A stretch of DNA of 60,779 nt, taken from the IMG/VR virus record IMGVR_UViG_3300032093_000138, positions 1 through 60,779 of that record. One strand, written 5' to 3'. Numbering within the stretch: the first letter of the stretch is position 1; each line of letters starts with the position of its first letter. The translations under genes and the position numbers were made by a program. Positions 1-60,779 of this stretch are shown here, one piece after another. The notes beneath the pieces are model-generated. The model did not search any database, was not told where the DNA came from, and saw only the letters and a list, made by a program, of their open reading frames with translations. This DNA is from a virus.

Positions 1-386
1 ATAAAAAGATTCGTTCGAAAGATACGGCTCACGGCCCTGTTACTGGAATTAAACAGCAAATCCTTTCTATCATCTTTAAGGCTGTGGGAATAAGTCAGTC
101 CAAGTATAAGCATGGATTTGAACGTGGAGTGTATTATGCTCCGTTGTATGAGAATACACGGGAGTTCTTGAAGGGAGAGATTACAGAGGAACAATTGGTA
201 CCGCTGAAGAAACTTGAAAAGGATGTGGACGCTGTGTTAGATTGGTGGAGGCCGAAGGCCATTCAGCGGTATCTTAATCTCTATGAGCAGGGACGTATCA
301 AGCCAGAGATTTTGTATTATAATAATTTGATTAATCTGTCGTGGGATGAGGCAAAAGAAACTTATCTAGGAGATGTCGGACGATGA
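1..386 (+). CDS. C-terminal part of a larger unknown protein (5' cut by window edge)
   Basis: The frame is open from base 3, so the gene begins upstream of the window; a GTG at 84 is only an internal codon. The visible 127 residues are hydrophilic and contain GVYYAPLYENTREFLKGE, followed by a helical tail. I do not recognise the family firmly. Such a tail is reminiscent of GNAT/Mom-like phage proteins, but this is a guess. It ends in an ATGA overlap with the next gene, so both belong to one transcript. Confidence 0.6.
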   Translation, partial: KKIRSKDTAHGPVTGIKQQILSIIFKAVGISQSKYKHGFERGVYYAPLYENTREFLKGEITEEQLVPLKKLEKDVDAVLDWWRPKAIQRYLNLYEQGRIKPEILYYNNLINLSWDEAKETYLGDVGR

Positions 387-634
387 TTACTGTTACTACT
401 ATGGGATTTATTATTGGTCTTGCAGCATATTTCGCATTTGGTTTTCTGTTTATGATTATCTGTGCTAAAATGGGATTGATTGGAAAGTATGAACCGTCGT
501 TGTTCTACTGGATTTTTTGGCCGGTTGCTATTTTTATGAAGATACTGGATGGGATACTTTTGTATCTTGCACAGATTTCATATCGGATTGAAACATTCGT
601 TGATACACTAAAGCCACAAACAAAAGGCGACTAA
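383..634 (+). CDS. Small membrane protein
   Basis: 83 residues. A strongly hydrophobic segment at about residues 7-28 and a second aromatic-rich one at about 40-65 suggest a two-pass inner-membrane protein. It overlaps the upstream stop (ATGA) and its own TAA overlaps the next ATG (TAATG), so it is translationally coupled on both sides. Function unknown. Confidence 0.65.
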   Translation: MITVTTMGFIIGLAAYFAFGFLFMIICAKMGLIGKYEPSLFYWIFWPVAIFMKILDGILLYLAQISYRIETFVDTLKPQTKGD

Positions 635-1959
635 TGGATATTACAAACTTTTTAGAATCAACATACGATGCTCATCAGCAGTATGATTATCGTGTGTTGA
701 TTTATGGTAACTACACCGATATTGAAAACCTTGAACGAGATAGTTTTGTTCAAGTATTGAAACCCGTGCTTACCAATATGGATGACCGGCATAAAATTCA
801 TTATACGTTGCTGACCCCATCCACGATTAAAAGTTTGAACAAGCCCAACGTCAAGCAAGTCATTTACAAGTTGCCCACGTATCCCAATCTGATGCGGACA
901 CACTTTGATGCAACGGAGTTCTTGAAGGTAATTGATTGGAGACACAATGACTATGATATTATTTATAGTCATCTCCCAGAACATACCTCACAGATTGCGA
1001 ACGTCATTCATAACAGCACACATCTCATGCCAAAGATTATCGGATATTGTCATTGGTTTGAAGTAGCGGAGAACGCTCCCTACGCCAAGACAATGTTCCT
1101 TAACAACATTTTGGGCATACTGGAAATGGAAGAATGTGGGGTAAATAGTAAGTGGTTGAAGAACTTTGTGATTGAATATGCAAAAGAACATTTCAACGAC
1201 AATGTGATTGCACAGCTTGACAAGATTATTCAGCCACATTACTTGGGCGTAGATAGAAGTGAAGTACGAGATGTCAGTAACATTATTCCCAAGTCGGTTA
1301 TCTTCAATCATCGTGCGAATGACTACACGGGCTGGAATTGGTTTGTGAAAGCAATGGATGATCTCTGGCAGAAGCGTCAAGACTTTACCGTCTATACGAC
1401 CTATGCCAAGATTGACCGTCCGTGGAATAAGCAGATTGATGAACCAACGCGTGAAGGATATATGGCACAGATGCAACGGATGCAGTTTGGGGTTGCGTGC
1501 TTTGAAGGATATTCGGCATGGAGTATCAGCACCACCGATGGGTTGTCAATGAACGTTCCATACTTGCTCCCGAAGAAACTCTGCTATCCCGAAATGGTTC
1601 CCGCTGATTATCCATACTTCTATAAGAACCGAGCGGAATTCGTAGAGAAGTTTGAAGAAATGCTAGATAACCCATTAACCTATAATACTAAAGAACTGTC
1701 ATATAATATGTTATGGGGTATTAGAATTGACCAATGGTTTGATAAGTGGGATAAAGTATTTACGTTTAAGAAGATGTTAAACTCAAAAGCAATTGATAAC
1801 ATCATTGACATTATCCATACTCGGAAGTATATTTCAAAGTATGACTTATTGAATGAACTCGGATGGGGTGTTCAAATTAAATGGAGCCCGTATCGAAATA
1901 CGTTACGAGAACACCCAAACATTAAACTAACGGCGGATGGTTATGAGTGGAAAGACTGA
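634..1959 (+). CDS. Putative GT-B glycosyltransferase with C-terminal wing-like tail
   Basis: 441 residues, no signal peptide. The overall pattern (N-terminal Rossmann-like part, then a C-terminal half with FGVACFEGYSAWSISTTDGL at about 285-305, the place where GT-B enzymes bind the nucleotide sugar) resembles phage glycosyltransferases. The last 45 residues (ISKYDLLNELGW...) look like a small helix-turn-helix or winged appendage. Targets could be DNA, virion or host glycans. Its stop codon lies inside the start of the clamp-loader gene, so expression is coupled to replication genes. Family membership is inferred from pattern only. Confidence 0.55.
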   Translation: MDITNFLESTYDAHQQYDYRVLIYGNYTDIENLERDSFVQVLKPVLTNMDDRHKIHYTLLTPSTIKSLNKPNVKQVIYKLPTYPNLMRTHFDATEFLKVIDWRHNDYDIIYSHLPEHTSQIANVIHNSTHLMPKIIGYCHWFEVAENAPYAKTMFLNNILGILEMEECGVNSKWLKNFVIEYAKEHFNDNVIAQLDKIIQPHYLGVDRSEVRDVSNIIPKSVIFNHRANDYTGWNWFVKAMDDLWQKRQDFTVYTTYAKIDRPWNKQIDEPTREGYMAQMQRMQFGVACFEGYSAWSISTTDGLSMNVPYLLPKKLCYPEMVPADYPYFYKNRAEFVEKFEEMLDNPLTYNTKELSYNMLWGIRIDQWFDKWDKVFTFKKMLNSKAIDNIIDIIHTRKYISKYDLLNELGWGVQIKWSPYRNTLREHPNIKLTADGYEWKD

Positions 1960-2863
1960 ACATACGATTTGGGTTGAACGATATCGACCTGATACATTAG
2001 AAGGATATGTTGGTAACGATGCTGTCAAGGCAAAGCTTGCACAGTATATTGAAACACAGGATATTCCTCATCTGTTGTTTTATGGAACGGCCGGAACGGG
2101 AAAGACAACTGCGGCAAAGCTCTTGGTGAAAAATATTGAGTGTGATTATATGTTTATCAATGCTTCAGACGAACGTGGTATCGATACAGTTCGTGACAAG
2201 ATTAAGGGATTTGCTTCTACGATTGGATTTAAACCGTTGAAGATTGTGGTGTTGGATGAAGCAGACTTTTTGGGTCGAGAAGCACAACCCGCTCTTCGTA
2301 ACTTGATGGAAGCGTATTCGGCTACGACCCGATTCATCTTGACGGCAAACTATATCGAACGGATTATTGACCCACTTGTTTCACGAACGCAGGTCTATAA
2401 GTTGACTCCGCCCAGTAAGAAAGATGCGGCATTGAAACTTACCGAGATACTTAAGAATGAAGGCGTTGAATATGATAAACAGACTGTCGTACAGATCGTC
2501 AACGCGTATTATCCCGACCTTCGGAAGATTATCAATACCGCACAACTCCAAACCCGTGACGGAAATCTGCATGTCAGCGTTGAGGAACTGATTGGCCAGG
2601 ATATGAAACTGAAAGTGGTGGATGTGCTTACCAACTCAATTCCACTAAAGGAAAAAATCAATCAGATTCGACAGATTGTTGCAGACCAACAAATTCAAGA
2701 TTTTACGGAACTGTATCAACTATTATATCAATATGTAGAAACATACGCTCCGAATAAAGTACCAGAAGCAGTAATAGCTATCGCTGAAGGATTGTATAGA
2801 GATGGTCAAGTCCCCGATAGAGAAATTAATTTCGTAGCAACTTTGTATACAATTTTAAATTAA
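1943..2863 (+). CDS. 44: Sliding-clamp loader large subunit (T4 gp44-like AAA+ ATPase)
   Basis: 306 residues, close to T4 gp44 and archaeal RFC-small length. It loads the ring-shaped sliding clamp on DNA using ATP. Visible motifs are WVERYRP near the N-terminus (RFC box), Walker A GTAGTGKT at 48-55, Walker B VVLDEAD at 102-108, sensor-1 TAN at 134-136 and the SRT arginine finger at 147-149. The ATG at 1943 is preferred over 1937 because GGCGG lies 6 nt upstream of it. The small subunit (gp62-like) is encoded at 5105, separated by four intervening genes, whereas in T4 genes 44 and 62 are adjacent. Confidence 0.93.
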   Translation: MSGKTEHTIWVERYRPDTLEGYVGNDAVKAKLAQYIETQDIPHLLFYGTAGTGKTTAAKLLVKNIECDYMFINASDERGIDTVRDKIKGFASTIGFKPLKIVVLDEADFLGREAQPALRNLMEAYSATTRFILTANYIERIIDPLVSRTQVYKLTPPSKKDAALKLTEILKNEGVEYDKQTVVQIVNAYYPDLRKIINTAQLQTRDGNLHVSVEELIGQDMKLKVVDVLTNSIPLKEKINQIRQIVADQQIQDFTELYQLLYQYVETYAPNKVPEAVIAIAEGLYRDGQVPDREINFVATLYTILN

Positions 2864-2872
2864 GAGGATTAT

Positions 2873-3154
2873 ATGTCACAACAGCAACCACCGATGAATT
2901 TGGATTTAACTAATGCACAAGATATCACGTGCGATAACTGCGGAAACTATACTTTCCAAGAAGTTGCACTGATGAAGCGTATTTCCGCTCTTGTTTCTCC
3001 AACTGGTAAGGAAGCAATTGTTCCGATTCCTACATTTGCATGTAACGCGTGTGGATTTATCAACAAGCAATTCCTACCTGTTCGTATTCGTGAAGAAGAA
3101 CTCGCGGCAAATGAACATGCGACCAGCAAGCCGTCTCTTACTTTAGAGAAGTAA
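2873..3154 (+). CDS. Zinc-ribbon protein
   Basis: 93 residues with two CxxC knuckles (CDNCGN and CNACGF) about 35 residues apart, the spacing of a zinc ribbon. Preceded by GAGGATT as a ribosome-binding site. Sits between clamp loader and protease genes. A nucleic-acid or protein-binding accessory role is plausible, but no specific family is recognised. Confidence 0.7.
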   Translation: MSQQQPPMNLDLTNAQDITCDNCGNYTFQEVALMKRISALVSPTGKEAIVPIPTFACNACGFINKQFLPVRIREEELAANEHATSKPSLTLEK

Positions 3155-3155
3155 A

Positions 3156-3734
3156 ATGAATAATGAGGATATGCAGGGATATGGAATTCCCGACATGCGT
3201 TCCAGTTCACTAACAGATAAAGGTATTTATTATTTTGCTGGGGAATTCAACCAAGGTAGTGTGAAGGATTGTATTACTTGGATTCTTGACGCAAACTTTC
3301 AAGACAAGACACAATATGAAGCACTTACGCTTATTATCAGTAGTTATGGCGGCGATTTGTTTTCAGCATTTGCTCTCATTGATGTAATGCGTGGAAGTGC
3401 AATTCCAGTTCGCACAATTGGATTGGGTATTATCGCAAGTGCAGGATTGATGACCTTTATTGCAGGAGAAAAGGGACATCGAATTATTACACCAAATACC
3501 AGTATCCTTTCTCACCAATGGTCTGCTGGTACTTACGGAAAGGAACACGAACTAATGGCAAGTCAGAAGCAGTTTGATTTAACCACCAAGCGTATGATTT
3601 CACATTATAAGAAGTGTACGGGTCTAACTGACAAGCAAATTAGAGCAAAGTTACTTCCAGCACAAGATGTCTGGTTGAGTGGAGAGGAAGCTAAGGAGTA
3701 TGGTCTAGCTGATCAAGTTAGAAGCTTGAGGTAA
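3156..3734 (+). CDS. clpP: ClpP-like serine protease (S14)
   Basis: 192 residues, the length of bacterial ClpP. The catalytic triad can be placed: Ser95 in GIIASAG, His120 in SILSHQW, Asp171 in PAQDVWLS, followed by the usual EEAKEYGLAD tail. Upstream SSYGGD (63-67) forms the oxyanion strand region. Phage ClpP homologues usually act in prohead maturation or partner with a host ClpX/ClpA-type unfoldase; no unfoldase with a ClpP-docking loop is encoded nearby. Neighbours here are replication and modification genes rather than capsid genes. Confidence 0.88.
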   Translation: MNNEDMQGYGIPDMRSSSLTDKGIYYFAGEFNQGSVKDCITWILDANFQDKTQYEALTLIISSYGGDLFSAFALIDVMRGSAIPVRTIGLGIIASAGLMTFIAGEKGHRIITPNTSILSHQWSAGTYGKEHELMASQKQFDLTTKRMISHYKKCTGLTDKQIRAKLLPAQDVWLSGEEAKEYGLADQVRSLR

Positions 3735-3736
3735 AT

Positions 3737-4555
3737 ATGGAAGAAGGTTACGTCAATACTGGTAAAACGATTGTCCGCCATATCAACAAAGATGTGGCGG
3801 CGTCGTTTATCATTAAACATCATTACACGCATAAGTCGTCTAGTTGTCGATATGCGTTAGGGCTCTATCATATCGAAGAATCACATTCATTCTTTGAAGG
3901 ACAGAGTGAAAAGCTTATTGGCGTAATGACATATGGACATCCCGTAAGTAATCGCACAGTAGCTTCTATTACAAAAACTCATCCGTTAGAACTGGATGAG
4001 GTGTTGGAACTTACTCGGTTAGTGTGTTTGGATGGATATGGGAAGAACTTGGAAAGTCATTTTCTTGGGGAATCCTTTCGGTGGTTAAAGTACAACGCGC
4101 CAGAAGTGAAAGTCTTGGTGAGTTACGCTGACCCAGAACAAGAACACACGGGAACTATCTATCGGGCAACGAATTGGTTATATCAAGGATGTGGTGTATC
4201 GAAGCTGATGCCTGATTATTCCATCAGATTGTTTGAACATAGTGATTGGATTCATAGTCGTACAGTAGGGGAGCGATACGGAAATAAAAACGTAGAGAAC
4301 CTTGCCAGTACGATTGGACATACATTCTGGCGTAAAGAAGAAACGGCAAAACATCGATACATCTATTTCCTCTGTAATAAGAAAGAGAAGAAACGGATAC
4401 TAAACGATTTGAAGATTCCTATTATGTCGTATAAGGATATTAAAGAATACACACAACTTATCCAGAAGGTGTATGTAAAAGATGGGAAGATGGACAAGAT
4501 AGAAGTGCTACAAGGTGTGGATAACGGCTGGGCAAACAAACAACAGGTTATGTAA
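3737..4555 (+). CDS. Mom-like (GNAT-fold) DNA base-modification candidate
   Basis: 272 residues. The N-terminal two thirds carry HHYTHKSS near residue 28, a GVMTYGHP strand, LELTRLVCLDGYGKN near 95 and VLVSYADPEQEHTGTIYRATNW near 130. This is the order of conserved blocks in the phage Mom family, GNAT-related enzymes that modify adenine in DNA and block restriction. The family link is by recall of pattern; the chemistry cannot be predicted. An Nmad1 protein at 23.7 kb would fit a DNA-modification theme. Confidence 0.6.
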   Translation: MEEGYVNTGKTIVRHINKDVAASFIIKHHYTHKSSSCRYALGLYHIEESHSFFEGQSEKLIGVMTYGHPVSNRTVASITKTHPLELDEVLELTRLVCLDGYGKNLESHFLGESFRWLKYNAPEVKVLVSYADPEQEHTGTIYRATNWLYQGCGVSKLMPDYSIRLFEHSDWIHSRTVGERYGNKNVENLASTIGHTFWRKEETAKHRYIYFLCNKKEKKRILNDLKIPIMSYKDIKEYTQLIQKVYVKDGKMDKIEVLQGVDNGWANKQQVM

Positions 4556-4556
4556 T

Positions 4557-5105
4557 ATGTTCGACAAACTTATAGATTTCATTATTAAAATTGGTAAAGA
4601 CGCTCTTCCATATGTTATTGTGGAGCAGTGGAACGGTGCCGTACAAACTCGTTTCGGGAAATTCTATAAGGACTTGAAGCCGGGTATTCATCTAAAGCTA
4701 CCATTCTTCGATGGGATATTTGAAACTACCGTGATTACACAATCGGTCAGTCTACCAGCACAGACCTTGACAACACAAGACGAACAAACTATTGTTCTTA
4801 AAGCAATCATCAGATACCACGTTTCTGATGTTAAAAAGTATTTAACAGAAGTGGAACACGCTAACGTTGTATTGGTTGATACCACACAAGGAATGATTCG
4901 TGATATTGTCGAGGTTACTGATTGGGTAAATCTCGTTGACGTTAACAATACTATTACCAAAAAGGTAAAAACATTTGTAAAACGATGGGGAATTTCTATT
5001 GAACGTATAACGATTACTGATTTGGGTATCGTTAAAACCTATCGTATCCTTGGCGATGGTACAGGTACAAAAGTGTTACCTACAGAAGAAGAGAGATTTA
5101 ACTAA
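4557..5105 (+). CDS. SPFH/Band-7 (stomatin-prohibitin-like) protein
   Basis: 182 residues. VIVEQWNGAVQTRFGKFYKDL followed by PGIHLKLPFFD and a region with ALKAIIRYHVSDVKKYL is characteristic of SPFH domains, which assemble on membranes. The first 20 residues are amphipathic or hydrophobic and may dock the protein on the membrane. The start at 4557 follows the Mom-like stop by one base; an earlier ATG at 4515 would put 14 extra residues inside the upstream gene. Role in the phage unknown. Confidence 0.7.
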   Translation: MFDKLIDFIIKIGKDALPYVIVEQWNGAVQTRFGKFYKDLKPGIHLKLPFFDGIFETTVITQSVSLPAQTLTTQDEQTIVLKAIIRYHVSDVKKYLTEVEHANVVLVDTTQGMIRDIVEVTDWVNLVDVNNTITKKVKTFVKRWGISIERITITDLGIVKTYRILGDGTGTKVLPTEEERFN

Positions 5106-5581
5106 TGCCACCAAAGAAGAAAACACAAACGGATGCACCAAAGGGAAAAGAACTCTTTGACTTCATCAATATGATATATCAAGATCAGCGTATGGAATCT
5201 TTTGATGAGATGACCGACGCTGAAAAGAAGAAGTATAAAAACTCGAAGTATATGATTCATCGATTTCTTTCTATGAACCCATCATATGCTCCGATAGTAA
5301 ATGCGTTACAGAAATATACCAGTATACCAGAACGTGTACACTATATGTTTTTAACTTCTATGTTACCGAAGGGTAGACAGTTTAATAAGTACATCAAAGG
5401 ACAGAAAGAAGATACCTATGAGTCGTGGCTTGTGGAATTGGTTTCTAAATATTTTAATGTCTCTACGGTAGAAGCAACAACATATCTTGACATTTATTAT
5501 GAACACAATAGAGGCGCTCTTCGGATTTTATGTGAACTCCACGGTATCGATTCCAAGCAACTTAAGAAGGCAAAACTATGA
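5105..5581 (+). CDS. 62: Sliding-clamp loader small subunit (T4 gp62-like)
   Basis: 158 residues; T4 gp62 has 187. The core KYMIHRFLSMNPSYAPIVN, the central MLPKGR motif and the following KYIKG...ELVSKYFNVST match the order of features in gp62, which has no ATPase site and completes the 4:1 loader with gp44. The N-terminus is Lys-rich. It overlaps the SPFH stop and the dCMP deaminase start (ATGA), so it is part of the same operon as the large subunit. Confidence 0.8.
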   Translation: MPPKKKTQTDAPKGKELFDFINMIYQDQRMESFDEMTDAEKKKYKNSKYMIHRFLSMNPSYAPIVNALQKYTSIPERVHYMFLTSMLPKGRQFNKYIKGQKEDTYESWLVELVSKYFNVSTVEATTYLDIYYEHNRGALRILCELHGIDSKQLKKAKL

Positions 5582-6024
5582 ACTGGCAAACATATTTTAG
5601 AACTATAGTTCGCACGATAAAGTTAAAGTCAAAAGATAAATACACACAGATTGGTGCGTTAGTTGTTGGAAAGAATAACGAAATCGTTTCAACTGGATAC
5701 AATTCCTTTCCACGGGGTATAGATGACTCACACTCTGAACGACAAGAACGACCGGAAAAATATTATTGGTTTGAACATGCCGAAAGAAATGCTATCTACA
5801 ATGCGGCACGTATTGGTGTCTCTACTGAAGGTTGTACGATGTACCTTACTTGTGGTATACCCTGTGCTGATTGCGCTCGCGGTATTATCAATGCTGGTAT
5901 TACCAAGGTAGTTTGTGAGATTGATCCATCATTCGGTGCACATGGGAGTATTTGGGAAGAGCATGCAAAACGTAGTCTGATTATGTTTGAAGAAGCTGGA
6001 GTGGAGGTTGAATACTATGAGTAG
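5578..6024 (+). CDS. Deoxycytidylate deaminase
   Basis: 148 residues. Converts dCMP to dUMP, feeding thymidylate synthesis (ThyX is encoded at 31.2 kb). The zinc site is complete: HAE at 67-69 (His ligand and Glu proton shuttle) and CGIPCADC with Cys96 and Cys99 as ligands. Length and the TKDRYTQIGA-like N-terminus agree with phage dCMP deaminases such as T4 Cd. Starts inside the end of the clamp-loader gene. Confidence 0.92.
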   Translation: MNWQTYFRTIVRTIKLKSKDKYTQIGALVVGKNNEIVSTGYNSFPRGIDDSHSERQERPEKYYWFEHAERNAIYNAARIGVSTEGCTMYLTCGIPCADCARGIINAGITKVVCEIDPSFGAHGSIWEEHAKRSLIMFEEAGVEVEYYE

Positions 6025-6232
6025 TAATGGAAAAGGTGACAATCCTCGCCCGCTTAGCATAAGCGTGGAGGAATATGCAAATAATTTTGAACGTACATTC
6101 GGGTCGAAGAAAACAAAAATGGAGCAACGTATTCAAGAGTTACAAAACGATATTAATGCAGTCCGAGAAAAATTAGATAATTGCGAGTATAGCGGACTAC
6201 CTGCTACCTCATCATACAACGAAGGAGAATAA
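6017..6232 (+). CDS. Small conserved phage protein with GKGDNPRP start
   Basis: 71 residues. The N-terminal MSSNGKGDNPRPLSISVEEY pattern (a KGD-x-PRP box followed by a Phe/Tyr-rich helix) is common in small phage proteins of unknown function. The C-terminal half is a predicted coiled helix. The ATG at 6017, overlapping the deaminase stop, is preferred to an in-frame ATG at 5987 lying deep in that gene. Confidence 0.6.
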   Translation: MSSNGKGDNPRPLSISVEEYANNFERTFGSKKTKMEQRIQELQNDINAVREKLDNCEYSGLPATSSYNEGE

Positions 6233-6233
6233 T

Positions 6234-6362
6234 ATGGTACATCCAAATGAAGTCAGAGTTACAGAGTCTAATCGGGATATGTTATTCGCTCTTGCAGAAT
6301 CGCTTGGTGACAAATATGTACAAGCATTGAAGGAGCAAATCGCCCGACAAGAAGGTAAGTAA
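6234..6362 (+). CDS. Small unknown protein (42 aa)
   Basis: ATG at 6234 directly after the previous stop, with GAAGGAG seven bases upstream and a TAATG overlap with the next gene. The product is a single amphipathic helix-rich peptide (LFALAESLGDKYVQALKEQI). Coupling on both sides supports it as a real gene despite its size. Confidence 0.55.
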   Translation: MVHPNEVRVTESNRDMLFALAESLGDKYVQALKEQIARQEGK

Positions 6363-6586
6363 TGCATCAACTGTATACTGGTAAAGAGTCAGGGAAAACG
6401 ACAATGGGGAATCACTATGCAATATTGCAGGATTCCCCAGTATCGTTTCATATAACGGTTGCCGTTGGTGACAATTTAATTTACGAACACCTCGAACGTC
6501 CAAGTAGTATAGACGAGGTTCGAAACAAAATAAATGAGCTGGAACTAGAATTAATTAATAAGAACCAGACACAAAATAACACATAA
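6362..6586 (+). CDS. Small unknown protein (74 aa)
   Basis: Starts in a TAATG overlap and is the last gene of the first rightward operon. It ends with a charged helix (EVRNKINELELELINKNQ). Its last 32 bases overlap the end of the convergent virion gene. No family recognised. Confidence 0.5.
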   Translation: MHQLYTGKESGKTTMGNHYAILQDSPVSFHITVAVGDNLIYEHLERPSSIDEVRNKINELELELINKNQTQNNT

Positions 6587-6758
6587 CAGTACCACCACCT
6601 TCACCGTTGATAGGTGACATAGGAATTACATTTACAAGGTTCCAGCTACCGGTCGGTGCACCTGTAAAAGAATGTGATACATTTGAACCTACATTGTTCA
6701 ACCACGTTCTGTTCATAGACCCAGATGGCATTTGTGCTACATAATATTGAAATGGCAT
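6555..6758 (-). CDS. Small virion-associated protein candidate
   Basis: 67 residues, Gly/Ser/Asn-rich. It shares the LPSGSM/MPSGSM-type motif and general composition with the C-terminal part of the upstream 455-residue virion protein, so it may be a companion or a duplicated distal module. It lies 19 bases downstream of that gene on the same strand. Confidence 0.5.
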   Translation of the reverse strand: MPFQYYVAQMPSGSMNRTWLNNVGSNVSHSFTGAPTGSWNLVNVIPMSPINGEGGGTVMCYFVSGSY

Positions 6759-6777
6759 ATTTTATACTCTACAAGGG

Positions 6778-8145
6778 TTAATAAATTTCGGACCATAACA
6801 TCGTTCCACCAACATTTGTTGAGTCGGCAGTCATATTCTTTGCGATTAATACATAGATTTCACTATCTGTACTATCGTAATTTTGTGCGATAAAGTTTTG
6901 TTTGTTGGTAACACCGGATTGATTTTGTACTAATGGATTTGCTTGATTGATATTCAACGAGTTTGCTCCAACAAATCCGGTCAATAAAGTTTTTCCATCA
7001 CTATATCCTGTAGCGCTTACATTATATTCCACAACAGAAGTATTGTTATCTACCGATACCCATGCACTACTAGTGGTTAACATTGACCCACTTGGTAGTT
7101 TCGTTAAGGTGTATCGTATCGTTTGTTGGTCCGTAAACACTGCCGCTTCTTGAATACGAATAAATGCACGATTTGGTAATCCGTTCACCGAGTTCTTTAA
7201 TCGGATTGCAAGTACGGGTAATGTGGAACCACTTGATAAGGTACGGAATGATTCGTTAGATATGGAGTATGCTTTACCTGCTTCACTATACCCACCTTCA
7301 CTTGCGACCGTAGAACAGATTTGTTCCATGTATGATGCGGTAGTCACCGAGTTTCTAATTTCACACCGAACGGGAAGATTGGGATTCTGCATATATGCCA
7401 CATTTAAAATATTCGTGTGGTCAAATACGTGAGTAAGAACTGTAATACCCTTGTGTACGAACCCACAACGAACGCGGCCGACTGCTAACCATTGGAAATC
7501 AACGTAGAATAATTGCGTCTTGGTTACATCTAATGTGAAGTCACCATCCAATAACGTATTCACATTCCAGTTTTCTTGTTTGACACGTTGTTCTGTTACC
7601 GACCCCGTGCCGTTGGTAGCAGAACGAATAACGATTTGTAAACTACCGGTTGCGTCTTGTTCCAAGAAAATACCATTGTAGTCGTCAAAATATCCTGTAC
7701 GTTTGGTGGACCCACTTACTGGTGAACCAAATATGAAACTGGAAAGAATCAATTGACTCTTGCCAGGCATATAATGGTGATACATTTTAGTTTGATGAAT
7801 AGCGTAACTTGTACTACTTGTTGCGGCAATCGTGACGGATGACCGATTAATATTATTGGTCACAGAACCATCACCGTTTAATTTATTGAGGAATACATCT
7901 TCAATTCCATAGGTGTGTTTATAATCACCCAACGTAAATGGTTCCGACATACGGGTACGTCCGAACGCATCAACGGCTGCATTCAGAGAACCGCTAGATA
8001 TAGACCCTACTGCGGTAGACTTTAGATATGCGTGTTGGTTATATAGATGGACTAATTCCCATCCTTCCTTACCAACATCATTTAAATACCCCTCTACATC
8101 TGGCAATACCCAATCTGGTATCTTGACTATCTTGTGCTGGGACAT
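6778..8145 (-). CDS. Virion structural protein (tail-fibre or capsid-decoration type)
   Basis: 455 residues. After a small N-terminal domain (IPDWVLPDVEGYLNDVGKEGWELVHLYN, 8-35) comes FGRTRMSEPFTLGDYKHTYG, HHYMPGKSQLILSSF and GYFDDYNGIFLEQD, a block I recognise from structural proteins of many large phages. The remainder is beta-rich and Ser/Thr/Asn-rich as expected for an adhesin-like or jelly-roll domain. AAGGTAAT precedes the start. It is encoded opposite to its neighbours. Confidence 0.72.
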   Translation of the reverse strand: MSQHKIVKIPDWVLPDVEGYLNDVGKEGWELVHLYNQHAYLKSTAVGSISSGSLNAAVDAFGRTRMSEPFTLGDYKHTYGIEDVFLNKLNGDGSVTNNINRSSVTIAATSSTSYAIHQTKMYHHYMPGKSQLILSSFIFGSPVSGSTKRTGYFDDYNGIFLEQDATGSLQIVIRSATNGTGSVTEQRVKQENWNVNTLLDGDFTLDVTKTQLFYVDFQWLAVGRVRCGFVHKGITVLTHVFDHTNILNVAYMQNPNLPVRCEIRNSVTTASYMEQICSTVASEGGYSEAGKAYSISNESFRTLSSGSTLPVLAIRLKNSVNGLPNRAFIRIQEAAVFTDQQTIRYTLTKLPSGSMLTTSSAWVSVDNNTSVVEYNVSATGYSDGKTLLTGFVGANSLNINQANPLVQNQSGVTNKQNFIAQNYDSTDSEIYVLIAKNMTADSTNVGGTMLWSEIY

Positions 8146-8209
8146 TTTATTACCTTATTAATATGAAAATACAAGATTAACTCCTAGTATAAATATCAAA
8201 TAGTTCGAC

Positions 8210-8238
8210 TTGACTTCTAAATTACTAGATGTTATATT
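8210..8238 (+). promoter_or_regulatory. Sigma-70 type promoter
   Basis: TTGACT at 8210-8215, 17-bp spacer, TATATT at 8233-8238. Predicted start near 8245, just upstream of the ATG at 8267; also the intergenic point between divergent operons. The same box pair and spacing recurs throughout the window. Confidence 0.8.
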
Positions 8239-8266
8239 TCAAAATACCACAGATATGAGGATTTTT

Positions 8267-8674
8267 ATGAGTAAAGAACCTAGACTTCCTGGTTTTGTAA
8301 TTTACGAAGATGGCGGATACGACCGTGACCTTGCCAAACGTAGTGTTGGTACGGGGTGGGTTGGTTTGATTGACGAAATCTTTGACAAGAAGGAAAAGCT
8401 ACAGCTGAACACCGTCAAGATTGTTCAGGTCAAAGAGAAGTATGGTGGACTCCGTGTATATATTGATGGCTATGAGATGGATGAAAACCATCCTGTTTAT
8501 AAGTTTGAAAAATTTCTACATGAAGTTGAGAATCGTAGTTTTAAGATTTGTGAAGCCTGCGGAAAGCCTGGTGCTGTTCGTGGTCGGCATTGGTATTATA
8601 CTTCTTGCGACGAACACGCTAAAAACGGTGACCTTCCCCTAAAGGACGATAACGATGCCAAAGAAGAAAACTAA
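8267..8674 (+). CDS. Unknown protein with C-terminal zinc-binding motif
   Basis: 135 residues. The start at 8267 is fixed by GAGGA five bases upstream and by the promoter whose -10 box would sit inside any longer version. A CEACGKPG...CDEH arrangement near residues 105-127 suggests a small treble-clef or ribbon zinc site. The middle contains VKEKYGGLRVYIDG. First gene of the second rightward operon; function unknown. Confidence 0.65.
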   Translation: MSKEPRLPGFVIYEDGGYDRDLAKRSVGTGWVGLIDEIFDKKEKLQLNTVKIVQVKEKYGGLRVYIDGYEMDENHPVYKFEKFLHEVENRSFKICEACGKPGAVRGRHWYYTSCDEHAKNGDLPLKDDNDAKEEN

Positions 8675-8888
8675 ACCAGAAGAGTTCCACTTGAAGTTTA
8701 CGGGCAAGATGAGTATCCTTATTGAACTGGAAGGTCATGGTCCGTTGGAATTTCGAGTCAATGATTTACAAGTGGTGAAGGATGCTGTACAAATTATACT
8801 AGACCACACAAATAATAAAACACCCGTAAATTCATACGGCAAGCGTGAACAGAAAACGATGCAGAAAATACTGGATGGTATCGAATGA
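8655..8888 (+). CDS. Small unknown protein (77 aa)
   Basis: Overlaps the upstream gene by 20 bases and the nuclease start by 4 (ATGA). Lys-rich N-terminus, then an alpha/beta pattern ending in KREQKTMQKILDGIE. No family recognised; the tight overlap supports translation. Confidence 0.55.
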   Translation: MPKKKTKPEEFHLKFTGKMSILIELEGHGPLEFRVNDLQVVKDAVQIILDHTNNKTPVNSYGKREQKTMQKILDGIE

Positions 8889-9760
8889 ACAAGATTAGTT
8901 ATAGTCAATATACAATGTGGGCGAATTGTCCCCAAGCGTGGAAGTTGAAGTATATTGATGGACACAAGTTTGATGATACGTCTATCAATACCATCTTCGG
9001 TACAGCTATTCACGAAGTGGTGCAAGAGTGGCTAGACACATTGTATAACAAGAGTGAGACTGTTGCCAAGTCCGTGTATTTACATGACACGTTCAAAGAT
9101 AAGCTCATTACCTTGTTTAAGGAAAATGTAATTATTGATGCTAATGGGGAGAAAACCTTTCTGTCCGATAAGAAAACGTTGATGGAGTATTACGAACAAG
9201 GCTGTCAGATTATTACTTACATCCAACAGAACTATAAGAAAATCTTTCCTACGTCTAATACGCGGCTCTTTGGTATCGAATACGAACTTCATGCCGAAAT
9301 CAAACCTGGCGTAAACTATATCGGATACATTGACATCGTGACGTATAACGAACTGACGGGCAAGTATGTTCTATATGATTTGAAAACGTCACGGGCTGGC
9401 TGGGACCAAAAAACAAAGACTGACCCGTATAAGGTTGGACAGTTGCTTCTATACAAGACGTTCTTCGCACAACAAGAGGGAGTCGATATTGACAGTATTT
9501 CGGTAGAGTTTATTATTCTCAAGCGTACGATTTTCGAGAACTCTCCATATCCAATCCCACGCGTCAGTAAGTTTGAACCACCCAACAAGACGCCTTCGCT
9601 AAACAAGAATTGGGATCGATTCCAGCAATTCGTAGACACGGCTTTCGACGAGGAGGGTAACTACATCACGGAACAGAAAGCAACCCCGAGTAAAGAGGCA
9701 TGTCGGTGGTGTGTATATCGGGATAAGAAAGAATTGTGTTCCGTTGGGGTGAAAAAGTAG
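8885..9760 (+). CDS. Cas4/RecB-family PD-(D/E)XK exonuclease with four-Cys Fe-S site
   Basis: 291 residues. PD-(D/E)XK core: His43 in GTAIHE, Asp150 in GYIDIV, Asp165 and Lys167 in YDLKTS, Gln186 in KVGQLLLY. Cys15 (NCPQAW) near the N-terminus and Cys273, Cys276 and Cys285 near the C-terminus are placed as in Cas4/AddB-type nucleases, where they hold a [4Fe-4S] cluster. No helicase motifs, so a stand-alone nuclease for recombination or DNA processing. No CRISPR genes accompany it, so an adaptation role is not implied. Confidence 0.87.
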   Translation: MNKISYSQYTMWANCPQAWKLKYIDGHKFDDTSINTIFGTAIHEVVQEWLDTLYNKSETVAKSVYLHDTFKDKLITLFKENVIIDANGEKTFLSDKKTLMEYYEQGCQIITYIQQNYKKIFPTSNTRLFGIEYELHAEIKPGVNYIGYIDIVTYNELTGKYVLYDLKTSRAGWDQKTKTDPYKVGQLLLYKTFFAQQEGVDIDSISVEFIILKRTIFENSPYPIPRVSKFEPPNKTPSLNKNWDRFQQFVDTAFDEEGNYITEQKATPSKEACRWCVYRDKKELCSVGVKK

Positions 9761-9861
9761 ATTAAGAAAATATAATAAACATAGTATAGGACTAGATAGT
9801 AATACATTACTATTTATAGATACTAATGGTTATTTCCACAAAATGACCAGAGGTTTATTGT

Positions 9862-10524
9862 ATGACTCGCAACGGAGTTTCTGCAAAGCTCAAAGGTATT
9901 CTTTTTATTGCAATTACGGTTCTGTATGCGTGTTCAGACTCATCAACACAAGCGGTAGACCCAGTAATACCGCCGGATGACGCTGGAGTATCATTTTCGA
10001 TGTTGTCTAGTATCATCACCGCCACGGACACGAACATCAATATTCGTGTTTCGTGGAAAGCTCCAAATGACCCATTTGGTGCACCAGAATTTTACAGACA
10101 CACGATGGTATCATCAAAAGTCGTAACAGACTCTACTACTGGAAATTTACCTACACTTAAGCAGGTAAATGGATTGGCCGATACTGTTCGTATTTCCCTA
10201 AAAAAGATAAACGATACGGTTACACTTACGTCGAACGTGTGGTCAGTTCGTCGTAGTTTACAATCCACAACGCCTGGAATTGGAAAGCTCTTTGTAAGAA
10301 GAGGCGACCGAGCACCGTTACCACCTGACTCTATTAAGGTGGATACCATTGTAATACCAGCTGCGCCCGTAATAGGAAGTATGTCATCTGTCCTATTTCA
10401 AAATAATGCAAATACAAGATTGATAAATGAACAATCGTACAACTCTATGTTTGGAAGTTACAAAAATGGAGTTAGTATATACAAACTAGGAAACACCACC
10501 TACTTAACGATTATTCCACAATAG
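9862..10524 (+). CDS. Predicted lipoprotein
   Basis: 220 residues. A basic N-terminus, hydrophobic stretch and lipobox (LYAC, Cys24) predict lipidation and anchoring in the host envelope. The mature part is Ser/Thr-rich and beta-like with an FN3/Ig-like look (IRVSWKAPNDPF). AGAGG precedes the ATG. It starts a set of three consecutive genes with export signals; a role in superinfection exclusion or envelope modification is inference only. Confidence 0.65.
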   Translation: MTRNGVSAKLKGILFIAITVLYACSDSSTQAVDPVIPPDDAGVSFSMLSSIITATDTNINIRVSWKAPNDPFGAPEFYRHTMVSSKVVTDSTTGNLPTLKQVNGLADTVRISLKKINDTVTLTSNVWSVRRSLQSTTPGIGKLFVRRGDRAPLPPDSIKVDTIVIPAAPVIGSMSSVLFQNNANTRLINEQSYNSMFGSYKNGVSIYKLGNTTYLTIIPQ

Positions 10525-10540
10525 TATTTACGAGGTTACT

Positions 10541-11158
10541 ATGAAATGGTTATCTAGTATTCTTGCAACATTAGTGATTTCCACTACAGCATATGCACAA
10601 CCAACCCGACCGGTCGCATCGGTCAGTATGTTAACCGCCTCTCGACAAATTGCATTTCAATTGACTTGGACACAACGAGAGGCGGTTGATAGTACGATGG
10701 TAGCAGTCTTTCTGTCGAGTGATACGGTTCCAATCTTATACAGACGAACACAGTCACCAGACACTATTCGATTTACTATTCCAACCGACACAACCACATA
10801 CAGATTCTTGTTGGTAAACGTCCGTAGAAATATTGTAAGTCCGCCGGCAAATGTGAATTTCTATTTCGACGCAGATGCATACTATGTACCCAGCGGATTG
10901 TCGGTGTATCCTAAAACAGTCACTATTGATTCAACGAGCGTCACTCGTCAAGTACAGTTTTGCGCCTTCATTAAGTTTGCAGATGGTACTACAGTAATGC
11001 GAGATAGAGATTTGGTTATTCCAAAGTGTATTGAATACTACAATACAATTCCCGTGGACCAACGTTCTACTGGTGGAGCAAAGCAACGAGTGGCAAATAA
11101 AATGTGTTTGTCGTGGACAACTACGGGCGGAACGATTGAGAACGAAGTGTGTTCATAA
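10541..11158 (+). CDS. Secreted or periplasmic protein of unknown function
   Basis: 205 residues with a classical Sec signal (hydrophobic 5-17, cleavage after AYA, residues 17-19). The mature chain resembles the preceding lipoprotein in style (beta-rich, many Thr/Val, VSMLTASRQIAFQLTW). Four cysteines in its C-terminal half could form disulfides in the periplasm. GAGGTTACT precedes the start. Confidence 0.65.
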   Translation: MKWLSSILATLVISTTAYAQPTRPVASVSMLTASRQIAFQLTWTQREAVDSTMVAVFLSSDTVPILYRRTQSPDTIRFTIPTDTTTYRFLLVNVRRNIVSPPANVNFYFDADAYYVPSGLSVYPKTVTIDSTSVTRQVQFCAFIKFADGTTVMRDRDLVIPKCIEYYNTIPVDQRSTGGAKQRVANKMCLSWTTTGGTIENEVCS

Positions 11159-11475
11159 AAGCTATAACGTTTAGTCTCGCTCTACAGACAAGTCAAATTA
11201 AAGTCGTTTATTCCTACGACAGAAAAACATATGATAGTTTGGAAGTCATTGTCAACAAAAATCAAAAAACGATTTACCACAAAAATCATACGTTATTCGC
11301 CGATATTGATTCAACTGATATTGGGTATGCTAGAAAAGCTGATACGGTTGAAGTAATCCTACGGGGCTATAAAAAAGATTTATATTGTTTCCCCCTTATA
11401 GACAGACTAATATATCCTTATTATAGGATTTCGTATGGGCTAAACTTTGAATGTACCAAATTAAATGGTATTTAA
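11149..11475 (+). CDS. Small possibly exported protein, GTG start
   Basis: 108 residues, starting at GTG 11149 inside the end of the upstream gene. A short hydrophobic N-terminus (ITFSLALQ) may be a weak signal. It ends just before a strong promoter. No family recognised; it may continue the lipoprotein/secreted gene set. Confidence 0.45.
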   Translation: MFIKAITFSLALQTSQIKVVYSYDRKTYDSLEVIVNKNQKTIYHKNHTLFADIDSTDIGYARKADTVEVILRGYKKDLYCFPLIDRLIYPYYRISYGLNFECTKLNGI

Positions 11476-11480
11476 TAGAC

Positions 11481-11509
11481 TTGACAAGTGGCCTCGCAGA
11501 TGGTATATT
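11481..11509 (+). promoter_or_regulatory. Sigma-70 promoter, near consensus
   Basis: TTGACA at 11481-11486, 17-bp spacer, TATATT at 11504-11509. Start expected near 11516, with a leader of about 22 nt before the ATG at 11538. Drives the SpoU/HAD/PurA gene string. Confidence 0.87.
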
Positions 11510-11537
11510 TAGAGTATACTTCTGCGAGGTCATTTCT

Positions 11538-12149
11538 ATGAAAGAAAATCCAATGGTGAACTATAGTAAGATTATTGCCGATACGGCTAGTAATCATTAC
11601 AACGTTCGTGATGAGTATAAGACGAATACCTACGAACAGAATGTCGCTATCACGATGAGTGAACAGCGTCGGTTCTCCGTGGCGTGTATCAACATTACGG
11701 GTGAACTCAATATCGGAATGATGATTCGGTCTGCGTGTCTATTGGGTGCAGAGAACTTTTATATCTTTGGACGAAAGAAATTCGATAAGCGGTCCACAGT
11801 AGGGGCTGAGAAATACATTAATATCGTCCAGTATACGTTTGATGACCCGATACACGCGGATACCGAAATCAACGAACGATTGGAGTATTTGCTGAAGTGG
11901 AATAGCGTGGTCTTGTGTGAACATGGTGGTGTTGAAATTGGTTCATATATGTCCACGCCGATGTATAAGGAATTGAAGAATCCGTTGTTCGTGTTCGGTT
12001 CGGAGAGTCACGGGCTACCAGAAGTAGTAATAAACAATCCACACTTCTATAAGTTGAGTATTCCGCAACGTGGAGTCCTTCGTTCGTTTAACGTCAGTGC
12101 GGCAATGAATATTATGTGTTGGGATTATATTAAGGAGACGCATCTGTGA
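11538..12149 (+). CDS. SpoU/TrmH-family RNA 2'-O-methyltransferase
   Basis: 203 residues. SPOUT trefoil-knot signatures: NIGMMIRSACLLGAENFYIFG (motif 1 with Asn and Arg), LFVFGSESHGLPE (motif 2) and KLSIPQRGVLRSFNVSAAMNI (motif 3). Such enzymes methylate ribose in tRNA or rRNA with S-adenosylmethionine. The start at 11538 follows GAGGTC; upstream codons lie in the promoter. With 27 tRNA genes in this window, a phage-tRNA target is attractive but unproven. Confidence 0.88.
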   Translation: MKENPMVNYSKIIADTASNHYNVRDEYKTNTYEQNVAITMSEQRRFSVACINITGELNIGMMIRSACLLGAENFYIFGRKKFDKRSTVGAEKYINIVQYTFDDPIHADTEINERLEYLLKWNSVVLCEHGGVEIGSYMSTPMYKELKNPLFVFGSESHGLPEVVINNPHFYKLSIPQRGVLRSFNVSAAMNIMCWDYIKETHL

Positions 12150-13510
12150 TTAAGTTAGTTATATTTGATTTGGACGGGGTGTTGGTAGAGGCCAAAGAGA
12201 TTCATTATCAATCCCTCAACAACGCAATACTTGAAGTCACAAATAATCCCAAGTGGGTGATTGGATGGGAAGAACATCTGTCGGTATATGATGGTCGTAA
12301 AACCAATGAAAAGTTGGAAATACTTACAGCAAATAAAGGATTGCCAGAGGGATTCCACGAACCAATTTGGAAATGTAAACAGAGTAAAACGTTAGAAGCG
12401 TTAGGTGGTCTTACGATTGATACACGATTGCAACTGCTGTTCAAAAGATTGATCAGTGAAAAATATAAGATTGCATGTTGTTCTAATTCCATCCGCCGGA
12501 CTGTATTGACAGTCTTGGCTAAGATGGGATTAATTGAGTATATGGACTTGATTATTTCAAATGAAGATGTAAAGAACAGTAAACCCCATCCTGAAATGTA
12601 CTGGAAAGCAATGAGTACGATGGGGGTTTTGCCGGAAGAAACATTAATTGTCGAAGATAGTCCGCCGGGATTGTTGGCAGCTGCACGTAGTCGAGCTAAT
12701 GTACTACGTGTCAATAATCCAAAAGATTTGACGGAAGAAAAGATATACGAAAAATTAAATCAAACAAGTATAATGGTGATGCCAAAGTGGCAAGGTGATA
12801 AGATGAACGTATTGATACCGATGGCTGGTGCGGGAAGTCGCTTCCAGCAAGCAGGATATACTTTCCCAAAACCATTGATTGATGTACGGGGAAAGCCAAT
12901 GATTCAGGTTGTTGCGGAAAACTTGAACGTTGAGGCAACTTTCATTTATGTCGTACAGAAAGAACATCGTACCAAGTATAACCTTGATACGCTGTTGAAT
13001 CTTATCACGCCTAACTGTAAGATTGTGGAGGTCGATGGAATTACCGAGGGTGCGGCATGTACTACACTATTGGCAAGAGAACATATTAATACCGACGCAC
13101 CATTGTTGATGGCTAATTCTGACCAGTATGTTGAATGGGATAGCAATGAGTTTATGTATAAGATGGTTGAACAGAACCTTGATGGTGGGATTGTGACATT
13201 CAAATCAACCCATCCAAAGTGGTCGTTTGCTAGGATTAACGAACATGGATTTGTCACCGAAGTTGCAGAGAAGAATCCTATCTCCGATATTGCGACCGTG
13301 GGTATCTATTACTGGAAGCATGGAAGCGATTATGTTCGGTTCGCAGAACAAATGATTGAAAAGAATATTCGGGTTAATAACGAGTTTTATGTGTGTCCTG
13401 TATTCAATGAAGCGATTGGTGCTGGAAAGAAGATCAAGACATTCGATGTCCCTGTGATGTGGGGATTGGGAACGCCGGAAGATTTGAAGTTCTTTATGGA
13501 AAATAATTAA
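12146..13510 (+). CDS. Fusion: HAD phosphatase + sugar-phosphate nucleotidyltransferase
   Basis: 454 residues. Residues 1-210 are a HAD hydrolase: nucleophile Asp8 and Asp10 in FDLDGV, Ser113, Lys146 in NSKPHP, Glu170-Asp171. Residues 220-454 are a nucleotidyltransferase with VLIPMAGAGSRF...PKPL (222-243), MANSDQYVEW and a GLGTPEDL end. The reaction probably joins a hexose- or heptose-phosphate to a nucleotide, with the HAD half removing a phosphate from an intermediate. It overlaps the SpoU gene by 4 bases and feeds the downstream glycosylation genes. Confidence 0.85.
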   Translation: MIKLVIFDLDGVLVEAKEIHYQSLNNAILEVTNNPKWVIGWEEHLSVYDGRKTNEKLEILTANKGLPEGFHEPIWKCKQSKTLEALGGLTIDTRLQLLFKRLISEKYKIACCSNSIRRTVLTVLAKMGLIEYMDLIISNEDVKNSKPHPEMYWKAMSTMGVLPEETLIVEDSPPGLLAAARSRANVLRVNNPKDLTEEKIYEKLNQTSIMVMPKWQGDKMNVLIPMAGAGSRFQQAGYTFPKPLIDVRGKPMIQVVAENLNVEATFIYVVQKEHRTKYNLDTLLNLITPNCKIVEVDGITEGAACTTLLAREHINTDAPLLMANSDQYVEWDSNEFMYKMVEQNLDGGIVTFKSTHPKWSFARINEHGFVTEVAEKNPISDIATVGIYYWKHGSDYVRFAEQMIEKNIRVNNEFYVCPVFNEAIGAGKKIKTFDVPVMWGLGTPEDLKFFMENN

Positions 13511-13520
13511 GAGGTTATTT

Positions 13521-13937
13521 ATGAAATTAGTATATCGTAGAATGATAGATACTCGCCGTCTTTATAAGTTAGAAGGTGACATGTATTGTGACCGGCGATA
13601 TAGTAATATCACCAAGCAACGTCCGTATAAGTTTTTGTTGAGTCTGGCGAAGAAAATTTGGAAGAAAGAAAACATCAAATCCGACATGCCACAAATCCGA
13701 TTTGGCATTGGCACTCCTCACGGTGGTGTAAGATATAGTTGGTGTGATGGTGAAACAATTGAGTTAGTAAAAACCCAAAGGGATATTCTAACATTGATTC
13801 ACGAACTAGTACACGGCATGGGATTCGACTACCACGATAAAAAGTTTGTCAGAAAAGAAATGGAACTATTAAACAAATATACAGATATTAATGAAGAACT
13901 TATAATTGAGGCGTTTGAATCGTATGATTATCACTAA
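13521..13937 (+). CDS. SprT-like zincin metalloprotein
   Basis: 138 residues. HELVHGMGFDYHD gives His94, Glu95 and His98 of HExxH and a third ligand His105. The compact size and upstream aromatic/basic core resemble SprT or WLM-type metallopeptidases that act on DNA-bound proteins. GAGGTTATTT precedes the ATG. Substrate unknown. Confidence 0.75.
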   Translation: MKLVYRRMIDTRRLYKLEGDMYCDRRYSNITKQRPYKFLLSLAKKIWKKENIKSDMPQIRFGIGTPHGGVRYSWCDGETIELVKTQRDILTLIHELVHGMGFDYHDKKFVRKEMELLNKYTDINEELIIEAFESYDYH

Positions 13938-14196
13938 ACTAAAAGAAGCGGGAATCCTATTTGTAATTCAGGTCTTGAATTATGCAATCTGGTGTATTAA
14001 CTTTCGTGCTGTAGCAGATACACACTATCACACCGCAGCAATGAGTGATTTCATGTTAGCGTCTATTCAATTCTTTGTTATTCGTCGTATTGCTCATGGT
14101 CAAGATAATTTTCACCAATGGGCTGGTTATGCTATGGGTAGTGTCGTGGGGAGTTATGTAGGTATCTGGATTTCAGCAACATTTTTGGGGGTATAA
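13924..14196 (+). CDS. Small two-pass membrane protein
   Basis: 90 residues; hydrophobic segments at about 9-27 and 65-87. The ATG at 13924 lies inside the end of the zincin gene; GAGGCG is 9 bases upstream. Resembles small phage membrane proteins of the MAATLG-type only in topology; no function assigned. Confidence 0.6.
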   Translation: MIITKLKEAGILFVIQVLNYAIWCINFRAVADTHYHTAAMSDFMLASIQFFVIRRIAHGQDNFHQWAGYAMGSVVGSYVGIWISATFLGV

Positions 14197-14556
14197 ATGC
14201 AAGTTAAATTTGTAGAAAAGCCGTGGGGTTCCGAAACAATTTGGGCCCATACAGAACATTATGTGGGAAAGATTTTGAAGGTCAATTGTGGGGAAGCATT
14301 GAGTATTCAGTATCATCACCACAAGGATGAAACGATGTATGTATTGTCGGGTAAGGGATATATTCGTTTCTATAAATTGGAAGATGCACGTCCTGTGGTC
14401 ACCAAGGAAATGATTGTATCGGAAGGTGATGCGGTGCATATTCCTCCCACACAAATTCATAACGTAGAAGCAATTACGGATATGGAAATTTTAGAAGCAT
14501 CAACGAACCATCTGGATGATTTGGTTCGAGTACGAGATAGATACAGTAGAGGGTGA
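14197..14556 (+). CDS. Cupin, mannose-6-phosphate isomerase (type II)-like
   Basis: 119 residues, a single cupin barrel. KPWGSETIW near the N-terminus is the signature of the C-terminal domain of bifunctional mannose-1-phosphate guanylyltransferase/isomerases. Metal ligands can be placed at His40, His42 and Glu45 (first motif) and His88 (IPPTQIHNVEA). It could isomerise a sugar phosphate for GDP-mannose synthesis, which would feed Gmd at 17.5 kb. Confidence 0.8.
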   Translation: MQVKFVEKPWGSETIWAHTEHYVGKILKVNCGEALSIQYHHHKDETMYVLSGKGYIRFYKLEDARPVVTKEMIVSEGDAVHIPPTQIHNVEAITDMEILEASTNHLDDLVRVRDRYSRG

Positions 14557-14557
14557 T

Positions 14558-15583
14558 ATGGGATTAGTATACGCAGATGTAATCGTAGACCTTCAGTACG
14601 GAGATACTGGTAAAGGGAAAGTAGCACATGCATTAGCATCATCAGATGATTATAATATAGTGCTACGATACAATGGTGGAGCAAACGCTGGGCACACGGT
14701 GTACCACAACGGACAAAAGGTTGTGACGCATCAGGTGCCTGTTGGTGTGCTCTACGGTAAAAAAAGTGTGATTGGGCCTGGTTGTGTTGTAAATATACCC
14801 AAGCTAGAATCAGAAATTAAAGAACTAAACGATGCCGGATTTAAAACAGATGGATTGATATTCGTTGATAAACGCGCTCACCTAGTGTTAGATAAACATC
14901 TTGAAGAGGATGGTTCTGATGTAAAGATTGGTACAACACGCCAAGGTATCGGTCCTGCGTATCGTGACAAGTACGGTCGTAGTGGTGTTCGTATGGGAGA
15001 TTTACAGGTTAGACCATCTGAATTATTTCAAGTTATCGATGTTTATAAATTACTCCACGAAGATTTTCACAAGTATCGTGTGTTGTGTGAGGGTGCGCAA
15101 GGATTTCATCTTGATATTGATTGGGGTGATTATCCATACGTCACCAGTTCACATTGTACAGTTGGGTCATCTGTTCTAAATGGTATACCACCTCGTCGTA
15201 TTCGAAAAGTAATTGGTACGATGAAAGCATATGAAACATATGTCGGAAACAGAACTGACTATACAAACGAAGCTGACCCTATCTTCCAAGAAATTCAACG
15301 CGTCGGTGCTGAGTTCGGAGCAACTACAGGCCGCCCACGTAAAGTAAATTGGATGAATCTTGACCGAGTGATAATGGCTGCTAATATCAATGGCGTTACA
15401 CAAGTCATTATCAACAAAGCAGATGTATTGAAACAGGTAGGACATTTTGGTATCATTCTTGACGGGAAACTGGAGAAGTTTTCCAGCTTCGATAACTTTA
15501 GAAATTTTGTTAATGGTATATTAACAGAAACGTGTACAAGTGGATTTACTATTGTTTGGTCAGAAACTCCAAATGGAATTTGA
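14558..15583 (+). CDS. Short adenylosuccinate synthetase-family enzyme (PurA/PurZ-like)
   Basis: 341 residues, about 90 shorter than bacterial PurA and similar to archaeal PurA and phage PurZ. YGDTGKGK (14-21) is the GTP/NTP loop, with the PurA catalytic Asp16 kept; His46 lies in NAGHT; GTTRQGIGPAY, EGAQG and ATTGRPR are present. The DLQYG-D-TGKG wording is like PurZ (LQFG-S-TGKG), the enzyme of diaminopurine (Z) DNA synthesis, but PurZ replaces the Asp by Ser. It therefore makes either adenylosuccinate from IMP or an sdGMP-like product. No DatZ or PolA-type DpoZ is seen in the window. Start chosen after GAGGGTG. Confidence 0.85.
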   Translation: MGLVYADVIVDLQYGDTGKGKVAHALASSDDYNIVLRYNGGANAGHTVYHNGQKVVTHQVPVGVLYGKKSVIGPGCVVNIPKLESEIKELNDAGFKTDGLIFVDKRAHLVLDKHLEEDGSDVKIGTTRQGIGPAYRDKYGRSGVRMGDLQVRPSELFQVIDVYKLLHEDFHKYRVLCEGAQGFHLDIDWGDYPYVTSSHCTVGSSVLNGIPPRRIRKVIGTMKAYETYVGNRTDYTNEADPIFQEIQRVGAEFGATTGRPRKVNWMNLDRVIMAANINGVTQVIINKADVLKQVGHFGIILDGKLEKFSSFDNFRNFVNGILTETCTSGFTIVWSETPNGI

Positions 15584-15641
15584 TGTTTGGTGACTTTGAA
15601 TGATACTTATCTATAGAACTCTATAGAACGTAGAGAATATT

Positions 15642-15809
15642 ATGGCTAAGAAAAATAAAAAACAATATACTACAATTCAAATTCGTAAAGATATTAATGA
15701 GTATGTTCGCACAATTTGTGACCAGAACGGATGGGTTGCTGCGACTATTACCGAAAAATATTGGTTGGGTCTAATATCGGCGAGTATGAGTGGTAGTGTT
15801 ATCCTATAA
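15642..15809 (+). CDS. Small ribbon-helix-helix-like protein (55 aa)
   Basis: MAKKNKKQYTTIQIRKDINE is a basic tail followed by a strand (TTIQIR) and helix (KDINEYVRTICDQ), the order in RHH/CopG DNA-binding proteins; the rest is a second helix. GTAGAGAAT precedes the ATG. Fold assignment is tentative. Confidence 0.5.
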   Translation: MAKKNKKQYTTIQIRKDINEYVRTICDQNGWVAATITEKYWLGLISASMSGSVIL

Positions 15810-15818
15810 GGAGAAATT

Positions 15819-16112
15819 ATGTCTAGTACTTTAAAGAGTGACATTCTAGGAGCAGGTACGCTAGAACAAAGAATCTTTACAGCGATTAACTGGTATGGAT
15901 GTGCTGAAGGATATGAGCAATCCACAGATCCATGTCAAGCACAAAAAGATTTTGCTCAAAGATTAGCAGACGCAATATCAGAGGGAGTAGCAAAAGGTGT
16001 CCAGAAATATCTAAATGAGACAGTGAAAACCATAACTCAACCAACGCTGAATTCAGGTGGACTTGTCCACGTACATGAGAACGTACCAAAATTTGATTTA
16101 AACGCACCATAA
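15819..16112 (+). CDS. Unknown small phage protein (97 aa)
   Basis: AAGGAG ribosome-binding site. The middle (AQRLADAISEGVAKGVQKYL) is an amphipathic helix seen in small virion-assembly proteins, but I cannot assign a role. It opens the sugar island operon. Confidence 0.55.
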   Translation: MSSTLKSDILGAGTLEQRIFTAINWYGCAEGYEQSTDPCQAQKDFAQRLADAISEGVAKGVQKYLNETVKTITQPTLNSGGLVHVHENVPKFDLNAP

Positions 16113-16127
16113 TAGAGGATTATATAC

Positions 16128-17534
16128 ATGAAGCAATGGTTACCTAAAGAACAAAGAAAGAAAATACTTTTACTCTCGGATGACTTACGAGTTCATTCTG
16201 GTATCGGAGTAATGTCAAGGGAAATCGTAGAACAGACTGCGGGAATTTTTAATTGGGTGCAGGTTGGTGCGGCTATCAACCATCCAGAAGAAGGAAAAGT
16301 TGCAGACATAAGCGAACAAGTATCAGAACAAACTGGTATTCAAGACGCGTCTGTAAAGATTTATGCACAGAATGGATATGGCAACAGTATGTTAATTCGG
16401 TATCTTATGGATACGGAAAAGCCAGATGCCATTCTTCATTTTACCGATCCTCGTTATTGGATTTGGCTTTATCAAATTGAGCACGAAATTCGTCAGAAGA
16501 TTCCGATGATGTTTTATGCTATTTGGGATGATCTCCCATATCCATATTACAACGAAAACTTTTATAGATCAGATGACGGAATCTTCTGTATCAGTAAGCA
16601 AACATACAATATTGTTAAACACGTATCTCGTAAAGAACCGAGAAAGCCGTGGTCGTTGACATATCTTCCACATGGAATTGATCATAAAAAGAAATACTAT
16701 CCAATTCAGAACGATGACACCGTGGGTCAAGAATTATTGACCAATACAAAAAATGAATTGTTCCGTGGTGAGGATGTAGATTTCGTAGTGTTCTATAATG
16801 CACGCAATCTTCGTCGTAAGATGACTTCGGATGTACTACTTGCGTATAACCATTTCTTAAAACAGTTGACAAAAGAAGAACAAGAAAAGTGTCGTATCGT
16901 ATTACATACACAACCCGTTGACGAAAACGGTACGGACCTCCCAGCAGTTATTCGTGATGTTACACCCGATATCAAAGCAGTATTCTCTAACACAAGAGTT
17001 GATGCGTTGGTCCTCAATGCGATGTATAATATTGCTGACGTTACTATCAATCTCGCTAGTAATGAAGGATTTGGATTGGGAACGTGTGAAAGTATGTTAG
17101 CGGGTACACCTATCGTTGTAAACGTCACAGGTGGATTACAAGACCAATGTGGATTTATGGACGAAGAAGGAAACTATCTCGATCCAGAAAAGCATTTCAC
17201 CTACGAATGGGGTAGTAACCACGATGGTCGCTATAATAGACATGGTGAATGGGCATTCCCGTGCTTCCCAACCTCACGGTCACTACAAGGTTCTCCGTTG
17301 ACTCCATATATTTTTGACGACCGTTGTTCGTGGGAAGAGGCTGGAGATAGATTGTTGGAGTTATATAAGATGGGTCGTGAAGAACGGAAACGCCGTGGAA
17401 TGCTTGGTCGTGAATATGCAATGGGGCCGGGAATGTTTACCGCTGAAAAGATGGGAGAGCTATTTATTGAACACATTAATACCCTATTGGAGAATTGGAC
17501 TCCACGGGAACGTTATACTTTGGTGAGGGCATGA
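16128..17534 (+). CDS. GT-B glycosyltransferase (GT4-like)
   Basis: 468 residues. N-terminal Rossmann half begins KILLLSDDLRVHSGIGVMSR, with the Gly loop typical of GT4 acceptor sites. The C-terminal half has VVFYNARNLRRKM and NLASNEGFGLGTCESMLAGTPIV (about 305-330), the E-x7-E type donor-binding motif. Transfers a sugar from a nucleotide sugar to an unknown acceptor. Its stop overlaps the gmd start. Confidence 0.85.
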   Translation: MKQWLPKEQRKKILLLSDDLRVHSGIGVMSREIVEQTAGIFNWVQVGAAINHPEEGKVADISEQVSEQTGIQDASVKIYAQNGYGNSMLIRYLMDTEKPDAILHFTDPRYWIWLYQIEHEIRQKIPMMFYAIWDDLPYPYYNENFYRSDDGIFCISKQTYNIVKHVSRKEPRKPWSLTYLPHGIDHKKKYYPIQNDDTVGQELLTNTKNELFRGEDVDFVVFYNARNLRRKMTSDVLLAYNHFLKQLTKEEQEKCRIVLHTQPVDENGTDLPAVIRDVTPDIKAVFSNTRVDALVLNAMYNIADVTINLASNEGFGLGTCESMLAGTPIVVNVTGGLQDQCGFMDEEGNYLDPEKHFTYEWGSNHDGRYNRHGEWAFPCFPTSRSLQGSPLTPYIFDDRCSWEEAGDRLLELYKMGREERKRRGMLGREYAMGPGMFTAEKMGELFIEHINTLLENWTPRERYTLVRA

Positions 17535-18496
17535 TGAAGCGTAGAGCATTGATTACTGGTATTACTGGCCAAGATGGTCACTATCTTACCAAGTTACTTT
17601 TAGAAAAAGACTATGAAGTGTTCGGTGTCATTCGTAGACACAACCGAGTAGAGAATGAATTGGGTACAGTCAAAGAATTCGAATCGATGGTAAGTTTTGA
17701 TTACGGTGATTTGACTGATGCATCTTCTATGGAAGCAATAGTTCATAGAGTAAAGCCAACGGAAATTTATAATCTGGCGGCACAATCTCACGTTAAAGTA
17801 AGTTTCGACTCTCCAGTATACACTGCGCAAGCAAATGCTATCGGAGTTGCACAGTTGTTAGATGCAGTTCGTCGTATTACTCCATACGCACGATTCTATC
17901 AAGCATCAACGTCTGAAATGTACGGTAACAGCGTTGACCTCGACGGGTTTCAACGTGAAACTACTACGATGCGTCCAGTAAGTCCGTATGGTGTAGCAAA
18001 GTTATATGCTCACCAAATGGTAAACGTGTATAGAGTACAATATGGAATGTTTGCATGTGCTGGTATCCTGTTTAATCACGAATCACCAATGCGTGGAGAT
18101 CTATTCGTTACCAAAAAGATTACTAATTTCGTAAAGGCAATGAAAGAATTGAATTGGAACCATTACACCAAGAAGAAATTAAAGTTGGGTAATTTGGATG
18201 CTCGTCGTGATTGGGGACACGCCGAAGATTATGTGCATGGCATGTGGTTGATGTTACAGCATAATACACCAGATGATTATGTACTCGCAACGGGTATGAC
18301 TTATAGCATTAAAGACTTTTTAACTGCTGCGTTTGGTGATAGAGATTGGCGTGAGTGGGTAGAAGTTGATCAAAAGTTCATGCGGCCGGAAGATGTTCAT
18401 CACTTAAAAGGTGATTCAAACAAAGCCCGTCAAGTTTTAGGATGGGAGCCAAAGCATGATTTAAATTCCCTTGTCAATTCAATGTTAACGGAGTAA
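17531..18496 (+). CDS. gmd: GDP-mannose 4,6-dehydratase
   Basis: 321 residues. Converts GDP-D-mannose to GDP-4-keto-6-deoxymannose, precursor of fucose, rhamnose-D and perosamine. NAD(P) loop GITGQDG at 10-16, STSEMYG at 126-132 and the SDR pair Tyr153/Lys157 (SPYGVAK); the FNHESPMRG motif is diagnostic for Gmd. Slightly shorter than bacterial Gmd (about 345-370). ATG 17531 is chosen for its overlap with the upstream stop and the GAGG just before. Confidence 0.9.
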   Translation: MMKRRALITGITGQDGHYLTKLLLEKDYEVFGVIRRHNRVENELGTVKEFESMVSFDYGDLTDASSMEAIVHRVKPTEIYNLAAQSHVKVSFDSPVYTAQANAIGVAQLLDAVRRITPYARFYQASTSEMYGNSVDLDGFQRETTTMRPVSPYGVAKLYAHQMVNVYRVQYGMFACAGILFNHESPMRGDLFVTKKITNFVKAMKELNWNHYTKKKLKLGNLDARRDWGHAEDYVHGMWLMLQHNTPDDYVLATGMTYSIKDFLTAAFGDRDWREWVEVDQKFMRPEDVHHLKGDSNKARQVLGWEPKHDLNSLVNSMLTE

Positions 18497-18499
18497 AAT

Positions 18500-19825
18500 A
18501 TGTCACAAGAAATTAAACCGTTGTGTATTGTTCGAGCACCATGTGCCACACGTTCAGGATACGGTGATATGAGCCGTGATATCATTCGTCACTTAATAGA
18601 ATATGATAAGTACGATGTACGCGTTCATAGTGTACCGTGGGGTGATACTCCAATGAACGCGTTGGATGAAAACAATCCAAAAGATAAAATGATTTTGGAT
18701 AGAATTCTAACTAGTACAGTAAACAAGCAACCAGAATTATTCGTTGTAGTTTCCGTACCGAACGAATTTCAACGTATTGGAAAGTATAATATCGGTATCA
18801 CTGCAGGTATAGAAACAACCGCAGTCTCTCCACCGTGGGTAAAGGGATGTAATGAGATGGATGTGGTGTTTACAATCTCTGAACACTCGAAGCGTATATT
18901 TGAAAACAGTAAGTATGGATTTAAGAATCCAGACGGAACGGAAGGATTGTTAGAGCTGACTAAACCTATCGAAGTTCTGCATAATTGTATTGATACGACA
19001 ATATTTGGAAAGAACGCTCCGACTGAACCATCTATGGTAAAAGCACTAGACGCTATCCCAGAATCATTCTGTTATCTATTTGTGGGACATTGGTTACAAG
19101 GTGCTCTTGGGGAGGATCGAAAGAATGTTGGGTTCCTTGTTAAAATGTTTTTAGAAACGTTTAAACAGATACAGACAAAAAATCCACCAGCACTTATTCT
19201 TAAGACAAGTAATGCGGGATTCTCTATTCTAGACCGAGAAGAAATATTGAATCGTATAGAACAGATACGTTCTACGGTTACGTTGGAGCATGGACAGTCA
19301 TTACCAAACATCTATCTGCTCCACGGAGAGTTAACAGAAAAAGAAATGAATACTATATACAATCACCCGAAGGTAAAGGCACATATCAGTTTGACAAAGG
19401 GTGAAGGTTTTGGTAGACCTTTACTAGAAGCATCTGTGAGTGGGAAGCCTGTTATTGCTTCTGGTTGGAGCGGACATTTGGATTTTCTTGATAAGGAAAC
19501 CGCTTTGTTAATTGGTGGTGAGTTGAAGAATGTTCATCCAACTGCGGCATGGGAAAACGTAATTATGAAGGAAGCAAGTTGGTTTGCACCAGACCCGAAT
19601 CAAACTGCTAACGGAATAGCAGCGGTATTTATGGATTACAAACAATTTAAAGATAGAGCATACGATTTGGCTGTTAAAAATAGAAAGCAATTTTCGTATG
19701 AGAATATACAAAAGAAAACGTTTGAATTGTTGGATAAGTATGTACCGGAATTCCCGAAACAAGTGGCTGTAGTGTTACCTAAATTAAAGAAAGTTGAATT
19801 ACCGTCTTTGAAGAGTGATGCATGA
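18500..19825 (+). CDS. GT-B glycosyltransferase (GT4-like)
   Basis: 441 residues. APCATRSGYGDMSR near residue 15 is the N-terminal Gly loop; HNCIDTTIF, FVGHWLQG and LTKGEGFGRPLLEASVSGKPVIAS (about 297-320) form the donor site. A Lys/Pro-rich tail of about 25 residues follows. Probably acts on the same glycan as the neighbours. Confidence 0.85.
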   Translation: MSQEIKPLCIVRAPCATRSGYGDMSRDIIRHLIEYDKYDVRVHSVPWGDTPMNALDENNPKDKMILDRILTSTVNKQPELFVVVSVPNEFQRIGKYNIGITAGIETTAVSPPWVKGCNEMDVVFTISEHSKRIFENSKYGFKNPDGTEGLLELTKPIEVLHNCIDTTIFGKNAPTEPSMVKALDAIPESFCYLFVGHWLQGALGEDRKNVGFLVKMFLETFKQIQTKNPPALILKTSNAGFSILDREEILNRIEQIRSTVTLEHGQSLPNIYLLHGELTEKEMNTIYNHPKVKAHISLTKGEGFGRPLLEASVSGKPVIASGWSGHLDFLDKETALLIGGELKNVHPTAAWENVIMKEASWFAPDPNQTANGIAAVFMDYKQFKDRAYDLAVKNRKQFSYENIQKKTFELLDKYVPEFPKQVAVVLPKLKKVELPSLKSDA

Positions 19826-20244
19826 GATATATAGATTCCAATCCAGAAACGTATATAGTAGAACCTGTAGCATCGATTTCAGAAGTGGAAGTCGGTTCTG
19901 TTGTAGAATTTATTTACGATGGTAAACAGAAACACGCAATTGTTTTAAATCCTGAATGGAATGGAAAGTTACATGCGTTAAGATTACGGAACATTGCTAC
20001 ACAAACTCTTCAACAATTGTTGCGATTGATTGGCGACAATAATGATGAGAAGAAGATTTTAGCAGAGTATAAAGAAAGTAGATACGTCAAGGATCGACCG
20101 TATCGTACATATACTATAGATAAAATTTCCAACATTCGTAAGGTGTATCTCACACTACCGCCGGTAAAACCAAAACCAACACCGAAAGTAAAGAAGGAAG
20201 AGAAGAAGGAAGAAATTAAAAAGTACAAAATGTATGAGGAATAA
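19822..20244 (+). CDS. Unknown protein with charged C-terminal tail
   Basis: 140 residues. The beta-rich first half (VEVGSVVEFIYDGKQKHAIVLNP...) resembles a small SH3/KOW-like barrel; the last 35 residues are Lys/Glu/Pro-rich and likely disordered. Overlaps the upstream GT stop by 4 bases. Such proteins occur in many phages next to virion or glycan genes; function unknown. Confidence 0.55.
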   Translation: MRYIDSNPETYIVEPVASISEVEVGSVVEFIYDGKQKHAIVLNPEWNGKLHALRLRNIATQTLQQLLRLIGDNNDEKKILAEYKESRYVKDRPYRTYTIDKISNIRKVYLTLPPVKPKPTPKVKKEEKKEEIKKYKMYEE

Positions 20245-20247
20245 TGT

Positions 20248-20571
20248 ATGACTAAAGACCCGTTTGGCGTATGTGCAGAACCGGAGTGTAATGATGAAGT
20301 CGAACCACCCAAGAACATGCCATCAGCTTATAATCAATTAAAAGGATTTTTAAGTAGTGCTAAAGATATAGTCGGTGGCGTTATGGCTGGAGAAGGTGCA
20401 TTTGTAACTGAAGATATTCGTAATGACCGACTCAAAGAATGTCATAGTTGTGAGTTTTTTGATAATAGGTCCGAACGTTGTTCGCAGTGTGGGTGCTTTA
20501 TGAATACGAAATCTATGTTCAAGAAAACGTATTGTCCTGTTGGTAAATGGCATGAGGTGATTGATGGGTAA
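20248..20571 (+). CDS. Cysteine-rich zinc-binding small protein
   Basis: 107 residues. C-terminal pattern LKECHSCEFFDNRSERCSQCGCF...CPVGKWHE (about 62-103) is a recognisable phage zinc-ribbon domain. The N-terminus carries another Cys pair. Located between glycosyltransferases; a structural or assembly role is possible. Confidence 0.6.
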   Translation: MTKDPFGVCAEPECNDEVEPPKNMPSAYNQLKGFLSSAKDIVGGVMAGEGAFVTEDIRNDRLKECHSCEFFDNRSERCSQCGCFMNTKSMFKKTYCPVGKWHEVIDG

Positions 20572-21316
20572 AACATTAGCGGTTATTTTAAATCACAATA
20601 GACGTGAATATACCGATCGTGTTTATAGAATGGTTGCACCATATGCTAAAGATCAATATGATGTGGTAGTTCTAGATAATGGTAGTACCGATACATCCGA
20701 AGTATCGCAATACACCATGTATCAGTCGGAAACAAATTGTTATTTTGGTGGTGGATTTAATCTAGCCATGCAGTTAATGCAACAAAACGAGCAGTATGAT
20801 TCTATGTTGTTTATGAGTAATGATATTATCTTACACGGATACAATTATATCTCAAAGTTGCGTAGTATAATGTTTGATGAAGATTATGCAGTAGTAGCAT
20901 CTTCCGTCACACAACCAGAAGAAGGACAATGTTTCTGGAAGCAAATGCACAATTGGGGTGCTTCTAAAACCAGAACGGTGAAATGGGTAGACTTCATGTG
21001 TCCATTAATACGCCGTGATGTACTGGATACTATTGGACAATATGATATGGATTTAGTATACGGATGGGGTTTGGATATATACACAGGCGTTGTGTGTGAA
21101 GATAAAGGATGGAAAACTGGTGTGACGGATACGTTAAGCCTAATACATTTTTCAGCACAAACCGTGAAAGATAATAAAGCAAATCTTACTATGTCCGATT
21201 ATGCAAGAAACGCGGAGTCTGGAATGTATGGTTTCTTTGGTAAAATTAATAGAATGAATGATCTGGAACGGATGCGACATTTTGGAATGACCTATCAATA
21301 CACGGGTAGTATATGA
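20564..21316 (+). CDS. GT2-like glycosyltransferase
   Basis: 250 residues. GT-A fold: LAVILNHNRREYT, VVVLDNGSTD (34-43), FGGGFNLAM and the metal-site equivalent FMSNDI (about 87-92). Similar in layout to rhamnosyltransferases. ATG at 20564 (after GAGGTGATTG) overlaps the previous gene by 8 bases. Confidence 0.82.
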   Translation: MGKTLAVILNHNRREYTDRVYRMVAPYAKDQYDVVVLDNGSTDTSEVSQYTMYQSETNCYFGGGFNLAMQLMQQNEQYDSMLFMSNDIILHGYNYISKLRSIMFDEDYAVVASSVTQPEEGQCFWKQMHNWGASKTRTVKWVDFMCPLIRRDVLDTIGQYDMDLVYGWGLDIYTGVVCEDKGWKTGVTDTLSLIHFSAQTVKDNKANLTMSDYARNAESGMYGFFGKINRMNDLERMRHFGMTYQYTGSI

Positions 21317-21996
21317 GAAACTTCTACAGAATTTCCGAACATTCAAACAATAAACAAAGATTTCCTTTTGCAACAAAAGAAAACTGCTTGAACAATTTTC
21401 TACGGCATTTTCCAAAAGAGGAAACTATTATCTGGGCTGATAATGTCTCTGATGAATTTTTTGACTGGCTTAAATCGTTTGGTTGTGAGTTAAGGAGAAC
21501 CGCACTAGGAAACGCTGCTGGATTTAAAGCTATTCTAAATGAAGTACTGACTCTATCGGATGACGAGGTAGTATACTTTGTAGAAGATGATTACATTCAC
21601 AGAGAAGATTCTAGAAAGATTTTGTTAGAAGGATTGACTCGAGCGCATTATGTATCTTTATATGACCACATTGACAAGTATTTGTTACCAGAACAAGGAG
21701 CAAATCCTCTCATAGAAAAAGATGGTTCGGAAATAACAAAAGTATTCTTAACTAAAAGTTCGCACTGGAAACTTACCAACAGTACAACATATACATTTGC
21801 TACATTAGTTGGTACAATTAGACAAGACGCAGATGTTTTCATAGGACACTCGCAACACGGATTGTCAAATGATTTCGCAACATTTACGGATTTGTTGAAA
21901 AGAGGAAGAGCATTAGCAACACCGATACCTTCGAGAAATACGCACTGTGAACCTTATTGGGCAGCACCTCTGGTAGATTGGAGTAACGAGGTATAG
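21313..21996 (+). CDS. Putative GT-A glycosyltransferase
   Basis: 227 residues. VVYFVEDDYIHR (about 86-97) looks like the DxD-type metal motif of GT-A enzymes, and GNAAGFKAILNEVL precedes it as in short GT2-like proteins. ATGA overlap with the previous gene. Weaker match than the neighbouring enzymes. Confidence 0.6.
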   Translation: MRNFYRISEHSNNKQRFPFATKENCLNNFLRHFPKEETIIWADNVSDEFFDWLKSFGCELRRTALGNAAGFKAILNEVLTLSDDEVVYFVEDDYIHREDSRKILLEGLTRAHYVSLYDHIDKYLLPEQGANPLIEKDGSEITKVFLTKSSHWKLTNSTTYTFATLVGTIRQDADVFIGHSQHGLSNDFATFTDLLKRGRALATPIPSRNTHCEPYWAAPLVDWSNEV

Positions 21997-21997
21997 T

Positions 21998-22861
21998 ATG
22001 TCACACATATTGTTTCAAATGCATATTATGTGGTATGAGTCTCGTATGATATATGAAACGCTTACTTCTGTAGAACGTGCACTAAAACATAGCAAGTTGC
22101 CGGTTAAGCTTCAGTTTTGTTTAAACGCACAAACGTTTATAGAATCTCCCGAAATGGGCGAACCAGAAGAAATGTTTAATATGTTTCTACATCACAATCT
22201 ATTAAAAGATGCGGAACTGATATATAAAACAAACGATGATGGGTTCTATAATGCAACTGATTGGCGTAGAGATGTATATGACCCTAACGCAAAGTATACT
22301 GTGTGGGGTGAATCAGACTGTTTGATGCCTGAAGATTATTTTTACATACTATCGGAAGTTGACTTCAAGAATCCTCACGCTCTTACACTATCTTCTAGGA
22401 AGATGTGGGATAGCACGTGGGATGTTGTGGAGCACAAAGACATTGTGAAATATCAGAGAACACGGGAACAGATATACACTGCCCCGTATCCTCTCAATTC
22501 TTCTGATATCATCAATCTAGAGCAACTTAATACGTTCAACAATCAATATGATATAGAAATCATACAGCTTCCAGTTTGTAAGTTTGATGGTTCGTTACTC
22601 GCATTGTCGGGCGGTATAAACGAAAAGTTCATACCAGAAAATTTACATTTCATATATGATGATACTAGTGCCGAGAGATTCTTTGAATCAAAAGGATGGC
22701 CACAATATCTTGTGAGTACAAGAATAAAAGGACACAACTACGGTCATCCTAATAAAAGAACAAACACATCGTCAACTCGACATGATGATGTGTACAAGAA
22801 ATACGCACAAGAGTCGTTAGAAATATTCACCAAGTTTGTAATGGATTTACAAAGGAATTAG
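21998..22861 (+). CDS. Putative glycosyltransferase
   Basis: 287 residues. YTVWGESDCLMPEDYF (about 103-118) is a probable GT-A metal/donor motif; the C-terminal part has IKGHNYGHPNKR. It is placed between two GT-A-like genes and has only one base of spacing. Assignment rests on motif and context. Confidence 0.55.
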   Translation: MSHILFQMHIMWYESRMIYETLTSVERALKHSKLPVKLQFCLNAQTFIESPEMGEPEEMFNMFLHHNLLKDAELIYKTNDDGFYNATDWRRDVYDPNAKYTVWGESDCLMPEDYFYILSEVDFKNPHALTLSSRKMWDSTWDVVEHKDIVKYQRTREQIYTAPYPLNSSDIINLEQLNTFNNQYDIEIIQLPVCKFDGSLLALSGGINEKFIPENLHFIYDDTSAERFFESKGWPQYLVSTRIKGHNYGHPNKRTNTSSTRHDDVYKKYAQESLEIFTKFVMDLQRN

Positions 22862-22864
22862 TTT

Positions 22865-23722
22865 ATGATTACAACATGCATAGGATCAAATAACAATCTA
22901 CCATATCTAAAGTTGGCGATTGAATCTATCAAGAAGAATCATCACTTCAAAGATACGAAGATTATTGTAGCAGCAGAAAATTGTACGGATGGTACAAACG
23001 AATGGCTAGAAGAGAATAAGGAAAGACTGAACATCCAGCCTATCATTATCGATTGTCCAGATGACACCTGTGGTATCGGTTATGGTATGAATGAAATGGC
23101 AAAGGTTGTAGAAACTGAATTTATACATTTCTTACACGCCGATATGTACGTTGCTCCTGATCAAGATTTAGCACTCTTGAAACTATTTGATAAGTATCCA
23201 AATGAAAAATTGGTTGTAACATCACATCGTGTAGAACCAAACGTCTTTGTTGGTACATCATCTCGACCTGGAGTTATCATAACTCCTAATAATGAATTTG
23301 GTGCGTTTCACCACGATTTCCGACAGGACGTATTTGATGAATGGGCAACCGAGTTTACCAAAGAAAACGAAGAGTATGAAATTCCTTTGGCATGGGGGTG
23401 TTCATTTATGATCCGCAAGTCAGATTGGGATGAATCAGGTGGAAACGATCCACAGTATAATCCTGCTGCGTTTGAGGACCACGATTTGTTCTTGACAATG
23501 CGACATAAAGGGTTTAAATTTGTACTCACGGGTTCGTCTATGGTGTATCATTTTGCTAGTAGAAGTTTTAATAGTAATTTTCCAAATGATGTAATGACTC
23601 GTTCTAATAGATTATTAGCATTTGAAAATAGAAACGCTGGACTATTCATCAAGAAATGGGGCGGATTGCCGATGTTTGATGAATACGGAATGATTTGTGG
23701 CGTTCGGCCAATATCAACATAA
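22865..23722 (+). CDS. GT2 family glycosyltransferase
   Basis: 285 residues. ITTCIGSNNNLPYLKLAIESI, AENCTDGTNEWL, FLHADMYV (metal motif, about 92-98), WGCSFMIRKSDWD and FEDHDLFLTMRHKGFKF (ED catalytic-base region near 215) give a full GT2 signature set. Confidence 0.85.
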   Translation: MITTCIGSNNNLPYLKLAIESIKKNHHFKDTKIIVAAENCTDGTNEWLEENKERLNIQPIIIDCPDDTCGIGYGMNEMAKVVETEFIHFLHADMYVAPDQDLALLKLFDKYPNEKLVVTSHRVEPNVFVGTSSRPGVIITPNNEFGAFHHDFRQDVFDEWATEFTKENEEYEIPLAWGCSFMIRKSDWDESGGNDPQYNPAAFEDHDLFLTMRHKGFKFVLTGSSMVYHFASRSFNSNFPNDVMTRSNRLLAFENRNAGLFIKKWGGLPMFDEYGMICGVRPIST

Positions 23723-23734
23723 TAAGAGGTGTAT

Positions 23735-24109
23735 ATGAAAAAGGTTATTACAGTAGAATTTGAAGCACGAAACAACGCAGCAATAGAGCAGATTGAGAAC
23801 GAATATCCGGGAATGACTGCGGAGTTCTTAAAGATTTGTATGGAACAGTACGACACATTTTGTTCCAAGCAATTAAACTACGGACCATCCAACATTTCAG
23901 TAGGTACTTCGTTACAGACTGAAGATGATATTAAATTGTCTTTAACTGGACTCTGGTTCCGTATGAATGATAAGATTCAACGATTAAAGCAAATGGTTGT
24001 GTTGGGTAAGCCGGATGCTGTTGGTGAAAGCGTAGATGATACGTTCCAAGACTTGTCGGTTTACGGTATTATTTGCCAGTTAGTTACTCGTAGAAAGTGG
24101 GCAAAGTGA
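23735..24109 (+). CDS. Nmad1/DUF1599 nucleotide-modification-associated protein
   Basis: 124 residues. KQLNYGPSNISVGTS, LTGLWFRMNDKIQRLKQMV and GESVDDTFQDLSVYGIICQL match the DUF1599 family (nucleotide modification associated domain 1), found in phages that alter their DNA bases. The family is helical and related in pattern to MazG-like pyrophosphatases. ATG 23735 follows AGAGGTG. With the Mom-like gene at 3.7 kb it supports a DNA-modification theme. Confidence 0.75.
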   Translation: MKKVITVEFEARNNAAIEQIENEYPGMTAEFLKICMEQYDTFCSKQLNYGPSNISVGTSLQTEDDIKLSLTGLWFRMNDKIQRLKQMVVLGKPDAVGESVDDTFQDLSVYGIICQLVTRRKWAK

Positions 24110-24153
24110 GTTTGTGGTAATATTTATATAAGTCCAATAGCTAGAGATAACAT

Positions 24154-26088
24154 ATGAAAGAATTACTTGTGGAGTTTTTTGCATCAATCCTAAATGAAGA
24201 TGAAGAACTCGATAAACAAATTATTAAATATAAGGATGCCAAGGGGAAGGAAGGTGAGGCAACCGTAAAAACCATTCGAACCAAGGGTGAAAAACATCCA
24301 GCGTGGAATCAATATCAGGCATTACTTAAGTCACGACAAGCAAAGGCACCGAAAAAAACCACAGCAAAGGCTGCCAAAGTTAAACCAGCAGAACAACCAT
24401 CGAAAACATCAACATCCGCTGAACCAAAAAAGCGTCGTGGTACTCCAAAGAAAAAGGATTTGGATCAGAAAGTAAAAACTACAGAACAGTTCAATACCGA
24501 TAGTAGATTTGCTAAAGACGGCGTAAGTGATGCGGATTTCAGAAAGAATCCAAAAGTAAAACCTACAAGTAAATCAATTAAACCGCAAGAAATAGAAGCA
24601 TTCTTTTTAGATAAAAACGGAAAAACGCGGTTCCCTCGTAAGTATGTCAAAGTACTATCCAGACTATTAAGTACGAAGCCTGGTGCGCTTACCATCACGG
24701 ATTTTACTGATGCTTCTGGAGCAGGTACATTATCATCGACTACGGGTGAATTGTTGACTATGATGGCATTGACTATTAAAGATGAAAAGAAAGCTACGGA
24801 ATTTTTTCAGTTGGTTTCATCTCACGTTAAGGCAATGGAAAAAGGAAAGGAAAGTATCATCGATTCGGCCTGGGTCAAGTCGGCTCAACGAGTAAGAACT
24901 GCAATGTTCAAGAGATATGATCAAAAATATGGGAAGGGCAATTGGGAATTAGATAATATGGCCTGGGACATTAAGGATGAGGTCGAAGGACTCGGTTTAG
25001 CAGACTATAAAAATAATAAGGGATTCTCTACAGACGTATACGCAAAAGTAAAAGTTGGGGGAAAGACAGTTCTTGACGAAATTTCTTTGAAAAAGGAATT
25101 GAGAGCAAATCTTCTTAATGCAACTTCGGGTCGCGTTGCCGACATTATGGTATATGGTAGAGCGAGTCAAGAAGATATTGAAGTTTACGAAGATTTGAAC
25201 GCTCGTATAGATGCTCTTGGCAGAGAACCAACTGCACAAAACAAACGTGAACGTGCTGTTTTGGTTAAGCAACGTGATGAGATGGTTAAAAAGTATAACG
25301 CAGATGTTCCAGATGATGTAAAGGTTGAAAAGGCAATTCAAAGACAACAAAAGTTGTACGATGATTTTCTAAATGACCAAGGTGCTATGAAGGAAGTTAA
25401 ATCCTTTATGGGTAGGTGGGCAAAGGCTAGTGTAAAAGAAAAAGCCACAATCGCAGCAGAGATTGCGAAAAGTCTAAATCAAAAAGAAGCATATGCTAAA
25501 CAAATAGCAGACCGTCTGAATAAGTTGTCCAAACAATCATTTAAGAATGGTGATGAATTTAAAGCGGCGCTTACAAGTGTCGTTGGTGGAAACACTGCCG
25601 ACCAGAACAAAACTATGTTGTCAATCATGCGTGGTATCGGTAAGAATACAGAAAGTGGTAGATATGCTGACAAGCTAGTGGCTAACTCACATAAACATTC
25701 TAGAGCAGTTCGTGACTTCTTATTGACAGATAAACAAGCGCGTACTGGACTTTTAAAGTCTATTCGTGATGCATTTCCTCTGCGTGCTTTATTCGAGGGT
25801 GAAGAAAGTATGGCACTAGGTGATACTATCGCAGACAGAACTATTCTGAAGAAAGTATTCGGTACAGATAATTTCGACGAGATTGAACAGAAATTAACTA
25901 TTCGTGATGAACCACCTCCTCCGTCTATTGTGTATCAAGCAAAGACAGGAGGATCGGCAATACCTATAGCAGAAATTGTATCCAGACCGGACGGTATTGC
26001 ATATGGTTCAACGTGGAAATTAATTATGGCAGTACACGATGACTTCGCTAAATTACTACAACAAGCTAACAGAGATATTCTAGGATAA
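24154..26088 (+). CDS. Large Lys-rich protein, possible nuclease-like or internal virion protein
   Basis: 644 residues. Residues 1-60 carry KYKDAKGKEGEATVKTI, a small domain I associate with phage virion proteins; 62-110 are Lys/Ala/Pro low complexity. In 195-330, Glu199, Asp294 and EISLKK (309-314) might be a divergent PD-(D/E)XK site, followed by LRANLLNATSGR. The rest is helical. High basic content fits DNA binding. Both the nuclease and virion suggestions are speculative. Confidence 0.6.
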   Translation: MKELLVEFFASILNEDEELDKQIIKYKDAKGKEGEATVKTIRTKGEKHPAWNQYQALLKSRQAKAPKKTTAKAAKVKPAEQPSKTSTSAEPKKRRGTPKKKDLDQKVKTTEQFNTDSRFAKDGVSDADFRKNPKVKPTSKSIKPQEIEAFFLDKNGKTRFPRKYVKVLSRLLSTKPGALTITDFTDASGAGTLSSTTGELLTMMALTIKDEKKATEFFQLVSSHVKAMEKGKESIIDSAWVKSAQRVRTAMFKRYDQKYGKGNWELDNMAWDIKDEVEGLGLADYKNNKGFSTDVYAKVKVGGKTVLDEISLKKELRANLLNATSGRVADIMVYGRASQEDIEVYEDLNARIDALGREPTAQNKRERAVLVKQRDEMVKKYNADVPDDVKVEKAIQRQQKLYDDFLNDQGAMKEVKSFMGRWAKASVKEKATIAAEIAKSLNQKEAYAKQIADRLNKLSKQSFKNGDEFKAALTSVVGGNTADQNKTMLSIMRGIGKNTESGRYADKLVANSHKHSRAVRDFLLTDKQARTGLLKSIRDAFPLRALFEGEESMALGDTIADRTILKKVFGTDNFDEIEQKLTIRDEPPPPSIVYQAKTGGSAIPIAEIVSRPDGIAYGSTWKLIMAVHDDFAKLLQQANRDILG

Positions 26089-26091
26089 GTT

Positions 26092-26343
26092 ATGGAAGTA
26101 AAAAAACCAATATTTAAACGAGTCCCGCCTGGTGATAGATGGATGGAGTTAGATGATCGTGAACAACCGATTGGAACGCGGGTGTTTCCAAGTCTCACAG
26201 AATCATTAGAACATTATTTTCAAAAGACGGGCAATCGTCAGTATTATATCGATGCCGCTCAAGGTACGATATTTAAAGTAGTGGAAGAAGCGGATCCAGT
26301 TATTCCGCCGAAGCAGTTCTCTATCTATGGTGATGGTTATTGA
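26092..26343 (+). CDS. Small unknown protein (83 aa)
   Basis: Starts three bases after the previous stop and ends before GAGGAG, the ribosome-binding site of the next gene. Acidic, with FKRVPPGDRWMELDDREQPIG and an alpha/beta look. No family recognised. Confidence 0.55.
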   Translation: MEVKKPIFKRVPPGDRWMELDDREQPIGTRVFPSLTESLEHYFQKTGNRQYYIDAAQGTIFKVVEEADPVIPPKQFSIYGDGY

Positions 26344-26352
26344 GGAGTAGTT

Positions 26353-27210
26353 ATGAAAAGTGTATTGGTTACGGGCGGTGTTGGTTTTGTCGGTACTAAC
26401 TTAATTCGTAGATTATTGAACGAAGGATGTCAAGTAATATCAGTAGACAATTACGAAGTTGGTACGGTTGAAAATGAACACGACGGTGCGACATACCTAC
26501 AGTTTGATGTACGGGATGATTTATTTACGGCGTTACAACCATATGATATAGACGTAGTGTATCATCTAGCGGCATTATCTAGAATACAACCATCGTTTGA
26601 AAATCCAACTGAAACTGTCGAAGTAAATACAAATGGTACTCTTTCCGTATTAGAATGGGCACGTTCTAGAAATATAAAGGTGATATATGCCGGCTCTTCG
26701 TCCAGATGGCACAACCCGTTTATATCTCCATATGCTTTATCTAAACATATGGGTGAGGAGTTGTGTAAGACGTATCGTACAATCTATAATATGGAAATAG
26801 AAATAACCAGATTCTACAATGTGTATGGACCGCGTGAGATTACAGAAGGTGATTGGGCGGCAGTTATTGGTAAATGGAGAGGACAAGTAGAACGAGGTGA
26901 ATTAATTACTATTGTCGGAGACGGGGAACAACGTAGAGATTTCACACATATTGACGATATAGTAGATGGATTGATTCGAATCGGACAATCAAATGAACGT
27001 CACCACGATGCGTGGGAACTTGGAACGGGAAATAACTATTCACTAAATGAAGTGTATCATATGTTCCGCGATAAATTCAAAGTCGGATTCATAAGACTTC
27101 CAGACCAACAAGGAAACTATAAGGAAACGCGTCGAGAGAATAATGATGCAGTAGATAGACTAGGTTGGGTACCAAACGATAGGTTACGGGAGTATATCAA
27201 TAATTTATGA
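26353..27210 (+). CDS. NAD-dependent sugar epimerase/dehydratase (SDR)
   Basis: 285 residues. TGGVGFVG (7-14) nucleotide loop, YHLAALS, Ser/Tyr/Lys triad represented by AGSSSR and SPYALSKHMGE, and FYNVYGPRE. Closest in style to UDP-glucose 4-epimerases but shorter. Overlaps rmlB by 4 bases, so it is part of the deoxysugar operon. Confidence 0.82.
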   Translation: MKSVLVTGGVGFVGTNLIRRLLNEGCQVISVDNYEVGTVENEHDGATYLQFDVRDDLFTALQPYDIDVVYHLAALSRIQPSFENPTETVEVNTNGTLSVLEWARSRNIKVIYAGSSSRWHNPFISPYALSKHMGEELCKTYRTIYNMEIEITRFYNVYGPREITEGDWAAVIGKWRGQVERGELITIVGDGEQRRDFTHIDDIVDGLIRIGQSNERHHDAWELGTGNNYSLNEVYHMFRDKFKVGFIRLPDQQGNYKETRRENNDAVDRLGWVPNDRLREYINNL

Positions 27211-28181
27211 AAATACTAGTTACGGGTGGTTGTGGGTTTATCGGTAGCAACTTCATAGAGTTTCTACTGACACATACTGATTATTATATTATCAATGTCG
27301 ATGCGTTGACATACGCAGGCGTGACCTCTCATCCAAAGAGTTCACGGTATCTCTTCTATCAAGCAGACATCGGTGACCCAGTTATCATCGATACGATTAT
27401 ATTGAACCATAAACCAGATTTCATCATCAACTTTGCTGCTGAAACACACGTTGATCGTTCCATCGCTGACCCCGATGCGTTTGTCAAAACGAATCTGATG
27501 GGCACTTATAACTTCCTCTGTGCTCTTCGACGATATAACGAAACTGGAGCACGGTTTAGATTCATTCATATCTCAACCGATGAAGTGTACGGACATTTAT
27601 CAACTGATGACCCTCCGTTTACAGAATCCACACCATACGCACCGAATAGTCCATACTCCGCTACGAAAGCAGGTGGGGATCATTTAGTCAGAGCATTCAA
27701 CAAGACATTCAATCTACCAGCTATCATCACCCATTGCACCAACAACTATGGACCACGACAATATCCAGAGAAGCTGATACCGACTGTGATTCGAAAGGCA
27801 ATGAAGAATGAACGTATTCCGGTGTATGGCACGGGAATGAATATACGAGATTGGTTACACGTTGATGATCATTGTAGAGCTCTATATCGTGTATTGTTGG
27901 ATGGGAAGATTGGTTCGGTATACAACATTGGTGGCAATTCTGAACGGGCAAACATCGATGTAGTCAAATTGATTCTTCATATAATGAACAGAGATGAATC
28001 CTTGATTGAATATGTCGAGGATAGAAAGGGACATGACTTTAGATATGCGATGTCCATAGAAAAGATAGAAAAAGAATTAGGATGGAAACCTTCCGTGTCA
28101 TTCGAGGAAGGGTTATATAAAACTGTCGAATGGTATCTTTCAAATGTTACTTGGATGGAACAATGCGAACTCTCGGTATAA
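27207..28181 (+). CDS. rmlB: dTDP-glucose 4,6-dehydratase
   Basis: 324 residues. Converts dTDP-glucose to dTDP-4-keto-6-deoxyglucose. TGGCGFIGSNF, VDALTYAG, NFAAETHVDRSI, STDEVYG, SPYSATKAGGDH and TNNYGPRQYPEKLIP are the classical RmlB blocks; catalytic Tyr and Lys lie in YSATK. It precedes rmlA with a 19-base overlap. Confidence 0.93.
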   Translation: MKILVTGGCGFIGSNFIEFLLTHTDYYIINVDALTYAGVTSHPKSSRYLFYQADIGDPVIIDTIILNHKPDFIINFAAETHVDRSIADPDAFVKTNLMGTYNFLCALRRYNETGARFRFIHISTDEVYGHLSTDDPPFTESTPYAPNSPYSATKAGGDHLVRAFNKTFNLPAIITHCTNNYGPRQYPEKLIPTVIRKAMKNERIPVYGTGMNIRDWLHVDDHCRALYRVLLDGKIGSVYNIGGNSERANIDVVKLILHIMNRDESLIEYVEDRKGHDFRYAMSIEKIEKELGWKPSVSFEEGLYKTVEWYLSNVTWMEQCELSV

Positions 28182-29065
28182 TATTAGCTGGTGGAAAGTC
28201 AACACGTTTGTATCCTTCTACGTTAGTTGCCACCAAACAACTACTTCCGGTATACGATAAACCCCTTATCTATTATCCACTCTCGACATTGATGTTGGCA
28301 GGTGTTCGAGATTTTATAATCATCAGCTCTCCAGGCGAATTAGATAGTTTCAATAAGTTGTTTGCTAACGCAAAAGAAGAGTTAGGAATTTCTGTACGAT
28401 GTCTAGTACAACCAGTTCCTCTCGGTATAGCTGATGCATTCAATATCGTACACAATACTATTCAAAATGAAATTTTCGAATATGATGCACATGCATTAAT
28501 TCTTGGAGATAATATTTTTTATGGTTCTGGATTGCGGGGATTGTTAGATGAGGTGAATAAAGAAGGAATCAGAAAGAAAGCAGAAGTGTTCCTATACCCT
28601 GTCAGAGATCCAGAGTTGTTTGGTGTTGCTGAAGTAATGAATAATAAAGTTATATCGATTGAAGAAAAGCCTACAAAACCAAAAAGTAATTTAGCAGTTA
28701 CCGGCCTTTACTTTTATCCCACAAGCGTGTATCTTTATACTACGATGTTGTCACCGTCCAAACGTGGTGAACTTGAAATCACCGATTTAAACAAGTATTA
28801 TCTTGATAGAGGAGAGATGGAAGCTGTACAATTGTCGAGAGGTATGGTGTGGTTTGATACGGGAAATGCTGAAGCAATGTTAGAAGCAGCAAATTTCATT
28901 CACAATGTACAGAAACATCAAAACTATCTTGTTGGTAGTCCGCACGAAATTGCAATTACAAAGAAATGGGTAACAAGAGAAGGTGTCACGCCATTTATTG
29001 AACTATGCAGTAAGACAGAATATGGGAAGTATCTCAAAACGGTTTTAGATAGAGAGGAATTATGA
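28163..29065 (+). CDS. rmlA: Glucose-1-phosphate thymidylyltransferase
   Basis: 300 residues, the usual RmlA size. Forms dTDP-glucose from dTTP and glucose-1-phosphate. GIILAGGKSTRLYPST (signature loop), KQLLPVYDKPLIYYPL, QPVPLGIADAF and LGDNIFYG are all present. The start at 28163 inside rmlB is preferred over 28130. It supplies RmlB. Confidence 0.94.
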   Translation: MRTLGIILAGGKSTRLYPSTLVATKQLLPVYDKPLIYYPLSTLMLAGVRDFIIISSPGELDSFNKLFANAKEELGISVRCLVQPVPLGIADAFNIVHNTIQNEIFEYDAHALILGDNIFYGSGLRGLLDEVNKEGIRKKAEVFLYPVRDPELFGVAEVMNNKVISIEEKPTKPKSNLAVTGLYFYPTSVYLYTTMLSPSKRGELEITDLNKYYLDRGEMEAVQLSRGMVWFDTGNAEAMLEAANFIHNVQKHQNYLVGSPHEIAITKKWVTREGVTPFIELCSKTEYGKYLKTVLDREEL

Positions 29066-30363
29066 CAGACGATAAACGTATAGAGCTGCTTATAGATGAA
29101 TTGACAAAAGCAGTCCAACCGAAGTGGGCGTATAATAGTAAGGACTTTGTGCCGGGTAAATCACCCGTCTATTATTCTGGTCCATTCTTTGATGACAATG
29201 AAATCCGTATGGCATTGACTGCATTCCTTACGGGGAAGTGGTTAGTGTCTGGTGAATACGTCAACAAGTTTCAAGTACGATTTGCTGAATTATTCAAGGT
29301 AAGGTTTGCCCATATGGTAAATTCTGGCTCTTCGGCAAATCTTGTACTAGTTGCTGCAGTCAAGAAGTATTTAGGTTGGGAAGATGGTGATGAGGTTATT
29401 GTGTCACCCGTTGGATTCCCTACGACGATAGCCCCGCTCGTTCAGAATGGATTGAAGCCGGTATTCGTCGATATCGAAATAGATACGCTAAACTTTGATT
29501 TGATGGAGATTGTCAAAAAGATTACTCCACGCACCAAAGCCATTTTCGTTTCTCCCGTACTCGGTAATCCGCCTAATATGGATATACTGAAAGGTATCTG
29601 TGAATCACACAACCTGATTCTACTCGGGGACAATTGCGATAGTCTGGGTTCACATTGGAACGATAAACTTATCAACGAATACTACTACGCGTGGTCGTGT
29701 TCGTTCTATCCAGCACATCATATTACGACAGGTGAAGGTGGTATGGTGTGTTCTAATGATGAAAAATTGATTGACCTTGCTCGAAGTATTTCGTGGTGGG
29801 GCCGTGATTGTTATTGTGTCGGAGCAGCAAACCTTCTTGCATGCGGAACGTGTGGGAAACGATTTGATACGTGGCTCGAAGGATATAATGGCGTCGTGGA
29901 CCACAAGTATGTATTCACACAGATGGGATACAATCTCAAGCCGCTTGACCTTCAAGGCGCAATCGGTATGGCACAGTTAGAAAAGTTTGATACGATTCAT
30001 AGTGGGCGTCGAAACAGTAAGCAACGTATTCACGAAAGTATTATGAAACACATCAAGGGCGTCCGTGTGGTTGAAGAAAGTGAACTCGCCGAAACTTCGT
30101 GGTTTGGTGTTCCGATTTATGTTGAAGATTCGCAAATGAAAACGAAACTCCAACAGCACTTCGAGGATAACAAAATCCAGACTCGAAACTATTTCGCTGG
30201 TAACATCTTACTACACCCAGGGTATTCACACTTGGGTAATTACAAGGAGTATCCCCTTGCCAATCTAGCATTGAGTAACGTGTTCTTTTTGGGATGTCCA
30301 CCACATTATACGGAAGAAGTATTGAACTATATTGATGAAGTGTGTGCGAAATGGAATCAATAA
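29062..30363 (+). CDS. rfbH: RfbH-type 3-dehydrase (PMP/[2Fe-2S], DegT fold)
   Basis: 433 residues, full length. In this family the PLP-anchoring Lys of DegT aminotransferases is replaced by His: here SFYPAHHITTGEGG (His219/220). Four cysteines (250, 252, 261 and 264; RDCYC...ACGTCGKRF) match the [2Fe-2S] site of E1 (CDP-4-keto-6-deoxyglucose 3-dehydrase). It removes the 3-OH on the way to 3,6-dideoxyhexoses such as abequose, paratose and tyvelose. Unusual here is the pairing with dTDP-type RmlA/RmlB rather than CDP-type RfbF/RfbG. The electron-donating reductase (E3) is not seen in the window. Confidence 0.88.
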   Translation: MTDDKRIELLIDELTKAVQPKWAYNSKDFVPGKSPVYYSGPFFDDNEIRMALTAFLTGKWLVSGEYVNKFQVRFAELFKVRFAHMVNSGSSANLVLVAAVKKYLGWEDGDEVIVSPVGFPTTIAPLVQNGLKPVFVDIEIDTLNFDLMEIVKKITPRTKAIFVSPVLGNPPNMDILKGICESHNLILLGDNCDSLGSHWNDKLINEYYYAWSCSFYPAHHITTGEGGMVCSNDEKLIDLARSISWWGRDCYCVGAANLLACGTCGKRFDTWLEGYNGVVDHKYVFTQMGYNLKPLDLQGAIGMAQLEKFDTIHSGRRNSKQRIHESIMKHIKGVRVVEESELAETSWFGVPIYVEDSQMKTKLQQHFEDNKIQTRNYFAGNILLHPGYSHLGNYKEYPLANLALSNVFFLGCPPHYTEEVLNYIDEVCAKWNQ

Positions 30364-31181
30364 ACGTTTTTGGTGGGAAGGGATTTGTCGGTTCACGTTA
30401 TGTTGAACTATATCCGAATTGTGTTGTAAACCAACGAAACGATTATTCACCGAAAACAAACAACATTCTGTATTTCATTTCTACGGTAGATAACTACAAT
30501 GTATTCTATGACCCGTTTATTGATATAAACACGAATCTAACTACGTTGATCACCGTACTTCAAAACATACAAGATAGAGAAAATACCGTATTCAATTTCA
30601 TATCGTCGTGGTTCGTATACGGAGACACGGATTTACCGGCAAAAGAAACGTCTTATTGTAATCCGAAGGGGTTCTATTCAATCACGAAACGTACAGCGGA
30701 ACAGATGCTCATATCGTATTGTCAAACGTTTGGGATAAAATATCGTATACTTCGATTGGCAAACGTAGTAGGACTGTCAGATAGAAAAGCATCTACAAAG
30801 AAAAATGCAATCGTACATATGATAAAGTCTTTACACAAAAATGAACCAGTACCTTTATATGATGGTGGACAGTTGTATAGAGACATTATTGATTTAGATG
30901 ATTGTGTCCGAGCTATTGATATGGTATTGACAAGGGGTGAAGTGAATGAGATCTACAATATAGGAAACGGTAAAGCTGTTTCACTATATGATATTGTTAT
31001 GGACGCACGTAGAATGCTAGGTTCAACGAGCGAGATTACATATGTAGATGCACCCAACTTTCATAAAATCGTACAAGTAAAATCGATGTATATGGACAAT
31101 AGTAAATTGCAATCACTTGGATATACGCCTGAATATGATACACGGGATATAATTCAACGAGTGATTGACAAATGTGAATGA
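30351..31181 (+). CDS. NAD-dependent epimerase/reductase (SDR)
   Basis: 276 residues. GGKGFVGSRY loop, FISSWFVYGD, YSITKRTAEQ (Tyr and Lys of the SDR pair) and LRLANVVG. Likely a 4-ketoreductase or epimerase finishing the deoxysugar made by RmlA-RmlB-RfbH. ATG 30351 overlaps rfbH by 13 bases. Confidence 0.8.
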   Translation: MESINVFGGKGFVGSRYVELYPNCVVNQRNDYSPKTNNILYFISTVDNYNVFYDPFIDINTNLTTLITVLQNIQDRENTVFNFISSWFVYGDTDLPAKETSYCNPKGFYSITKRTAEQMLISYCQTFGIKYRILRLANVVGLSDRKASTKKNAIVHMIKSLHKNEPVPLYDGGQLYRDIIDLDDCVRAIDMVLTRGEVNEIYNIGNGKAVSLYDIVMDARRMLGSTSEITYVDAPNFHKIVQVKSMYMDNSKLQSLGYTPEYDTRDIIQRVIDKCE

Positions 31182-31193
31182 TGTGAGTAGATT
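31165..31193 (+). promoter_or_regulatory. Sigma-70 promoter for thyX
   Basis: TTGACA at 31165-31170, 17-bp spacer, TAGATT at 31188-31193. The -35 box overlaps the end of the epimerase gene; start expected near 31200, 33 bases before the thyX ATG. Same -10 as the promoter at 34640. Confidence 0.7.
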
Positions 31194-31232
31194 ACATAGT
31201 ATTGTTATCTTTCAAGACTAAACGGAGTTATA

Positions 31233-32045
31233 ATGCGTATTATTACAGAACCAAAAGTTACACTAATTGCTAAACAAGTATTTCTCGGACACCCAGACTA
31301 TGATATTCCATCTGACGGCAACGATGCTGTCAAGATTGGTGCATTCGCAGCAAAGGGATGTTATGATAGTTTCGGTGCTGATGGTAGGGCAAACATTAAA
31401 AATCAAGAAGCAATCCTCGAACATCAGCACGGTTCTGTACTGGAGCACGTGACATTTACTTTGTTTGTGGAAGGAATCACCCGTGGACTTTCACTTGAAA
31501 GCAATCGGCATCGCCAGTTAGCAGTGTCCCAACGTTCTACCAGATATACAGCTGAAGAAGATGCAGCAATTGTATTAGAGCCATTTTATGCGAAGCTATA
31601 TCAAAAGTATGAACCGTGGTTGGTTGACCCGAACAAGGATGACATTACAGAAGATTTTAAGTTAGATGAATTGAATTTTATCGCCTCGCATCTAGCATCA
31701 CTGCAAATGGGTATCGATGCATACCAACGTGATGTGAATTGGCTCATGCATATGAATCCGCTGATGTTGACGGGATTCGATTTGCGCAAGTGGGCCCGAG
31801 GAAAAGCTCGTAATCTTTTACCACATGCACTTGAAACGCGTATTACTTATACTGGTAATGTTAGAGCGTGGCGTTGGTTCATCGAATCACGTTCTGATAA
31901 ACACGCCGAACCAGAGATTCGACGGTTGGCTGAAAAGATTCTTGAAATTTTAAAGGTCGAGGCGCCTGTGTATTTCAACGATTTCTATGTGTCGGAAGTA
32001 TATGATGGTATGAGAGTATGGAAGCCATTACATAGGAAAGTATGA
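31233..32045 (+). CDS. thyX: Flavin-dependent thymidylate synthase
   Basis: 270 residues. Makes dTMP from dUMP using methylene-tetrahydrofolate, FAD and NADPH. The diagnostic RHRx7S motif is exact (Arg92, His93, Arg94 ... Ser102 in RHRQLAVSQRS), followed by TRY. Late Arg/His/Asn-rich helices (ARGKARNLLPHALETR) complete the dUMP site. Works with the dCMP deaminase at 5.6 kb. CGGAG ribosome-binding site. Confidence 0.94.
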   Translation: MRIITEPKVTLIAKQVFLGHPDYDIPSDGNDAVKIGAFAAKGCYDSFGADGRANIKNQEAILEHQHGSVLEHVTFTLFVEGITRGLSLESNRHRQLAVSQRSTRYTAEEDAAIVLEPFYAKLYQKYEPWLVDPNKDDITEDFKLDELNFIASHLASLQMGIDAYQRDVNWLMHMNPLMLTGFDLRKWARGKARNLLPHALETRITYTGNVRAWRWFIESRSDKHAEPEIRRLAEKILEILKVEAPVYFNDFYVSEVYDGMRVWKPLHRKV

Positions 32046-32209
32046 TTGAACTACTTAAACGTATATTACTCTGGACGATATTCTGTATTATAGCAGGTGT
32101 AATACTATTTATCACAGTAGTATCATCTATTATAATAATACTATATAATACATTAATACGTTATAATAAACGTCGAATAGTACTAATACAGACGGAAATC
32201 AGAGACTAA
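32042..32209 (+). CDS. Small single-pass membrane protein (55 aa)
   Basis: ATG overlaps the thyX stop (ATGA). One long hydrophobic helix (about residues 8-35) followed by a basic tail (LIRYNKRR). Coding is very AT-rich. Too small for a family call, but coupling to thyX supports it. Confidence 0.6.
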   Translation: MIELLKRILLWTIFCIIAGVILFITVVSSIIIILYNTLIRYNKRRIVLIQTEIRD

Positions 32210-32221
32210 ATGCGTAGGGAA

Positions 32222-32260
32222 GGGAGCGTAAGGCATTACAGGACAAAGCCTTACGCTCCC
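32222..32260 (+). repeat. Inverted repeat abutting a promoter (module 1)
   Basis: Perfect 13-bp arms GGGAGCGTAAGGC (32222-32234) and GCCTTACGCTCCC (32248-32260) around a 13-nt loop ATTACAGGACAAA. The -35 box starts at the next base. No U-tract follows, so it is not a textbook terminator. Related copies lie at 34603, 42760, 48957 and, degenerate, 45134. Confidence 0.9.
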
Positions 32261-32289
32261 TTGACTTTGGGGTAGTTTGTAGGTACATT
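32261..32289 (+). promoter_or_regulatory. Sigma-70 promoter of the VWA gene
   Basis: TTGACT at 32261-32266, 17-bp spacer, TACATT at 32284-32289; predicted start near 32296, leader of about 28 nt. Directly follows hairpin module 1. Confidence 0.75.
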
Positions 32290-32323
32290 TCAACGTATCC
32301 CCAAAACCCCTTCATATAGGACT

Positions 32324-34594
32324 ATGACGAAAAACACCTCTCATTCTAACTACTGGCTGGACTCTGACCTCTTCGACGATGAGAACGAACTGCAGGATGG
32401 TGTCGAGGAGACAGAGGAAATTGCCAATCTGGCACGGGTCGCTCGGCTCAGTGCCGCTCGTCGTGCCACTGCGAACTTTGTCAACATTCTGACAGGTCGT
32501 AATGATATTCCGGTTCGGTATTCGTCGGGCAAGGATAGTTACACCGATGGTAAGGAAGTTATCATCGCCGCTGACGACAATCCCAATCATTTCGATTCTA
32601 TGGTCGGCCTCGCTCTCCACGAAGGTAGTCACGTTCTTCTGAGCGACTTTGAATTTGTTTCCGCTGTAGCTGAAGTTGCCAAGCAGATTGACACCGATTG
32701 GGGTATCGATACCCGATGGGGCAATCGCGTTCTCCCACAGCAGAATCACGGCTATGATGAACAAATTGAAGTGAGTACTGTCCTTAAGAAGATTCTCCAT
32801 CCGTCTCTTGCGGCACTACTCCCACCTGCGATGACCAATGCCCGTCATTCGGACAATGTGACATTGTATGCACGTGTTGCTCGTCAGTATGTTCACGACC
32901 TGCAGATGATTATGAACATCCTTGAAGATCGTCGTATCGACAAGTATGTGTATCAGAATTGCGGTGGATATCGTCCTTACTACGATAGCCTGTATGAAAG
33001 GTACTTTTTTACTACGGAGATTGAACGTAATCTTCGCTGGAATCCGAGCTGGCGTGAACTGACTGTTGAGAACTACATCAATCGTCTATTGTTTGTTATT
33101 CACCCGGCATCGAATCCGACTGCGCTTCCCGGCTTGGATACTCTTATCAAGATGATGGACCTTCGAAACATTGAGCGTATCGCTCCGACCGATAAGGTGT
33201 GGAAGGATATTATTTCGTATGACCACATGCCTGCTATTTGGCAGACGGCCAACGAACTTTACGCTTACATTCTTCGTTTCGTCGCTCGTAGTATGGAAGA
33301 TGCGAATAAGGGCAATGAAGGCGTTCCTACCTATAACAATCAGCCGATGGATGGATTTCCTTCGGCACAGTCTGTGATTGATTCTACTAACAATCTTCCG
33401 AATCTGGACATTCCTCGGGGTCAGATGGTTCCTACGGAAGTCGAAGAGGCTGATAAGACGAAGGCTGGTAAGGAGAAGCCCCGTAACTTCAACGACAAGC
33501 GTGGTAAGTCACAGGTCGAGAAGGCCAAGGATGTTGTCAATGGTGAGCTGAAGAAGCGGAAGGCTAAGAAGGCGGAACTTCTCGCCGCTGATGCACTGGA
33601 GAATGCGCAGGCTAAGATGGTTGACCTTAAGGGTGATGGTATTCCCGGCGGTGAGTGTATGGTGACGCGAAAGATGTCAGAGGCTATGTTTACGCAGGAC
33701 TGGTTCATCTTCCGTAGTTGGTCATCGTGGGATGGTAGCCGTGAGAACGATCTTCGTAAGAAGGCTATTGCCGCCGGTAAGCGCATGGGTCAGATTATGG
33801 TACATCGTCTCCAGGTTCGAAATGACCCCGTGATGACGAAGAACACTCGCCTTCAGCACGGTGGTCTTGACCGCCGACTGTTGGCTCAGCTGGGTATGGA
33901 TATTACCAGCGTGTTCCAGAAGTCACGCATCGATACCTTCAAGCCGGCGATGTTGCACTTGACGCTTGACGCTTCGGGTTCAATGAGTGGCCGAAAGTGG
34001 GAGAAGGTATTGACGGTCGCTACCGCTCTTGCGTATGTTGGTAACAAGATGCGCAATATTGATACGGTGATTACGATTCGCGGTGGTAACGATATTCCCG
34101 TGGTGTGTGTTGTGTTCGATAGTCGTAAGGACCAGTTCACTTCGTGGCTCAAGTGGGCTCCTCGTTTGTCACCCGCTGGTTCGACTCCCGAGGGTCTGTG
34201 TTTCAAGGCGACGATGGAACTGATTACGGAATGTGCTTCTACTCACGATGTGTACTTCATCAATTTCTCTGATGGTGAGCCGGGTTTCTCTCTGGACCTT
34301 CGCTCTATGTTGAAGAAGAAGCGTGGTCGCCGGACGTATTGGGGTGACGATGCTACGGTGTGTAGTTATCAGGGTGAGATGGCATTCAAGCACACTCGCC
34401 AGATGGTTCAGAATATGAAGGACCACGGCATCAAGGTATTGTCGTATTTCATTACCGAATCCAGTTATGGTATGACACGTTCTATGGATGTGTTCCGCCG
34501 GATGTATGGTGAGGATGCAGTGGCGGTCAACGTCGAAAACGCTTCTGACGTAATCCGTACCCTCAACAAAGCACTGACCAATCGGGGTGTGTAA
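32324..34594 (+). CDS. CobT-like protein: HExxH zincin-like N-half plus C-terminal VWA domain
   Basis: 756 residues. N-terminal half: LALHEGSHVLL gives HExxH (His99, Glu100, His103), and ILEDRRID (Glu203) is a likely third zinc ligand, as in VWA-linked metallopeptidase-like proteins. Residues 370-435 are Lys/Glu/Ala-rich and coiled. C-terminal VWA: MIDAS DASGSMSG (Asp551, Ser553, Ser555), LSPAGSTPEGL and FSDGEPG. The VWA plus adjacent MoxR-type ATPase (34723) is the arrangement of CobT/CobS and MoxR-VWA chaperone pairs that insert metals or remodel complexes. Coding is G/C-richer and uses CGT/GGT/AAG codons more than the upstream genes, suggesting strong expression. No cobalamin genes are nearby, so cobaltochelation is unlikely. 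Confidence 0.82.
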   Translation: MTKNTSHSNYWLDSDLFDDENELQDGVEETEEIANLARVARLSAARRATANFVNILTGRNDIPVRYSSGKDSYTDGKEVIIAADDNPNHFDSMVGLALHEGSHVLLSDFEFVSAVAEVAKQIDTDWGIDTRWGNRVLPQQNHGYDEQIEVSTVLKKILHPSLAALLPPAMTNARHSDNVTLYARVARQYVHDLQMIMNILEDRRIDKYVYQNCGGYRPYYDSLYERYFFTTEIERNLRWNPSWRELTVENYINRLLFVIHPASNPTALPGLDTLIKMMDLRNIERIAPTDKVWKDIISYDHMPAIWQTANELYAYILRFVARSMEDANKGNEGVPTYNNQPMDGFPSAQSVIDSTNNLPNLDIPRGQMVPTEVEEADKTKAGKEKPRNFNDKRGKSQVEKAKDVVNGELKKRKAKKAELLAADALENAQAKMVDLKGDGIPGGECMVTRKMSEAMFTQDWFIFRSWSSWDGSRENDLRKKAIAAGKRMGQIMVHRLQVRNDPVMTKNTRLQHGGLDRRLLAQLGMDITSVFQKSRIDTFKPAMLHLTLDASGSMSGRKWEKVLTVATALAYVGNKMRNIDTVITIRGGNDIPVVCVVFDSRKDQFTSWLKWAPRLSPAGSTPEGLCFKATMELITECASTHDVYFINFSDGEPGFSLDLRSMLKKKRGRRTYWGDDATVCSYQGEMAFKHTRQMVQNMKDHGIKVLSYFITESSYGMTRSMDVFRRMYGEDAVAVNVENASDVIRTLNKALTNRGV

Positions 34595-34602
34595 AGGTCA
34601 GA

Positions 34603-34639
34603 GGGACGTAAGGCATTACAGGTCAAAGCCTTACGTCCC
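34603..34639 (+). repeat. Inverted repeat abutting a promoter (module 2)
   Basis: Perfect 12-bp arms GGGACGTAAGGC (34603-34614) and GCCTTACGTCCC (34628-34639), loop ATTACAGGTCAAA, one base different from module 1. The -35 box follows with no gap. Lies 8 bases after the VWA stop. Confidence 0.9.
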
Positions 34640-34668
34640 TTGACACCCCATAGAAAGTCTGTTAGATT
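34640..34668 (+). promoter_or_regulatory. Sigma-70 promoter of the MoxR-like gene
   Basis: TTGACA at 34640-34645, 17-bp spacer, TAGATT at 34663-34668. Start near 34675, leader about 48 nt with GGAG before the GTG start. Gives the ATPase its own transcript although it directly follows the VWA gene. Confidence 0.82.
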
Positions 34669-34722
34669 TATAGAAGGTTCGAGAAGTACCAATTTCCCTA
34701 TTTCATTTTGGAGAGTATAAAC

Positions 34723-35958
34723 GTGGCTAAGCGTAAGATGGTTCGGAAGGTTTCGAAGAATGTGGTAAAGAAGTCGGTTGAGCAGATTGTGGTTCGTCTG
34801 ACTGACGCCGGTACGGTGATTGACCAGAACGGCCGTGATGTTACGAAGCGTATTCCGAAGAACAAGATCCGTGTGATGGATCGTGACGGCGTGTGTCTCC
34901 GCCTTGTTCATACCAAGACGGGTGGTGAGCAGTGGCGTTCGGCGGATATGTCGCTGTATGATTCGCTGAGCAAGACCGCTGCCCCGCTCGACGCGGTGGA
35001 TAACCGTAGTGATGAGCAGCATGGTGATGTTGAGCAGTATATCAAGGATAGTATTTCGCTCCGTCCGACTAACCTTATCCTCAGCGACTTGAAGTGGAAG
35101 TATCTGATGCGTTCCGTTGTTCGTGGTAAGAACATTATGATGACCGGCCCTTCGGGTTGTGGTAAGACTCTCGCTGTTCAGAGTGTCGCTAAGGCACTCA
35201 ATGGTCGCCCGTATTACTACTTCAACCTCGGCGCTACTACGGACCCGCGTTCTACCCTTATCGGTAATACGCATTACAATAAGGAGAAGGGTACCTATGT
35301 GGCTGACGCTCTCTTCGCTCAGGCTATTCAGAAGGAGAACGCCATCATTCTGATGGACGAGTTGACCCGAGCCACGCCGGACGCGTGGAACATCCTTATC
35401 ACCGTGCTCGACGAGAATCAGCGGTACCTGCGTACCGACGAAAAGCCGGACACGCCGACTATCAAGGTTGCCAAGGGTGTGACCTTTATCGCTACGGCGA
35501 ATATCGGTGCGGAGTATACGTCCACTCGCGTTCTTGACCGAGCGATGCTTGACCGTTTCTCGGCTATCGTAGAGATGGAACCGCTGTCGAAGGATGAAGA
35601 GGTTCGTCTCCTGTCGATGACCTATCCGAATCTCGCTGAGAAGGACATCACGGCAATCGCCGAAATCGCCGCTCATACTCGAGCGCAGGTCAAGTCCGAT
35701 GATGCCCGTGTCACTACGTCTATCTCGAGCCGTCTGACGGTAGAGATGGCTGGGCTGATGTACGATGGATTCAATCTCGCGGAGGCCGCTGAGGTGTGTA
35801 TCTATCCGTTCTTCTCGGAGGCTGGTGGTGTTGACTCCGAGCGTACCTATATGAAGCAGCTGGTCCAGAAGTATCTCCCGGCTGTCTCGGCTGGTACGAA
35901 CAATCCGTGGGAACACGTTTCCAACGGGACCGACACTAATTATGCGATGAACGTGTAA
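34723..35958 (+). CDS. MoxR/CobS-like AAA+ ATPase
   Basis: 411 residues. Start is GTG 34723 with GGAG eight bases upstream. N-terminal 120 residues are basic and specific to this protein. Walker A GPSGCGKT (142-149), Walker B ILMDE (209-213), sensor-1 TAN (258-260) and arginine-rich LDRAMLDRF (272-280) place it with MoxR/CobS AAA+ proteins. These act as ATP-driven remodellers with a VWA partner, here the 32324 protein. Codon use is like the partner and unlike upstream genes. Followed by three very small genes and a terminator. Confidence 0.9.
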   Translation: MAKRKMVRKVSKNVVKKSVEQIVVRLTDAGTVIDQNGRDVTKRIPKNKIRVMDRDGVCLRLVHTKTGGEQWRSADMSLYDSLSKTAAPLDAVDNRSDEQHGDVEQYIKDSISLRPTNLILSDLKWKYLMRSVVRGKNIMMTGPSGCGKTLAVQSVAKALNGRPYYYFNLGATTDPRSTLIGNTHYNKEKGTYVADALFAQAIQKENAIILMDELTRATPDAWNILITVLDENQRYLRTDEKPDTPTIKVAKGVTFIATANIGAEYTSTRVLDRAMLDRFSAIVEMEPLSKDEEVRLLSMTYPNLAEKDITAIAEIAAHTRAQVKSDDARVTTSISSRLTVEMAGLMYDGFNLAEAAEVCIYPFFSEAGGVDSERTYMKQLVQKYLPAVSAGTNNPWEHVSNGTDTNYAMNV

Positions 35959-36001
35959 TCGTTCACACACTTTAACTTTATATAAGAGGACCAAAAGAAC
36001 A

Positions 36002-36181
36002 ATGGGTAAGACGTTTAAGGACCAGCGGAAGTATGACAAGAAGCACCGTGACCGTGAGGATTCTGGAATGAGTAAGACGCCACGTAAGAACCGAACGGCT
36101 CGCTACGAGGAAATCATTCCCGATGAGGATGAGATGGATCGGTATGAATACCTCGACTACGATTACGACGACGAACGCTAA
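36002..36181 (+). CDS. Small highly charged protein (59 aa)
   Basis: AAGAGGACC ribosome-binding site. N-terminal half basic (GKTFKDQRKYDKKHRDRED), C-terminal half very acidic (DEDEMDRYEYLDYDYDDE). This opposed charge layout occurs in small conserved phage proteins; function unknown. Same transcript as the AAA+ gene. Confidence 0.65.
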   Translation: MGKTFKDQRKYDKKHRDREDSGMSKTPRKNRTARYEEIIPDEDEMDRYEYLDYDYDDER

Positions 36182-36204
36182 TCACAATATAAACGGTTAT
36201 ATAA

Positions 36205-36390
36205 ATGACATACAATATCGGTGAGTACGTTCAAATCGTCAATCACGCTGAGTCCGAATGTAATGGGCAGTATGGGTATATCAAAGAGATTCAAATCGGT
36301 TATGATGGCATGACCCGATTCTATACGGTCGAACTTGAAGATACCTACACCAAATGTACTTGTATCGACGATGAAATGATGGAAGGATAA
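36205..36390 (+). CDS. Small KOW/SH3-like protein (61 aa)
   Basis: IGEYVQIVNHAESECNGQYGYIKEI followed by FYTVELEDTYTKC has the strand pattern of a KOW/SH3 barrel. No obvious ribosome-binding site, so translation may be modest. Unknown role. Confidence 0.5.
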   Translation: MTYNIGEYVQIVNHAESECNGQYGYIKEIQIGYDGMTRFYTVELEDTYTKCTCIDDEMMEG

Positions 36391-36391
36391 A

Positions 36392-36460
36392 ATGCAAGCA
36401 GCAGGTACATTACTACTCATTGTTCTCGCCCTCGCGTATATCGCTTCGGCAGACGAATGA
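36392..36460 (+). CDS. Membrane micropeptide (22 aa)
   Basis: ATG one base after the previous stop, GGAAGG six bases upstream. Product is one hydrophobic helix (AGTLLLIVLALAYIA) with an acidic end. Placed directly before a strong terminator, so it is the last gene of the VWA/MoxR unit. Confidence 0.45.
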   Translation: MQAAGTLLLIVLALAYIASADE

Positions 36461-36467
36461 TACAAGG

Positions 36468-36508
36468 AAAGGGGGCCCGAAATCAAACGGGCTCCCTTTT
36501 CATTTTGT
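36468..36508 (+). terminator. Rho-independent terminator
   Basis: 12-bp stem AAAGGGGGCCCG/CGGGCTCCCTTT with one G-T pair, 8-nt loop, then TCATTTT. Ends the MoxR-containing transcript. Confidence 0.85.
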
Positions 36509-36591
36509 ACCGATAATCTTTTGAAAGTTATCGATGGTGGTTTAGTATTTATTATTAGATAGATATGACTTTTCAAACCTAATAAGTCGAT

Positions 36592-37356
36592 ATGAAACGA
36601 ATAGCAATATGCCTAGCAGGTAATCTTCGTAAATACGAACAGTTTCAAATAGAATGGATGAAGATCTCCTCGAATACAAATACTGATATTTTTTTGAGTA
36701 CATGGGACTTTACCGGAAAAAAATTAGGGGTCACCGATCCTTCGCACAAATCCTACCACGATTACAACTATAACGACACCATCCCATATAGTATAGATTT
36801 TTTAAAGACTAGAGGATTCATTGACGTAGAAATAGAACCGTTTTACCCAACATTTTATGAAAGGTTTGCAGAACAAATTCAACCGTTATGGTCCTATTAT
36901 CGATTATCGACTCCATACGATCCATATGTCGAAAGTATGAAGGGGATGCATCGTGAACATATGATTGCTTTTCTTTCGATGTGGTATAAACGATGGAAGG
37001 TATTTGACTTGTGTAATCTATATGCACGAACCCATAATATTACTTATGATATAGTGATGATGGGTAGACCTGATATTGTTCCACGACATATTGAGTATGA
37101 ATCAATAGTCGAAGACGCGATAAATGTTCGAGCTGGATATGACCAAGAGCAAGACTTTGATGACCATCTCGCTGTCGGTTCGTTTGACTTGATACGAGAA
37201 TATTCACTACTATATCCACGATTTGAATACGCTTGTCGTTACTGGCCGGTGCGTGTTGCTGAAAACCTTCACCAACCAACGGGGTACCTTCGAATCTATC
37301 TTGAACAACTCAACATCCCGATACATCTACATTCACCCTCAACTCTCAACTATTAG
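36592..37356 (+). CDS. Putative polysaccharide-type glycosyltransferase family protein
   Basis: 254 residues. ICLAGNLRKYE...DIFLSTWD at the N-terminus and MWYKRWKVFDL...YDIVMMGRPDI in the middle resemble the protein at 54423 (SGQPRN, DIFIHSW, YDMVLRIRFDF), so the two belong to one family. Pattern is that of capsule/LPS-associated proteins with a nucleotide-sugar-transferase-like fold. A weak promoter (TTGAAA-N16-TAGTAT) may lie upstream at about 36520-36547. Confidence 0.55.
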   Translation: MKRIAICLAGNLRKYEQFQIEWMKISSNTNTDIFLSTWDFTGKKLGVTDPSHKSYHDYNYNDTIPYSIDFLKTRGFIDVEIEPFYPTFYERFAEQIQPLWSYYRLSTPYDPYVESMKGMHREHMIAFLSMWYKRWKVFDLCNLYARTHNITYDIVMMGRPDIVPRHIEYESIVEDAINVRAGYDQEQDFDDHLAVGSFDLIREYSLLYPRFEYACRYWPVRVAENLHQPTGYLRIYLEQLNIPIHLHSPSTLNY

Positions 37357-37502
37357 ATCGTATTTTGTCGGGCAACCTTAATACATATATAAACAAGTAT
37401 ACACCAATATTCACCAGGCGTTTTTAAAAAATTTTTGACCCCACGAATTTCAAGCGTGTTGCTCATATACCGCTTGATCGTACCCTATGGAAAGAACCAG
37501 TT

Positions 37503-38162
37503 ATGACGATTAAGAATCCCAATGCCCCAACCGGTGGACGCCCACCTGCGAAACCGATTCTCCGTGCCGAAATCGAAGAAGCACAACGGCACACGAAGAG
37601 TAATAGCCAAGCCGCCAAGTATCTCAATGTCCCGTATAAACGCTATAAACAATATGCGGAGTTATACGGGTTGTTCGCCGGGCACTTGAACGTGCGGGGC
37701 GTCGGGATTGATAAAGGGTTTGGCAAGAAGCCAACCAGTATCCCGCTCCGTGATATCTTGTCGGGCAAACATCCTACCTATAGTCTCAGCAAACTGAAGA
37801 ATAGACTCATCGCCAGACAGAAACTATCAGAACACTGCGCACTCTGTGGATTCCACGAACGCCGCATTACGGATGGAAAAGTCCCCCTGATGTTATCATT
37901 CAAGGATGGCAACCGTAGTCATATGCAACTGGACAACCTGGAACTCCGCTGTTATAACTGTATGTTCCTCACTACTGGAGCACCAAGTGTCGTGTACAGG
38001 GGATATATGGAACGTTCACTCCGTGCGGATCTCCCACCATATACTCGACACTATGATACCGACCCCATCCCGGCCGATGCGATTGACCCCTCCGACGATC
38101 TCCCGACTTCCGATGTCACCCTCACGCCCGAGGAATTGGAAGCCCTCTATAATCCCGATTGA
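37503..38162 (+). CDS. HNH endonuclease with N-terminal helix-turn-helix
   Basis: 219 residues. NSQAAKYLNVPYKRYKQYAELYG (about 34-56) is a helix-turn-helix; HCALCGFHERR (near 111) and DNLELRCYNCMF (near 143) supply the two CxxC zinc knuckles of an HNH nuclease, with DGNRSH between. Probably a homing or mobile nuclease. Base use is more G/C-rich than the genes to its left. Confidence 0.78.
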   Translation: MTIKNPNAPTGGRPPAKPILRAEIEEAQRHTKSNSQAAKYLNVPYKRYKQYAELYGLFAGHLNVRGVGIDKGFGKKPTSIPLRDILSGKHPTYSLSKLKNRLIARQKLSEHCALCGFHERRITDGKVPLMLSFKDGNRSHMQLDNLELRCYNCMFLTTGAPSVVYRGYMERSLRADLPPYTRHYDTDPIPADAIDPSDDLPTSDVTLTPEELEALYNPD

Positions 38163-38187
38163 CCCCTTACCCTAATGGACCCCACGA

Positions 38188-38385
38188 ATGGATGAACACA
38201 CACTACTCCGATATCAAGAAGCGCAAGGCATGGATCTCTATGACTTTTTCCATGATGAACCTACGGATACCCCATCACATACAATCTCATTAGACTATGT
38301 GACGGAGCAGGTTCAACAGCTGACGGAACGCTTGCTTACCCATAGTCAAAACCTCGATGGCACTAGCCTCCCCATCGCGGAGTAA
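38188..38385 (+). CDS. Small unknown protein (65 aa)
   Basis: Short acidic protein (EHTLLRYQEAQGMDLYDFF) in the same transcript direction as the HNH gene. Helical. Probably real because of context, but unsupported by any family. Confidence 0.45.
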   Translation: MDEHTLLRYQEAQGMDLYDFFHDEPTDTPSHTISLDYVTEQVQQLTERLLTHSQNLDGTSLPIAE

Positions 38386-38446
38386 GCACTTTTTCCTAGA
38401 GAGACGCCTAGCCCTATAGGCGCTCGACTGCGCCCCCTTCTACGAG

Positions 38447-38482
38447 CGGTTCCCAACGTTCCACACGCTGGGAGCCGTTGTT
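38447..38482 (+). terminator. Possible terminator after the HNH operon
   Basis: 9-bp stem CGGTTCCCA/TGGGAGCCG with one wobble pair, 13-nt loop, followed by TTGTTCG. The tail is U-poor, so efficiency is uncertain. Confidence 0.45.
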
Positions 38483-38494
38483 CGTGCCGGCCCA

Positions 38495-38552
38495 CCACAC
38501 GCCACACCACGTTACACGGCGTCCCACACGCTACACAACGTGGGGCGTGTGG
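38495..38552. repeat. Long imperfect inverted repeat
   Basis: CCACACGCC (38495-38503) pairs with GGCGTGTGG (38544-38552), and inside it ACGTT (38509-38513) with AACGT (38537-38541). Surrounded by further CACAC/GTGTG repeats. Confidence 0.6.
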
Positions 38553-38574
38553 GGAACGTGGGGGCGGAGAGGGC

Positions 38575-38591
38575 TATGTTTTATCATCGTT
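38575..38591. repeat. 17-bp direct repeat, copy 1
   Basis: TATGTTTTATCATCGTT; identical copy at 38746-38762 and a partial GTTTTATCACG at 38773. Confidence 0.8.
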
Positions 38592-38745
38592 GTGGTATGG
38601 TGTGGCGTGGTACATATGGGGTGCGTGATGTATACGTGCTGGTGTAATGGCTGAAGGATGATTATATACATGTGTGGTAGTAAGGGTGCCCGCAAACGAT
38701 GACGATATACATACGAAAGGCTATACACATATGACTATATAGGAA

Positions 38746-38762
38746 TATGTTTTATCATCGTT
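38746..38762. repeat. 17-bp direct repeat, copy 2
   Basis: Exact copy of the element at 38575-38591, 171 bases apart, in the same orientation. Confidence 0.8.
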
Positions 38763-38794
38763 CGAGGGTAGCGTTTTATCACGCCGCCGGCAGG

Positions 38795-38834
38795 CAAGAA
38801 AAAACCCCACCTGGCGGAAGTGCCAGATGGGGTT
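38795..38834 (-). terminator. Rho-independent terminator for the leftward block
   Basis: On the minus strand: AACCCCATCTGGC, 6-nt loop, GCCAGGTGGGGTT with one mismatch, then a TTTTTTCTTG tail. Closes the leftward early-type block. Confidence 0.85.
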
Positions 38835-38946
38835 GATTGATTACCGGCCGTATGTGGTGCGGTATCGTTGGGTGAGGAGACGCACCAGCGTGACGAGCGG
38901 GTGCGTGAACCCCCTGCGGGGATTATATCGGATATACATGGTCATA

Positions 38947-39258
38947 TTAAAAGGGAAGATCTTCACCCGGATCGTTGTCCACGGCGTTACGGGCCTCGAC
39001 CAGCCCGAGATTGAATGCGGCACGGACAATCTTGATCTTGTCCAATCGGGAGAGATTGGTATTGCGGAGGGTGCCAATCAACGTCTGGAGATTGGAAACG
39101 TCCGACTTCGGGGCCGGCGTGTGGAGGAGTGTAGCACGGAGTGACAGCACTTCCTGTTCGAGGAGCTCCATATATCGCTCGTTGATGAGCTGATCCATCT
39201 TGATGCGGATGTCGTCGGAGGCCTGATTGCGCAACTGCCAAAGGAGATCGTAATTCAT
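38947..39258 (-). CDS. Protein with ribosomal L7/L12 C-terminal-like motif
   Basis: 103 residues. The C-terminal segment DKIKIVRAAFNLGLVEARNAVD is the helix-turn motif of the L7/L12 C-terminal domain, which in ribosomes contacts translation GTPases. A helical N-terminus precedes it. An in-frame ATG at 39291 would overlap the upstream gene by 20 bases; neither start has a clear ribosome-binding site. Last gene of the leftward block. Confidence 0.65.
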   Translation of the reverse strand: MNYDLLWQLRNQASDDIRIKMDQLINERYMELLEQEVLSLRATLLHTPAPKSDVSNLQTLIGTLRNTNLSRLDKIKIVRAAFNLGLVEARNAVDNDPGEDLPF

Positions 39259-39271
39259 GTTGGGTACCGTA

Positions 39272-39481
39272 TTAGGAGTGACTTGAACCATCGGGGAGAA
39301 CAGCGATTACCATACTGCCAACGTCAATGAGAAACTCATCGGGAAAGCCCAGCGGGGAGCTGACGGTAATGGTATGAGGAAGATTAAAACGATGAGCGAT
39401 ATCGCAGGCTTTCTCGAACTGCGGGACGGTCATATGTGCGGGGTATCCCGTGCGATACTGAAAGCGATGAACAGGCATCAT
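39272..39481 (-). CDS. Small unknown protein (69 aa)
   Basis: Starts one base after the previous stop with GGAG upstream; ATGATG gives two possible starts. Alpha/beta content with FEKACDIAHRFNLPHTITV. No family recognised. Confidence 0.55.
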   Translation of the reverse strand: MMPVHRFQYRTGYPAHMTVPQFEKACDIAHRFNLPHTITVSSPLGFPDEFLIDVGSMVIAVLPDGSSHS

Positions 39482-39482
39482 A

Positions 39483-39749
39483 TTAGGGCTCCATGTTGGA
39501 GATGAGAGTAATAAAGGCTGCCACATCACCAGTAGTGCAGTAGCCCTTCACGGTGTCACCATCTTCGAACTTGTACCAGTTCCGTGCCGCGTCCCAGGCG
39601 GCAATCTCAGCGGAATTGGCCTTCTCACACTTCGTTCCAATCAGTTGACCGTAGTTGGACGAATACGTGCAGGCACCCCACTGGACACTGACCGTCCAAC
39701 CATTGCCGAACGTCATCTGAAACCCCGAACCACGGGTAATCTTAAACAT
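39483..39749 (-). CDS. Conserved small phage protein (88 aa)
   Basis: FKITRGSGFQMTFGNGWTVSVQWGA is a pattern I recall from small conserved proteins of many phages; the C-terminal part contains KGYCTTGDVAAFI. Strong GGAGGAG ribosome-binding site. Function unknown. Confidence 0.65.
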   Translation of the reverse strand: MFKITRGSGFQMTFGNGWTVSVQWGACTYSSNYGQLIGTKCEKANSAEIAAWDAARNWYKFEDGDTVKGYCTTGDVAAFITLISNMEP

Positions 39750-39780
39750 CTTCTAGCTCCTCCAGGAGTTGATTGTCATT

Positions 39781-40323
39781 TTATCGTACCGCCCACTTGC
39801 TCGGACGGGAACCGAACGCGAAGGTCGGATCGTCCTCTGATGGGGTAATGGTGACCGTCATCGTGATGGTGTTGCCCTTCTGAGCGTTGGACCCATTCGG
39901 GAGACTCACCCAGAGCTTCATCCCTTCGGGCGTCTGACCCAGAATCTTGGGACCGAACATCCGCTCCTTGATGGCGAGAATCTCGAGCGTGACCTGCCGG
40001 CGTTCCTTGGTCCAGATGTAGTTATTCTGGATCAGGTGCTGCTTCTGACTCTCTCGAGCCTCCCACCGCTGACGACCGGAGATCGTGGCTTCGGTGAACT
40101 TCCGACGAGCGAACTCATACTGCTTCGGCGTCAGCCCACCCCACTGGCGGAGACTGTCCGTGATGAACCGCGGTGGGGTGCCGTACCACTTGAAGAAGTT
40201 AGTACGTTCCGTCTCGTCCTGAATAGACTCGACGAAATCGACCCCCAGCCACACACGGAACAGAAGGTCACCCTTGGTCTGGGCGTCAAACTCGTTACGG
40301 CGACGAAGAAAAGCCTTGGTCAT
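39781..40323 (-). CDS. Unknown protein (180 aa)
   Basis: Basic, helix-rich N-terminal two thirds (GGLTPKQYEFARRKF) and a short beta C-terminus. No motif identified. It lies 33 bases downstream of a tRNA-Lys gene on the same strand. Confidence 0.6.
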   Translation of the reverse strand: MTKAFLRRRNEFDAQTKGDLLFRVWLGVDFVESIQDETERTNFFKWYGTPPRFITDSLRQWGGLTPKQYEFARRKFTEATISGRQRWEARESQKQHLIQNNYIWTKERRQVTLEILAIKERMFGPKILGQTPEGMKLWVSLPNGSNAQKGNTITMTVTITPSEDDPTFAFGSRPSKWAVR

Positions 40324-40356
40324 ATATCCTTTTGGAAGAAGTGATGTAAAGTGAAG

Positions 40357-40428
40357 TGCACCGCCTGGGACTCGAACCCAGAACCTAGAGGTTAAAAGCC
40401 ACTTGCTCTACCATTGAGCTAACGGTGC
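40357..40428 (-). tRNA. tRNA-Lys (TTT)
   Basis: 72-nt cloverleaf; acceptor GCACCGT/GCGGTGC, loop CTTTTAA, T-arm GGTTCGA. 3' CCA is not encoded. Isolated from the main array. Confidence 0.93.
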
Positions 40429-40477
40429 GTGTACCCCTAATATTTAGCGAGGTCTAGGGATAATCCTCGTCGTACCA

Positions 40478-40654
40478 TTATCCTAACATTAGATCTACAT
40501 CGTCAATACCCCATCCATCGCCGGCCGGGTCATACTCTCGAGCGGGTTCTGGGGTTGGGTTCCGTACATCATTCATTACATTTGCCGATTCATTCAACCA
40601 ACTGTCATACACTTCCTCACATTGCACCTGCGTGTCGAAATCATCGATGTCCAT
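40478..40654 (-). CDS. Small acidic protein (58 aa)
   Basis: MDIDDFDTQVQCEEVYDSW start, overall very acidic, ending GWGIDDVDLMLG. ATG overlaps the upstream stop (TAATG). Unknown function; acidic small proteins in early blocks can be host-takeover or DNA-mimic factors, which is only a possibility here. Confidence 0.6.
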   Translation of the reverse strand: MDIDDFDTQVQCEEVYDSWLNESANVMNDVRNPTPEPAREYDPAGDGWGIDDVDLMLG

Positions 40655-40800
40655 TACTTGCCTCGGGACTTAAGGGTGGCTTTCCGAATCTTGAGTGCTG
40701 CCTTCTTCACACGAGCCCGCTCCTTCTTGTTCTCTTTCAGCCAATCGTTGAACTCTTTCTTGGCTTCCTTCATAATCTGCTTGTATTCAGCGTTGGTCAT
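40654..40800 (-). CDS. Small basic helical protein (48 aa)
   Basis: Lys/Arg-rich single helix (KEAKKEFNDWLKENKKERARVKK). ATGA overlap with the gene before and TAATG with the gene after, so tightly coupled. It forms a basic/acidic pair with the next gene. Confidence 0.6.
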   Translation of the reverse strand: MTNAEYKQIMKEAKKEFNDWLKENKKERARVKKAALKIRKATLKSRGK

Positions 40801-41120
40801 CGGATGGTAATCTTGTAGAGGTAAGAACCATAGGGGTCAATCCGATTCTGGAGCTCGTCCATATCAGAGAGAAGGTTAAATCGAACGCCCTTAGCGGGAG
40901 CCTTCCAACTGGCGGCCTTCAAGAGATTGCCCGTCTTATTCTCAATGAAGGAGTGAACCGACCGGTTACTGTCACCAGCGACAACGACCTTCGTGTACTT
41001 CGAACCACGTTGGAGCTCTACACGCTCATCGAAGTTGTGATTCATCTGTCGGTCACGCTCTCGAAGAGTGTTCTGGAGAAGCGTGGCGTAGTTCGTGATG
41101 GCGGTTTCGATGGTGTTCAT
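40797..41120 (-). CDS. Unknown protein (107 aa)
   Basis: Start at 41120 immediately after the TAA of the 33-residue gene upstream; a longer frame reaching 41180 overlaps that gene and is not preferred. KYTKVVVAGDSNRSVHSFI and GNLLKAASWKAPAKGVRF suggest an alpha/beta domain often seen in small phage proteins. Confidence 0.6.
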   Translation of the reverse strand: MNTIETAITNYATLLQNTLRERDRQMNHNFDERVELQRGSKYTKVVVAGDSNRSVHSFIENKTGNLLKAASWKAPAKGVRFNLLSDMDELQNRIDPYGSYLYKITIR

Positions 41121-41121
41121 A

Positions 41122-41223
41122 TTATCGGCCCAGAACACCGTCGATAAGGGACCGCTTCTCCTCGTAGGAGAGATCCTCACGGCGGAGGATGTCGTTGATG
41201 CGCTCTTCGATAGTCTTGGTCAT
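41122..41223 (-). CDS. Micropeptide (33 aa)
   Basis: ATG with GGAG upstream; sequence MTKTIEERINDILRRED... ends GVLGR. Spans the gap between two genes exactly (stop, one base, next ATG), which supports its reality. Confidence 0.5.
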   Translation of the reverse strand: MTKTIEERINDILRREDLSYEEKRSLIDGVLGR

Positions 41224-41245
41224 GCTGTTCTCCGTGTTGGTTTGG

Positions 41246-41455
41246 TTAGACTTGAGCGGTCGGGTGGAGCACCATCAGGAGCTCCTCAGCCCCGTACACT
41301 TTGGGAAGGTCACACTCTTCACACTCGTAGCGTCGAGCGTCCGGCTCAATCCCGTAGTGCTCAGCACCACAGGCGATACAGAACCCCATGTCCTCGCCGG
41401 ACTCTACAGCCTCGATGAGCTGGTCGAACGTGATAGTCGAATGAATACGAGCCAT
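41246..41455 (-). CDS. Zinc-finger protein (69 aa)
   Basis: GFCIACGAEHYGIEPDARRYECEECDLPKVYGAEEL: two CxxC pairs 18 residues apart form one zinc site. A familiar small phage protein type. GAGGA ribosome-binding site. Confidence 0.7.
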   Translation of the reverse strand: MARIHSTITFDQLIEAVESGEDMGFCIACGAEHYGIEPDARRYECEECDLPKVYGAEELLMVLHPTAQV

Positions 41456-41469
41456 TGTGTTGTTTCCTC

Positions 41470-41877
41470 TTACTTGGTGATGGTGTAGGGCGTCTGCCAG
41501 TTACCAACGTTAACGTGGTAGTAGTAGGCGGTGTCGAAGTAGTCAATCTGAGCGTCACTATTGTCGTACCAATCGCCCGACTTGAGAGCGGTGATGACTT
41601 CCTTTAGGAAGTGATAACTCTCACCACCGTAGTGCTCTTGGAACCAGTAGGGATTGATATCAAGTGAATAGTGCTTTCGGAGCTCTTCCTTCGGAATGTC
41701 GGGGCGGCCCGAACGGTCCTGATTAAAGTCACCGATGAAGTCAATCGGACCAGACTTGATGGTTAGCGTGATGCTGAGTCGGTCAGTCTTGAGCGACCCC
41801 TTGACGCCGTACTTCTTGAGAATCGGCTTCACCTTCTCAGCGATCTTCTTCTTTCGGTCCTGATTCATATACGCCAT
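41470..41877 (-). CDS. LPD29-like conserved phage protein (135 aa)
   Basis: AYMNQDRKKKIAEKVKPILKKYGVKGSL near the N-terminus and GDWYDNSDAQIDYFDTAYYY near the C-terminus match a domain widespread in phages and plasmids (large polyvalent protein-associated domain 29 by recall). Molecular function unknown. Confidence 0.7.
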   Translation of the reverse strand: MAYMNQDRKKKIAEKVKPILKKYGVKGSLKTDRLSITLTIKSGPIDFIGDFNQDRSGRPDIPKEELRKHYSLDINPYWFQEHYGGESYHFLKEVITALKSGDWYDNSDAQIDYFDTAYYYHVNVGNWQTPYTITK

Positions 41878-41878
41878 C

Positions 41879-42055
41879 TTACTTGGTTTCCTTTGAGAGA
41901 ATGTCCACTGCGTTCATCATCGCATCAGCGAGATGTTTGTCGTACTGTCCTATCTCCTTGATTGCCTTGCGGAGTTCACGGAGATTTTTCATTTGAGCCG
42001 TCTTACTCATCGGCTTCGGTTTACGTTTGATTGTCGGATTGTAGAAGAGTGCCAT
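41879..42055 (-). CDS. Small basic helical protein (58 aa)
   Basis: MALFYNPTIKRKPKPMSKTA followed by a helix (QMKNLRELRKAIKEIGQY). It starts at 42055 in a one-base overlap with the stop codon of the upstream gene and leaves one base to the next, so it fits the operon exactly. Confidence 0.55.
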   Translation of the reverse strand: MALFYNPTIKRKPKPMSKTAQMKNLRELRKAIKEIGQYDKHLADAMMNAVDILSKETK

Positions 42056-42249
42056 TAGTAGAGATTGACATTAGAAGGATTTTCATTCACCCAAGCCATC
42101 CAACCCATTAAGATTGCCTTGGCCTCTTTTCTACCGATATCGAAATCCTCTTCGAGATAGGGAGTCGCACCGAACATATTGGTGACGCCAGACTCACGAA
42201 GGTTATTGAGATAGATGTACTCTAGACGATGTTTCTGAAAGTTACTCAT
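42055..42249 (-). CDS. Conserved small phage protein (64 aa)
   Basis: YIYLNNLRESGVTNMFGATPYLEEDFDIGRKEAKAIL is a pattern common to small phage proteins with a helix-turn-helix-like C-terminal half. One-base overlap with the previous and next genes (TAATG). Confidence 0.7.
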   Translation of the reverse strand: MSNFQKHRLEYIYLNNLRESGVTNMFGATPYLEEDFDIGRKEAKAILMGWMAWVNENPSNVNLY

Positions 42250-42485
42250 TAGACTCGCTCGATGAGGAAGTGATTACGGAACTTCTTGAACTCCGAACGG
42301 GAGAGCTTGAACCCGTGCTTTCGAAGGTTCCGAAGGTTCTCTACGGAACCGAAGGCCCGAAGAGCGGACTCCTTGTTCTTTCGATTGTAAACAAACGAGG
42401 TGAAGGTGTCCACCGTGATGTCGGTGGAGTTGCGAGTGCGAATCTCGCGGGGAATTTCGACGACGATCTTGTAGTTGTACTTCAT
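42249..42485 (-). CDS. Small basic protein (78 aa)
   Basis: First protein gene after the promoter at 42731. Beta N-terminus (YKIVVEIPREIR) and basic helical C-terminus (LRKHGFKLSRSEFKKF). No family recognised. Confidence 0.55.
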   Translation of the reverse strand: MKYNYKIVVEIPREIRTRNSTDITVDTFTSFVYNRKNKESALRAFGSVENLRNLRKHGFKLSRSEFKKFRNHFLIERV

Positions 42486-42524
42486 ACGTTGTTGTCCTTG
42501 TGTTGTGGTGTGGTATTTGGTGAG

Positions 42525-42596
42525 TAGCCCTAACGGGAATCGAACCCGTCTCTCGACCTTGAAAGGGTCGCGTCCTAACCGATAGACGATAGGGCC
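42525..42596 (-). tRNA. tRNA-Glu (TTC)
   Basis: 72-nt cloverleaf; acceptor GGCCCTA/TAGGGCT (one G-U), anticodon loop CTTTCAA, T-arm GGTTCGA. Encoded at the start of a protein-coding transcript. Confidence 0.93.
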
Positions 42597-42730
42597 GTGG
42601 TCCTACATCGTGTCACACGGGTCCGGAATGGACATCGGACCCGTCACACGTTCAACCTTCGGTTTTCAATCAGCCATCGGTTTTGGCGTTCCGATGGGGT
42701 CAGGAACCGTCGTTCCCGAACCACTCCCTA
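42597..42730 (-). other. Leader of the 42.7-kb promoter with internal stem-loop
   Basis: About 130 bases between promoter and tRNA-Glu without a gene. A perfect 9-bp stem ACGGGTCCG/CGGACCCGT at 42617-42644 is flanked by GTCACAC on the left and a shared GTCACAC overlap on the right. Function unknown. Confidence 0.5.
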
Positions 42731-42759
42731 ATATTAACCAATTAAAACCCCCATGTCAA
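42731..42759 (-). promoter_or_regulatory. Sigma-70 promoter (module 3)
   Basis: On the minus strand TTGACA (42759-42754), 17-bp spacer, TAATAT (42736-42731). Preceded without gap by the inverted repeat at 42760. Confidence 0.85.
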
Positions 42760-42802
42760 GGGGGCGTAAGGCATTGAAAATCATAGCCTTATGCGCACCC
42801 CC
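42760..42802 (-). repeat. Inverted repeat abutting a promoter (module 3, imperfect)
   Basis: Arms share GTAAGGC/GCCTTA(T/C) and GGGGG/CCCCC; one arm has a 4-base insertion. Read toward the promoter, the loop is TATGATTTTCAAT, the exact reverse complement of the loop in module 4. Confidence 0.85.
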
Positions 42803-42879
42803 TCGGGACGGATCCCCAGTTTTCGGGGTTTATTCGGGTTTTTTCTTCGGTTTTCGTTCGGGTTTGTGGTACCTTATAA
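42803..42879. other. T-rich repetitive spacer
   Basis: No gene. Several near-repeats of CGGTTTT, CGGGTTT and TTCGGTTTTCG. It separates the terminator at 42880 from the promoter module. Confidence 0.5.
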
Positions 42880-42916
42880 AGAGATCCCCGCAGGGGAGTA
42901 CCGTGCGGGGATCTAT
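42880..42916 (-). terminator. Hairpin after the 43-kb genes, probable terminator
   Basis: Perfect 11-bp stem AGATCCCCGCA/TGCGGGGATCT with an 11-nt loop, right after the last gene of the unit. The minus-strand tail CTTTATAAGG is U-poor, so it may be only partial. Confidence 0.55.
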
Positions 42917-42920
42917 TTAG

Positions 42921-43130
42921 TTACTTATTGTTACTATTGAACGACACGCTCTTGAACAGAATCGTGGACAAGAAGTTGATAGCGACAGCCTGCCAGAGAT
43001 CGATCGTGGGAAGATTGAAGAGGTCCGGCATCAGAAAGTTCCAGGTCCACATCGTCGGGAAGGCCAGTAGTAGAACCAACCCGAACATCATTGCCACCAG
43101 TGCCAGTATACCAGCGATAACATCAGACAT
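42921..43130 (-). CDS. Small two-pass membrane protein (69 aa)
   Basis: Hydrophobic segments at about 4-27 and 46-60 flank MWTWNFLMPDLFNLPTIDLWQA, a motif I recall from small conserved phage membrane proteins. CGGAG ribosome-binding site. Confidence 0.65.
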   Translation of the reverse strand: MSDVIAGILALVAMMFGLVLLLAFPTMWTWNFLMPDLFNLPTIDLWQAVAINFLSTILFKSVSFNSNNK

Positions 43131-43132
43131 AG

Positions 43133-43390
43133 TTACTCCGTGAGTGCGGTAAGGAGACGTTCGAGCTTCTTTCGTTCCGCCAACATCTTATCAATACGAG
43201 CCTGGAGATCGGTCACGGTGCTGTCAATCTCGTGAATACGCCGTGGAGCGTTCTCTTCCACCATACGAATTAGGTTCACATCAGATCCCCCGAGCAGATG
43301 CTGTGGGGGCGTTGGAATGAGTGGAGCGTGATCAATGATATCATTCGGAAGCGGTGGAGGTGTCGTCTTACGCTTGAAGATAAGTCCCAT
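43133..43390 (-). CDS. Small coiled-coil protein (85 aa)
   Basis: Basic start, Pro-rich linker (TTPPPLPN), then a heptad-like helix (IDSTVTDLQARIDKMLAERKKLERLL). Probably oligomeric; function unknown. Confidence 0.6.
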   Translation of the reverse strand: MGLIFKRKTTPPPLPNDIIDHAPLIPTPPQHLLGGSDVNLIRMVEENAPRRIHEIDSTVTDLQARIDKMLAERKKLERLLTALTE

Positions 43391-43391
43391 A

Positions 43392-43820
43392 TTATGCCTT
43401 CTTGCTCGACTTCTTCGTGGTTACGGCGTCCGTGATCTGTGAGTCTACCTTAGCCTTCGGAGCCGGAGCGGGGTTCTTACGGGGACGACCACGGGGCTTA
43501 TAGTTCTTGGTAATCTCCGCCTCACGGTCATTGAAGATTCGCTCAGCGGACGTACCGGCCAACGGTGTCGGGGCTACCTGCGTCCAATCGTACTGACCCA
43601 CGCTATCGAGCGTCCCATACCACCGGCGGGGATTAAACTGAAAGCTCGACTTCGCACCGTAAATCTCCCAGCTGTTGCGGTCCACGAAGAAGCGGACGGT
43701 ATCGTTGCACTTGATGCGGTCAAACCGGCGCCCCTCAATACGTTCCACAGACTTGCTACCCTTGAGCAGAGCGGAGACGAAGGCGTTGGTGAGTTCGACA
43801 AACTTGATTGCGTGTTCCAT
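43392..43820 (-). CDS. Protein with C-terminal AT-hook
   Basis: 142 residues. Residues near 110 read KPRGRPRKNP, a canonical AT-hook for minor-groove DNA binding, followed by a Lys/Ala-rich tail. The N-terminal domain has FVDRNSWEIYGAKS...RWYGTLDSV. First gene after the promoter at 43869. Confidence 0.7.
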   Translation of the reverse strand: MEHAIKFVELTNAFVSALLKGSKSVERIEGRRFDRIKCNDTVRFFVDRNSWEIYGAKSSFQFNPRRWYGTLDSVGQYDWTQVAPTPLAGTSAERIFNDREAEITKNYKPRGRPRKNPAPAPKAKVDSQITDAVTTKKSSKKA

Positions 43821-43868
43821 GTTGGTTTCCTTGTTTAGTTGTGTTTAGTGTTTAAACTCGATGTATTC

Positions 43869-43897
43869 AATATACCCTTATATCCGGCGAAAGTCAA
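43869..43897 (-). promoter_or_regulatory. Sigma-70 promoter
   Basis: Minus strand TTGACT (43897-43892), 17-bp spacer, TATATT (43874-43869). No hairpin at the -35 side. Confidence 0.82.
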
Positions 43898-43916
43898 CCG
43901 GGATATTAAACGGTAT

Positions 43917-44243
43917 TTAAGATGATAGATGCGTGATAGACTTGATGAGGTGATATCGTTCGTGGACATCTTGAATCTGATAGGCGGCAAATAGTTCCGT
44001 CTCCACCAGATACAGATACGATTCCAGATCCATAAACTTCAGCGGGCTAGCCTGACCCTCGAAGGCTACCGATTCCCCAGCTGTCAGCTTGGTATGGAGC
44101 TGTTCGAGCTGGGGAATATGATTCACTGCGGACTGCACTACCCGCTCGAAATCGTCAGCGTAGAAGGGATCGCTATCAAGCTTGTCCCAATTGATCTCGA
44201 TCTCTTCTTGACGAGCGAACGCCTTGAGTTCAGAAAGTTCCAT
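43917..44243 (-). CDS. Unknown acidic protein (108 aa)
   Basis: Helical, acidic (MELSELKAFARQEEIEINWDKLDSDPFYADDF). TAATG overlap with the SWIM gene upstream. No family recognised. Confidence 0.55.
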   Translation of the reverse strand: MELSELKAFARQEEIEINWDKLDSDPFYADDFERVVQSAVNHIPQLEQLHTKLTAGESVAFEGQASPLKFMDLESYLYLVETELFAAYQIQDVHERYHLIKSITHLSS

Positions 44244-44569
44244 TACTTAGCTCCTGTGTGTTTACAAAACCGTCGAAACTGGTATCCGGGACACTCACAC
44301 GACCACTTCCCATTGGGTTGCATCGTGAGCGTGTACATCTTGCCCGTCGATCCCTTCACCTTCTTGGTGCGAGGTGGGACGGGCTTGGGGACTGCTGGAC
44401 GCTGCCACTCGAGCCATCCCAAGTCAAACCCTTCGGGAAGATCGCTATCCACCGGCACATCCACACCATCCACCTGGACTCGGGTGACGGTGCCGCCGGC
44501 AATCCGTAGGGAACCCGTAGCGGGAACCGTCCAGAGGGCCGGCGGGTAGGTAGACCAAACTTTAATCAT
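44243..44569 (-). CDS. SWIM zinc-finger protein
   Basis: 108 residues. The C-terminus reads YTLTMQPNGKWSCECPGYQ with FRRFCKHTGAK after it: the CxC...CxH ligand set of a SWIM finger. N-terminal part is a short beta region and Pro-rich linker. A DNA- or protein-binding role is expected from the family. Confidence 0.82.
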   Translation of the reverse strand: MIKVWSTYPPALWTVPATGSLRIAGGTVTRVQVDGVDVPVDSDLPEGFDLGWLEWQRPAVPKPVPPRTKKVKGSTGKMYTLTMQPNGKWSCECPGYQFRRFCKHTGAK

Positions 44570-44766
44570 AGCTCGATTTTCTTTCCTGTCCGAAGAAATG
44601 CCAGTGCCATCTCCATCGCTGATTCCGTATCCTCACAGTAGTAGAGGTCCGGCCACGGGAGAAACTTGGGGTGCACATATCGATTCACAAAGAACTGCCC
44701 GAATCGAATCCCCTTCTTATTCGGGCCACTGTAGAACTCCCGAACGATATCCCGCATGATACGCAT
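44566..44766 (-). CDS. Small unknown protein (66 aa)
   Basis: Start 44766 just after the previous stop, with GAGGGAAG upstream; a longer frame to 44901 would lie inside the zinc-finger gene. GIRFGQFFVNRYVHPKF then an acidic helix. ATGA overlap with the SWIM gene. Confidence 0.58.
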   Translation of the reverse strand: MRIMRDIVREFYSGPNKKGIRFGQFFVNRYVHPKFLPWPDLYYCEDTESAMEMALAFLRTGKKIEL

Positions 44767-44767
44767 C

Positions 44768-45064
44768 TTACTTCCCTCGCTTCTTCGTGGTAACGGGCTG
44801 ACCGAAGCTGTACTTCGTACCATCGGGTGCCGTGAACTGCTTCTTGAGGTGCCACCCACGACCAAACCCTGTGGTAGCCTTGACCACCTTCGGCTTGGCA
44901 ACTCGCTTCACCTTCTTGACCTTCGGGACGGCAGACTTCGGAGCCTTCCCAATCTGCTCCGGCGTCCCAGCCAGTCGAGCCGTGCAGGAACCACAGAGAA
45001 TCGCACGAATCGACTTGTCTGCTGTCTGGGGCGTCTTGCAAAACACACACTTGAGCGTAGCCAT
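44768..45064 (-). CDS. Zinc-finger protein with basic tail (98 aa)
   Basis: CVFCKTPQT (6-9) and ILCGSCTARL form one zinc site; 45-75 are Lys/Val/Pro repeats (KVKKVKRVAKPKVVK), then FTAPDGTKYSFGQP. Likely nucleic-acid binding. GGAGAAG ribosome-binding site; first gene after the 45.1-kb promoter. Confidence 0.7.
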   Translation of the reverse strand: MATLKCVFCKTPQTADKSIRAILCGSCTARLAGTPEQIGKAPKSAVPKVKKVKRVAKPKVVKATTGFGRGWHLKKQFTAPDGTKYSFGQPVTTKKRGK

Positions 45065-45096
45065 CTGATACTTCTCCTATGAAGAGGGATACTTGA

Positions 45097-45125
45097 AATA
45101 TACCCCATTTAATAGCCATCGTCAA
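45097..45125 (-). promoter_or_regulatory. Sigma-70 promoter (module 5)
   Basis: Minus strand TTGACG (45125-45120), 17-bp spacer, TATATT (45102-45097). From the -10 box onward it shares TATATTTCAAGTATCCCTC with the promoter at 48928. Confidence 0.82.
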
Positions 45126-45133
45126 GTGCCCTC

Positions 45134-45160
45134 GTAAGGCTTGACGCCCCAACGACTTAC
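45134..45160 (-). repeat. Degenerate copy of the promoter-associated inverted repeat
   Basis: GTAAGGC, 13 bases, GACTTAC: same arm core and loop length as the four intact modules but with one mismatch and no outer pairing. Lies 8 bases beyond the -35 box. Confidence 0.6.
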
Positions 45161-45362
45161 CCTCCTAATAATTTCTCGTAACTAGGGGCGAGGGGGCTTG
45201 ACAATCGGGGCGGGGAGCCTACGCTCGCGTTGCGGCGCAATTTTTTCCCTATAGGAACGCTTCTTATATAAAGATTATGGTATCGGGAAATTATCGACTC
45301 GAAGCCACCCCTAACCCGACGATATGGTATAGTCATATGGTGAGAAGTGGACTAATAGGAAA
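45161..45362. other. Intergenic region without gene
   Basis: About 200 bases between divergent-tail units. Contains an orphan TTGACA near 45200 with no -10 at the right distance, and a possible extended -10 (TGGTATAGT near 45326). Nothing else recognised. Confidence 0.4.
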
Positions 45363-45593
45363 TTATGGTCGGCGTCGGGTCATTTCTTGAATCTGGCGGA
45401 GACGGACTTGATGTTCTCGTCTGATTCGTTGTTCCTCTCGACGGCATGTATCCAGATGGCGTTGGAGTTCTCGGCGGAACTGTTGCTCTTCCAGTTGGAC
45501 TTGTCGTTCATAGTGATGGCGGAAATCAGAACTGCGGAGTGGAGCTTGAGTGAGTAGAACGGCAAGGGGGACTAGGAATAGCGTCTTAATCAT
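45363..45593 (-). CDS. Exported coiled-coil protein, spanin-like layout
   Basis: 76 residues from ATG 45593 (GAGGA upstream). A hydrophobic signal (IKTLFLVPLAVLLTQA) is followed by a purely helical Arg/Glu/Gln-rich chain. Short exported coiled coils of this kind can be spanin-like lysis or envelope proteins, but no lysis genes are adjacent. Confidence 0.55.
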   Translation of the reverse strand: MIKTLFLVPLAVLLTQAPLRSSDFRHHYERQVQLEEQQFRRELQRHLDTCRREEQRIRREHQVRLRQIQEMTRRRP

Positions 45594-45658
45594 AGAAATA
45601 TCCTCATAAAGAAATGCGTGGAAACTATTTATTACTAACACGTACACAGGAGTTATAT

Positions 45659-46105
45659 ATGGGTGATTGGTTTATTGGAGAAATTCGGACAGTTGCATTT
45701 GAGTATGCCCCAGAGAACTGGATGTTATGTAATGGACAACTCTTATCGATTGGTCAGTATCAAGCATTGTTTGCCCTTTTAGGTACCCGCTATGGTGGCG
45801 ATGGTCATAATACATTTGCTCTCCCCAACTTGAACGGGCGGGTCATCGTCGGACAAGGTACCACAACATCGATTGATGGATCATCAGTTCATTACGATAT
45901 GGGTCAATCCTTCGGTCAAGATAAACACACGATTACCGCATTAGACCTTCCGTGGTCCAACACCCCCGTGACCGCCGCAGCAGGTACGGACGTATCGGTA
46001 TCACACTTGGTCGGAAAAACTCCAGCTCCATCGAACAACTTTCCTCCAGCACTTGTATTAAACTATATTATTGCTGTTCAAGGACTCTGGCCACCCCGTC
46101 CATAA
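45659..46105 (+). CDS. Phage tail collar / microcystin-dependent-like protein
   Basis: 148 residues. GEIRTVAFEYAPENWMLCNG, LSIGQYQALFALLGTRYGGDG and FALPNLNGRVIVGQG are the signature of tail-collar domains, which end in short fibre-tip proteins. The remaining part is Gly/Thr-rich. ATG 45659 with AGGAG upstream. One of two rightward genes within a leftward block. Confidence 0.85.
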   Translation: MGDWFIGEIRTVAFEYAPENWMLCNGQLLSIGQYQALFALLGTRYGGDGHNTFALPNLNGRVIVGQGTTTSIDGSSVHYDMGQSFGQDKHTITALDLPWSNTPVTAAAGTDVSVSHLVGKTPAPSNNFPPALVLNYIIAVQGLWPPRP

Positions 46106-46109
46106 GTGT

Positions 46110-46382
46110 ATGATTCGTCTCGTCGATTTACTCGTTGAATTAGGGGACAAAGAGGACCGTTCCGTGTGGCGGACCTATGCCAATCGGTATGGAGCACGCA
46201 ACACGGTCGGTCAAGTCCGATACTTTGCGGACCGGGAATCTGCGGCGGCCTTTGCTCGGGGAGAGGTCGCAGGTCCGAAATTGGGGCGTCCGAAGAAATC
46301 CAAGAGTAAGGAACCGAAGGAACGGAAACAAACCTACGATTATACCCCGTCACGGGAAAAAGATATGGAGAAAATAAGTTAG
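46110..46382 (+). CDS. Small basic protein with AT-hook-like motif
   Basis: 90 residues. VAGPKLGRPKKSKSKEPKER (about 58-77) holds an AT-hook-like GRP core. The N-terminal half (VRYFADRESAAAFARGE) is a small alpha/beta region. Directly follows the tail-collar gene and ends in a terminator. Confidence 0.6.
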   Translation: MIRLVDLLVELGDKEDRSVWRTYANRYGARNTVGQVRYFADRESAAAFARGEVAGPKLGRPKKSKSKEPKERKQTYDYTPSREKDMEKIS

Positions 46383-46415
46383 CCCGCTACGTGTGTAGAC
46401 GGGCTAAACTTTTTA
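46379..46415. terminator. Bidirectional terminator
   Basis: Perfect 8-bp stem TTAGCCCG/CGGGCTAA, 13-nt loop, followed by ACTTTTT on the plus strand. Sits between convergent genes. Confidence 0.75.
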
Positions 46416-46428
46416 GGGGTAAAATTTT

Positions 46429-46806
46429 TTAAAACAGCTCTAGTTGGGTGGCTACGCCAATCGAATAGTCGGGAATCTGATCAGTCTTTTCAATCTCCAT
46501 TAGAACATCCCACATCTTTTCTCGAGCCATCGTTGCATCTTCTGCATTAATCTGGAACGACACGGGAACCTGATAGACGTTCTGTGCCTTTCGACGAGCC
46601 TCGGTGTGATTAAGTTCTTCAGCGCGACTCTTAATCACATTGTCCCAACTACCTTCCATATATCCCAACGATAGTACCAGCTGACGAATAGAATCCATCA
46701 GCTCATCTAGTGTGGTGTCGGTGGATACGGTGCAGGTAAAACTTGTCTGACCAAATCCTTCGTGATTAGCTTCTGCCGTAAGCTTAATAGTATTTGCTTC
46801 AGTCAT
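46429..46806 (-). CDS. Unknown protein (125 aa)
   Basis: Acidic alpha/beta protein with an N-terminal beta region (TIKLTAEANHEGFGQTSF) and central helix (TLDELMDSIRQLVLSLG). Distal gene of the unit driven from 47608. No family recognised. Confidence 0.58.
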   Translation of the reverse strand: MTEANTIKLTAEANHEGFGQTSFTCTVSTDTTLDELMDSIRQLVLSLGYMEGSWDNVIKSRAEELNHTEARRKAQNVYQVPVSFQINAEDATMAREKMWDVLMEIEKTDQIPDYSIGVATQLELF

Positions 46807-46817
46807 AATATCCTCTG

Positions 46818-47036
46818 TTAGTTTCTGGAACGGTTAATGAATCGCTTGAGTGTTTCGACAGCCTGCTTGTTCTCTGGGCGGATATAGGCCAGACGGGGAG
46901 CGGTCTTATGATCGAAAATCATAGCCCCAACATACTTTTGAACCCCGCTACATCCAACGCACGTATGTGTGTCGGGAAGTACCTCGAGCCGATCGCGGGG
47001 AATAATCGTCTTACACTTAATACAAGTTCGGGTCAT
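46818..47036 (-). CDS. DksA/TraR-like C4 zinc-finger protein
   Basis: 72 residues. RTCIKCKTIIPRDRLEVLPDTHTCVGC is the C4 zinc finger of the DksA/TraR family, which binds RNA polymerase; the long coiled coil of DksA is absent, so only the finger part remains. ATG 47036 overlaps the upstream stop (TGATG). Confidence 0.7.
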   Translation of the reverse strand: MTRTCIKCKTIIPRDRLEVLPDTHTCVGCSGVQKYVGAMIFDHKTAPRLAYIRPENKQAVETLKRFINRSRN

Positions 47037-47197
47037 CACTTTAGTAGTCCCTCTCTCACATATCGGTTGCGAGCGTTTTCGACGCGTTTGAGTGTAGCCA
47101 TATTAGTGTTAATCATACGCTCTTTGTTGCTGGACATCTTGCCACGCGTGGGTAGATTGTCGTATTCGTCATCGTACTGCTCATATCGATCGGTCAT
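47036..47197 (-). CDS. Small charged protein (53 aa)
   Basis: MTDRYEQYDDEYDNLPTRGK then a basic helix (ATLKRVENARNRYVREG). Overlaps both neighbours by a few bases. No family recognised. Confidence 0.55.
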   Translation of the reverse strand: MTDRYEQYDDEYDNLPTRGKMSSNKERMINTNMATLKRVENARNRYVREGLLK

Positions 47198-47388
47198 ACT
47201 AGTTCTCGAACGTTGTCTCGTTGTAGGGTAGCGTGATTACCAAAAACTTTCTTTGCTTCGTAATATCCTGCTCGACGGGCTTCTTGAATCGTGCGAGCGA
47301 CCACAATAGTAGACCAGTTATAGTGCTGGCTGTATGCGGTGTATACCCATTGCCGCCGGCCGGAAAGATGTGGGAGTTGCTTTTTCAT
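47194..47388 (-). CDS. Small basic protein (64 aa)
   Basis: YNWSTIVVARTIQEARRAGYYEAKKVFG suggests a small alpha/beta fold. ATGA overlap with the downstream gene and TAATG with the upstream one. Confidence 0.55.
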   Translation of the reverse strand: MKKQLPHLSGRRQWVYTAYSQHYNWSTIVVARTIQEARRAGYYEAKKVFGNHATLQRDNVRELV

Positions 47389-47582
47389 TACTCATTCTCC
47401 AAAAGGTCGGGATAGATATCCTGAACCTGCTGCGTCAGTCCCTCATCGCTATACTCATCCAACTCCTCCGACAGCTTATCGTATGCGTACTGCACCAACT
47501 CCCTAGTGGACAGATTATCCACAATACGAGCGATATACTCATCCTGCAACTTCTGTCGGGGACTACGCCAATCGTTGGTCAT
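47388..47582 (-). CDS. Small acidic protein (64 aa)
   Basis: Start at 47582 fixed by AGGAG upstream and by the promoter at 47608, which excludes a longer frame to 47636. Acidic helical (LVQYAYDKLSEELDEYSDEG). First gene of its unit. Confidence 0.58.
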   Translation of the reverse strand: MTNDWRSPRQKLQDEYIARIVDNLSTRELVQYAYDKLSEELDEYSDEGLTQQVQDIYPDLLENE

Positions 47583-47607
47583 TGTTACTCCTAAAAGGTG
47601 AAAATGC

Positions 47608-47636
47608 AATTTACTACGGTGCGGTTGATTTGTCAA
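47608..47636 (-). promoter_or_regulatory. Sigma-70 promoter
   Basis: Minus strand TTGACA (47636-47631), 17-bp spacer, TAAATT (47613-47608). Drives the 47.6-46.4 kb gene string. Confidence 0.82.
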
Positions 47637-47655
47637 GTGACTCTATTATTATCTA

Positions 47656-47727
47656 TTATTTGATTAGTCTATCCAGAATGAACATCACGATCGTGCTGAT
47701 GAGGAAAATCTTTAGCCCGAAATCCAT
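47656..47727 (-). CDS. Membrane micropeptide (23 aa)
   Basis: MDFGLKIFLISTIVMFILDRLIK: a single transmembrane helix. ATG overlaps the previous stop (TAATG). Last gene of the Gp88 unit. Confidence 0.45.
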   Translation of the reverse strand: MDFGLKIFLISTIVMFILDRLIK

Positions 47728-47825
47728 TAGAATTTCTCCATAATATAAACCATCACCATACCCGCAAGGGCCCCAACAGAAAGAATACCGATAAGAGTCA
47801 TCACGTTGATAAATCCTTGCATCAT
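47727..47825 (-). CDS. Membrane micropeptide (32 aa)
   Basis: One hydrophobic helix (VMTLIGILSVGALAGMVMVYI). ATGA overlap with the upstream gene and TAATG with the next micropeptide, so the three genes are translationally coupled. Confidence 0.5.
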   Translation of the reverse strand: MMQGFINVMTLIGILSVGALAGMVMVYIMEKF

Positions 47826-48193
47826 CCGTTACCTTCCAAGTTAATGTAATCGTCTTTCTGTACCACTGCCCAGAACATTTCGGTGATGTCCTTGCGGGTA
47901 TAGAGACGAGCGGGGAGACTACGAGACGGCTGACCATACTCGTCCGCGTCCATCATCAGCTCGTCGTAATATGCCTCAAGCCCTGTGACAATACACTCGA
48001 GCGCCACGACATTGTTGATGAGTGGAAGTTCAACAGCACTCCACTGCAATTCGCTCAGCCCGAAATCGCTGATGGCTTCTACTTCCTCCTCACGAAGCTC
48101 CATATAGTCGAGGATATCCCAAAGGGAAATTGCGGTGAATCGGGTACGGGGAATACTGTGCCCGTTGGGAGTGAGAATGTGAGTCTGGTACAT
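47822..48193 (-). CDS. Unknown acidic protein (123 aa)
   Basis: Begins one base after the Gp88 stop (TAATATG). YQTHILTPNGHSIPRTRFTAIS then acidic helices (ELREEEVEAISDFG, LEAYYDELMMDADEYG). A frame reaching 48379 would overlap gp88 and is rejected. No family recognised. Confidence 0.6.
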   Translation of the reverse strand: MYQTHILTPNGHSIPRTRFTAISLWDILDYMELREEEVEAISDFGLSELQWSAVELPLINNVVALECIVTGLEAYYDELMMDADEYGQPSRSLPARLYTRKDITEMFWAVVQKDDYINLEGNG

Positions 48194-48194
48194 A

Positions 48195-48893
48195 TTACGC
48201 CGCCTTACGAAGAATGGTGAACCCGCTGTTGTCCTTCTTAGCCTTACCCTTAGCGATGAGTCCGACGATAACGTTCTTCTCGTCGAGGAACCGCAGGTCA
48301 GTCTCGGTGCCGTCGATGACCTTGTACCCAAGATACGTCTCGGGGAGAACGTCGAACACGACAGCAACATTGTATCCACGATTCAACATCGTCGTAACAT
48401 ACGCATCGTTGCTCTCACTACGCGAGAACGTCAGATGATAGTTCGACGGAATGTTACGACGATTGGTAAGCTTGGTGTAGTCATAGAACCGCACGTTACC
48501 AAAAAACTCCATAATGTTTCGAAAGTCGATACCTTCAAAGGTAAACGATACCGTCTCCCAACGGATATCGGACGTACCGTTAAGACGGAACACAGGAATC
48601 ATACCTTCACGGTTAGCCTTACGGATAGCGGCTCGGATATCCTTCACCAGCTGAATCATAAAGCTCTCGCGGTCCTCGAAGAACCACTTGGTCTTGCGGA
48701 TACGGGCCTCCTGTGTGGCGGTGAAACGACCACGACCCGCCGTATTGAGACAGGCCGCCGCACACCCATCGGAGGCCATCGGACAGGTGTTATAACCCGA
48801 AAGAGTAGAGGGGGCAAGGTGCATGATGAAAGTCATATACCCAAGAGCCTCGCCCTTGACAGTCTTGGTGTTACCGATAGTGAGCAACTTCAT
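48195..48893 (-). CDS. Gp88-family phage protein
   Basis: 232 residues. NTCPMASDGCAAACLNTAGRG (36-56) with five cysteine-rich positions, then EARIRKTKWFFEDRESFM and RLNGTSDIRWE, is the pattern of the mycobacteriophage gene product 88 family. The Cys cluster suggests a metal or Fe-S site. Biochemical role is not established. First gene after hairpin-promoter module 4. Confidence 0.78.
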   Translation of the reverse strand: MKLLTIGNTKTVKGEALGYMTFIMHLAPSTLSGYNTCPMASDGCAAACLNTAGRGRFTATQEARIRKTKWFFEDRESFMIQLVKDIRAAIRKANREGMIPVFRLNGTSDIRWETVSFTFEGIDFRNIMEFFGNVRFYDYTKLTNRRNIPSNYHLTFSRSESNDAYVTTMLNRGYNVAVVFDVLPETYLGYKVIDGTETDLRFLDEKNVIVGLIAKGKAKKDNSGFTILRKAA

Positions 48894-48927
48894 ACGTTGG
48901 TGATGTCCTATTTTGAGGGATACTTGA

Positions 48928-48956
48928 AATATACCCTATTTAATAGGGTATGTCAA
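48928..48956 (-). promoter_or_regulatory. Sigma-70 promoter of gp88 (module 4)
   Basis: Minus strand TTGACA (48956-48951), 17-bp spacer that itself contains CCCTATT/AATAGGG symmetry, TATATT (48933-48928). Shares its downstream sequence with the promoter at 45097. Confidence 0.88.
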
Positions 48957-48997
48957 GGGGGACGTAAGGCTATGATTTTCAATGCCTTACGTCCCCC
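48957..48997 (-). repeat. Inverted repeat abutting a promoter (module 4)
   Basis: Perfect 14-bp arms GGGGGACGTAAGGC/GCCTTACGTCCCCC, 13-nt loop; read toward the promoter the loop is ATTGAAAATCATA. The -35 box begins at the next base. Lies between the glycosyltransferase stop and the gp88 promoter. Confidence 0.92.
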
Positions 48998-49047
48998 TCC
49001 CTATGGGATTTTACCCCATTTTAGCCTATTTTTACCCCATTTTGACC

Positions 49048-49905
49048 CTATACGAACCACTCCATAATGGGTTTTTCTTCGTGTATCTTATTCATTTCTT
49101 CCGCATTGGGAAAGGTTCGTTGGAGTTTATCGCCGGGGAATCTCCAGAAATAACATCCACTTTCGTTTATATTTGGTAGAGTGCGTAATACCGGAAATGA
49201 ATAGGCACCTCGTCCATCGTGGTTTACTGGTCTATAGTCGGTTTCCGCATCCCACTCTGCACATAAGAAATAGAAATCGTGCGTCCATCCATAGTATCCC
49301 ATAAGTTGATCATTGTTCCACGTTATCGATAAGAACTTTTCATCAAACATATCATTACCAAGTAGATGGCGAGGATATGAAACACTATGCCAATGATCGG
49401 GGAGTCTTACATAAATGTCTTTTTTAGTTGGAAAATGTACGTGCGTATTATACATCTTCGCCCACTTTTTTCCATTCTCATACCAAGTACGTGCTTCAAT
49501 AATTCCATTACCTCTGTAACATATAACGTGGCGATGTGAATACTGTTTTAGTTTTTTTAGGTGATAGGAAATCATACTTGGATGATATTCTTGATCATCG
49601 TCAACTACAATGAATATATCATTTGGATTATTTGGTAGATGCTTCATTGGGTACAATAGATTTGATATAGGACCGTAATCATTATTGTCCCGTAGTATTC
49701 TAATCTTATTTGACCGTGTATTTACAAACTCTTGCAACCACTGCGGAATAGTTGCGTCTGGATAATTGTTATACTTGAATGGGATGTTCAAAACAATCTG
49801 GTAAGGTTCCGTGGTGTCCTGGTTTAAAAGACTTTCCAAACAAACCTTAAACCACTCTTCAGATGCCATTCTGTCTGGCACAGTACATAGTGTAACGTAA
49901 ATCAT
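49048..49905 (-). CDS. GT-A glycosyltransferase (GT2-like)
   Basis: 285 residues. YVTLCTVPDRMASEEWFKVCLESLL at the start, NDIFIVVDDDQEYHPSMI (DxD-type metal motif near 100-105) and an aromatic C-terminal region. Substrate unknown. ATGA overlap with the upstream small gene. Confidence 0.75.
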   Translation of the reverse strand: MIYVTLCTVPDRMASEEWFKVCLESLLNQDTTEPYQIVLNIPFKYNNYPDATIPQWLQEFVNTRSNKIRILRDNNDYGPISNLLYPMKHLPNNPNDIFIVVDDDQEYHPSMISYHLKKLKQYSHRHVICYRGNGIIEARTWYENGKKWAKMYNTHVHFPTKKDIYVRLPDHWHSVSYPRHLLGNDMFDEKFLSITWNNDQLMGYYGWTHDFYFLCAEWDAETDYRPVNHDGRGAYSFPVLRTLPNINESGCYFWRFPGDKLQRTFPNAEEMNKIHEEKPIMEWFV

Positions 49906-50156
49906 ATGTTAGATGTCCAATCAAGATAAGTGTTTCGAAGTTCTCTCATAGCTAGTTCATACCCTAACTTAACATCGGAATTTAAATTGAGGGTATCTTC
50001 TAATTCCCCAAGACGTTCGAACACAGCATCGGTGAAATCTTCGACAACTGCCCCCTCGACTGCTCGAGCGGCACGCCATACCAAATCTGATTTGTTTTCT
50101 GATTCTGATTCTTTACTGTATTCGTATGCGGTCCACGCGTGTTTTCTACGTCCCAT
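49902..50156 (-). CDS. Small unknown protein (84 aa)
   Basis: ATG 50156 has GGAGG five bases upstream, so it is preferred over 50177. Helical, acidic centre (ARAVEGAVVEDFTDAVFERLGELED). Coupled to the downstream GT. Confidence 0.58.
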   Translation of the reverse strand: MGRRKHAWTAYEYSKESESENKSDLVWRAARAVEGAVVEDFTDAVFERLGELEDTLNLNSDVKLGYELAMRELRNTYLDWTSNI

Positions 50157-50209
50157 ACTCCCTCCGGATTGTACCATTCAAACGCAACTGGTGTCATAAC
50201 AACCTACCA

Positions 50210-51220
50210 TTAAGTTAATAAATTTATATCAAACGTATTAACGAACAATTCAACTTGCCTATCAAGCTTTCCTGTTCGTAAATACCATTCACGTGCATTT
50301 TTTCCAACAAACTCTAATAACTCATAATTATTTTTTACTTCTTCCCACTTTTCAATCAACGCCTGGCTGTGCAGTTTATAGTCACGGTTGTATGGGTAAT
50401 CGGTTGCTTCTACATAATAATATTCCCGATCATAATCATACGGAATGTAATGTACATTCGGAATTAATGGTTCGTGAAACTGCACATTTTTAAATAACGG
50501 ACGAATGATAGGAATTCCAATTGCCATAAGTTCCAAGTCACGATTACAAATTTCTGCTACTCCGTTCAATGACAACCCACATCGAAGTGATGCTAGTTCA
50601 CCGTAATAATCTGGAACGTGGTCTTTGAAGAAACTAATTTCTGGGTGATTGGTGTGTTCCGCCACAAACGGGCGTGAGTAATGCATTGCACCACGAAACA
50701 CCAATGATTGTTTTCTGTCTTTAGCGGATAGTTTAGTTTCATATAACTTATCGGAAATTTTTAAATCGTACTCGGTTCTAAATACTACTTGATTGAACGG
50801 TTTTATAATTCTTTCCAAATCTAGATCTAGTGCAACACTGTCATTTGTTCCGACATATGGCAACAACGTTTCATCTTTCTTTATTTTATATTGTCGTGCA
50901 GCATCTTTCATTGGAACAATATCCGACAAACAAAATAATTGCTGTACTGTATAAGGTTGCCAGCCAACAGATTCATCCTTCAATAAAACATATCGAGAAT
51001 TATCTAGATAAGATAAAATTATTCGTTTGTTATTTTTTGGATTTATTACAACAAACGCACCCGGCGATGGAAATCCCAATCCGTTAAATTGTTCTGGATT
51101 GATATGGCTGAACCGTACTTCTGGATACTTTGTTTTAAGCATCGCAAAAGATTGTTCATAGACATAATGGGGACTCCATGCTGGGTGGTTTGTTGCTTGA
51201 TACACTATGTCAAGTTCCAT
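50210..51220 (-). CDS. Putative GT-B glycosyltransferase
   Basis: 336 residues. LVFRGAMHYSRPFV, then SLRCGLSLNGVAEICNRDLELMAIGIPIIRPLF (about 213-243) is a donor-site arrangement like that of LPS/CAP10-type transferases. C-terminal helices (LEFVGKNAREWYLR) are typical. Acts between a phosphoesterase and a small gene. Confidence 0.65.
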   Translation of the reverse strand: MELDIVYQATNHPAWSPHYVYEQSFAMLKTKYPEVRFSHINPEQFNGLGFPSPGAFVVINPKNNKRIILSYLDNSRYVLLKDESVGWQPYTVQQLFCLSDIVPMKDAARQYKIKKDETLLPYVGTNDSVALDLDLERIIKPFNQVVFRTEYDLKISDKLYETKLSAKDRKQSLVFRGAMHYSRPFVAEHTNHPEISFFKDHVPDYYGELASLRCGLSLNGVAEICNRDLELMAIGIPIIRPLFKNVQFHEPLIPNVHYIPYDYDREYYYVEATDYPYNRDYKLHSQALIEKWEEVKNNYELLEFVGKNAREWYLRTGKLDRQVELFVNTFDINLLT

Positions 51221-51222
51221 AA

Positions 51223-51888
51223 CTATACCATTACAGTTTCATTAATATCCACAATACGATAGTTAGGTGCAATAATTGAACGGTGCATGTGACCAGAATA
51301 AATTGGAATGTTATCTAGTGAATCCCAGATGTGTTGGATGACATCTTGGTTATGGTCATGCCAATCCAACCCCACACCAAACATTAGTTTTTGGCGTGGA
51401 TCAAAATGTTTTTCAATCACACTATTCGGCGGACAATGTGTAAGCAGAATATCAATCTGCTTACCTTCCATATTCTCTCGAAGGCGAAGAGTTTCCTCTG
51501 GACTAATATTTTCGTATTCGTCCCAATGCCAATTATACATCAGTCGTGTATTCTTATCAATTGATGCTGCTCCACCCATCGCAGCAAACGTTCTACCATC
51601 CAATTCGAACACACACCCACGGGGAATATAGAACATATCAAGTCCATCCCACAGACGGGTAATATCACTATACTGATTCCATCGGATACAGTCATCGTGA
51701 TTACCATCGATGAAATAGATAGGAATGGGTGACTGTTCGGCAATGACATAAAACGATTTCTCGTTATACGAAAACATACCAAAGTCGCCCAGCTGGATAA
51801 TTGCCGTTGCGTTTGTCTTTACGGCTTTATCAACGGCATCTCGCAGTGCCATCGTTTCACCGTGAATATCTCCAAGTAACATAATCAT
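51223..51888 (-). CDS. Calcineurin-like metallophosphoesterase
   Basis: 221 residues. Full dimetal set: GDIHG (Asp7, His9), GDFG (Asp35), GNHD (Asn63, His64), LLTHCPP and YSGHMHRS near the end. Could be a protein phosphatase, nucleotidase or nuclease; the compact form resembles phage lambda-type phosphatases. AAGGA lies nine bases before the ATG; an internal ATG at 51882 is also possible. Confidence 0.88.
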   Translation of the reverse strand: MIMLLGDIHGETMALRDAVDKAVKTNATAIIQLGDFGMFSYNEKSFYVIAEQSPIPIYFIDGNHDDCIRWNQYSDITRLWDGLDMFYIPRGCVFELDGRTFAAMGGAASIDKNTRLMYNWHWDEYENISPEETLRLRENMEGKQIDILLTHCPPNSVIEKHFDPRQKLMFGVGLDWHDHNQDVIQHIWDSLDNIPIYSGHMHRSIIAPNYRIVDINETVMV

Positions 51889-51912
51889 ATGTGTATTCCT
51901 TAAGTATGAGTA

Positions 51913-51999
51913 CGGAAGCGGTGAGATTCGAACTCACGGTAGGTATTATCCCACGGCTGTTTAGTAGACAGCTGCCTTAAACCACTCGGCCACACTTCC
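51913..51999 (-). tRNA. tRNA-Ser (ACT anticodon)
   Basis: 87-nt type II tRNA with long variable arm; acceptor GGAAGTG/CGCTTCC, discriminator G. Anticodon stem GCTGT/ACAGC leaves loop CTACTAA, hence anticodon ACT, not the normal GCT. Reads AGT (and AGC if A34 is modified). Confidence 0.85.
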
Positions 52000-52007
52000 A
52001 ACTTCTA

Positions 52008-52217
52008 TTATTTTAGCATTTCCATGTCAATACTCTGACACTTTGAACAAGGCGGTGCACAACACCGTTGAATATTTCCGCACTTTCTACATCTTGATCT
52101 GATAAAGGTATCGTTGGTTGCTGGAATAAATCGGTTTGCAATTCTAGGCCAGATAACAAAACAAAATATTAAAGAAACCATTGTCCAAATACCTAATACA
52201 ATAAAAACCGTTTTCAT
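52008..52217 (-). CDS. Membrane-anchored zinc-ribbon protein (69 aa)
   Basis: N-terminal transmembrane helix (VFIVLGIWTMVSLIFCFVIW) followed by SRCRKCGNIQRCCAPPCSKCQS, a Cys-rich cytoplasmic or periplasmic knuckle. ATGA overlap with the small gene upstream. Confidence 0.62.
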   Translation of the reverse strand: MKTVFIVLGIWTMVSLIFCFVIWPRIANRFIPATNDTFIRSRCRKCGNIQRCCAPPCSKCQSIDMEMLK

Positions 52218-52339
52218 AAATCTTTCCTATTACGATTGTTATACTCTTCTGTATTTTTTTCATACCCAAGATATATAGCACCGAACGTGGCCACAATAAA
52301 GATAAGACCCACAAGCAACATTGCCATTTTGAATAACAT
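52214..52339 (-). CDS. Small membrane protein (41 aa)
   Basis: MLFKMAMLLVGLIFIVATFG gives one transmembrane helix, then a charged tail (GYEKNTEEYNNRNRKDL). GAGGTAATTT precedes the ATG. Coupled to the following membrane zinc-ribbon gene. Confidence 0.6.
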   Translation of the reverse strand: MLFKMAMLLVGLIFIVATFGAIYLGYEKNTEEYNNRNRKDL

Positions 52340-52342
52340 AAA

Positions 52343-52900
52343 TTACCTCATTGATTCAATAAAGGAAACAAAGGATTGCAAACTCTTACGATTGATAGGC
52401 TTGTAAAAGTTGTTATTCCAGATAGGCTTCTTTGGTGAACGAATGCCATCACACAAAAAGAAAATATGATCGATATGACCTTCATCCATATAGTACTGAA
52501 ACGCATCTTTTCCAGTAGCTTGTTCGAGTGCCAGAATAAATGTTGCCGGTTTCTGTTTAAGACCACGGGTGATTCGACTAAAATCACTACTTGCACGTTC
52601 CATAAAGCATCGGTCAAGATATGCTTTACACTCCCCTAACGCGACAAGAGTGTTAGAAGGAGTGTATAGATGTCGATCAACCTGAAACTTCAGCTTAATT
52701 CCGCTCGTGCTTTTCGAAACCACATAGTCATTCTTTTTAGAGGAACCACCAACAACATCCGTCCAAATCAAATCCAACATACCTTCAACCAATTCACCCA
52801 TCGTCGAACGAACAAATCCCTTTTCATTTTTCTTCGCATAAGAAGCTGCAAGGGAAAGTTTGTTCTCATAATGATCGATATACTTCTGAATCTGATTCAC
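52343..52900 (-). CDS. PD-(D/E)XK nuclease candidate (restriction-endonuclease-like)
   Basis: 185 residues from GTG 52900, which has AGAGG five bases upstream; the longer frame to 52957 is excluded because the promoter's -10 box lies inside it. Asp75 (VDRHLY), Glu90 and Lys92 (LGECKAYLD) fit the D-(x)n-ExK site, with Glu36 in GELVEG as the fourth residue. Similar to type II restriction-like nucleases. Target unknown. Confidence 0.65.
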   Translation of the reverse strand: MNQIQKYIDHYENKLSLAASYAKKNEKGFVRSTMGELVEGMLDLIWTDVVGGSSKKNDYVVSKSTSGIKLKFQVDRHLYTPSNTLVALGECKAYLDRCFMERASSDFSRITRGLKQKPATFILALEQATGKDAFQYYMDEGHIDHIFFLCDGIRSPKKPIWNNNFYKPINRKSLQSFVSFIESMR

Positions 52901-52928
52901 AAAAACCTCTTGGTTTGGGATATATTGA

Positions 52929-52957
52929 AATTTACCCAAAAACCAATTATTTGTCAA
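52929..52957 (-). promoter_or_regulatory. Sigma-70 promoter
   Basis: Minus strand TTGACA (52957-52952), 17-bp spacer, TAAATT (52934-52929). Start near 52922, just upstream of the GTG of the nuclease gene; likely drives genes down to 49.0 kb including tRNA-Ser(ACT). Confidence 0.85.
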
Positions 52958-52965
52958 GGGGTCTA

Positions 52966-53220
52966 TTATAAGGTATTTTTAGTGACCGTCTCATAGAGAG
53001 ATTCAAATTCTTGATGAGTAGCTACCTCGTCTGCGAAATTCTGCTTGTGATAGACCTTCGCTAGCTTACGAAACACTTTCTTATTTAAATCCAACTCTTC
53101 GCAGATATCACCAATAACATTCTTTTGCAAATCACGTTCGGCTGATTGCCGTGCCATTGACGCGCTCATATCCTTTAAGGCGTTCTCGAGCTTTTTCTTA
53201 TCTTGTGGCGTTAAGTTCAT
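52966..53220 (-). CDS. DsbA-like small DNA-binding protein
   Basis: 84 residues. The C-terminal layout (ICEELDLNKKVFRKLAKVYHKQNF...FESLYETV) matches T4 DsbA, a double-stranded DNA-binding protein linked to late transcription (T4 length 89). It lies just upstream of the promoter at 52957. Homology is by pattern recall. Confidence 0.65.
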   Translation of the reverse strand: MNLTPQDKKKLENALKDMSASMARQSAERDLQKNVIGDICEELDLNKKVFRKLAKVYHKQNFADEVATHQEFESLYETVTKNTL

Positions 53221-53228
53221 AGTAACCT

Positions 53229-53627
53229 CTACTTGGTAAATTTAATCATATTTGCTGCTACTCTAAATCCACTGGCAGCGCGTTCCAGTTCTGCTATACT
53301 TTCTGGACTATCCTTTACTGTTTTATACAGTTGTTCAATTTCGTGAGCCCGATATAACTCGTCAGCATAAGTTTGTAACTTGTCAGTTTCCATATAACCT
53401 TCTAATGCATATGGGAACTCTGTGGCGTATCGTCTCATACGTTCACATGCGCCGTGGGGAATCTCATCATTCTTAAACTTCACAACAGCTTCATCAATAG
53501 TGTCAGCGATAACATTTAAGAATTGGCTAATTGTATTCTTCTTGTCAGCTTGTAGTCCTTTTACGGTACCGATTCCAGATAAGATTCCTGTAGCAACACT
53601 AACAATTATACCAATAGTTTCAATCAT
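53229..53627 (-). CDS. Unknown protein with N-terminal membrane helix
   Basis: 132 residues. IGIIVSVATGILSGIGTVKG is hydrophobic and Gly-rich (possible membrane or glycine-zipper segment), the rest is a soluble helical domain (ERMRRYATEFPYALEGYM). No family recognised. Confidence 0.58.
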   Translation of the reverse strand: MIETIGIIVSVATGILSGIGTVKGLQADKKNTISQFLNVIADTIDEAVVKFKNDEIPHGACERMRRYATEFPYALEGYMETDKLQTYADELYRAHEIEQLYKTVKDSPESIAELERAASGFRVAANMIKFTK

Positions 53628-53634
53628 ACTGACC

Positions 53635-53994
53635 TCATGTGCTCAAAGAGTGTCGTGTTGGCTTTCCCGTATCATCAACACATACGAATACCATTTCATC
53701 AATATTTACAATTATTCTTTGTGTAGTCAAATCTCGTACTTGAACTTCTAATGTAAGTGATGTTCTACCAACTTTTTTTAGAGCTATACCGATTTCTACC
53801 ACATCACCTTGAAACGCAGGAGCGACAAAATTAATTGCTGAAATACTTTTCGTTACGACTTTCTTGTGTCGTGTTTCGATTGCCGCATAGATTGCTGCTT
53901 CTTCGTCAACCCAAGCAAGACAACGACCACCAAACAGAGTACCGTTAGCATTTAAATCTCCTGGTTGTACTAGTTTGCGGGTAAGAAATCGCAT
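53635..53994 (-). CDS. Hotdog-fold acyl-CoA thioesterase (YciA-like)
   Basis: 119 residues. LVQPGDLNANGTLFGGRCLAWVDEEAAI is the signature of YciA/acyl-CoA hydrolases (Asn and Asp of the active site in LNANG and WVDE), then INFVAPAFQGDVVEIGIALKKVG. Hydrolyses acyl-CoA; a surprising enzyme for a phage. Overlaps the NTF2-like gene by one base. Confidence 0.85.
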   Translation of the reverse strand: MRFLTRKLVQPGDLNANGTLFGGRCLAWVDEEAAIYAAIETRHKKVVTKSISAINFVAPAFQGDVVEIGIALKKVGRTSLTLEVQVRDLTTQRIIVNIDEMVFVCVDDTGKPTRHSLST

Positions 53995-54317
53995 TAGAAT
54001 CCTCGGTATGCCTGTACGGAAAAAATCTTATCATCTTTTATAGTAAGAACATCAAGTACTGAAATTAATTTTTCATCCAGTATAATAGATAATTCGCAGT
54101 AGTGTTTATCACCGTCTGTAGCAGACGTTTGTACGAGCACCGTTAAAGTTTCCGACGAGCTGAACAGTTCTTCGTTAGCTTTCAATACTTCTTCCTTTCC
54201 TATGAAAACACGTTGACCCCATTCCCAAAGAACAACATCATCGTGGTATAATTCAGATAATGTCGTTAAATTTTTGTTAGAGAGTGCGGCAAAATATTTT
54301 TTAACTAAATCGTTCAT
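53994..54317 (-). CDS. NTF2/SnoaL-like domain protein
   Basis: 107 residues. VKKYFAALSNKNLTTLSELYHDDVVLWEWGQ...FIGKEEVLKANEEL is a typical SnoaL/NTF2-like start; beta strands follow. Such cone-shaped domains bind small hydrophobic ligands or serve as isomerases. Pairing with the thioesterase suggests a lipid or acyl-substrate theme. Confidence 0.75.
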   Translation of the reverse strand: MNDLVKKYFAALSNKNLTTLSELYHDDVVLWEWGQRVFIGKEEVLKANEELFSSSETLTVLVQTSATDGDKHYCELSIILDEKLISVLDVLTIKDDKIFSVQAYRGF

Positions 54318-54332
54318 AAAACCTCCAAAAAA

Positions 54333-54417
54333 CGGACAGGGTGAGATTCGAACTCACGGAACCTTTCAGTTCGGCAGTTTTCAAGACTGCTGCCTTAAAC
54401 CACTCGGCCACCTGTCC
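54333..54417 (-). tRNA. tRNA-Ser (TGA)
   Basis: 85-nt type II tRNA; acceptor GGACAGG/CCTGTCC, discriminator G, loop CTTGAAA. Same D-arm as the other Ser tRNA. Confidence 0.94.
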
Positions 54418-54422
54418 TAGAT

Positions 54423-55169
54423 TTAAATCAACATAGTTCCAAAGTCGAAATCTATGCGTTCTACTTTAATTTTATTAATCACTTCAATCCAACGTTTAAG
54501 CATCATTTCGTGATTGAATCTAACATCACCTGCGTCAGATAATATGTTTTCAAAATTTAAAAACATACTAGTATAGATATCCATCAAATTACTATTGCAA
54601 GCGCACCATATATCGTTCATTCCAATTTCAGATGGATAACGATCTGATGCGTATATTGTGTCGATCTCTGTAAACTTTTTTAGGTCTAACGGTTCGGCTG
54701 GTAAGAAATCAAACCGTATACGAAGTACCATATCATATTTTATCTTATGAAAATTTTCGTATTCGGTTTTAAGAAGATTTGCTTGCCACATAGAGTACAT
54801 CCAACTTAACATATCTTGTGGATACATTACATCTGATAGATATTCTTCTACAGAAGTATCGTATGAAAATGTTTTTGGCTTTTCAAACTTCCATACTTTT
54901 GGATTATATAATTCTAAAATAGTAGAATCTATATTTGATGGAACTACTTTACTGGCAACAGATCGTTCCTCTGCTTCTTCATTTTGTTGTTGCTTTAATA
55001 ACTTTCTACGCCACTGTGCTACATACTGCTTACCGACCATATCAGGATCAATCCACGAATGAATAAAAATGTCTTTTATGCCGTTAGGTTCTATAACTTT
55101 TGTATAGATACCTTCGTATGCTTCTTTAACATTTCGCGGTTGACCAGAGATGAGTAATGCATATTTCAT
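54423..55169 (-). CDS. Putative polysaccharide-type glycosyltransferase family protein
   Basis: 248 residues. Same family as the protein at 36592: N-terminal LLISGQPRN, GIKDIFIHSWID, a mid-chain MWQANLLKTEYENFHKIKYDM followed by VLRIRFDF. Charge-rich insert at 75-100. Role likely in glycan synthesis. Confidence 0.58.
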   Translation of the reverse strand: MKYALLISGQPRNVKEAYEGIYTKVIEPNGIKDIFIHSWIDPDMVGKQYVAQWRRKLLKQQQNEEAEERSVASKVVPSNIDSTILELYNPKVWKFEKPKTFSYDTSVEEYLSDVMYPQDMLSWMYSMWQANLLKTEYENFHKIKYDMVLRIRFDFLPAEPLDLKKFTEIDTIYASDRYPSEIGMNDIWCACNSNLMDIYTSMFLNFENILSDAGDVRFNHEMMLKRWIEVINKIKVERIDFDFGTMLI

Positions 55170-55191
55170 ATAATCTTTACACTAAAAGTAG

Positions 55192-55256
55192 TAAGGACAT
55201 AGTATTGTGAACATTTAACAGGCGACTGCTAGCACCTACACCGCCCTATATCCTTA
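55192..55256 (-). ncRNA. Stem-closed RNA directly after tRNA-Leu
   Basis: Minus strand begins at the base after the tRNA-Leu 3' end. Closing stem TAAGGATATAG/CTATGTCCTTA of 11 bp; one pair is G-U on the minus strand but C-A on the plus strand, which favours minus-strand transcription. Inner stem GGCG/CGCC. Not a tRNA. Confidence 0.55.
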
Positions 55257-55338
55257 TGCTCCCGGTGAGACTCGAACTCACAATCCCAATGGGAAGCAGT
55301 TTTTGAGACTGCCGTGTATACCATTCCACCACAAGAGC
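55257..55338 (-). tRNA. tRNA-Leu (CAA)
   Basis: 82-nt type II tRNA; loop CTCAAAA, acceptor GCTCTTG/CGGGAGC with two G-U pairs, discriminator A. Confidence 0.92.
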
Positions 55339-55342
55339 GTGT

Positions 55343-55387
55343 GTGATATCAGCAACGTTGTGGTTTCCAGCAGACCACTGATATCAC
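55343..55387 (-). ncRNA. Stem-loop spacer between tRNA-Val and tRNA-Leu
   Basis: Perfect 10-bp stem GTGATATCAG/CTGATATCAC enclosing a second 4-bp stem. Fills the spacer between the two tRNAs; could be a processing structure or a small RNA. Confidence 0.45.
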
Positions 55388-55396
55388 TAGCTGGAA

Positions 55397-55470
55397 TGGA
55401 CAATGACGGATTCGAACCGCCGACCCTCGCTGTGTAAAAGCGATGCTCTAACCAGCTGAGCTAATTGTCC
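55397..55470 (-). tRNA. tRNA-Val (TAC)
   Basis: 74-nt; acceptor GGACAAT/ATTGTCC, loop TTTACAC, discriminator A. Confidence 0.94.
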
Positions 55471-55473
55471 AAG

Positions 55474-55517
55474 TGGTAGTTATTATCACCCGAAGGTGCC
55501 AGTGACGAACTCTACCA
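55474..55517 (-). ncRNA. UUCG-tetraloop stem-loop
   Basis: Outer stem TGGTAG/CTACCA and inner CACC-TTCG-GGTG; on the minus strand this is a C(UUCG)G tetraloop, a very stable RNA hairpin, which again supports minus-strand transcription. Lies 4 bases before tRNA-Val. Confidence 0.45.
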
Positions 55518-55528
55518 AACGTCATATG

Positions 55529-55605
55529 TATATGTTAGTCGAACCGCGCGGTCTTTTACTTCCACGGTTTAACCACCAGATTCCGTGGCTGACAACTAAC
55601 ATATA
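55529..55605 (-). ncRNA. Structured RNA candidate A in tRNA array
   Basis: 77 nt closed by a perfect 11-bp stem TATATGTTAGT/ACTAACATATA, with inner hairpin CCACGG/CCGTGG. It contains GGTTCGA but no T-arm pairing, so it is not a tRNA. Abuts candidate B without spacer. Confidence 0.55.
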
Positions 55606-55719
55606 ATATGTACGCAGAAACGTGACTAGTGTTTCTGTACCAGATGATTGGTATAGGCTGCAGTCAATACCTTTCTTGTGCACCGCACTGGTGGGCGGTT
55701 ATTAGTCTACGTACATATT
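55606..55719 (-). ncRNA. Structured RNA candidate B in tRNA array (cloverleaf-like)
   Basis: About 114 nt closed by AATATGTACG/CGTACATATT (10 bp, first pair shared with A). Inside are three hairpins: ACCGC/GCGGT, GGTAT/ATACC and CAGAAAC/GTTTCTG, giving a four-way junction larger than a tRNA. Ends 5 bases from tRNA-Pro. Confidence 0.6.
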
Positions 55720-55724
55720 TTAAG

Positions 55725-55799
55725 TCGGAGAAACAGGATTCGAACCTGCGACCCCTCGCTCCCAAAGCGAGTGCTCTAACCGGACTGAGCTACTCTCCG
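55725..55799 (-). tRNA. tRNA-Pro (TGG)
   Basis: 75-nt; loop TTTGGGA, acceptor CGGAGAG/TTCTCCG, discriminator A. Confidence 0.93.
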
Positions 55800-55811
55800 T
55801 AACTTCTATTA

Positions 55812-55840
55812 AGTATAACCAATTGTTTTAATTATGTCAA
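55812..55840 (-). promoter_or_regulatory. Sigma-70 promoter inside the tRNA array
   Basis: Minus strand TTGACA (55840-55835), 17-bp spacer, TATACT (55817-55812). Starts a transcript that begins with tRNA-Pro. Confidence 0.85.
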
Positions 55841-55841
55841 G

Positions 55842-55914
55842 TGCCCCAAGCAGGAGTCGAACCCACAACAGCCGGTTCCGAAGACCGGTGCTCTTCCAAT
55901 TGAGCTATTGAGGC
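55842..55914 (-). tRNA. tRNA-Arg (TCG)
   Basis: 73-nt; loop CTTCGGA, acceptor GCCTCAA/TTGGGGC, discriminator A. Its 3' end lies one base from the -35 box of the promoter. Confidence 0.93.
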
Positions 55915-55916
55915 GA

Positions 55917-55989
55917 AGCTGACAACCAGGATTGAACTGGTGACCTCTACTTTACCAAAGTAGTGCTCTGCCAACTGAGCTATGTCAGC
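55917..55989 (-). tRNA. tRNA-Thr (GGT)
   Basis: 73-nt; loop TTGGTAA, acceptor GCTGACA/TGTCAGC, discriminator T, T-loop TTCAAT. Confidence 0.92.
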
Positions 55990-55990
55990 G

Positions 55991-56155
55991 TCAATAATTT
56001 CTATATCTATTCAACCACTCTTCACGTTGCTTTCTAGCAACTTGTCGTTGGCGTTCTTGTTCTTCTTTTATTTTTTTAGATTTATATTCTGCTCGTTTAA
56101 CTATAAATTCTAATACCAGAATGAATACACCTAAAAATATAATTACCGTTTTCAT
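55991..56155 (-). CDS. Small membrane-anchored coiled-coil protein (54 aa)
   Basis: MKTVIIFLGVFILVLEFIVKR is one transmembrane helix, followed by a Lys/Glu/Arg-rich helix. An upstream in-frame ATG at 56212 lies in tRNA-His and is rejected. Ends one base before tRNA-Thr. Confidence 0.55.
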   Translation of the reverse strand: MKTVIIFLGVFILVLEFIVKRAEYKSKKIKEEQERQRQVARKQREEWLNRYRNY

Positions 56156-56185
56156 ATTTAACTCATTTACAATAGCACAATCTAG

Positions 56186-56260
56186 GGTGAATGACGGGAC
56201 TCGAACCCGCAACCCTCGGAATCACAATCCGATGCTCTAACCAGTTGAGCTACAATCACC
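56186..56260 (-). tRNA. tRNA-His (GTG)
   Basis: 75 nt including the extra 5' G (-1) opposite C73, as expected for His. Loop TTGTGAT; acceptor has one T-T mismatch. Confidence 0.88.
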
Positions 56261-56282
56261 ATGTAAATTCACTATACAAAAA

Positions 56283-56355
56283 CACCCCCGGCAGGACTCG
56301 AACCCGCAACCCAGAGAGTAGAAATCTCTTGCGCTTCCAATTGCGCCACAGGGGT
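56283..56355 (-). tRNA. tRNA-Arg (TCT)
   Basis: 73-nt; loop TTTCTAC, acceptor ACCCCTG/CGGGGGT, discriminator G. Confidence 0.92.
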
Positions 56356-56358
56356 AAG

Positions 56359-56432
56359 TAGTCCCTGCTGGAATCGAACCAGCGACCTTTGCTTTATCAG
56401 AACAACGCTCTAACCAACTGAGCTAAGGGACT
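56359..56432 (-). tRNA. tRNA-Ile (GAT)
   Basis: 74-nt; loop CTGATAA, acceptor AGTCCCT/AGGGACT, discriminator A. Its 5' part overlaps the end of the HNH gene. Confidence 0.93.
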
Positions 56433-56886
56433 GTTGTGTGTCTTTGTAGTACCGATGTCTGTAGAAGTTACCACGGCGCATAGTGCGTATTCTATGACAA
56501 TTAGCACATACAACTTCACATAATTTTATTTCTTCTTGTAACCTTTTTAACTTACCATTTGATAATAATATTGATACGTCAGTATTCTTTTCCTTGATAT
56601 GGTCAAATTCCAACACACGAATATCGGAGTTTCCACAATCTACGCATGGATTCTGAAGTAAAAAATCCACCATAAAATCTCTACATTTCTCAATTTTCTT
56701 TCGTTCTTTTGTTCGTTCGAAAGGACGCCAGCACGGTTTGCACATATGTCTATAAATTTTTTCACCTTTCTTATTATTTCCTTTCGATGGAAATTCTGTA
56801 GGCCAAGATTTATAGGTATTGCAGTTTTTACATAACTTTTTATCTTTACCTACATATTGAGCTTTTAGAAATTTGTTTATATTCAT
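56410..56886 (-). CDS. HNH endonuclease in the tRNA array
   Basis: 158 residues. Two CxxC pairs near the N-terminus (CKNCNTY and CKPC) and the HNH core CVDCGNSDIRVLEFDHIKEK...CANCHR. This is the free-standing mobile HNH type often found inside phage tRNA clusters. Its last 23 bases, including the stop, lie inside tRNA-Ile(GAT). Confidence 0.85.
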   Translation of the reverse strand: MNINKFLKAQYVGKDKKLCKNCNTYKSWPTEFPSKGNNKKGEKIYRHMCKPCWRPFERTKERKKIEKCRDFMVDFLLQNPCVDCGNSDIRVLEFDHIKEKNTDVSILLSNGKLKRLQEEIKLCEVVCANCHRIRTMRRGNFYRHRYYKDTQQSLSSVG

Positions 56887-56911
56887 ACTTGTGGATTACT
56901 TTAATTTGTTA

Positions 56912-56997
56912 TGGGAGTGGATGGATTCGAACCAACTAGGCCGGTTAAGGCGACGGATTTACAGTCCGGTGCAGTCCTCCAACTCTGCAGCACTCCC
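56912..56997 (-). tRNA. tRNA-Tyr (GTA)
   Basis: 86-nt type II tRNA; loop CTGTAAA, acceptor GGGAGTG/CACTCCC perfect, discriminator A. Confidence 0.93.
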
Positions 56998-57189
56998 TTA
57001 TTCTAATTCACCTTCATACTTCTTGATTTCAATTTTGGTGTGGCCACGTGCTGAAACACTTGGCCAATATGCAACATCGTGTGAATCAATTTCAATCTCA
57101 CCAAACGTTTTCTTCAATTCTGCAACCGCTTCTTCTCTGGTAAAATACGGGTGTGGTGTGATTACATCGTTGTAAGTAATATAATACAT
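56998..57189 (-). CDS. Small unknown protein (63 aa)
   Basis: ATG 57189 with GGAG upstream. YYITYNDVITPHPYFTREEAVAELKKTFG: alpha/beta, acidic end. Its stop directly abuts tRNA-Tyr. An upstream in-frame ATG lies in tRNA-Met. Confidence 0.55.
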   Translation of the reverse strand: MYYITYNDVITPHPYFTREEAVAELKKTFGEIEIDSHDVAYWPSVSARGHTKIEIKKYEGELE

Positions 57190-57209
57190 AGATTCTCCAC
57201 TAAAGTCAA

Positions 57210-57285
57210 TAGCACGGGTGGGACTCGAACCCACATGAACCCGCCTTATGAGAGCGGTGCCTCAACCAGTTCAGACCACCGTGCT
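57210..57285 (-). tRNA. tRNA-Met/Ile (CAT), copy 1
   Basis: 76-nt; loop CTCATAA, acceptor AGCACGG/CCGTGCT. First pair A-U, so not an initiator. Elongator Met or lysidine-modified Ile cannot be told apart by eye. Confidence 0.88.
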
Positions 57286-57292
57286 ATATAAA

Positions 57293-57364
57293 CGGAGCAT
57301 ACGAGAATCGAACTCGTCCTTCCAGCGTGACAGGCTAGCGTCCTAACCGATAGACCAATGCTCC
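57293..57364 (-). tRNA. tRNA-Asp (GTC)
   Basis: 72-nt; loop CTGTCAC, acceptor GGAGCAT/ATGCTCC, discriminator G. Confidence 0.93.
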
Positions 57365-57371
57365 TTGTAAA

Positions 57372-57444
57372 CACGCCGGACAGGACTCGAACCTGTAACA
57401 ACCGGTTTTGGAGACCGGGACTCTACCAATTGAGCTACCGACGC
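57372..57444 (-). tRNA. tRNA-Trp (CCA)
   Basis: 73-nt; loop CTCCAAA, acceptor GCGTCGG/CCGGCGT with G-U pairs, discriminator G. Confidence 0.92.
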
Positions 57445-57449
57445 ATATA

Positions 57450-57686
57450 TCAAATCATAGTATGATATGGCATATATTCGTTTACATAAGTATTAAACAG
57501 ATTGTATTGAAGATAGTCTAGTGCATCTTCTTCTGTCATATCATCTGTTTCGTTTAAAATTTCAATCATCTTTTGTGTAGAGTAGACCAAACGACCGTCG
57601 ATGGCTACAGCGATAATTGCATCATCAAATTCTTCCCACACAATTGCTTCTGGGTGTGCTAATGTTTTATATTCTTCTGCTGTCAT
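57450..57686 (-). CDS. Small acidic protein (78 aa)
   Basis: ATG 57686 after GGAGGTAGTAAT. MTAEEYKTLAHPEAIVWEEFDDAIIAVAI then a helical acidic region. A longer frame reads through tRNA-Cys and is rejected. Confidence 0.58.
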   Translation of the reverse strand: MTAEEYKTLAHPEAIVWEEFDDAIIAVAIDGRLVYSTQKMIEILNETDDMTEEDALDYLQYNLFNTYVNEYMPYHTMI

Positions 57687-57701
57687 AATTACTACCTCCA
57701 G

Positions 57702-57785
57702 AGGGCGAGACAGGATTCGAACCTGCGGTGGGATTACTCCAAAGGTTTTGCAGACCCATGCCTTCAGCCACTCGGCCACCCGCCC
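57702..57785 (-). tRNA. tRNA-Cys (GCA), type II with long variable arm
   Basis: 84-nt; D-arm GGCCGAGTGGCTGAAGGC and long variable arm are Ser/Leu-like, but loop CTGCAAA gives GCA and the discriminator is T, both Cys identity elements. Acceptor GGGCGGG/CTCGCCC. Confidence 0.85.
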
Positions 57786-57791
57786 AAATAG

Positions 57792-57864
57792 CTCCCCGAA
57801 CAGGACTCGAACCTGTGACCCGCTGATTAACAGTCAGCTGCTCTACCGACTGAGCTATCGGGGA
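57792..57864 (-). tRNA. tRNA-Asn (GTT)
   Basis: 73-nt; loop CTGTTAA, acceptor TCCCCGA/TCGGGGA, discriminator G. Confidence 0.94.
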
Positions 57865-57868
57865 ATAA

Positions 57869-58246
57869 CTATATCTTTCTTACACTACCATCTTCGTTCT
57901 CTGTGCATTTACGAAACCAAATAACACCCGCTTCATTTCTATGTTTTCCGAAACACAATACTGCGGTGATACCAAAGTTCCACGGGTCATTAGGGTTGAC
58001 TTTTTTTCCATTCACTCGTAACTGCGTAGGATTCTTCTTGAACTGACCTTTACTCTTGATAAACCCGGCAGATTCAAAGACATCTACGATGGTTTGCTTT
58101 TCTGGTAACTCTATGAACCGTAACCCAACTGCGAACACACAATCTGCCACACTATTCCTGTCAAGTTTGGTACACGCCATCACATCGTCTAGCGATGTAA
58201 TATCATTAAAATCTTCGGGAGTCAACAACGGCTTTTCATCATCCAT
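57869..58246 (-). CDS. Unknown protein (125 aa)
   Basis: Acidic start (MDDEKPLLTPEDFNDITSLDDV), then VFESAGFIKSKGQFKKNPTQLRVNGKKV and WNFGITAVLCFGKHRNE. Alpha/beta domain without recognised family. Ends 5 bases before tRNA-Asn. Confidence 0.58.
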   Translation of the reverse strand: MDDEKPLLTPEDFNDITSLDDVMACTKLDRNSVADCVFAVGLRFIELPEKQTIVDVFESAGFIKSKGQFKKNPTQLRVNGKKVNPNDPWNFGITAVLCFGKHRNEAGVIWFRKCTENEDGSVRKI

Positions 58247-58259
58247 AATGTATTTTGTG

Positions 58260-58469
58260 TTAACGTAACAAATATCCTACTTCATCGTGTGGTTCGTCTG
58301 GAAGTACATTTTCATGCTTTCCATAATACCACTTTTCGTTTTTATCAATTACTAGATGCACATCGTACACACCGGATACATCGTTGACGCCACCTTCGTA
58401 TCCCGAAATAGTTACTCTCTTCTCTTGGTCAAGCGTTTGAAGAAAGTTGATTAACTCATAGACTTTCAT
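58260..58469 (-). CDS. Small unknown protein (69 aa)
   Basis: MKVYELINFLQTLDQEKRVTIS then VYDVHLVIDKNEKWYYGKHE: a small alpha/beta fold of the type common in phages (helix followed by strands with a VxIxG turn). Confidence 0.58.
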   Translation of the reverse strand: MKVYELINFLQTLDQEKRVTISGYEGGVNDVSGVYDVHLVIDKNEKWYYGKHENVLPDEPHDEVGYLLR

Positions 58470-58480
58470 GTTTTCTCCGA

Positions 58481-58681
58481 TTACTCTACATCGAAACCAT
58501 TTCCGTTCATTGGATTATCGTATATACGGACATCATCGGAATAGTAATGTTTAACTTTACCACCCTTCAGCCGAACTAGCCATACCGTATTTACATTTAA
58601 ACCGTAATCGATGAGAAGATACGCTTCACCGTCACCGTGAGGTGTTTTAACTGGAATTGGTGTTTTAAATTCGTGTATCAT
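58481..58681 (-). CDS. Small beta-rich protein (66 aa)
   Basis: VKTPHGDGEAYLLIDYGLNVNTVWLVRLKGGKVKHYYSDDVRIYDN has strand-turn spacing of an SH3-like barrel. GGAAAT-type weak ribosome-binding site. Unknown role. Confidence 0.55.
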   Translation of the reverse strand: MIHEFKTPIPVKTPHGDGEAYLLIDYGLNVNTVWLVRLKGGKVKHYYSDDVRIYDNPMNGNGFDVE

Positions 58682-58696
58682 ATATTATTTCCTCCA

Positions 58697-58769
58697 TGCC
58701 AAGAGACAGAATCGAACTGCCGACACGCGGTTCTTCAGACCGCTGCTCTACCAACTGAGCTATCTTGGC
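58697..58769 (-). tRNA. tRNA-Phe (GAA)
   Basis: 73-nt; loop CTGAAGA, acceptor GCCAAGA/TCTTGGC, discriminator A. Confidence 0.94.
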
Positions 58770-58790
58770 TCAATTGAAAATCATTTAGTG

Positions 58791-58922
58791 TTATGGAAAA
58801 TCTTCCCCTTTATAGTCTGGATGGATTTCATTCATATGCGTGATTCCCGATGTCCACAATAAAGCAAGAGCGGCAACACATACGACTATACCCAACCACA
58901 GAATAAGTTTAAGAAAAAACAT
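58791..58922 (-). CDS. Small membrane protein (43 aa)
   Basis: ATG 58922 with GGAG upstream; one transmembrane helix (FFLKLILWLGIVVCVAALAL) then an acidic tail. An in-frame upstream ATG lies in tRNA-Ala. Confidence 0.55.
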   Translation of the reverse strand: MFFLKLILWLGIVVCVAALALLWTSGITHMNEIHPDYKGEDFP

Positions 58923-58942
58923 AGTAATCTCCAATAGTATAG

Positions 58943-58975
58943 AAAAAGGTTCAGCTATTACTAGTGAACCTTTTA
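58943..58975 (-). terminator. Hairpin with T-tail after tRNA-Ala
   Basis: Perfect 10-bp stem AAAAGGTTCA/TGAACCTTTT, 11-nt loop, then TTC on the minus strand. It lies between tRNA-Ala and the 43-residue gene, so it acts as an attenuator or processing signal if that gene is co-transcribed. Confidence 0.6.
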
Positions 58976-58977
58976 AA

Positions 58978-59050
58978 TGGACCTGATCGGGATCGAACCG
59001 ATGACCTTTCGCTTGCAAAGCGGATGCTCTCCCAGCTGAGCTACAGGCCC
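58978..59050 (-). tRNA. tRNA-Ala (TGC)
   Basis: 73-nt; loop TTTGCAA, acceptor GGGCCTG/CAGGTCC, discriminator A; one mismatch in the anticodon stem. Confidence 0.9.
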
Positions 59051-59061
59051 GTACTGATTTA

Positions 59062-59090
59062 AGTATAACTTATTTTAAGTAAAGTGTCAA
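59062..59090 (-). promoter_or_regulatory. Sigma-70 promoter inside the tRNA array
   Basis: Minus strand TTGACA (59090-59085), 17-bp spacer, TATACT (59067-59062). Starts just before tRNA-Ala. Confidence 0.85.
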
Positions 59091-59093
59091 GCC

Positions 59094-59222
59094 TCACTCA
59101 TCACCCTCTTGCGTAGTAGTTAGCTTTTGTTCCGCCAACAACTGCTTATATTCTTGTTCTGTTAGTTTATGTAGTCCCATACAAAGACCGTCTTCGCGTG
59201 TACTTCTTCCACATTTACACAT
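59094..59222 (-). CDS. Small Cys-containing protein (42 aa)
   Basis: MCKCGRSTREDGLCMGLHKLTEQEYKQLL...: CxC plus C and H may bind zinc. AAGGAG seven bases before the ATG. Its stop lies 4 bases from the -35 box of the next promoter. Confidence 0.58.
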   Translation of the reverse strand: MCKCGRSTREDGLCMGLHKLTEQEYKQLLAEQKLTTTQEGDE

Positions 59223-59243
59223 ATTATACTCCTTATAGATTTA

Positions 59244-59315
59244 AGCGGGCGATGGGATTCGAACCCACGACAACGTGCTTGGCAAGCACGGACTCTACCG
59301 CTGAGCTACACCCGC
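59244..59315 (-). tRNA. tRNA-Gly (GCC)
   Basis: 72-nt; loop TTGCCAA, acceptor GCGGGTG/CGCCCGC, discriminator T. Confidence 0.93.
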
Positions 59316-59322
59316 GGTCGAA

Positions 59323-59415
59323 CTAGTGTTTGCGCTTTCTGTTTTTCCAACGATTATTACGCTTCTTGGACCCAATCTTTCGACGGCCCTTTCCGCATTT
59401 TTTTGGATGTGGCAT
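59323..59415 (-). CDS. Tiny very basic protein (30 aa)
   Basis: MPHPKKCGKGRRKIGSKKRN followed by RWKNRKRKH: 16 of 30 residues are Lys or Arg. GGAG upstream of the ATG. Similar tiny basic peptides occur in several phages; RNA or DNA binding is likely. Location inside the tRNA array is notable. Confidence 0.6.
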   Translation of the reverse strand: MPHPKKCGKGRRKIGSKKRNNRWKNRKRKH

Positions 59416-59437
59416 AGACAACTCCATTCAAGTTAAG

Positions 59438-59509
59438 AGCCACAAGTCGGGATTGAACCGACGACCGCTCGATTACAAATCGAGAGCTCTACCGCTGAGC
59501 TATTGTGGC
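59438..59509 (-). tRNA. tRNA-Thr (TGT)
   Basis: 72-nt; loop TTTGTAA, acceptor GCCACAA/TTGTGGC, discriminator T. Confidence 0.93.
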
Positions 59510-59525
59510 AATGTGTATAAGTAGA

Positions 59526-60143
59526 TTATATTTTATATTTTTGTATGTTTTCCATACTATTCAGTAACTTTAAAACATATGATGGATATTGATTATCTCT
59601 GATGTGAATTAAATCAGAATCGGAATAATCTAATTTCAAATGTCCGTCGTTATCAGCATACAACGTGTATATATCAAAATATAATATACCGTATTTTTCA
59701 CATAAACTTTTAAGTGTATTATTTAATTTTTGTGTGTATCGAACTCTATCACTATCTGAACCTATGAACGGATACTGCGAATTTTTCATTACATCAGATT
59801 GAGTTTCAATACGTGCTGGTGGTACTATACTCATAACTCCTATATCGGAGTCTACTGTTTTAATTTTATTGATGTACGATGTTGCTAGTGTGTTTATAAC
59901 TTCATCTTCTAATCTATTTTTTTGTATGATTTGATTGTGAATGTGACATCTCACATCAATTTCACCAAAGCAAAATACTATCAACCCATCGGTTGCAACT
60001 CCCCACTCTTGAATTAGATCTTTGGGAGTAGAAGCAATGGTATACATAGTATTTGGACCAGTAGGCATGGTATGTGTAATACTATAAAACGTACCAGCGT
60101 GTGAATCTCCTACCGCATAAATTTTGTTATATACTGGTGACAT
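59526..60143 (-). CDS. SGNH-like hydrolase
   Basis: 205 residues. Block I VGDSHA (Ser14), block III-like FCFGEIDVR (near 58-65) and a late DSDLIHI that supplies Asp and His. The family removes acyl or acetyl groups from glycans or lipids; here perhaps a sugar O-acetyl esterase for the glycan genes. No signal peptide. No clear ribosome-binding site. Confidence 0.68.
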   Translation of the reverse strand: MSPVYNKIYAVGDSHAGTFYSITHTMPTGPNTMYTIASTPKDLIQEWGVATDGLIVFCFGEIDVRCHIHNQIIQKNRLEDEVINTLATSYINKIKTVDSDIGVMSIVPPARIETQSDVMKNSQYPFIGSDSDRVRYTQKLNNTLKSLCEKYGILYFDIYTLYADNDGHLKLDYSDSDLIHIRDNQYPSYVLKLLNSMENIQKYKI

Positions 60144-60166
60144 AGTATTTGGATCGAACTTGTAAA

Positions 60167-60362
60167 TGTAGTACAGCGGGAAAGGTGTTGTCCTGCAATC
60201 GGGTGATAAGTAGTTGCAACTCTTATCTGTGTATCAGACCCGCAATCGGCCGGAATGACCACCCCTATACATCGTCGTTATTCATCCTAACCCCAGGGGG
60301 TTTTCATCAGATGCCTTTCCATACGACCACTAACCGTATAAGATACGTCCTGCTGTACTACA
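60167..60362 (-). ncRNA. Structured RNA candidate E (about 196 nt)
   Basis: Closed by a perfect 11-bp stem TGTAGTACAGC/GCTGTACTACA, then GGAAAGG/CCTTTCC. Inside are GATAAG/CTTATC within CGGGT/ACCCG, AACCC/GGGTT and ATACG/CGTAT. On the minus strand it begins at the base right after the tRNA-Gly(TCC) 3' end. No open frame of note. Confidence 0.62.
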
Positions 60363-60434
60363 AGCACGTGGCGGGAGTCGAACCCGCGTCTCTAGCTTGG
60401 AAGGCTAGGATAATAGCCGTTATATGACACGTGC
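60363..60434 (-). tRNA. tRNA-Gly (TCC)
   Basis: 72-nt; loop CTTCCAA, acceptor GCACGTG/CACGTGC, discriminator T. Confidence 0.92.
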
Positions 60435-60443
60435 GTACTTAAG

Positions 60444-60526
60444 TGCCCAGGGCGAGACTCGAACTCGCAAGACCGTAAGGCCGGCAGATTTTAAGTCTGC
60501 TGTGTATACCATTCCACCACCAGGGC
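60444..60526 (-). tRNA. tRNA-Leu (TAA)
   Basis: 83-nt type II tRNA; loop CTTAAAA, acceptor GCCCTGG/CCTGGGC with one T-T mismatch, discriminator A. Confidence 0.91.
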
Positions 60527-60533
60527 AAATATA

Positions 60534-60608
60534 TGGGCCCTCTGGGGCTTGAACCCAGGCACTCCCGATTATGAGTCGGGTGCTCTAACCAACTGAGCTA
60601 AAGGCCCA
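60534..60608 (-). tRNA. tRNA-Met/Ile (CAT), copy 2
   Basis: 75-nt; loop CTCATAA, acceptor GGGCCTT/AGGGCCC, discriminator A. First pair G-C, so not an initiator. Confidence 0.88.
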
Positions 60609-60614
60609 ACAAAG

Positions 60615-60689
60615 TCCGCCGAGCAGGACTTGAACCTGCACATCTTCGGTATATAAGACCGCTGCCTTCACCATTTGGCCATCGGCGGA
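60615..60689 (-). tRNA. tRNA-Ile (TAT)
   Basis: 75-nt; loop CTTATAT gives anticodon TAT for AUA codons; acceptor TCCGCCG/CGGCGGA, discriminator C. The anticodon stem has one G-A end mismatch. Confidence 0.82.
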
Positions 60690-60692
60690 TAG

Positions 60693-60766
60693 TGCCCCCA
60701 CTAGGACTCGAACCTAGAACTTACTGGTTAAAAGCCAGCTACTCTGACCAATTGAGTTATGGAGGC
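60693..60766 (-). tRNA. tRNA-Lys (TTT), second copy
   Basis: 74-nt; loop CTTTTAA, acceptor GCCTCCA/TGGGGGC, discriminator A. Different body from the copy at 40357. The array may continue past the window. Confidence 0.92.
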
Positions 60767-60779
60767 TAAAAAATCCCGA

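Follow-up and report, generated by a model that had tools for sequence, protein, structure and literature searches.

Promoter-early stem-loops (PeSLs) were reportedly described in the T4-like myoviruses RB49 and phi1 by Arbiol et al. in 2010 and Comeau et al. in 2014. PeSLs of T4-like phages are cited in PMC4503421, and PMC10976474 describes cyanophage promoters that carry boxes for a host regulator (PhoB/Pho boxes). The window analyzed here, a 60,779-nt stretch of DNA from a freshwater bacterial virus (IMG/VR record IMGVR_UViG_3300032093_000138), has a 27-letter palindromic signal directly in front of five promoters, A to E. The arrangement is like PeSLs in that a sigma-70 promoter is fused with an intergenic stem-loop at gene boundaries, in several copies, in a large phage with T4-like genes (T4 baseplate, gp25, gp32-like, clamp loader A, and UvsX-like). 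It is unlike them in that a sequence-specific palindrome lies just upstream of the -35 box, whereas the stems in the first 145 kb of RB49 lie between the -35 and -10 boxes or encircle the -10 box, e.g., TTGACA-GGGGATCACGTATCCCC-TATACT, or form a terminator-like stem further upstream. Those 145 kb have no promoter-linked 27-mer, the best match having 4 mismatches, and the geometry with a stem in the spacer or round the -10 was not found in the window, where only promoter D has a palindromic spacer (ACCCTATTAAATAGGGT).

Two other systems are also comparable. As with cyanophage Pho boxes, an operator-like site is found just upstream of a core promoter, and a PhoB-like repeat stands at the same genes in two relatives; however, the PhoB box consists of 11-bp direct repeats, and the 27-mer is an inverted repeat. 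As with an intrinsic terminator overlapping a promoter, the -35 box of C and of several relatives' copies falls within a loop closed by a GC stem, with a T-run following in some, but the upstream stems of A, B, and D have no U-tract. On balance we lean toward reading the element as a symmetric operator for a putative regulator, set inside a promoter/stem-loop gene boundary that resembles T4-like PeSLs.

Layout of the elements

The features are listed below, with the matching copies in other records given by handle and position.

32222-32260, plus strand: element A, whole inverted repeat; faces right, followed by TTGACT at 32261
32222..32227, plus strand: left outer arm of A, GGGAGC; pairs with 32255-32260 (a run of 8 including flank)
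32228..32254, plus strand: 27-bp palindrome core of A, GTAAGGC-N13-GCCTTAC; a 27-mer precedes the corresponding gene in G006 (148561, a counterpart by position only)
32255..32260, plus strand: right outer arm of A, GCTCCC; abuts the -35
32261..32289, plus strand: promoter A, TTGACT-17-TACATT; upstream of the 756-aa gene at 32324-34594
34603..34639, plus strand: element B including outer arms GGGAC/GTCCC; faces right, with TTGACA starting at 34640
34608..34634, plus strand: 27-bp palindrome core of B; counterparts G004:13303, G006:146284, and, via G006, G028:1739
34640..34668, plus strand: promoter B, TTGACA-17-TAGATT; upstream of the MoxR-type AAA ATPase gene at 34708-35958
42731..42759, minus strand: promoter C, TTGACA-17-TAATAT; upstream of tRNA-Glu at 42524-42596
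42766..42792, minus strand: 27-bp palindrome core of C (ATAAGGC..GCCTTAC on the minus strand); counterpart G004:22016, tRNA-Glu following in both
45097..45125, minus strand: promoter E, TTGACG-17-TATATT; 8 nt from element E
45134..45160, minus strand: element E; one half fits the relatives' consensus; counterpart G004:16138
48928..48956, minus strand: promoter D, TTGACA-17-TATATT; upstream of the gp88-family gene at 48195-48893
48957..48997, minus strand: element D including outer arms GGGGGAC/GTCCCCC; faces left, with TTGACA at 48956-48951
48964..48990, minus strand: 27-bp palindrome core of D; matching 27-mers upstream of gp88 in G004 (18261), G006 (90343), and G030 (67645)

The original prediction of four inverted repeats, at 32222, 34603, 42760, and 48957, each adjoined by a -35 TTGAC(A/T), two facing right (A and B) and two facing left (C and D), and none with a U-tract after the upstream stem, was borne out. 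GTAAGGC-N13-GCCTTAY occurs exactly at four places, all four of which abut a -35; with up to 3 mismatches there are 15 strand matches, compared to 4.46 (sd 2.65) in shuffles, and none of 100 shuffles reached 15. Element B starts 8 nt past the stop codon of the 756-aa gene. Element C faces left, its -35 TTGACA being 42759-42754 on the minus strand. The outer arm of C is imperfect (GGGGGC versus GCGCACCCCC), and its -35 also falls within the loop of CCCCC-TTGACAT-GGGGG, followed by TTTT.

The loop, predicted to be of fixed size, is indeed 13 nt long, but its letters are not arbitrary. It houses the inner half-sites of the palindrome, and in C and D it reads TATGATTTTCAAT or the reverse complement of that sequence, the TATGATTTTCAAT center having opposite orientations relative to the promoter in C and D. 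The copy at 45134 had been called decayed. It is a related fifth copy, but its promoter-distal half, GTAAGTCGTTG, is the consensus of the relatives, and element E is better read, from its sequence, as a variant copy than as a decayed hairpin. Among the adjacent genes, the 416-aa gene is a MoxR-type AAA, its CobS score being far under the NCBIfam cut-off. The label “CobT/vWA-like” for the 756-aa gene was dropped, since family searches returned no family.

Linkage to promoters in other records

The element was at first thought specific to this phage, which is wrong: the 27-bp palindrome common to other phages, GTAAGTNNTTGANNNTCAANNACTTAC, is found in many other viral records. Among records of the same phage, one of 93.9 kb has 2 copies and one of 166.6 kb has only the five copies, apart from a single further match with 2 mismatches. 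Seven records of this phage kind were read whole; they were grouped after the copies were seen, and two of them, G016 and G033, repeat copies of the G006 lineage. In the seven, all 24 palindrome copies (up to 4 mismatches) end 5 to 8 nt before a -35, so the element is not equally frequent away from promoters there. Of the 10 places in these records that have exactly 5 mismatches, 7 show no promoter link. A -35 is linked to 80 of 85 copies (49 of 54 distinct copies) in 57 viral contig slices, these being the subset with linked copies out of 80 slices retrieved by a promoter-free pattern, and partly overlapping the seven records; the other 23 slices have no promoter-linked copy. The five exceptions inside otherwise linked slices are L132 4656 and 5221, L140 7907, and L186 11858 and 11953. 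Over 160 distinct places (320 sides), TTGAC was found 75 times, compared to 7 in shuffled sides, and 51 times at a distance of 5 to 8 nt. A two-fold symmetric sequence is thus conserved at a near-fixed place from the promoter, as for a dimer operator, the spacing to the -35 varying across 4 bp.

Matching promoters carry copies at the genes for the MoxR-type ATPase, gp88, and tRNA-Glu, even at ~28% protein identity. The 27-mer is absent at the G004 counterpart of the 756-aa gene, and only 3 of 75 gp88 loci have it; the genes on either side of element B are not neighbors in G003 and G005. Since relatives keep the signal at matching genes, a control protein probably docks there. Of the three roles first proposed for the conserved arms (regulator-binding site, cruciform switch, and insulator), the first appears to be the best supported, judging from a symmetric sequence kept at matching promoters of diverged phages with little compensatory pairing.

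Pairing versus sequence

Under the alternative that these are PeSLs and nothing else, an RNA hairpin would stop or insulate upstream transcription, and the palindrome would have no separate role. The T4-like replication and baseplate genes of the phage and the position of B, so close behind a stop codon, fit this view, and so do the folds of hairpins A to D (z from -4.0 to -9.5 against mononucleotide shuffles) and of four relatives' copies: G028 1739 (z = -9.5), G004 13303 (-5.7), G004 22016 (-4.8), and G006 146284 (-3.7). Stems of 7 bp or longer that surround the -35 are also present in 12 of 51 promoter-linked copies, several of them near-identical, with 1.0 expected. However, strong stems are found in 4 of 5 copies in this phage versus 4 of 16 in relatives; in the other 12 relatives' copies, and in E, the element does not fold strongly. 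On average, 4.40 of the 6 outer-arm positions are paired in this phage (n=5) but 1.63 elsewhere (n=46), with 1.6 expected at random. Most relatives keep the promoter and symmetric core without the extended stem, the outcome that was to count against a conserved hairpin, although the 4 strongly folding copies depart from it.

The core itself is kept in sequence more than in pairing. The covariance of the arms that had been suggested as a check is confined to one place: among 40 distinct 27-mers, only position pair 6/22 of 13 symmetric pairs beats the independent-column prediction, and the other variable core pairs hardly do, with 7/21 and 8/20 pairing in 30% and 15%. Five of the 13 core pairs barely vary and so are uninformative on a stem. 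The comparison shows that a conspicuous hairpin can vary while the predicted operator to which it is added is kept more widely. Together with the missing U-tract behind the upstream stem, this makes a hairpin acting on its own an unlikely, if still serious, explanation; an insulator or terminator role is possible as a second function of the element.

Occurrence outside this phage kind

Most palindrome copies in other virus groups and in a few bacteria have no -35 beside them. In G018, G036, and G012, palindromes form pairs, spaced by 50 or 58 bp, that flank a GC-rich hairpin; TTGAC is absent from the vicinity of most of these. Longer TTGAC distances of 17, 17, 18, and 19 nt in G018 (23 places) and 17 nt in G036 (27 places) hint at a longer palindrome-TTGAC spacing in other groups. 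Among the 160 distinct places, TTGAC lies at 17 to 18 nt 6 times; 4 of these stem from the same repeat of one bacterial genome. We dropped this second peak as a helical-turn argument for activation. The strict pattern occurs in 10 stretches of an 84,980-genome collection, and with up to 2 mismatches it occurs in 5 of 300 genomes of one bacterial order and 9 of 240 of one phylum. A blastn search of 50,697 phage records with a 42-nt consensus matched 26 records (best E 0.2), none covering 80%. An 18.3-kb stretch of Microcystis phage Mel-JY01, whose counterpart of the 756-aa gene is the closest among isolates at 26.6% identity, lacks the 27-mer. In the open-access PMC literature we found no account of this palindrome, the motif strings matching only papers with unrelated titles.

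These occurrences could suggest that the palindromic repeat is mobile or prone to recombination, passing from genome to genome and settling at gene ends by chance. The same 27-mer reaches 16 to 20 copies in 6 of 28 records, viral contigs with little else in common; 7 of 8 copies in one bacterial genome lie within a longer repeat, and another bacterial genome has copies at gene ends and inside frames (5 of the 8 copies read). Stop codons of mechanically called upstream open reading frames also lie inside several copies. We nevertheless consider such an origin improbable, as matching positions survive deep divergence and the promoter spacing in this phage kind is tight. Several copies overlap or closely follow an upstream stop codon, which would also suit a hairpin for processing or 3'-end protection of the upstream mRNA, a role made very improbable by the downstream promoter, nearly always linked in this phage kind, and by the scant compensatory pairing of the core. 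A supercoiling-driven DNA cruciform acting as a promoter switch, for which the long arms at A, B, and D might speak, is scarcely credible, as extended arms are missing from most relatives and the 13-nt loop and mismatched inner positions would disfavor extrusion there.

Candidate regulator and replacement by a PhoB-like box

No helix-turn-helix was found in the 25 families shown from a Pfam search of 65 of the 81 called proteins (55 to 330 aa) around the elements; Phage_DsbA and a DksA/TraR zinc-finger protein were among the families. In other slices, 79 of 95 proteins gave 67 Pfam families, 25 of them listed, and a 48-protein subset gave one weak DNA-binding match (TFX_C, E 0.0012). Proteins common to G002 and other 27-mer phages and missing in G003 and G005 include endonuclease family phrog_8420 and proteins that, by reading of their sequences, are IMP-dehydrogenase-like or membrane-like. 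No evident regulator was found by co-occurrence among the shared proteins listed, an absence that is weak because the records may be fragments. The regulator may be host encoded or a phage protein of another fold.

The palindrome-free records G003 and G005 have a different sequence, CTTAATGAAATCTTAATG (0 to 1 mismatch), upstream of three genes and two genes, respectively, all of which are counterparts of genes with the 27-mer elsewhere. CTTAATGAAATCTTAATG is a PhoB-like 11-bp direct repeat, and close matches occur only in these two of 13 records.

Under the operator reading, each element would be a composite gene-boundary module, with a 27-bp site, GTAAGTNNTTGA-NNN-TCAANNACTTAC, whose end lies 5 to 8 nt ahead of the -35 in a strong sigma-70 promoter. 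A dimeric regulator would bind the site as double-stranded DNA and act on the adjacent promoter; an activator seems unnecessary, since the -35 and -10 boxes are near consensus. The 756-aa gene, the MoxR-type ATPase, gp88, the tRNA-Glu unit, and others would respond together. In this phage and in some relatives' copies, the flanks have become complementary, which also lets the site fold into a strong RNA hairpin where the upstream transcript ends; in other copies a stem surrounds the -35. The stem part is PeSL-like and may limit read-through.

A wider proposal, which we put forward only tentatively, is that one 27-bp operator is used by dissimilar large-virus groups and some Verrucomicrobiota, the regulon of the T4-like freshwater phages being one case, with control block-exchanged for a PhoB-like box in relatives. 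If true, phages would swap which signal switches the same gene set. For uncultured T4-like freshwater phages, the elements mark out a candidate regulon defined by sequence, and the matching promoters that bear two different predicted operators make signal control of phage accessory genes directly testable.

Hairpin copies in the phage

The four hairpins that the original prediction set directly against the -35 boxes of sigma-70 promoters are present in the window as described. Two face right, A before a 756-aa gene and B before a MoxR-type AAA ATPase gene, and two face left, C before tRNA-Glu and D before a gp88 family gene. The phage is also represented by two longer records, G001 (93.9 kb) and G002 (166.6 kb), and a search of these gave no further copies except a fifth, E, at 45134, and one match with two mismatches. 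The T4-like genes of this large virus include T4 baseplate, gp25, gp32-like, and clamp loader A genes, along with a UvsX-like recombinase and a DNA polymerase.

Other features of the window are as follows.
40356-60766, minus strand: 27 tRNA genes; 24 lie in the part from 54.3 kb to the end of the window
14516-15583, plus strand: adenylosuccinate-synthetase family protein, matching the PurA and PurZ models, both below cut-offs; a link to modified purines is possible
42877-42919: inverted repeat distinct from the elements, T-rich at its tail and located upstream of element C; it may terminate the preceding minus-strand gene

A shared palindrome near the -35 box

Related phages were reached via the gp88 gene and their promoters were listed; other -35 boxes in these relatives are preceded by a related 27-bp palindrome, GTAAGTTGTTGATTTTCAAGCACTTAG and similar. 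A weight matrix built from 15 seed copies and applied to G002-G006 with a threshold score above 20 found five matches in G002, four in G004, and seven in G006. All 16 adjoin TTGAC, and because 15 are seeds (G004 13303 is the sole non-seed copy), the only new information is that no match above 20 lies away from TTGAC in these records. With the plain consensus, GTAAGTNNTTGANNNTCAANNACTTAC, all 24 places with at most four mismatches in seven records (G002, G004, G006, G016, G030, G033, and G028) lie 5 to 8 nt before TTGAC, in a set chosen after copies had been seen and in which G016 and G033 duplicate G006-lineage copies. At exactly five mismatches there are 10 places in the seven records, and A, E, and G006 90343 are the three with a linked promoter; the consensus read backwards, as a control, gave 12 places at five or fewer mismatches.

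A scan of a viral collection with a pattern that has no promoter part returned 80 stretches, many of them from near-identical contigs. Among their 87 copies, TTGAC lies within 18 nt downstream in 58, every time at 5 to 8 nt, and is absent in 29; a looser count puts linkage at 60 of 87. The 57 slices with at least one linked copy hold 85 copies at four or fewer mismatches, of which 80 are linked (49 of 54 distinct ones), the five unlinked copies sitting in L132, L140, and L186; the other 23 of the 80 slices have no linked copy. Each of 28 records picked from the scan has 1 to 20 copies at three or fewer mismatches, versus 0 for the reversed control. Counted on both sides of 160 distinct places, TTGAC occurs at 5 to 8 nt on 51 of the 320 sides, and 75 times in total versus 7 after shuffling.

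Sequence versus stem

Watson-Crick pairing at the 13 symmetric positions of 40 distinct promoter-linked 27-mers was compared with that expected from independent columns. It fell within 0.07 of expectation at 11 of 13 positions, with the limits that pairs 2-5 and 10 are nearly invariant and thus uninformative and that the viral-scan pattern fixed much of one half. Position 6/22 pairs above expectation (0.95 versus 0.78), which is the G-C variant of this phage itself, and position 13/15 below it (0.10 versus 0.35); 7/21 and 8/20 are mostly unpaired. In the outer arms, 4.40 of 6 positions are paired in this phage (n=5) versus 1.63 elsewhere (n=46), with about 1.6 expected at random; outside this phage a single copy, G028 1739, forms the outer stem in full, and there the sequence is unrelated. 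When elements were folded with 10-nt flanks and scored against mononucleotide shuffles, z was -3.5 or lower for four of five copies in this phage and four of 16 in relatives (G028 1739, G004 13303, G004 22016, and G006 146284). Strong hairpins thus recur yet are not the conserved feature.

Stems of at least 7 bp with the -35 box in the loop occur in 12 of 51 promoter-linked copies, several near-identical, versus 1.0 expected, and in 7 of 161 promoter-like sites in G002-G006 versus 0.57 expected. At G006 81450 and 98228 (L120-L128), G004 10977 (L111), and window 42747-42765, the -35 box is looped in a terminator-like stem followed by a T-rich run, so that promoter and stem use the same bases.

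Matching positions and a replacement box

Positions in relatives that match the elements of this phage.
B: G004 13303, G006 146284; upstream of the gene for the MoxR-type ATPase, whose G002 and G006 versions share about 29% identity
B: G028 1739; matched via the G006 protein
A: G006 148561; by position only, preceding the gene upstream of the ATPase
D: G004 18261, G006 90343, G030 67645; before gp88 (65-78% identity)
C: G004 22016; tRNA-Glu, then a homologous small gene (79% identity), at both
E: G004 16138; two genes upstream of the homologue of E's gene

No similarity was detected between the G002 and G006 genes just upstream of the ATPase. Two observations count against position matching: the G004 homologue of A's gene lacks the 27-mer and has a -35-in-loop stem instead, and among the 75 gp88 loci whose upstream sequence spans 150 nt or more, only three have the palindrome, this phage included.

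More proteins can be matched to this phage from G003 and G005 (81 and 146 ORFs matching G002, respectively) than from G006 (77), but the palindrome is missing from both, apart from one five-mismatch place in G003 that is not at a promoter. In both records CTTAATGAAATCTTAATG, with 0 or 1 mismatch, directly precedes homologues of the 756-aa gene and the ATPase; in G003 it also stands before a homologue of G004_16203, whose own 27-mer is at 16138. These direct repeats (G003, L107-L110: 14392, 26430, 30117; G005, L113-L119: 71380, 79118) are the only boxes at one or fewer mismatches, all before counterparts of 27-mer genes; the other 11 records have none. At up to four mismatches, one (G003) and four (G005) more appear, versus 0 and 1 in controls; other records have 0 to 12, and their controls 0 to 8. 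Two mechanically called ORFs start inside the box, and their true starts are probably downstream. In our own reading, the box is like a PhoB box in its 7-4-7 arrangement; according to PMC10976474, predicting Pho boxes in phage genomes is unreliable. Another repeated box, containing TGTAAC/GTTACA, lies upstream of gp88 and other promoters (G003 20095, 20168; G005 89136, 86583; and before G006_91399).

Other viruses and bacteria

In the viral records G018, G036, and G012 the 27-mers are paired, 50 or 58 bp apart, flanking a GC-rich hairpin. The 50-bp pairs (L151, L150, L159, and L210, from G018, G036, and kin) in G018 and G036 are clustered in a single region of the record, and in L151 lie about 1 kb from one another among small ORFs; the 58-bp pairs of G012 (L133, L177, L204) surround ACGACCCC(GAA/TTC)GGGGTCG-like hairpins.

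Bacterial genomes seldom contain the 27-mer. Within the phylum to which one Verrucomicrobiae genome belongs, nine of 240 genomes have the 27-mer, and two of these nine contain 17 copies each. Seven of eight places read in one of the two are outside ORFs of at least 60 aa; the eight read in the other fall inside ORFs (5), across ORF ends (2), and between ORFs (1). Counts in Verrucomicrobiota are 17 in G399 (L299-L306), 17 in G580 (L307-L314), and 8 in G044 (L271-L278). A longer repeat contains seven of the eight G044 copies, and in some of these TTGACT or a close variant lies about 17 nt away; some G399 copies adjoin a second palindrome, TACAGCATTC..GAATGCTGTA.

A proposed operator within a composite promoter element

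The best reading, which we modestly favor, is that the 27-mer is a predicted operator, on the grounds of its symmetry, near-fixed promoter spacing, occurrence in both orientations, little compensatory pairing, and replacement by a different box in relatives. No helix-turn-helix family was found in 65 of the 81 called proteins of 55 to 330 aa around the elements; these 65 do include a DksA/TraR zinc-finger protein and a Phage_DsbA protein, whose family name describes it as a transcriptional regulator. It seems doubtful that this is a novel case of one operator shared by disparate large viruses and Verrucomicrobiota and swapped as a block with the PhoB-like box. That the elements act purely as stem-loops is also improbable, although a recount slightly raised its odds and lowered those of the operator and the novel case. 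The recount showed five unlinked copies, strong folds in four of 16 relatives' copies, and a second TTGAC distance peak that depends largely on one bacterial repeat; a slight leaning toward activation was given up after it.

No description of this operator was found in the open-access literature searched. The closest architecture is that of the promoter-early stem-loop cassettes (PeSLs) of T4-like phages. In the first 145 kb of RB49 the stems are seen within the promoter or further upstream, whereas here the palindrome precedes the -35 box, and no promoter-linked palindrome was found in that part of RB49. We file the element as a variant of the PeSL-type composite promoter element, of which the operator part would be new.
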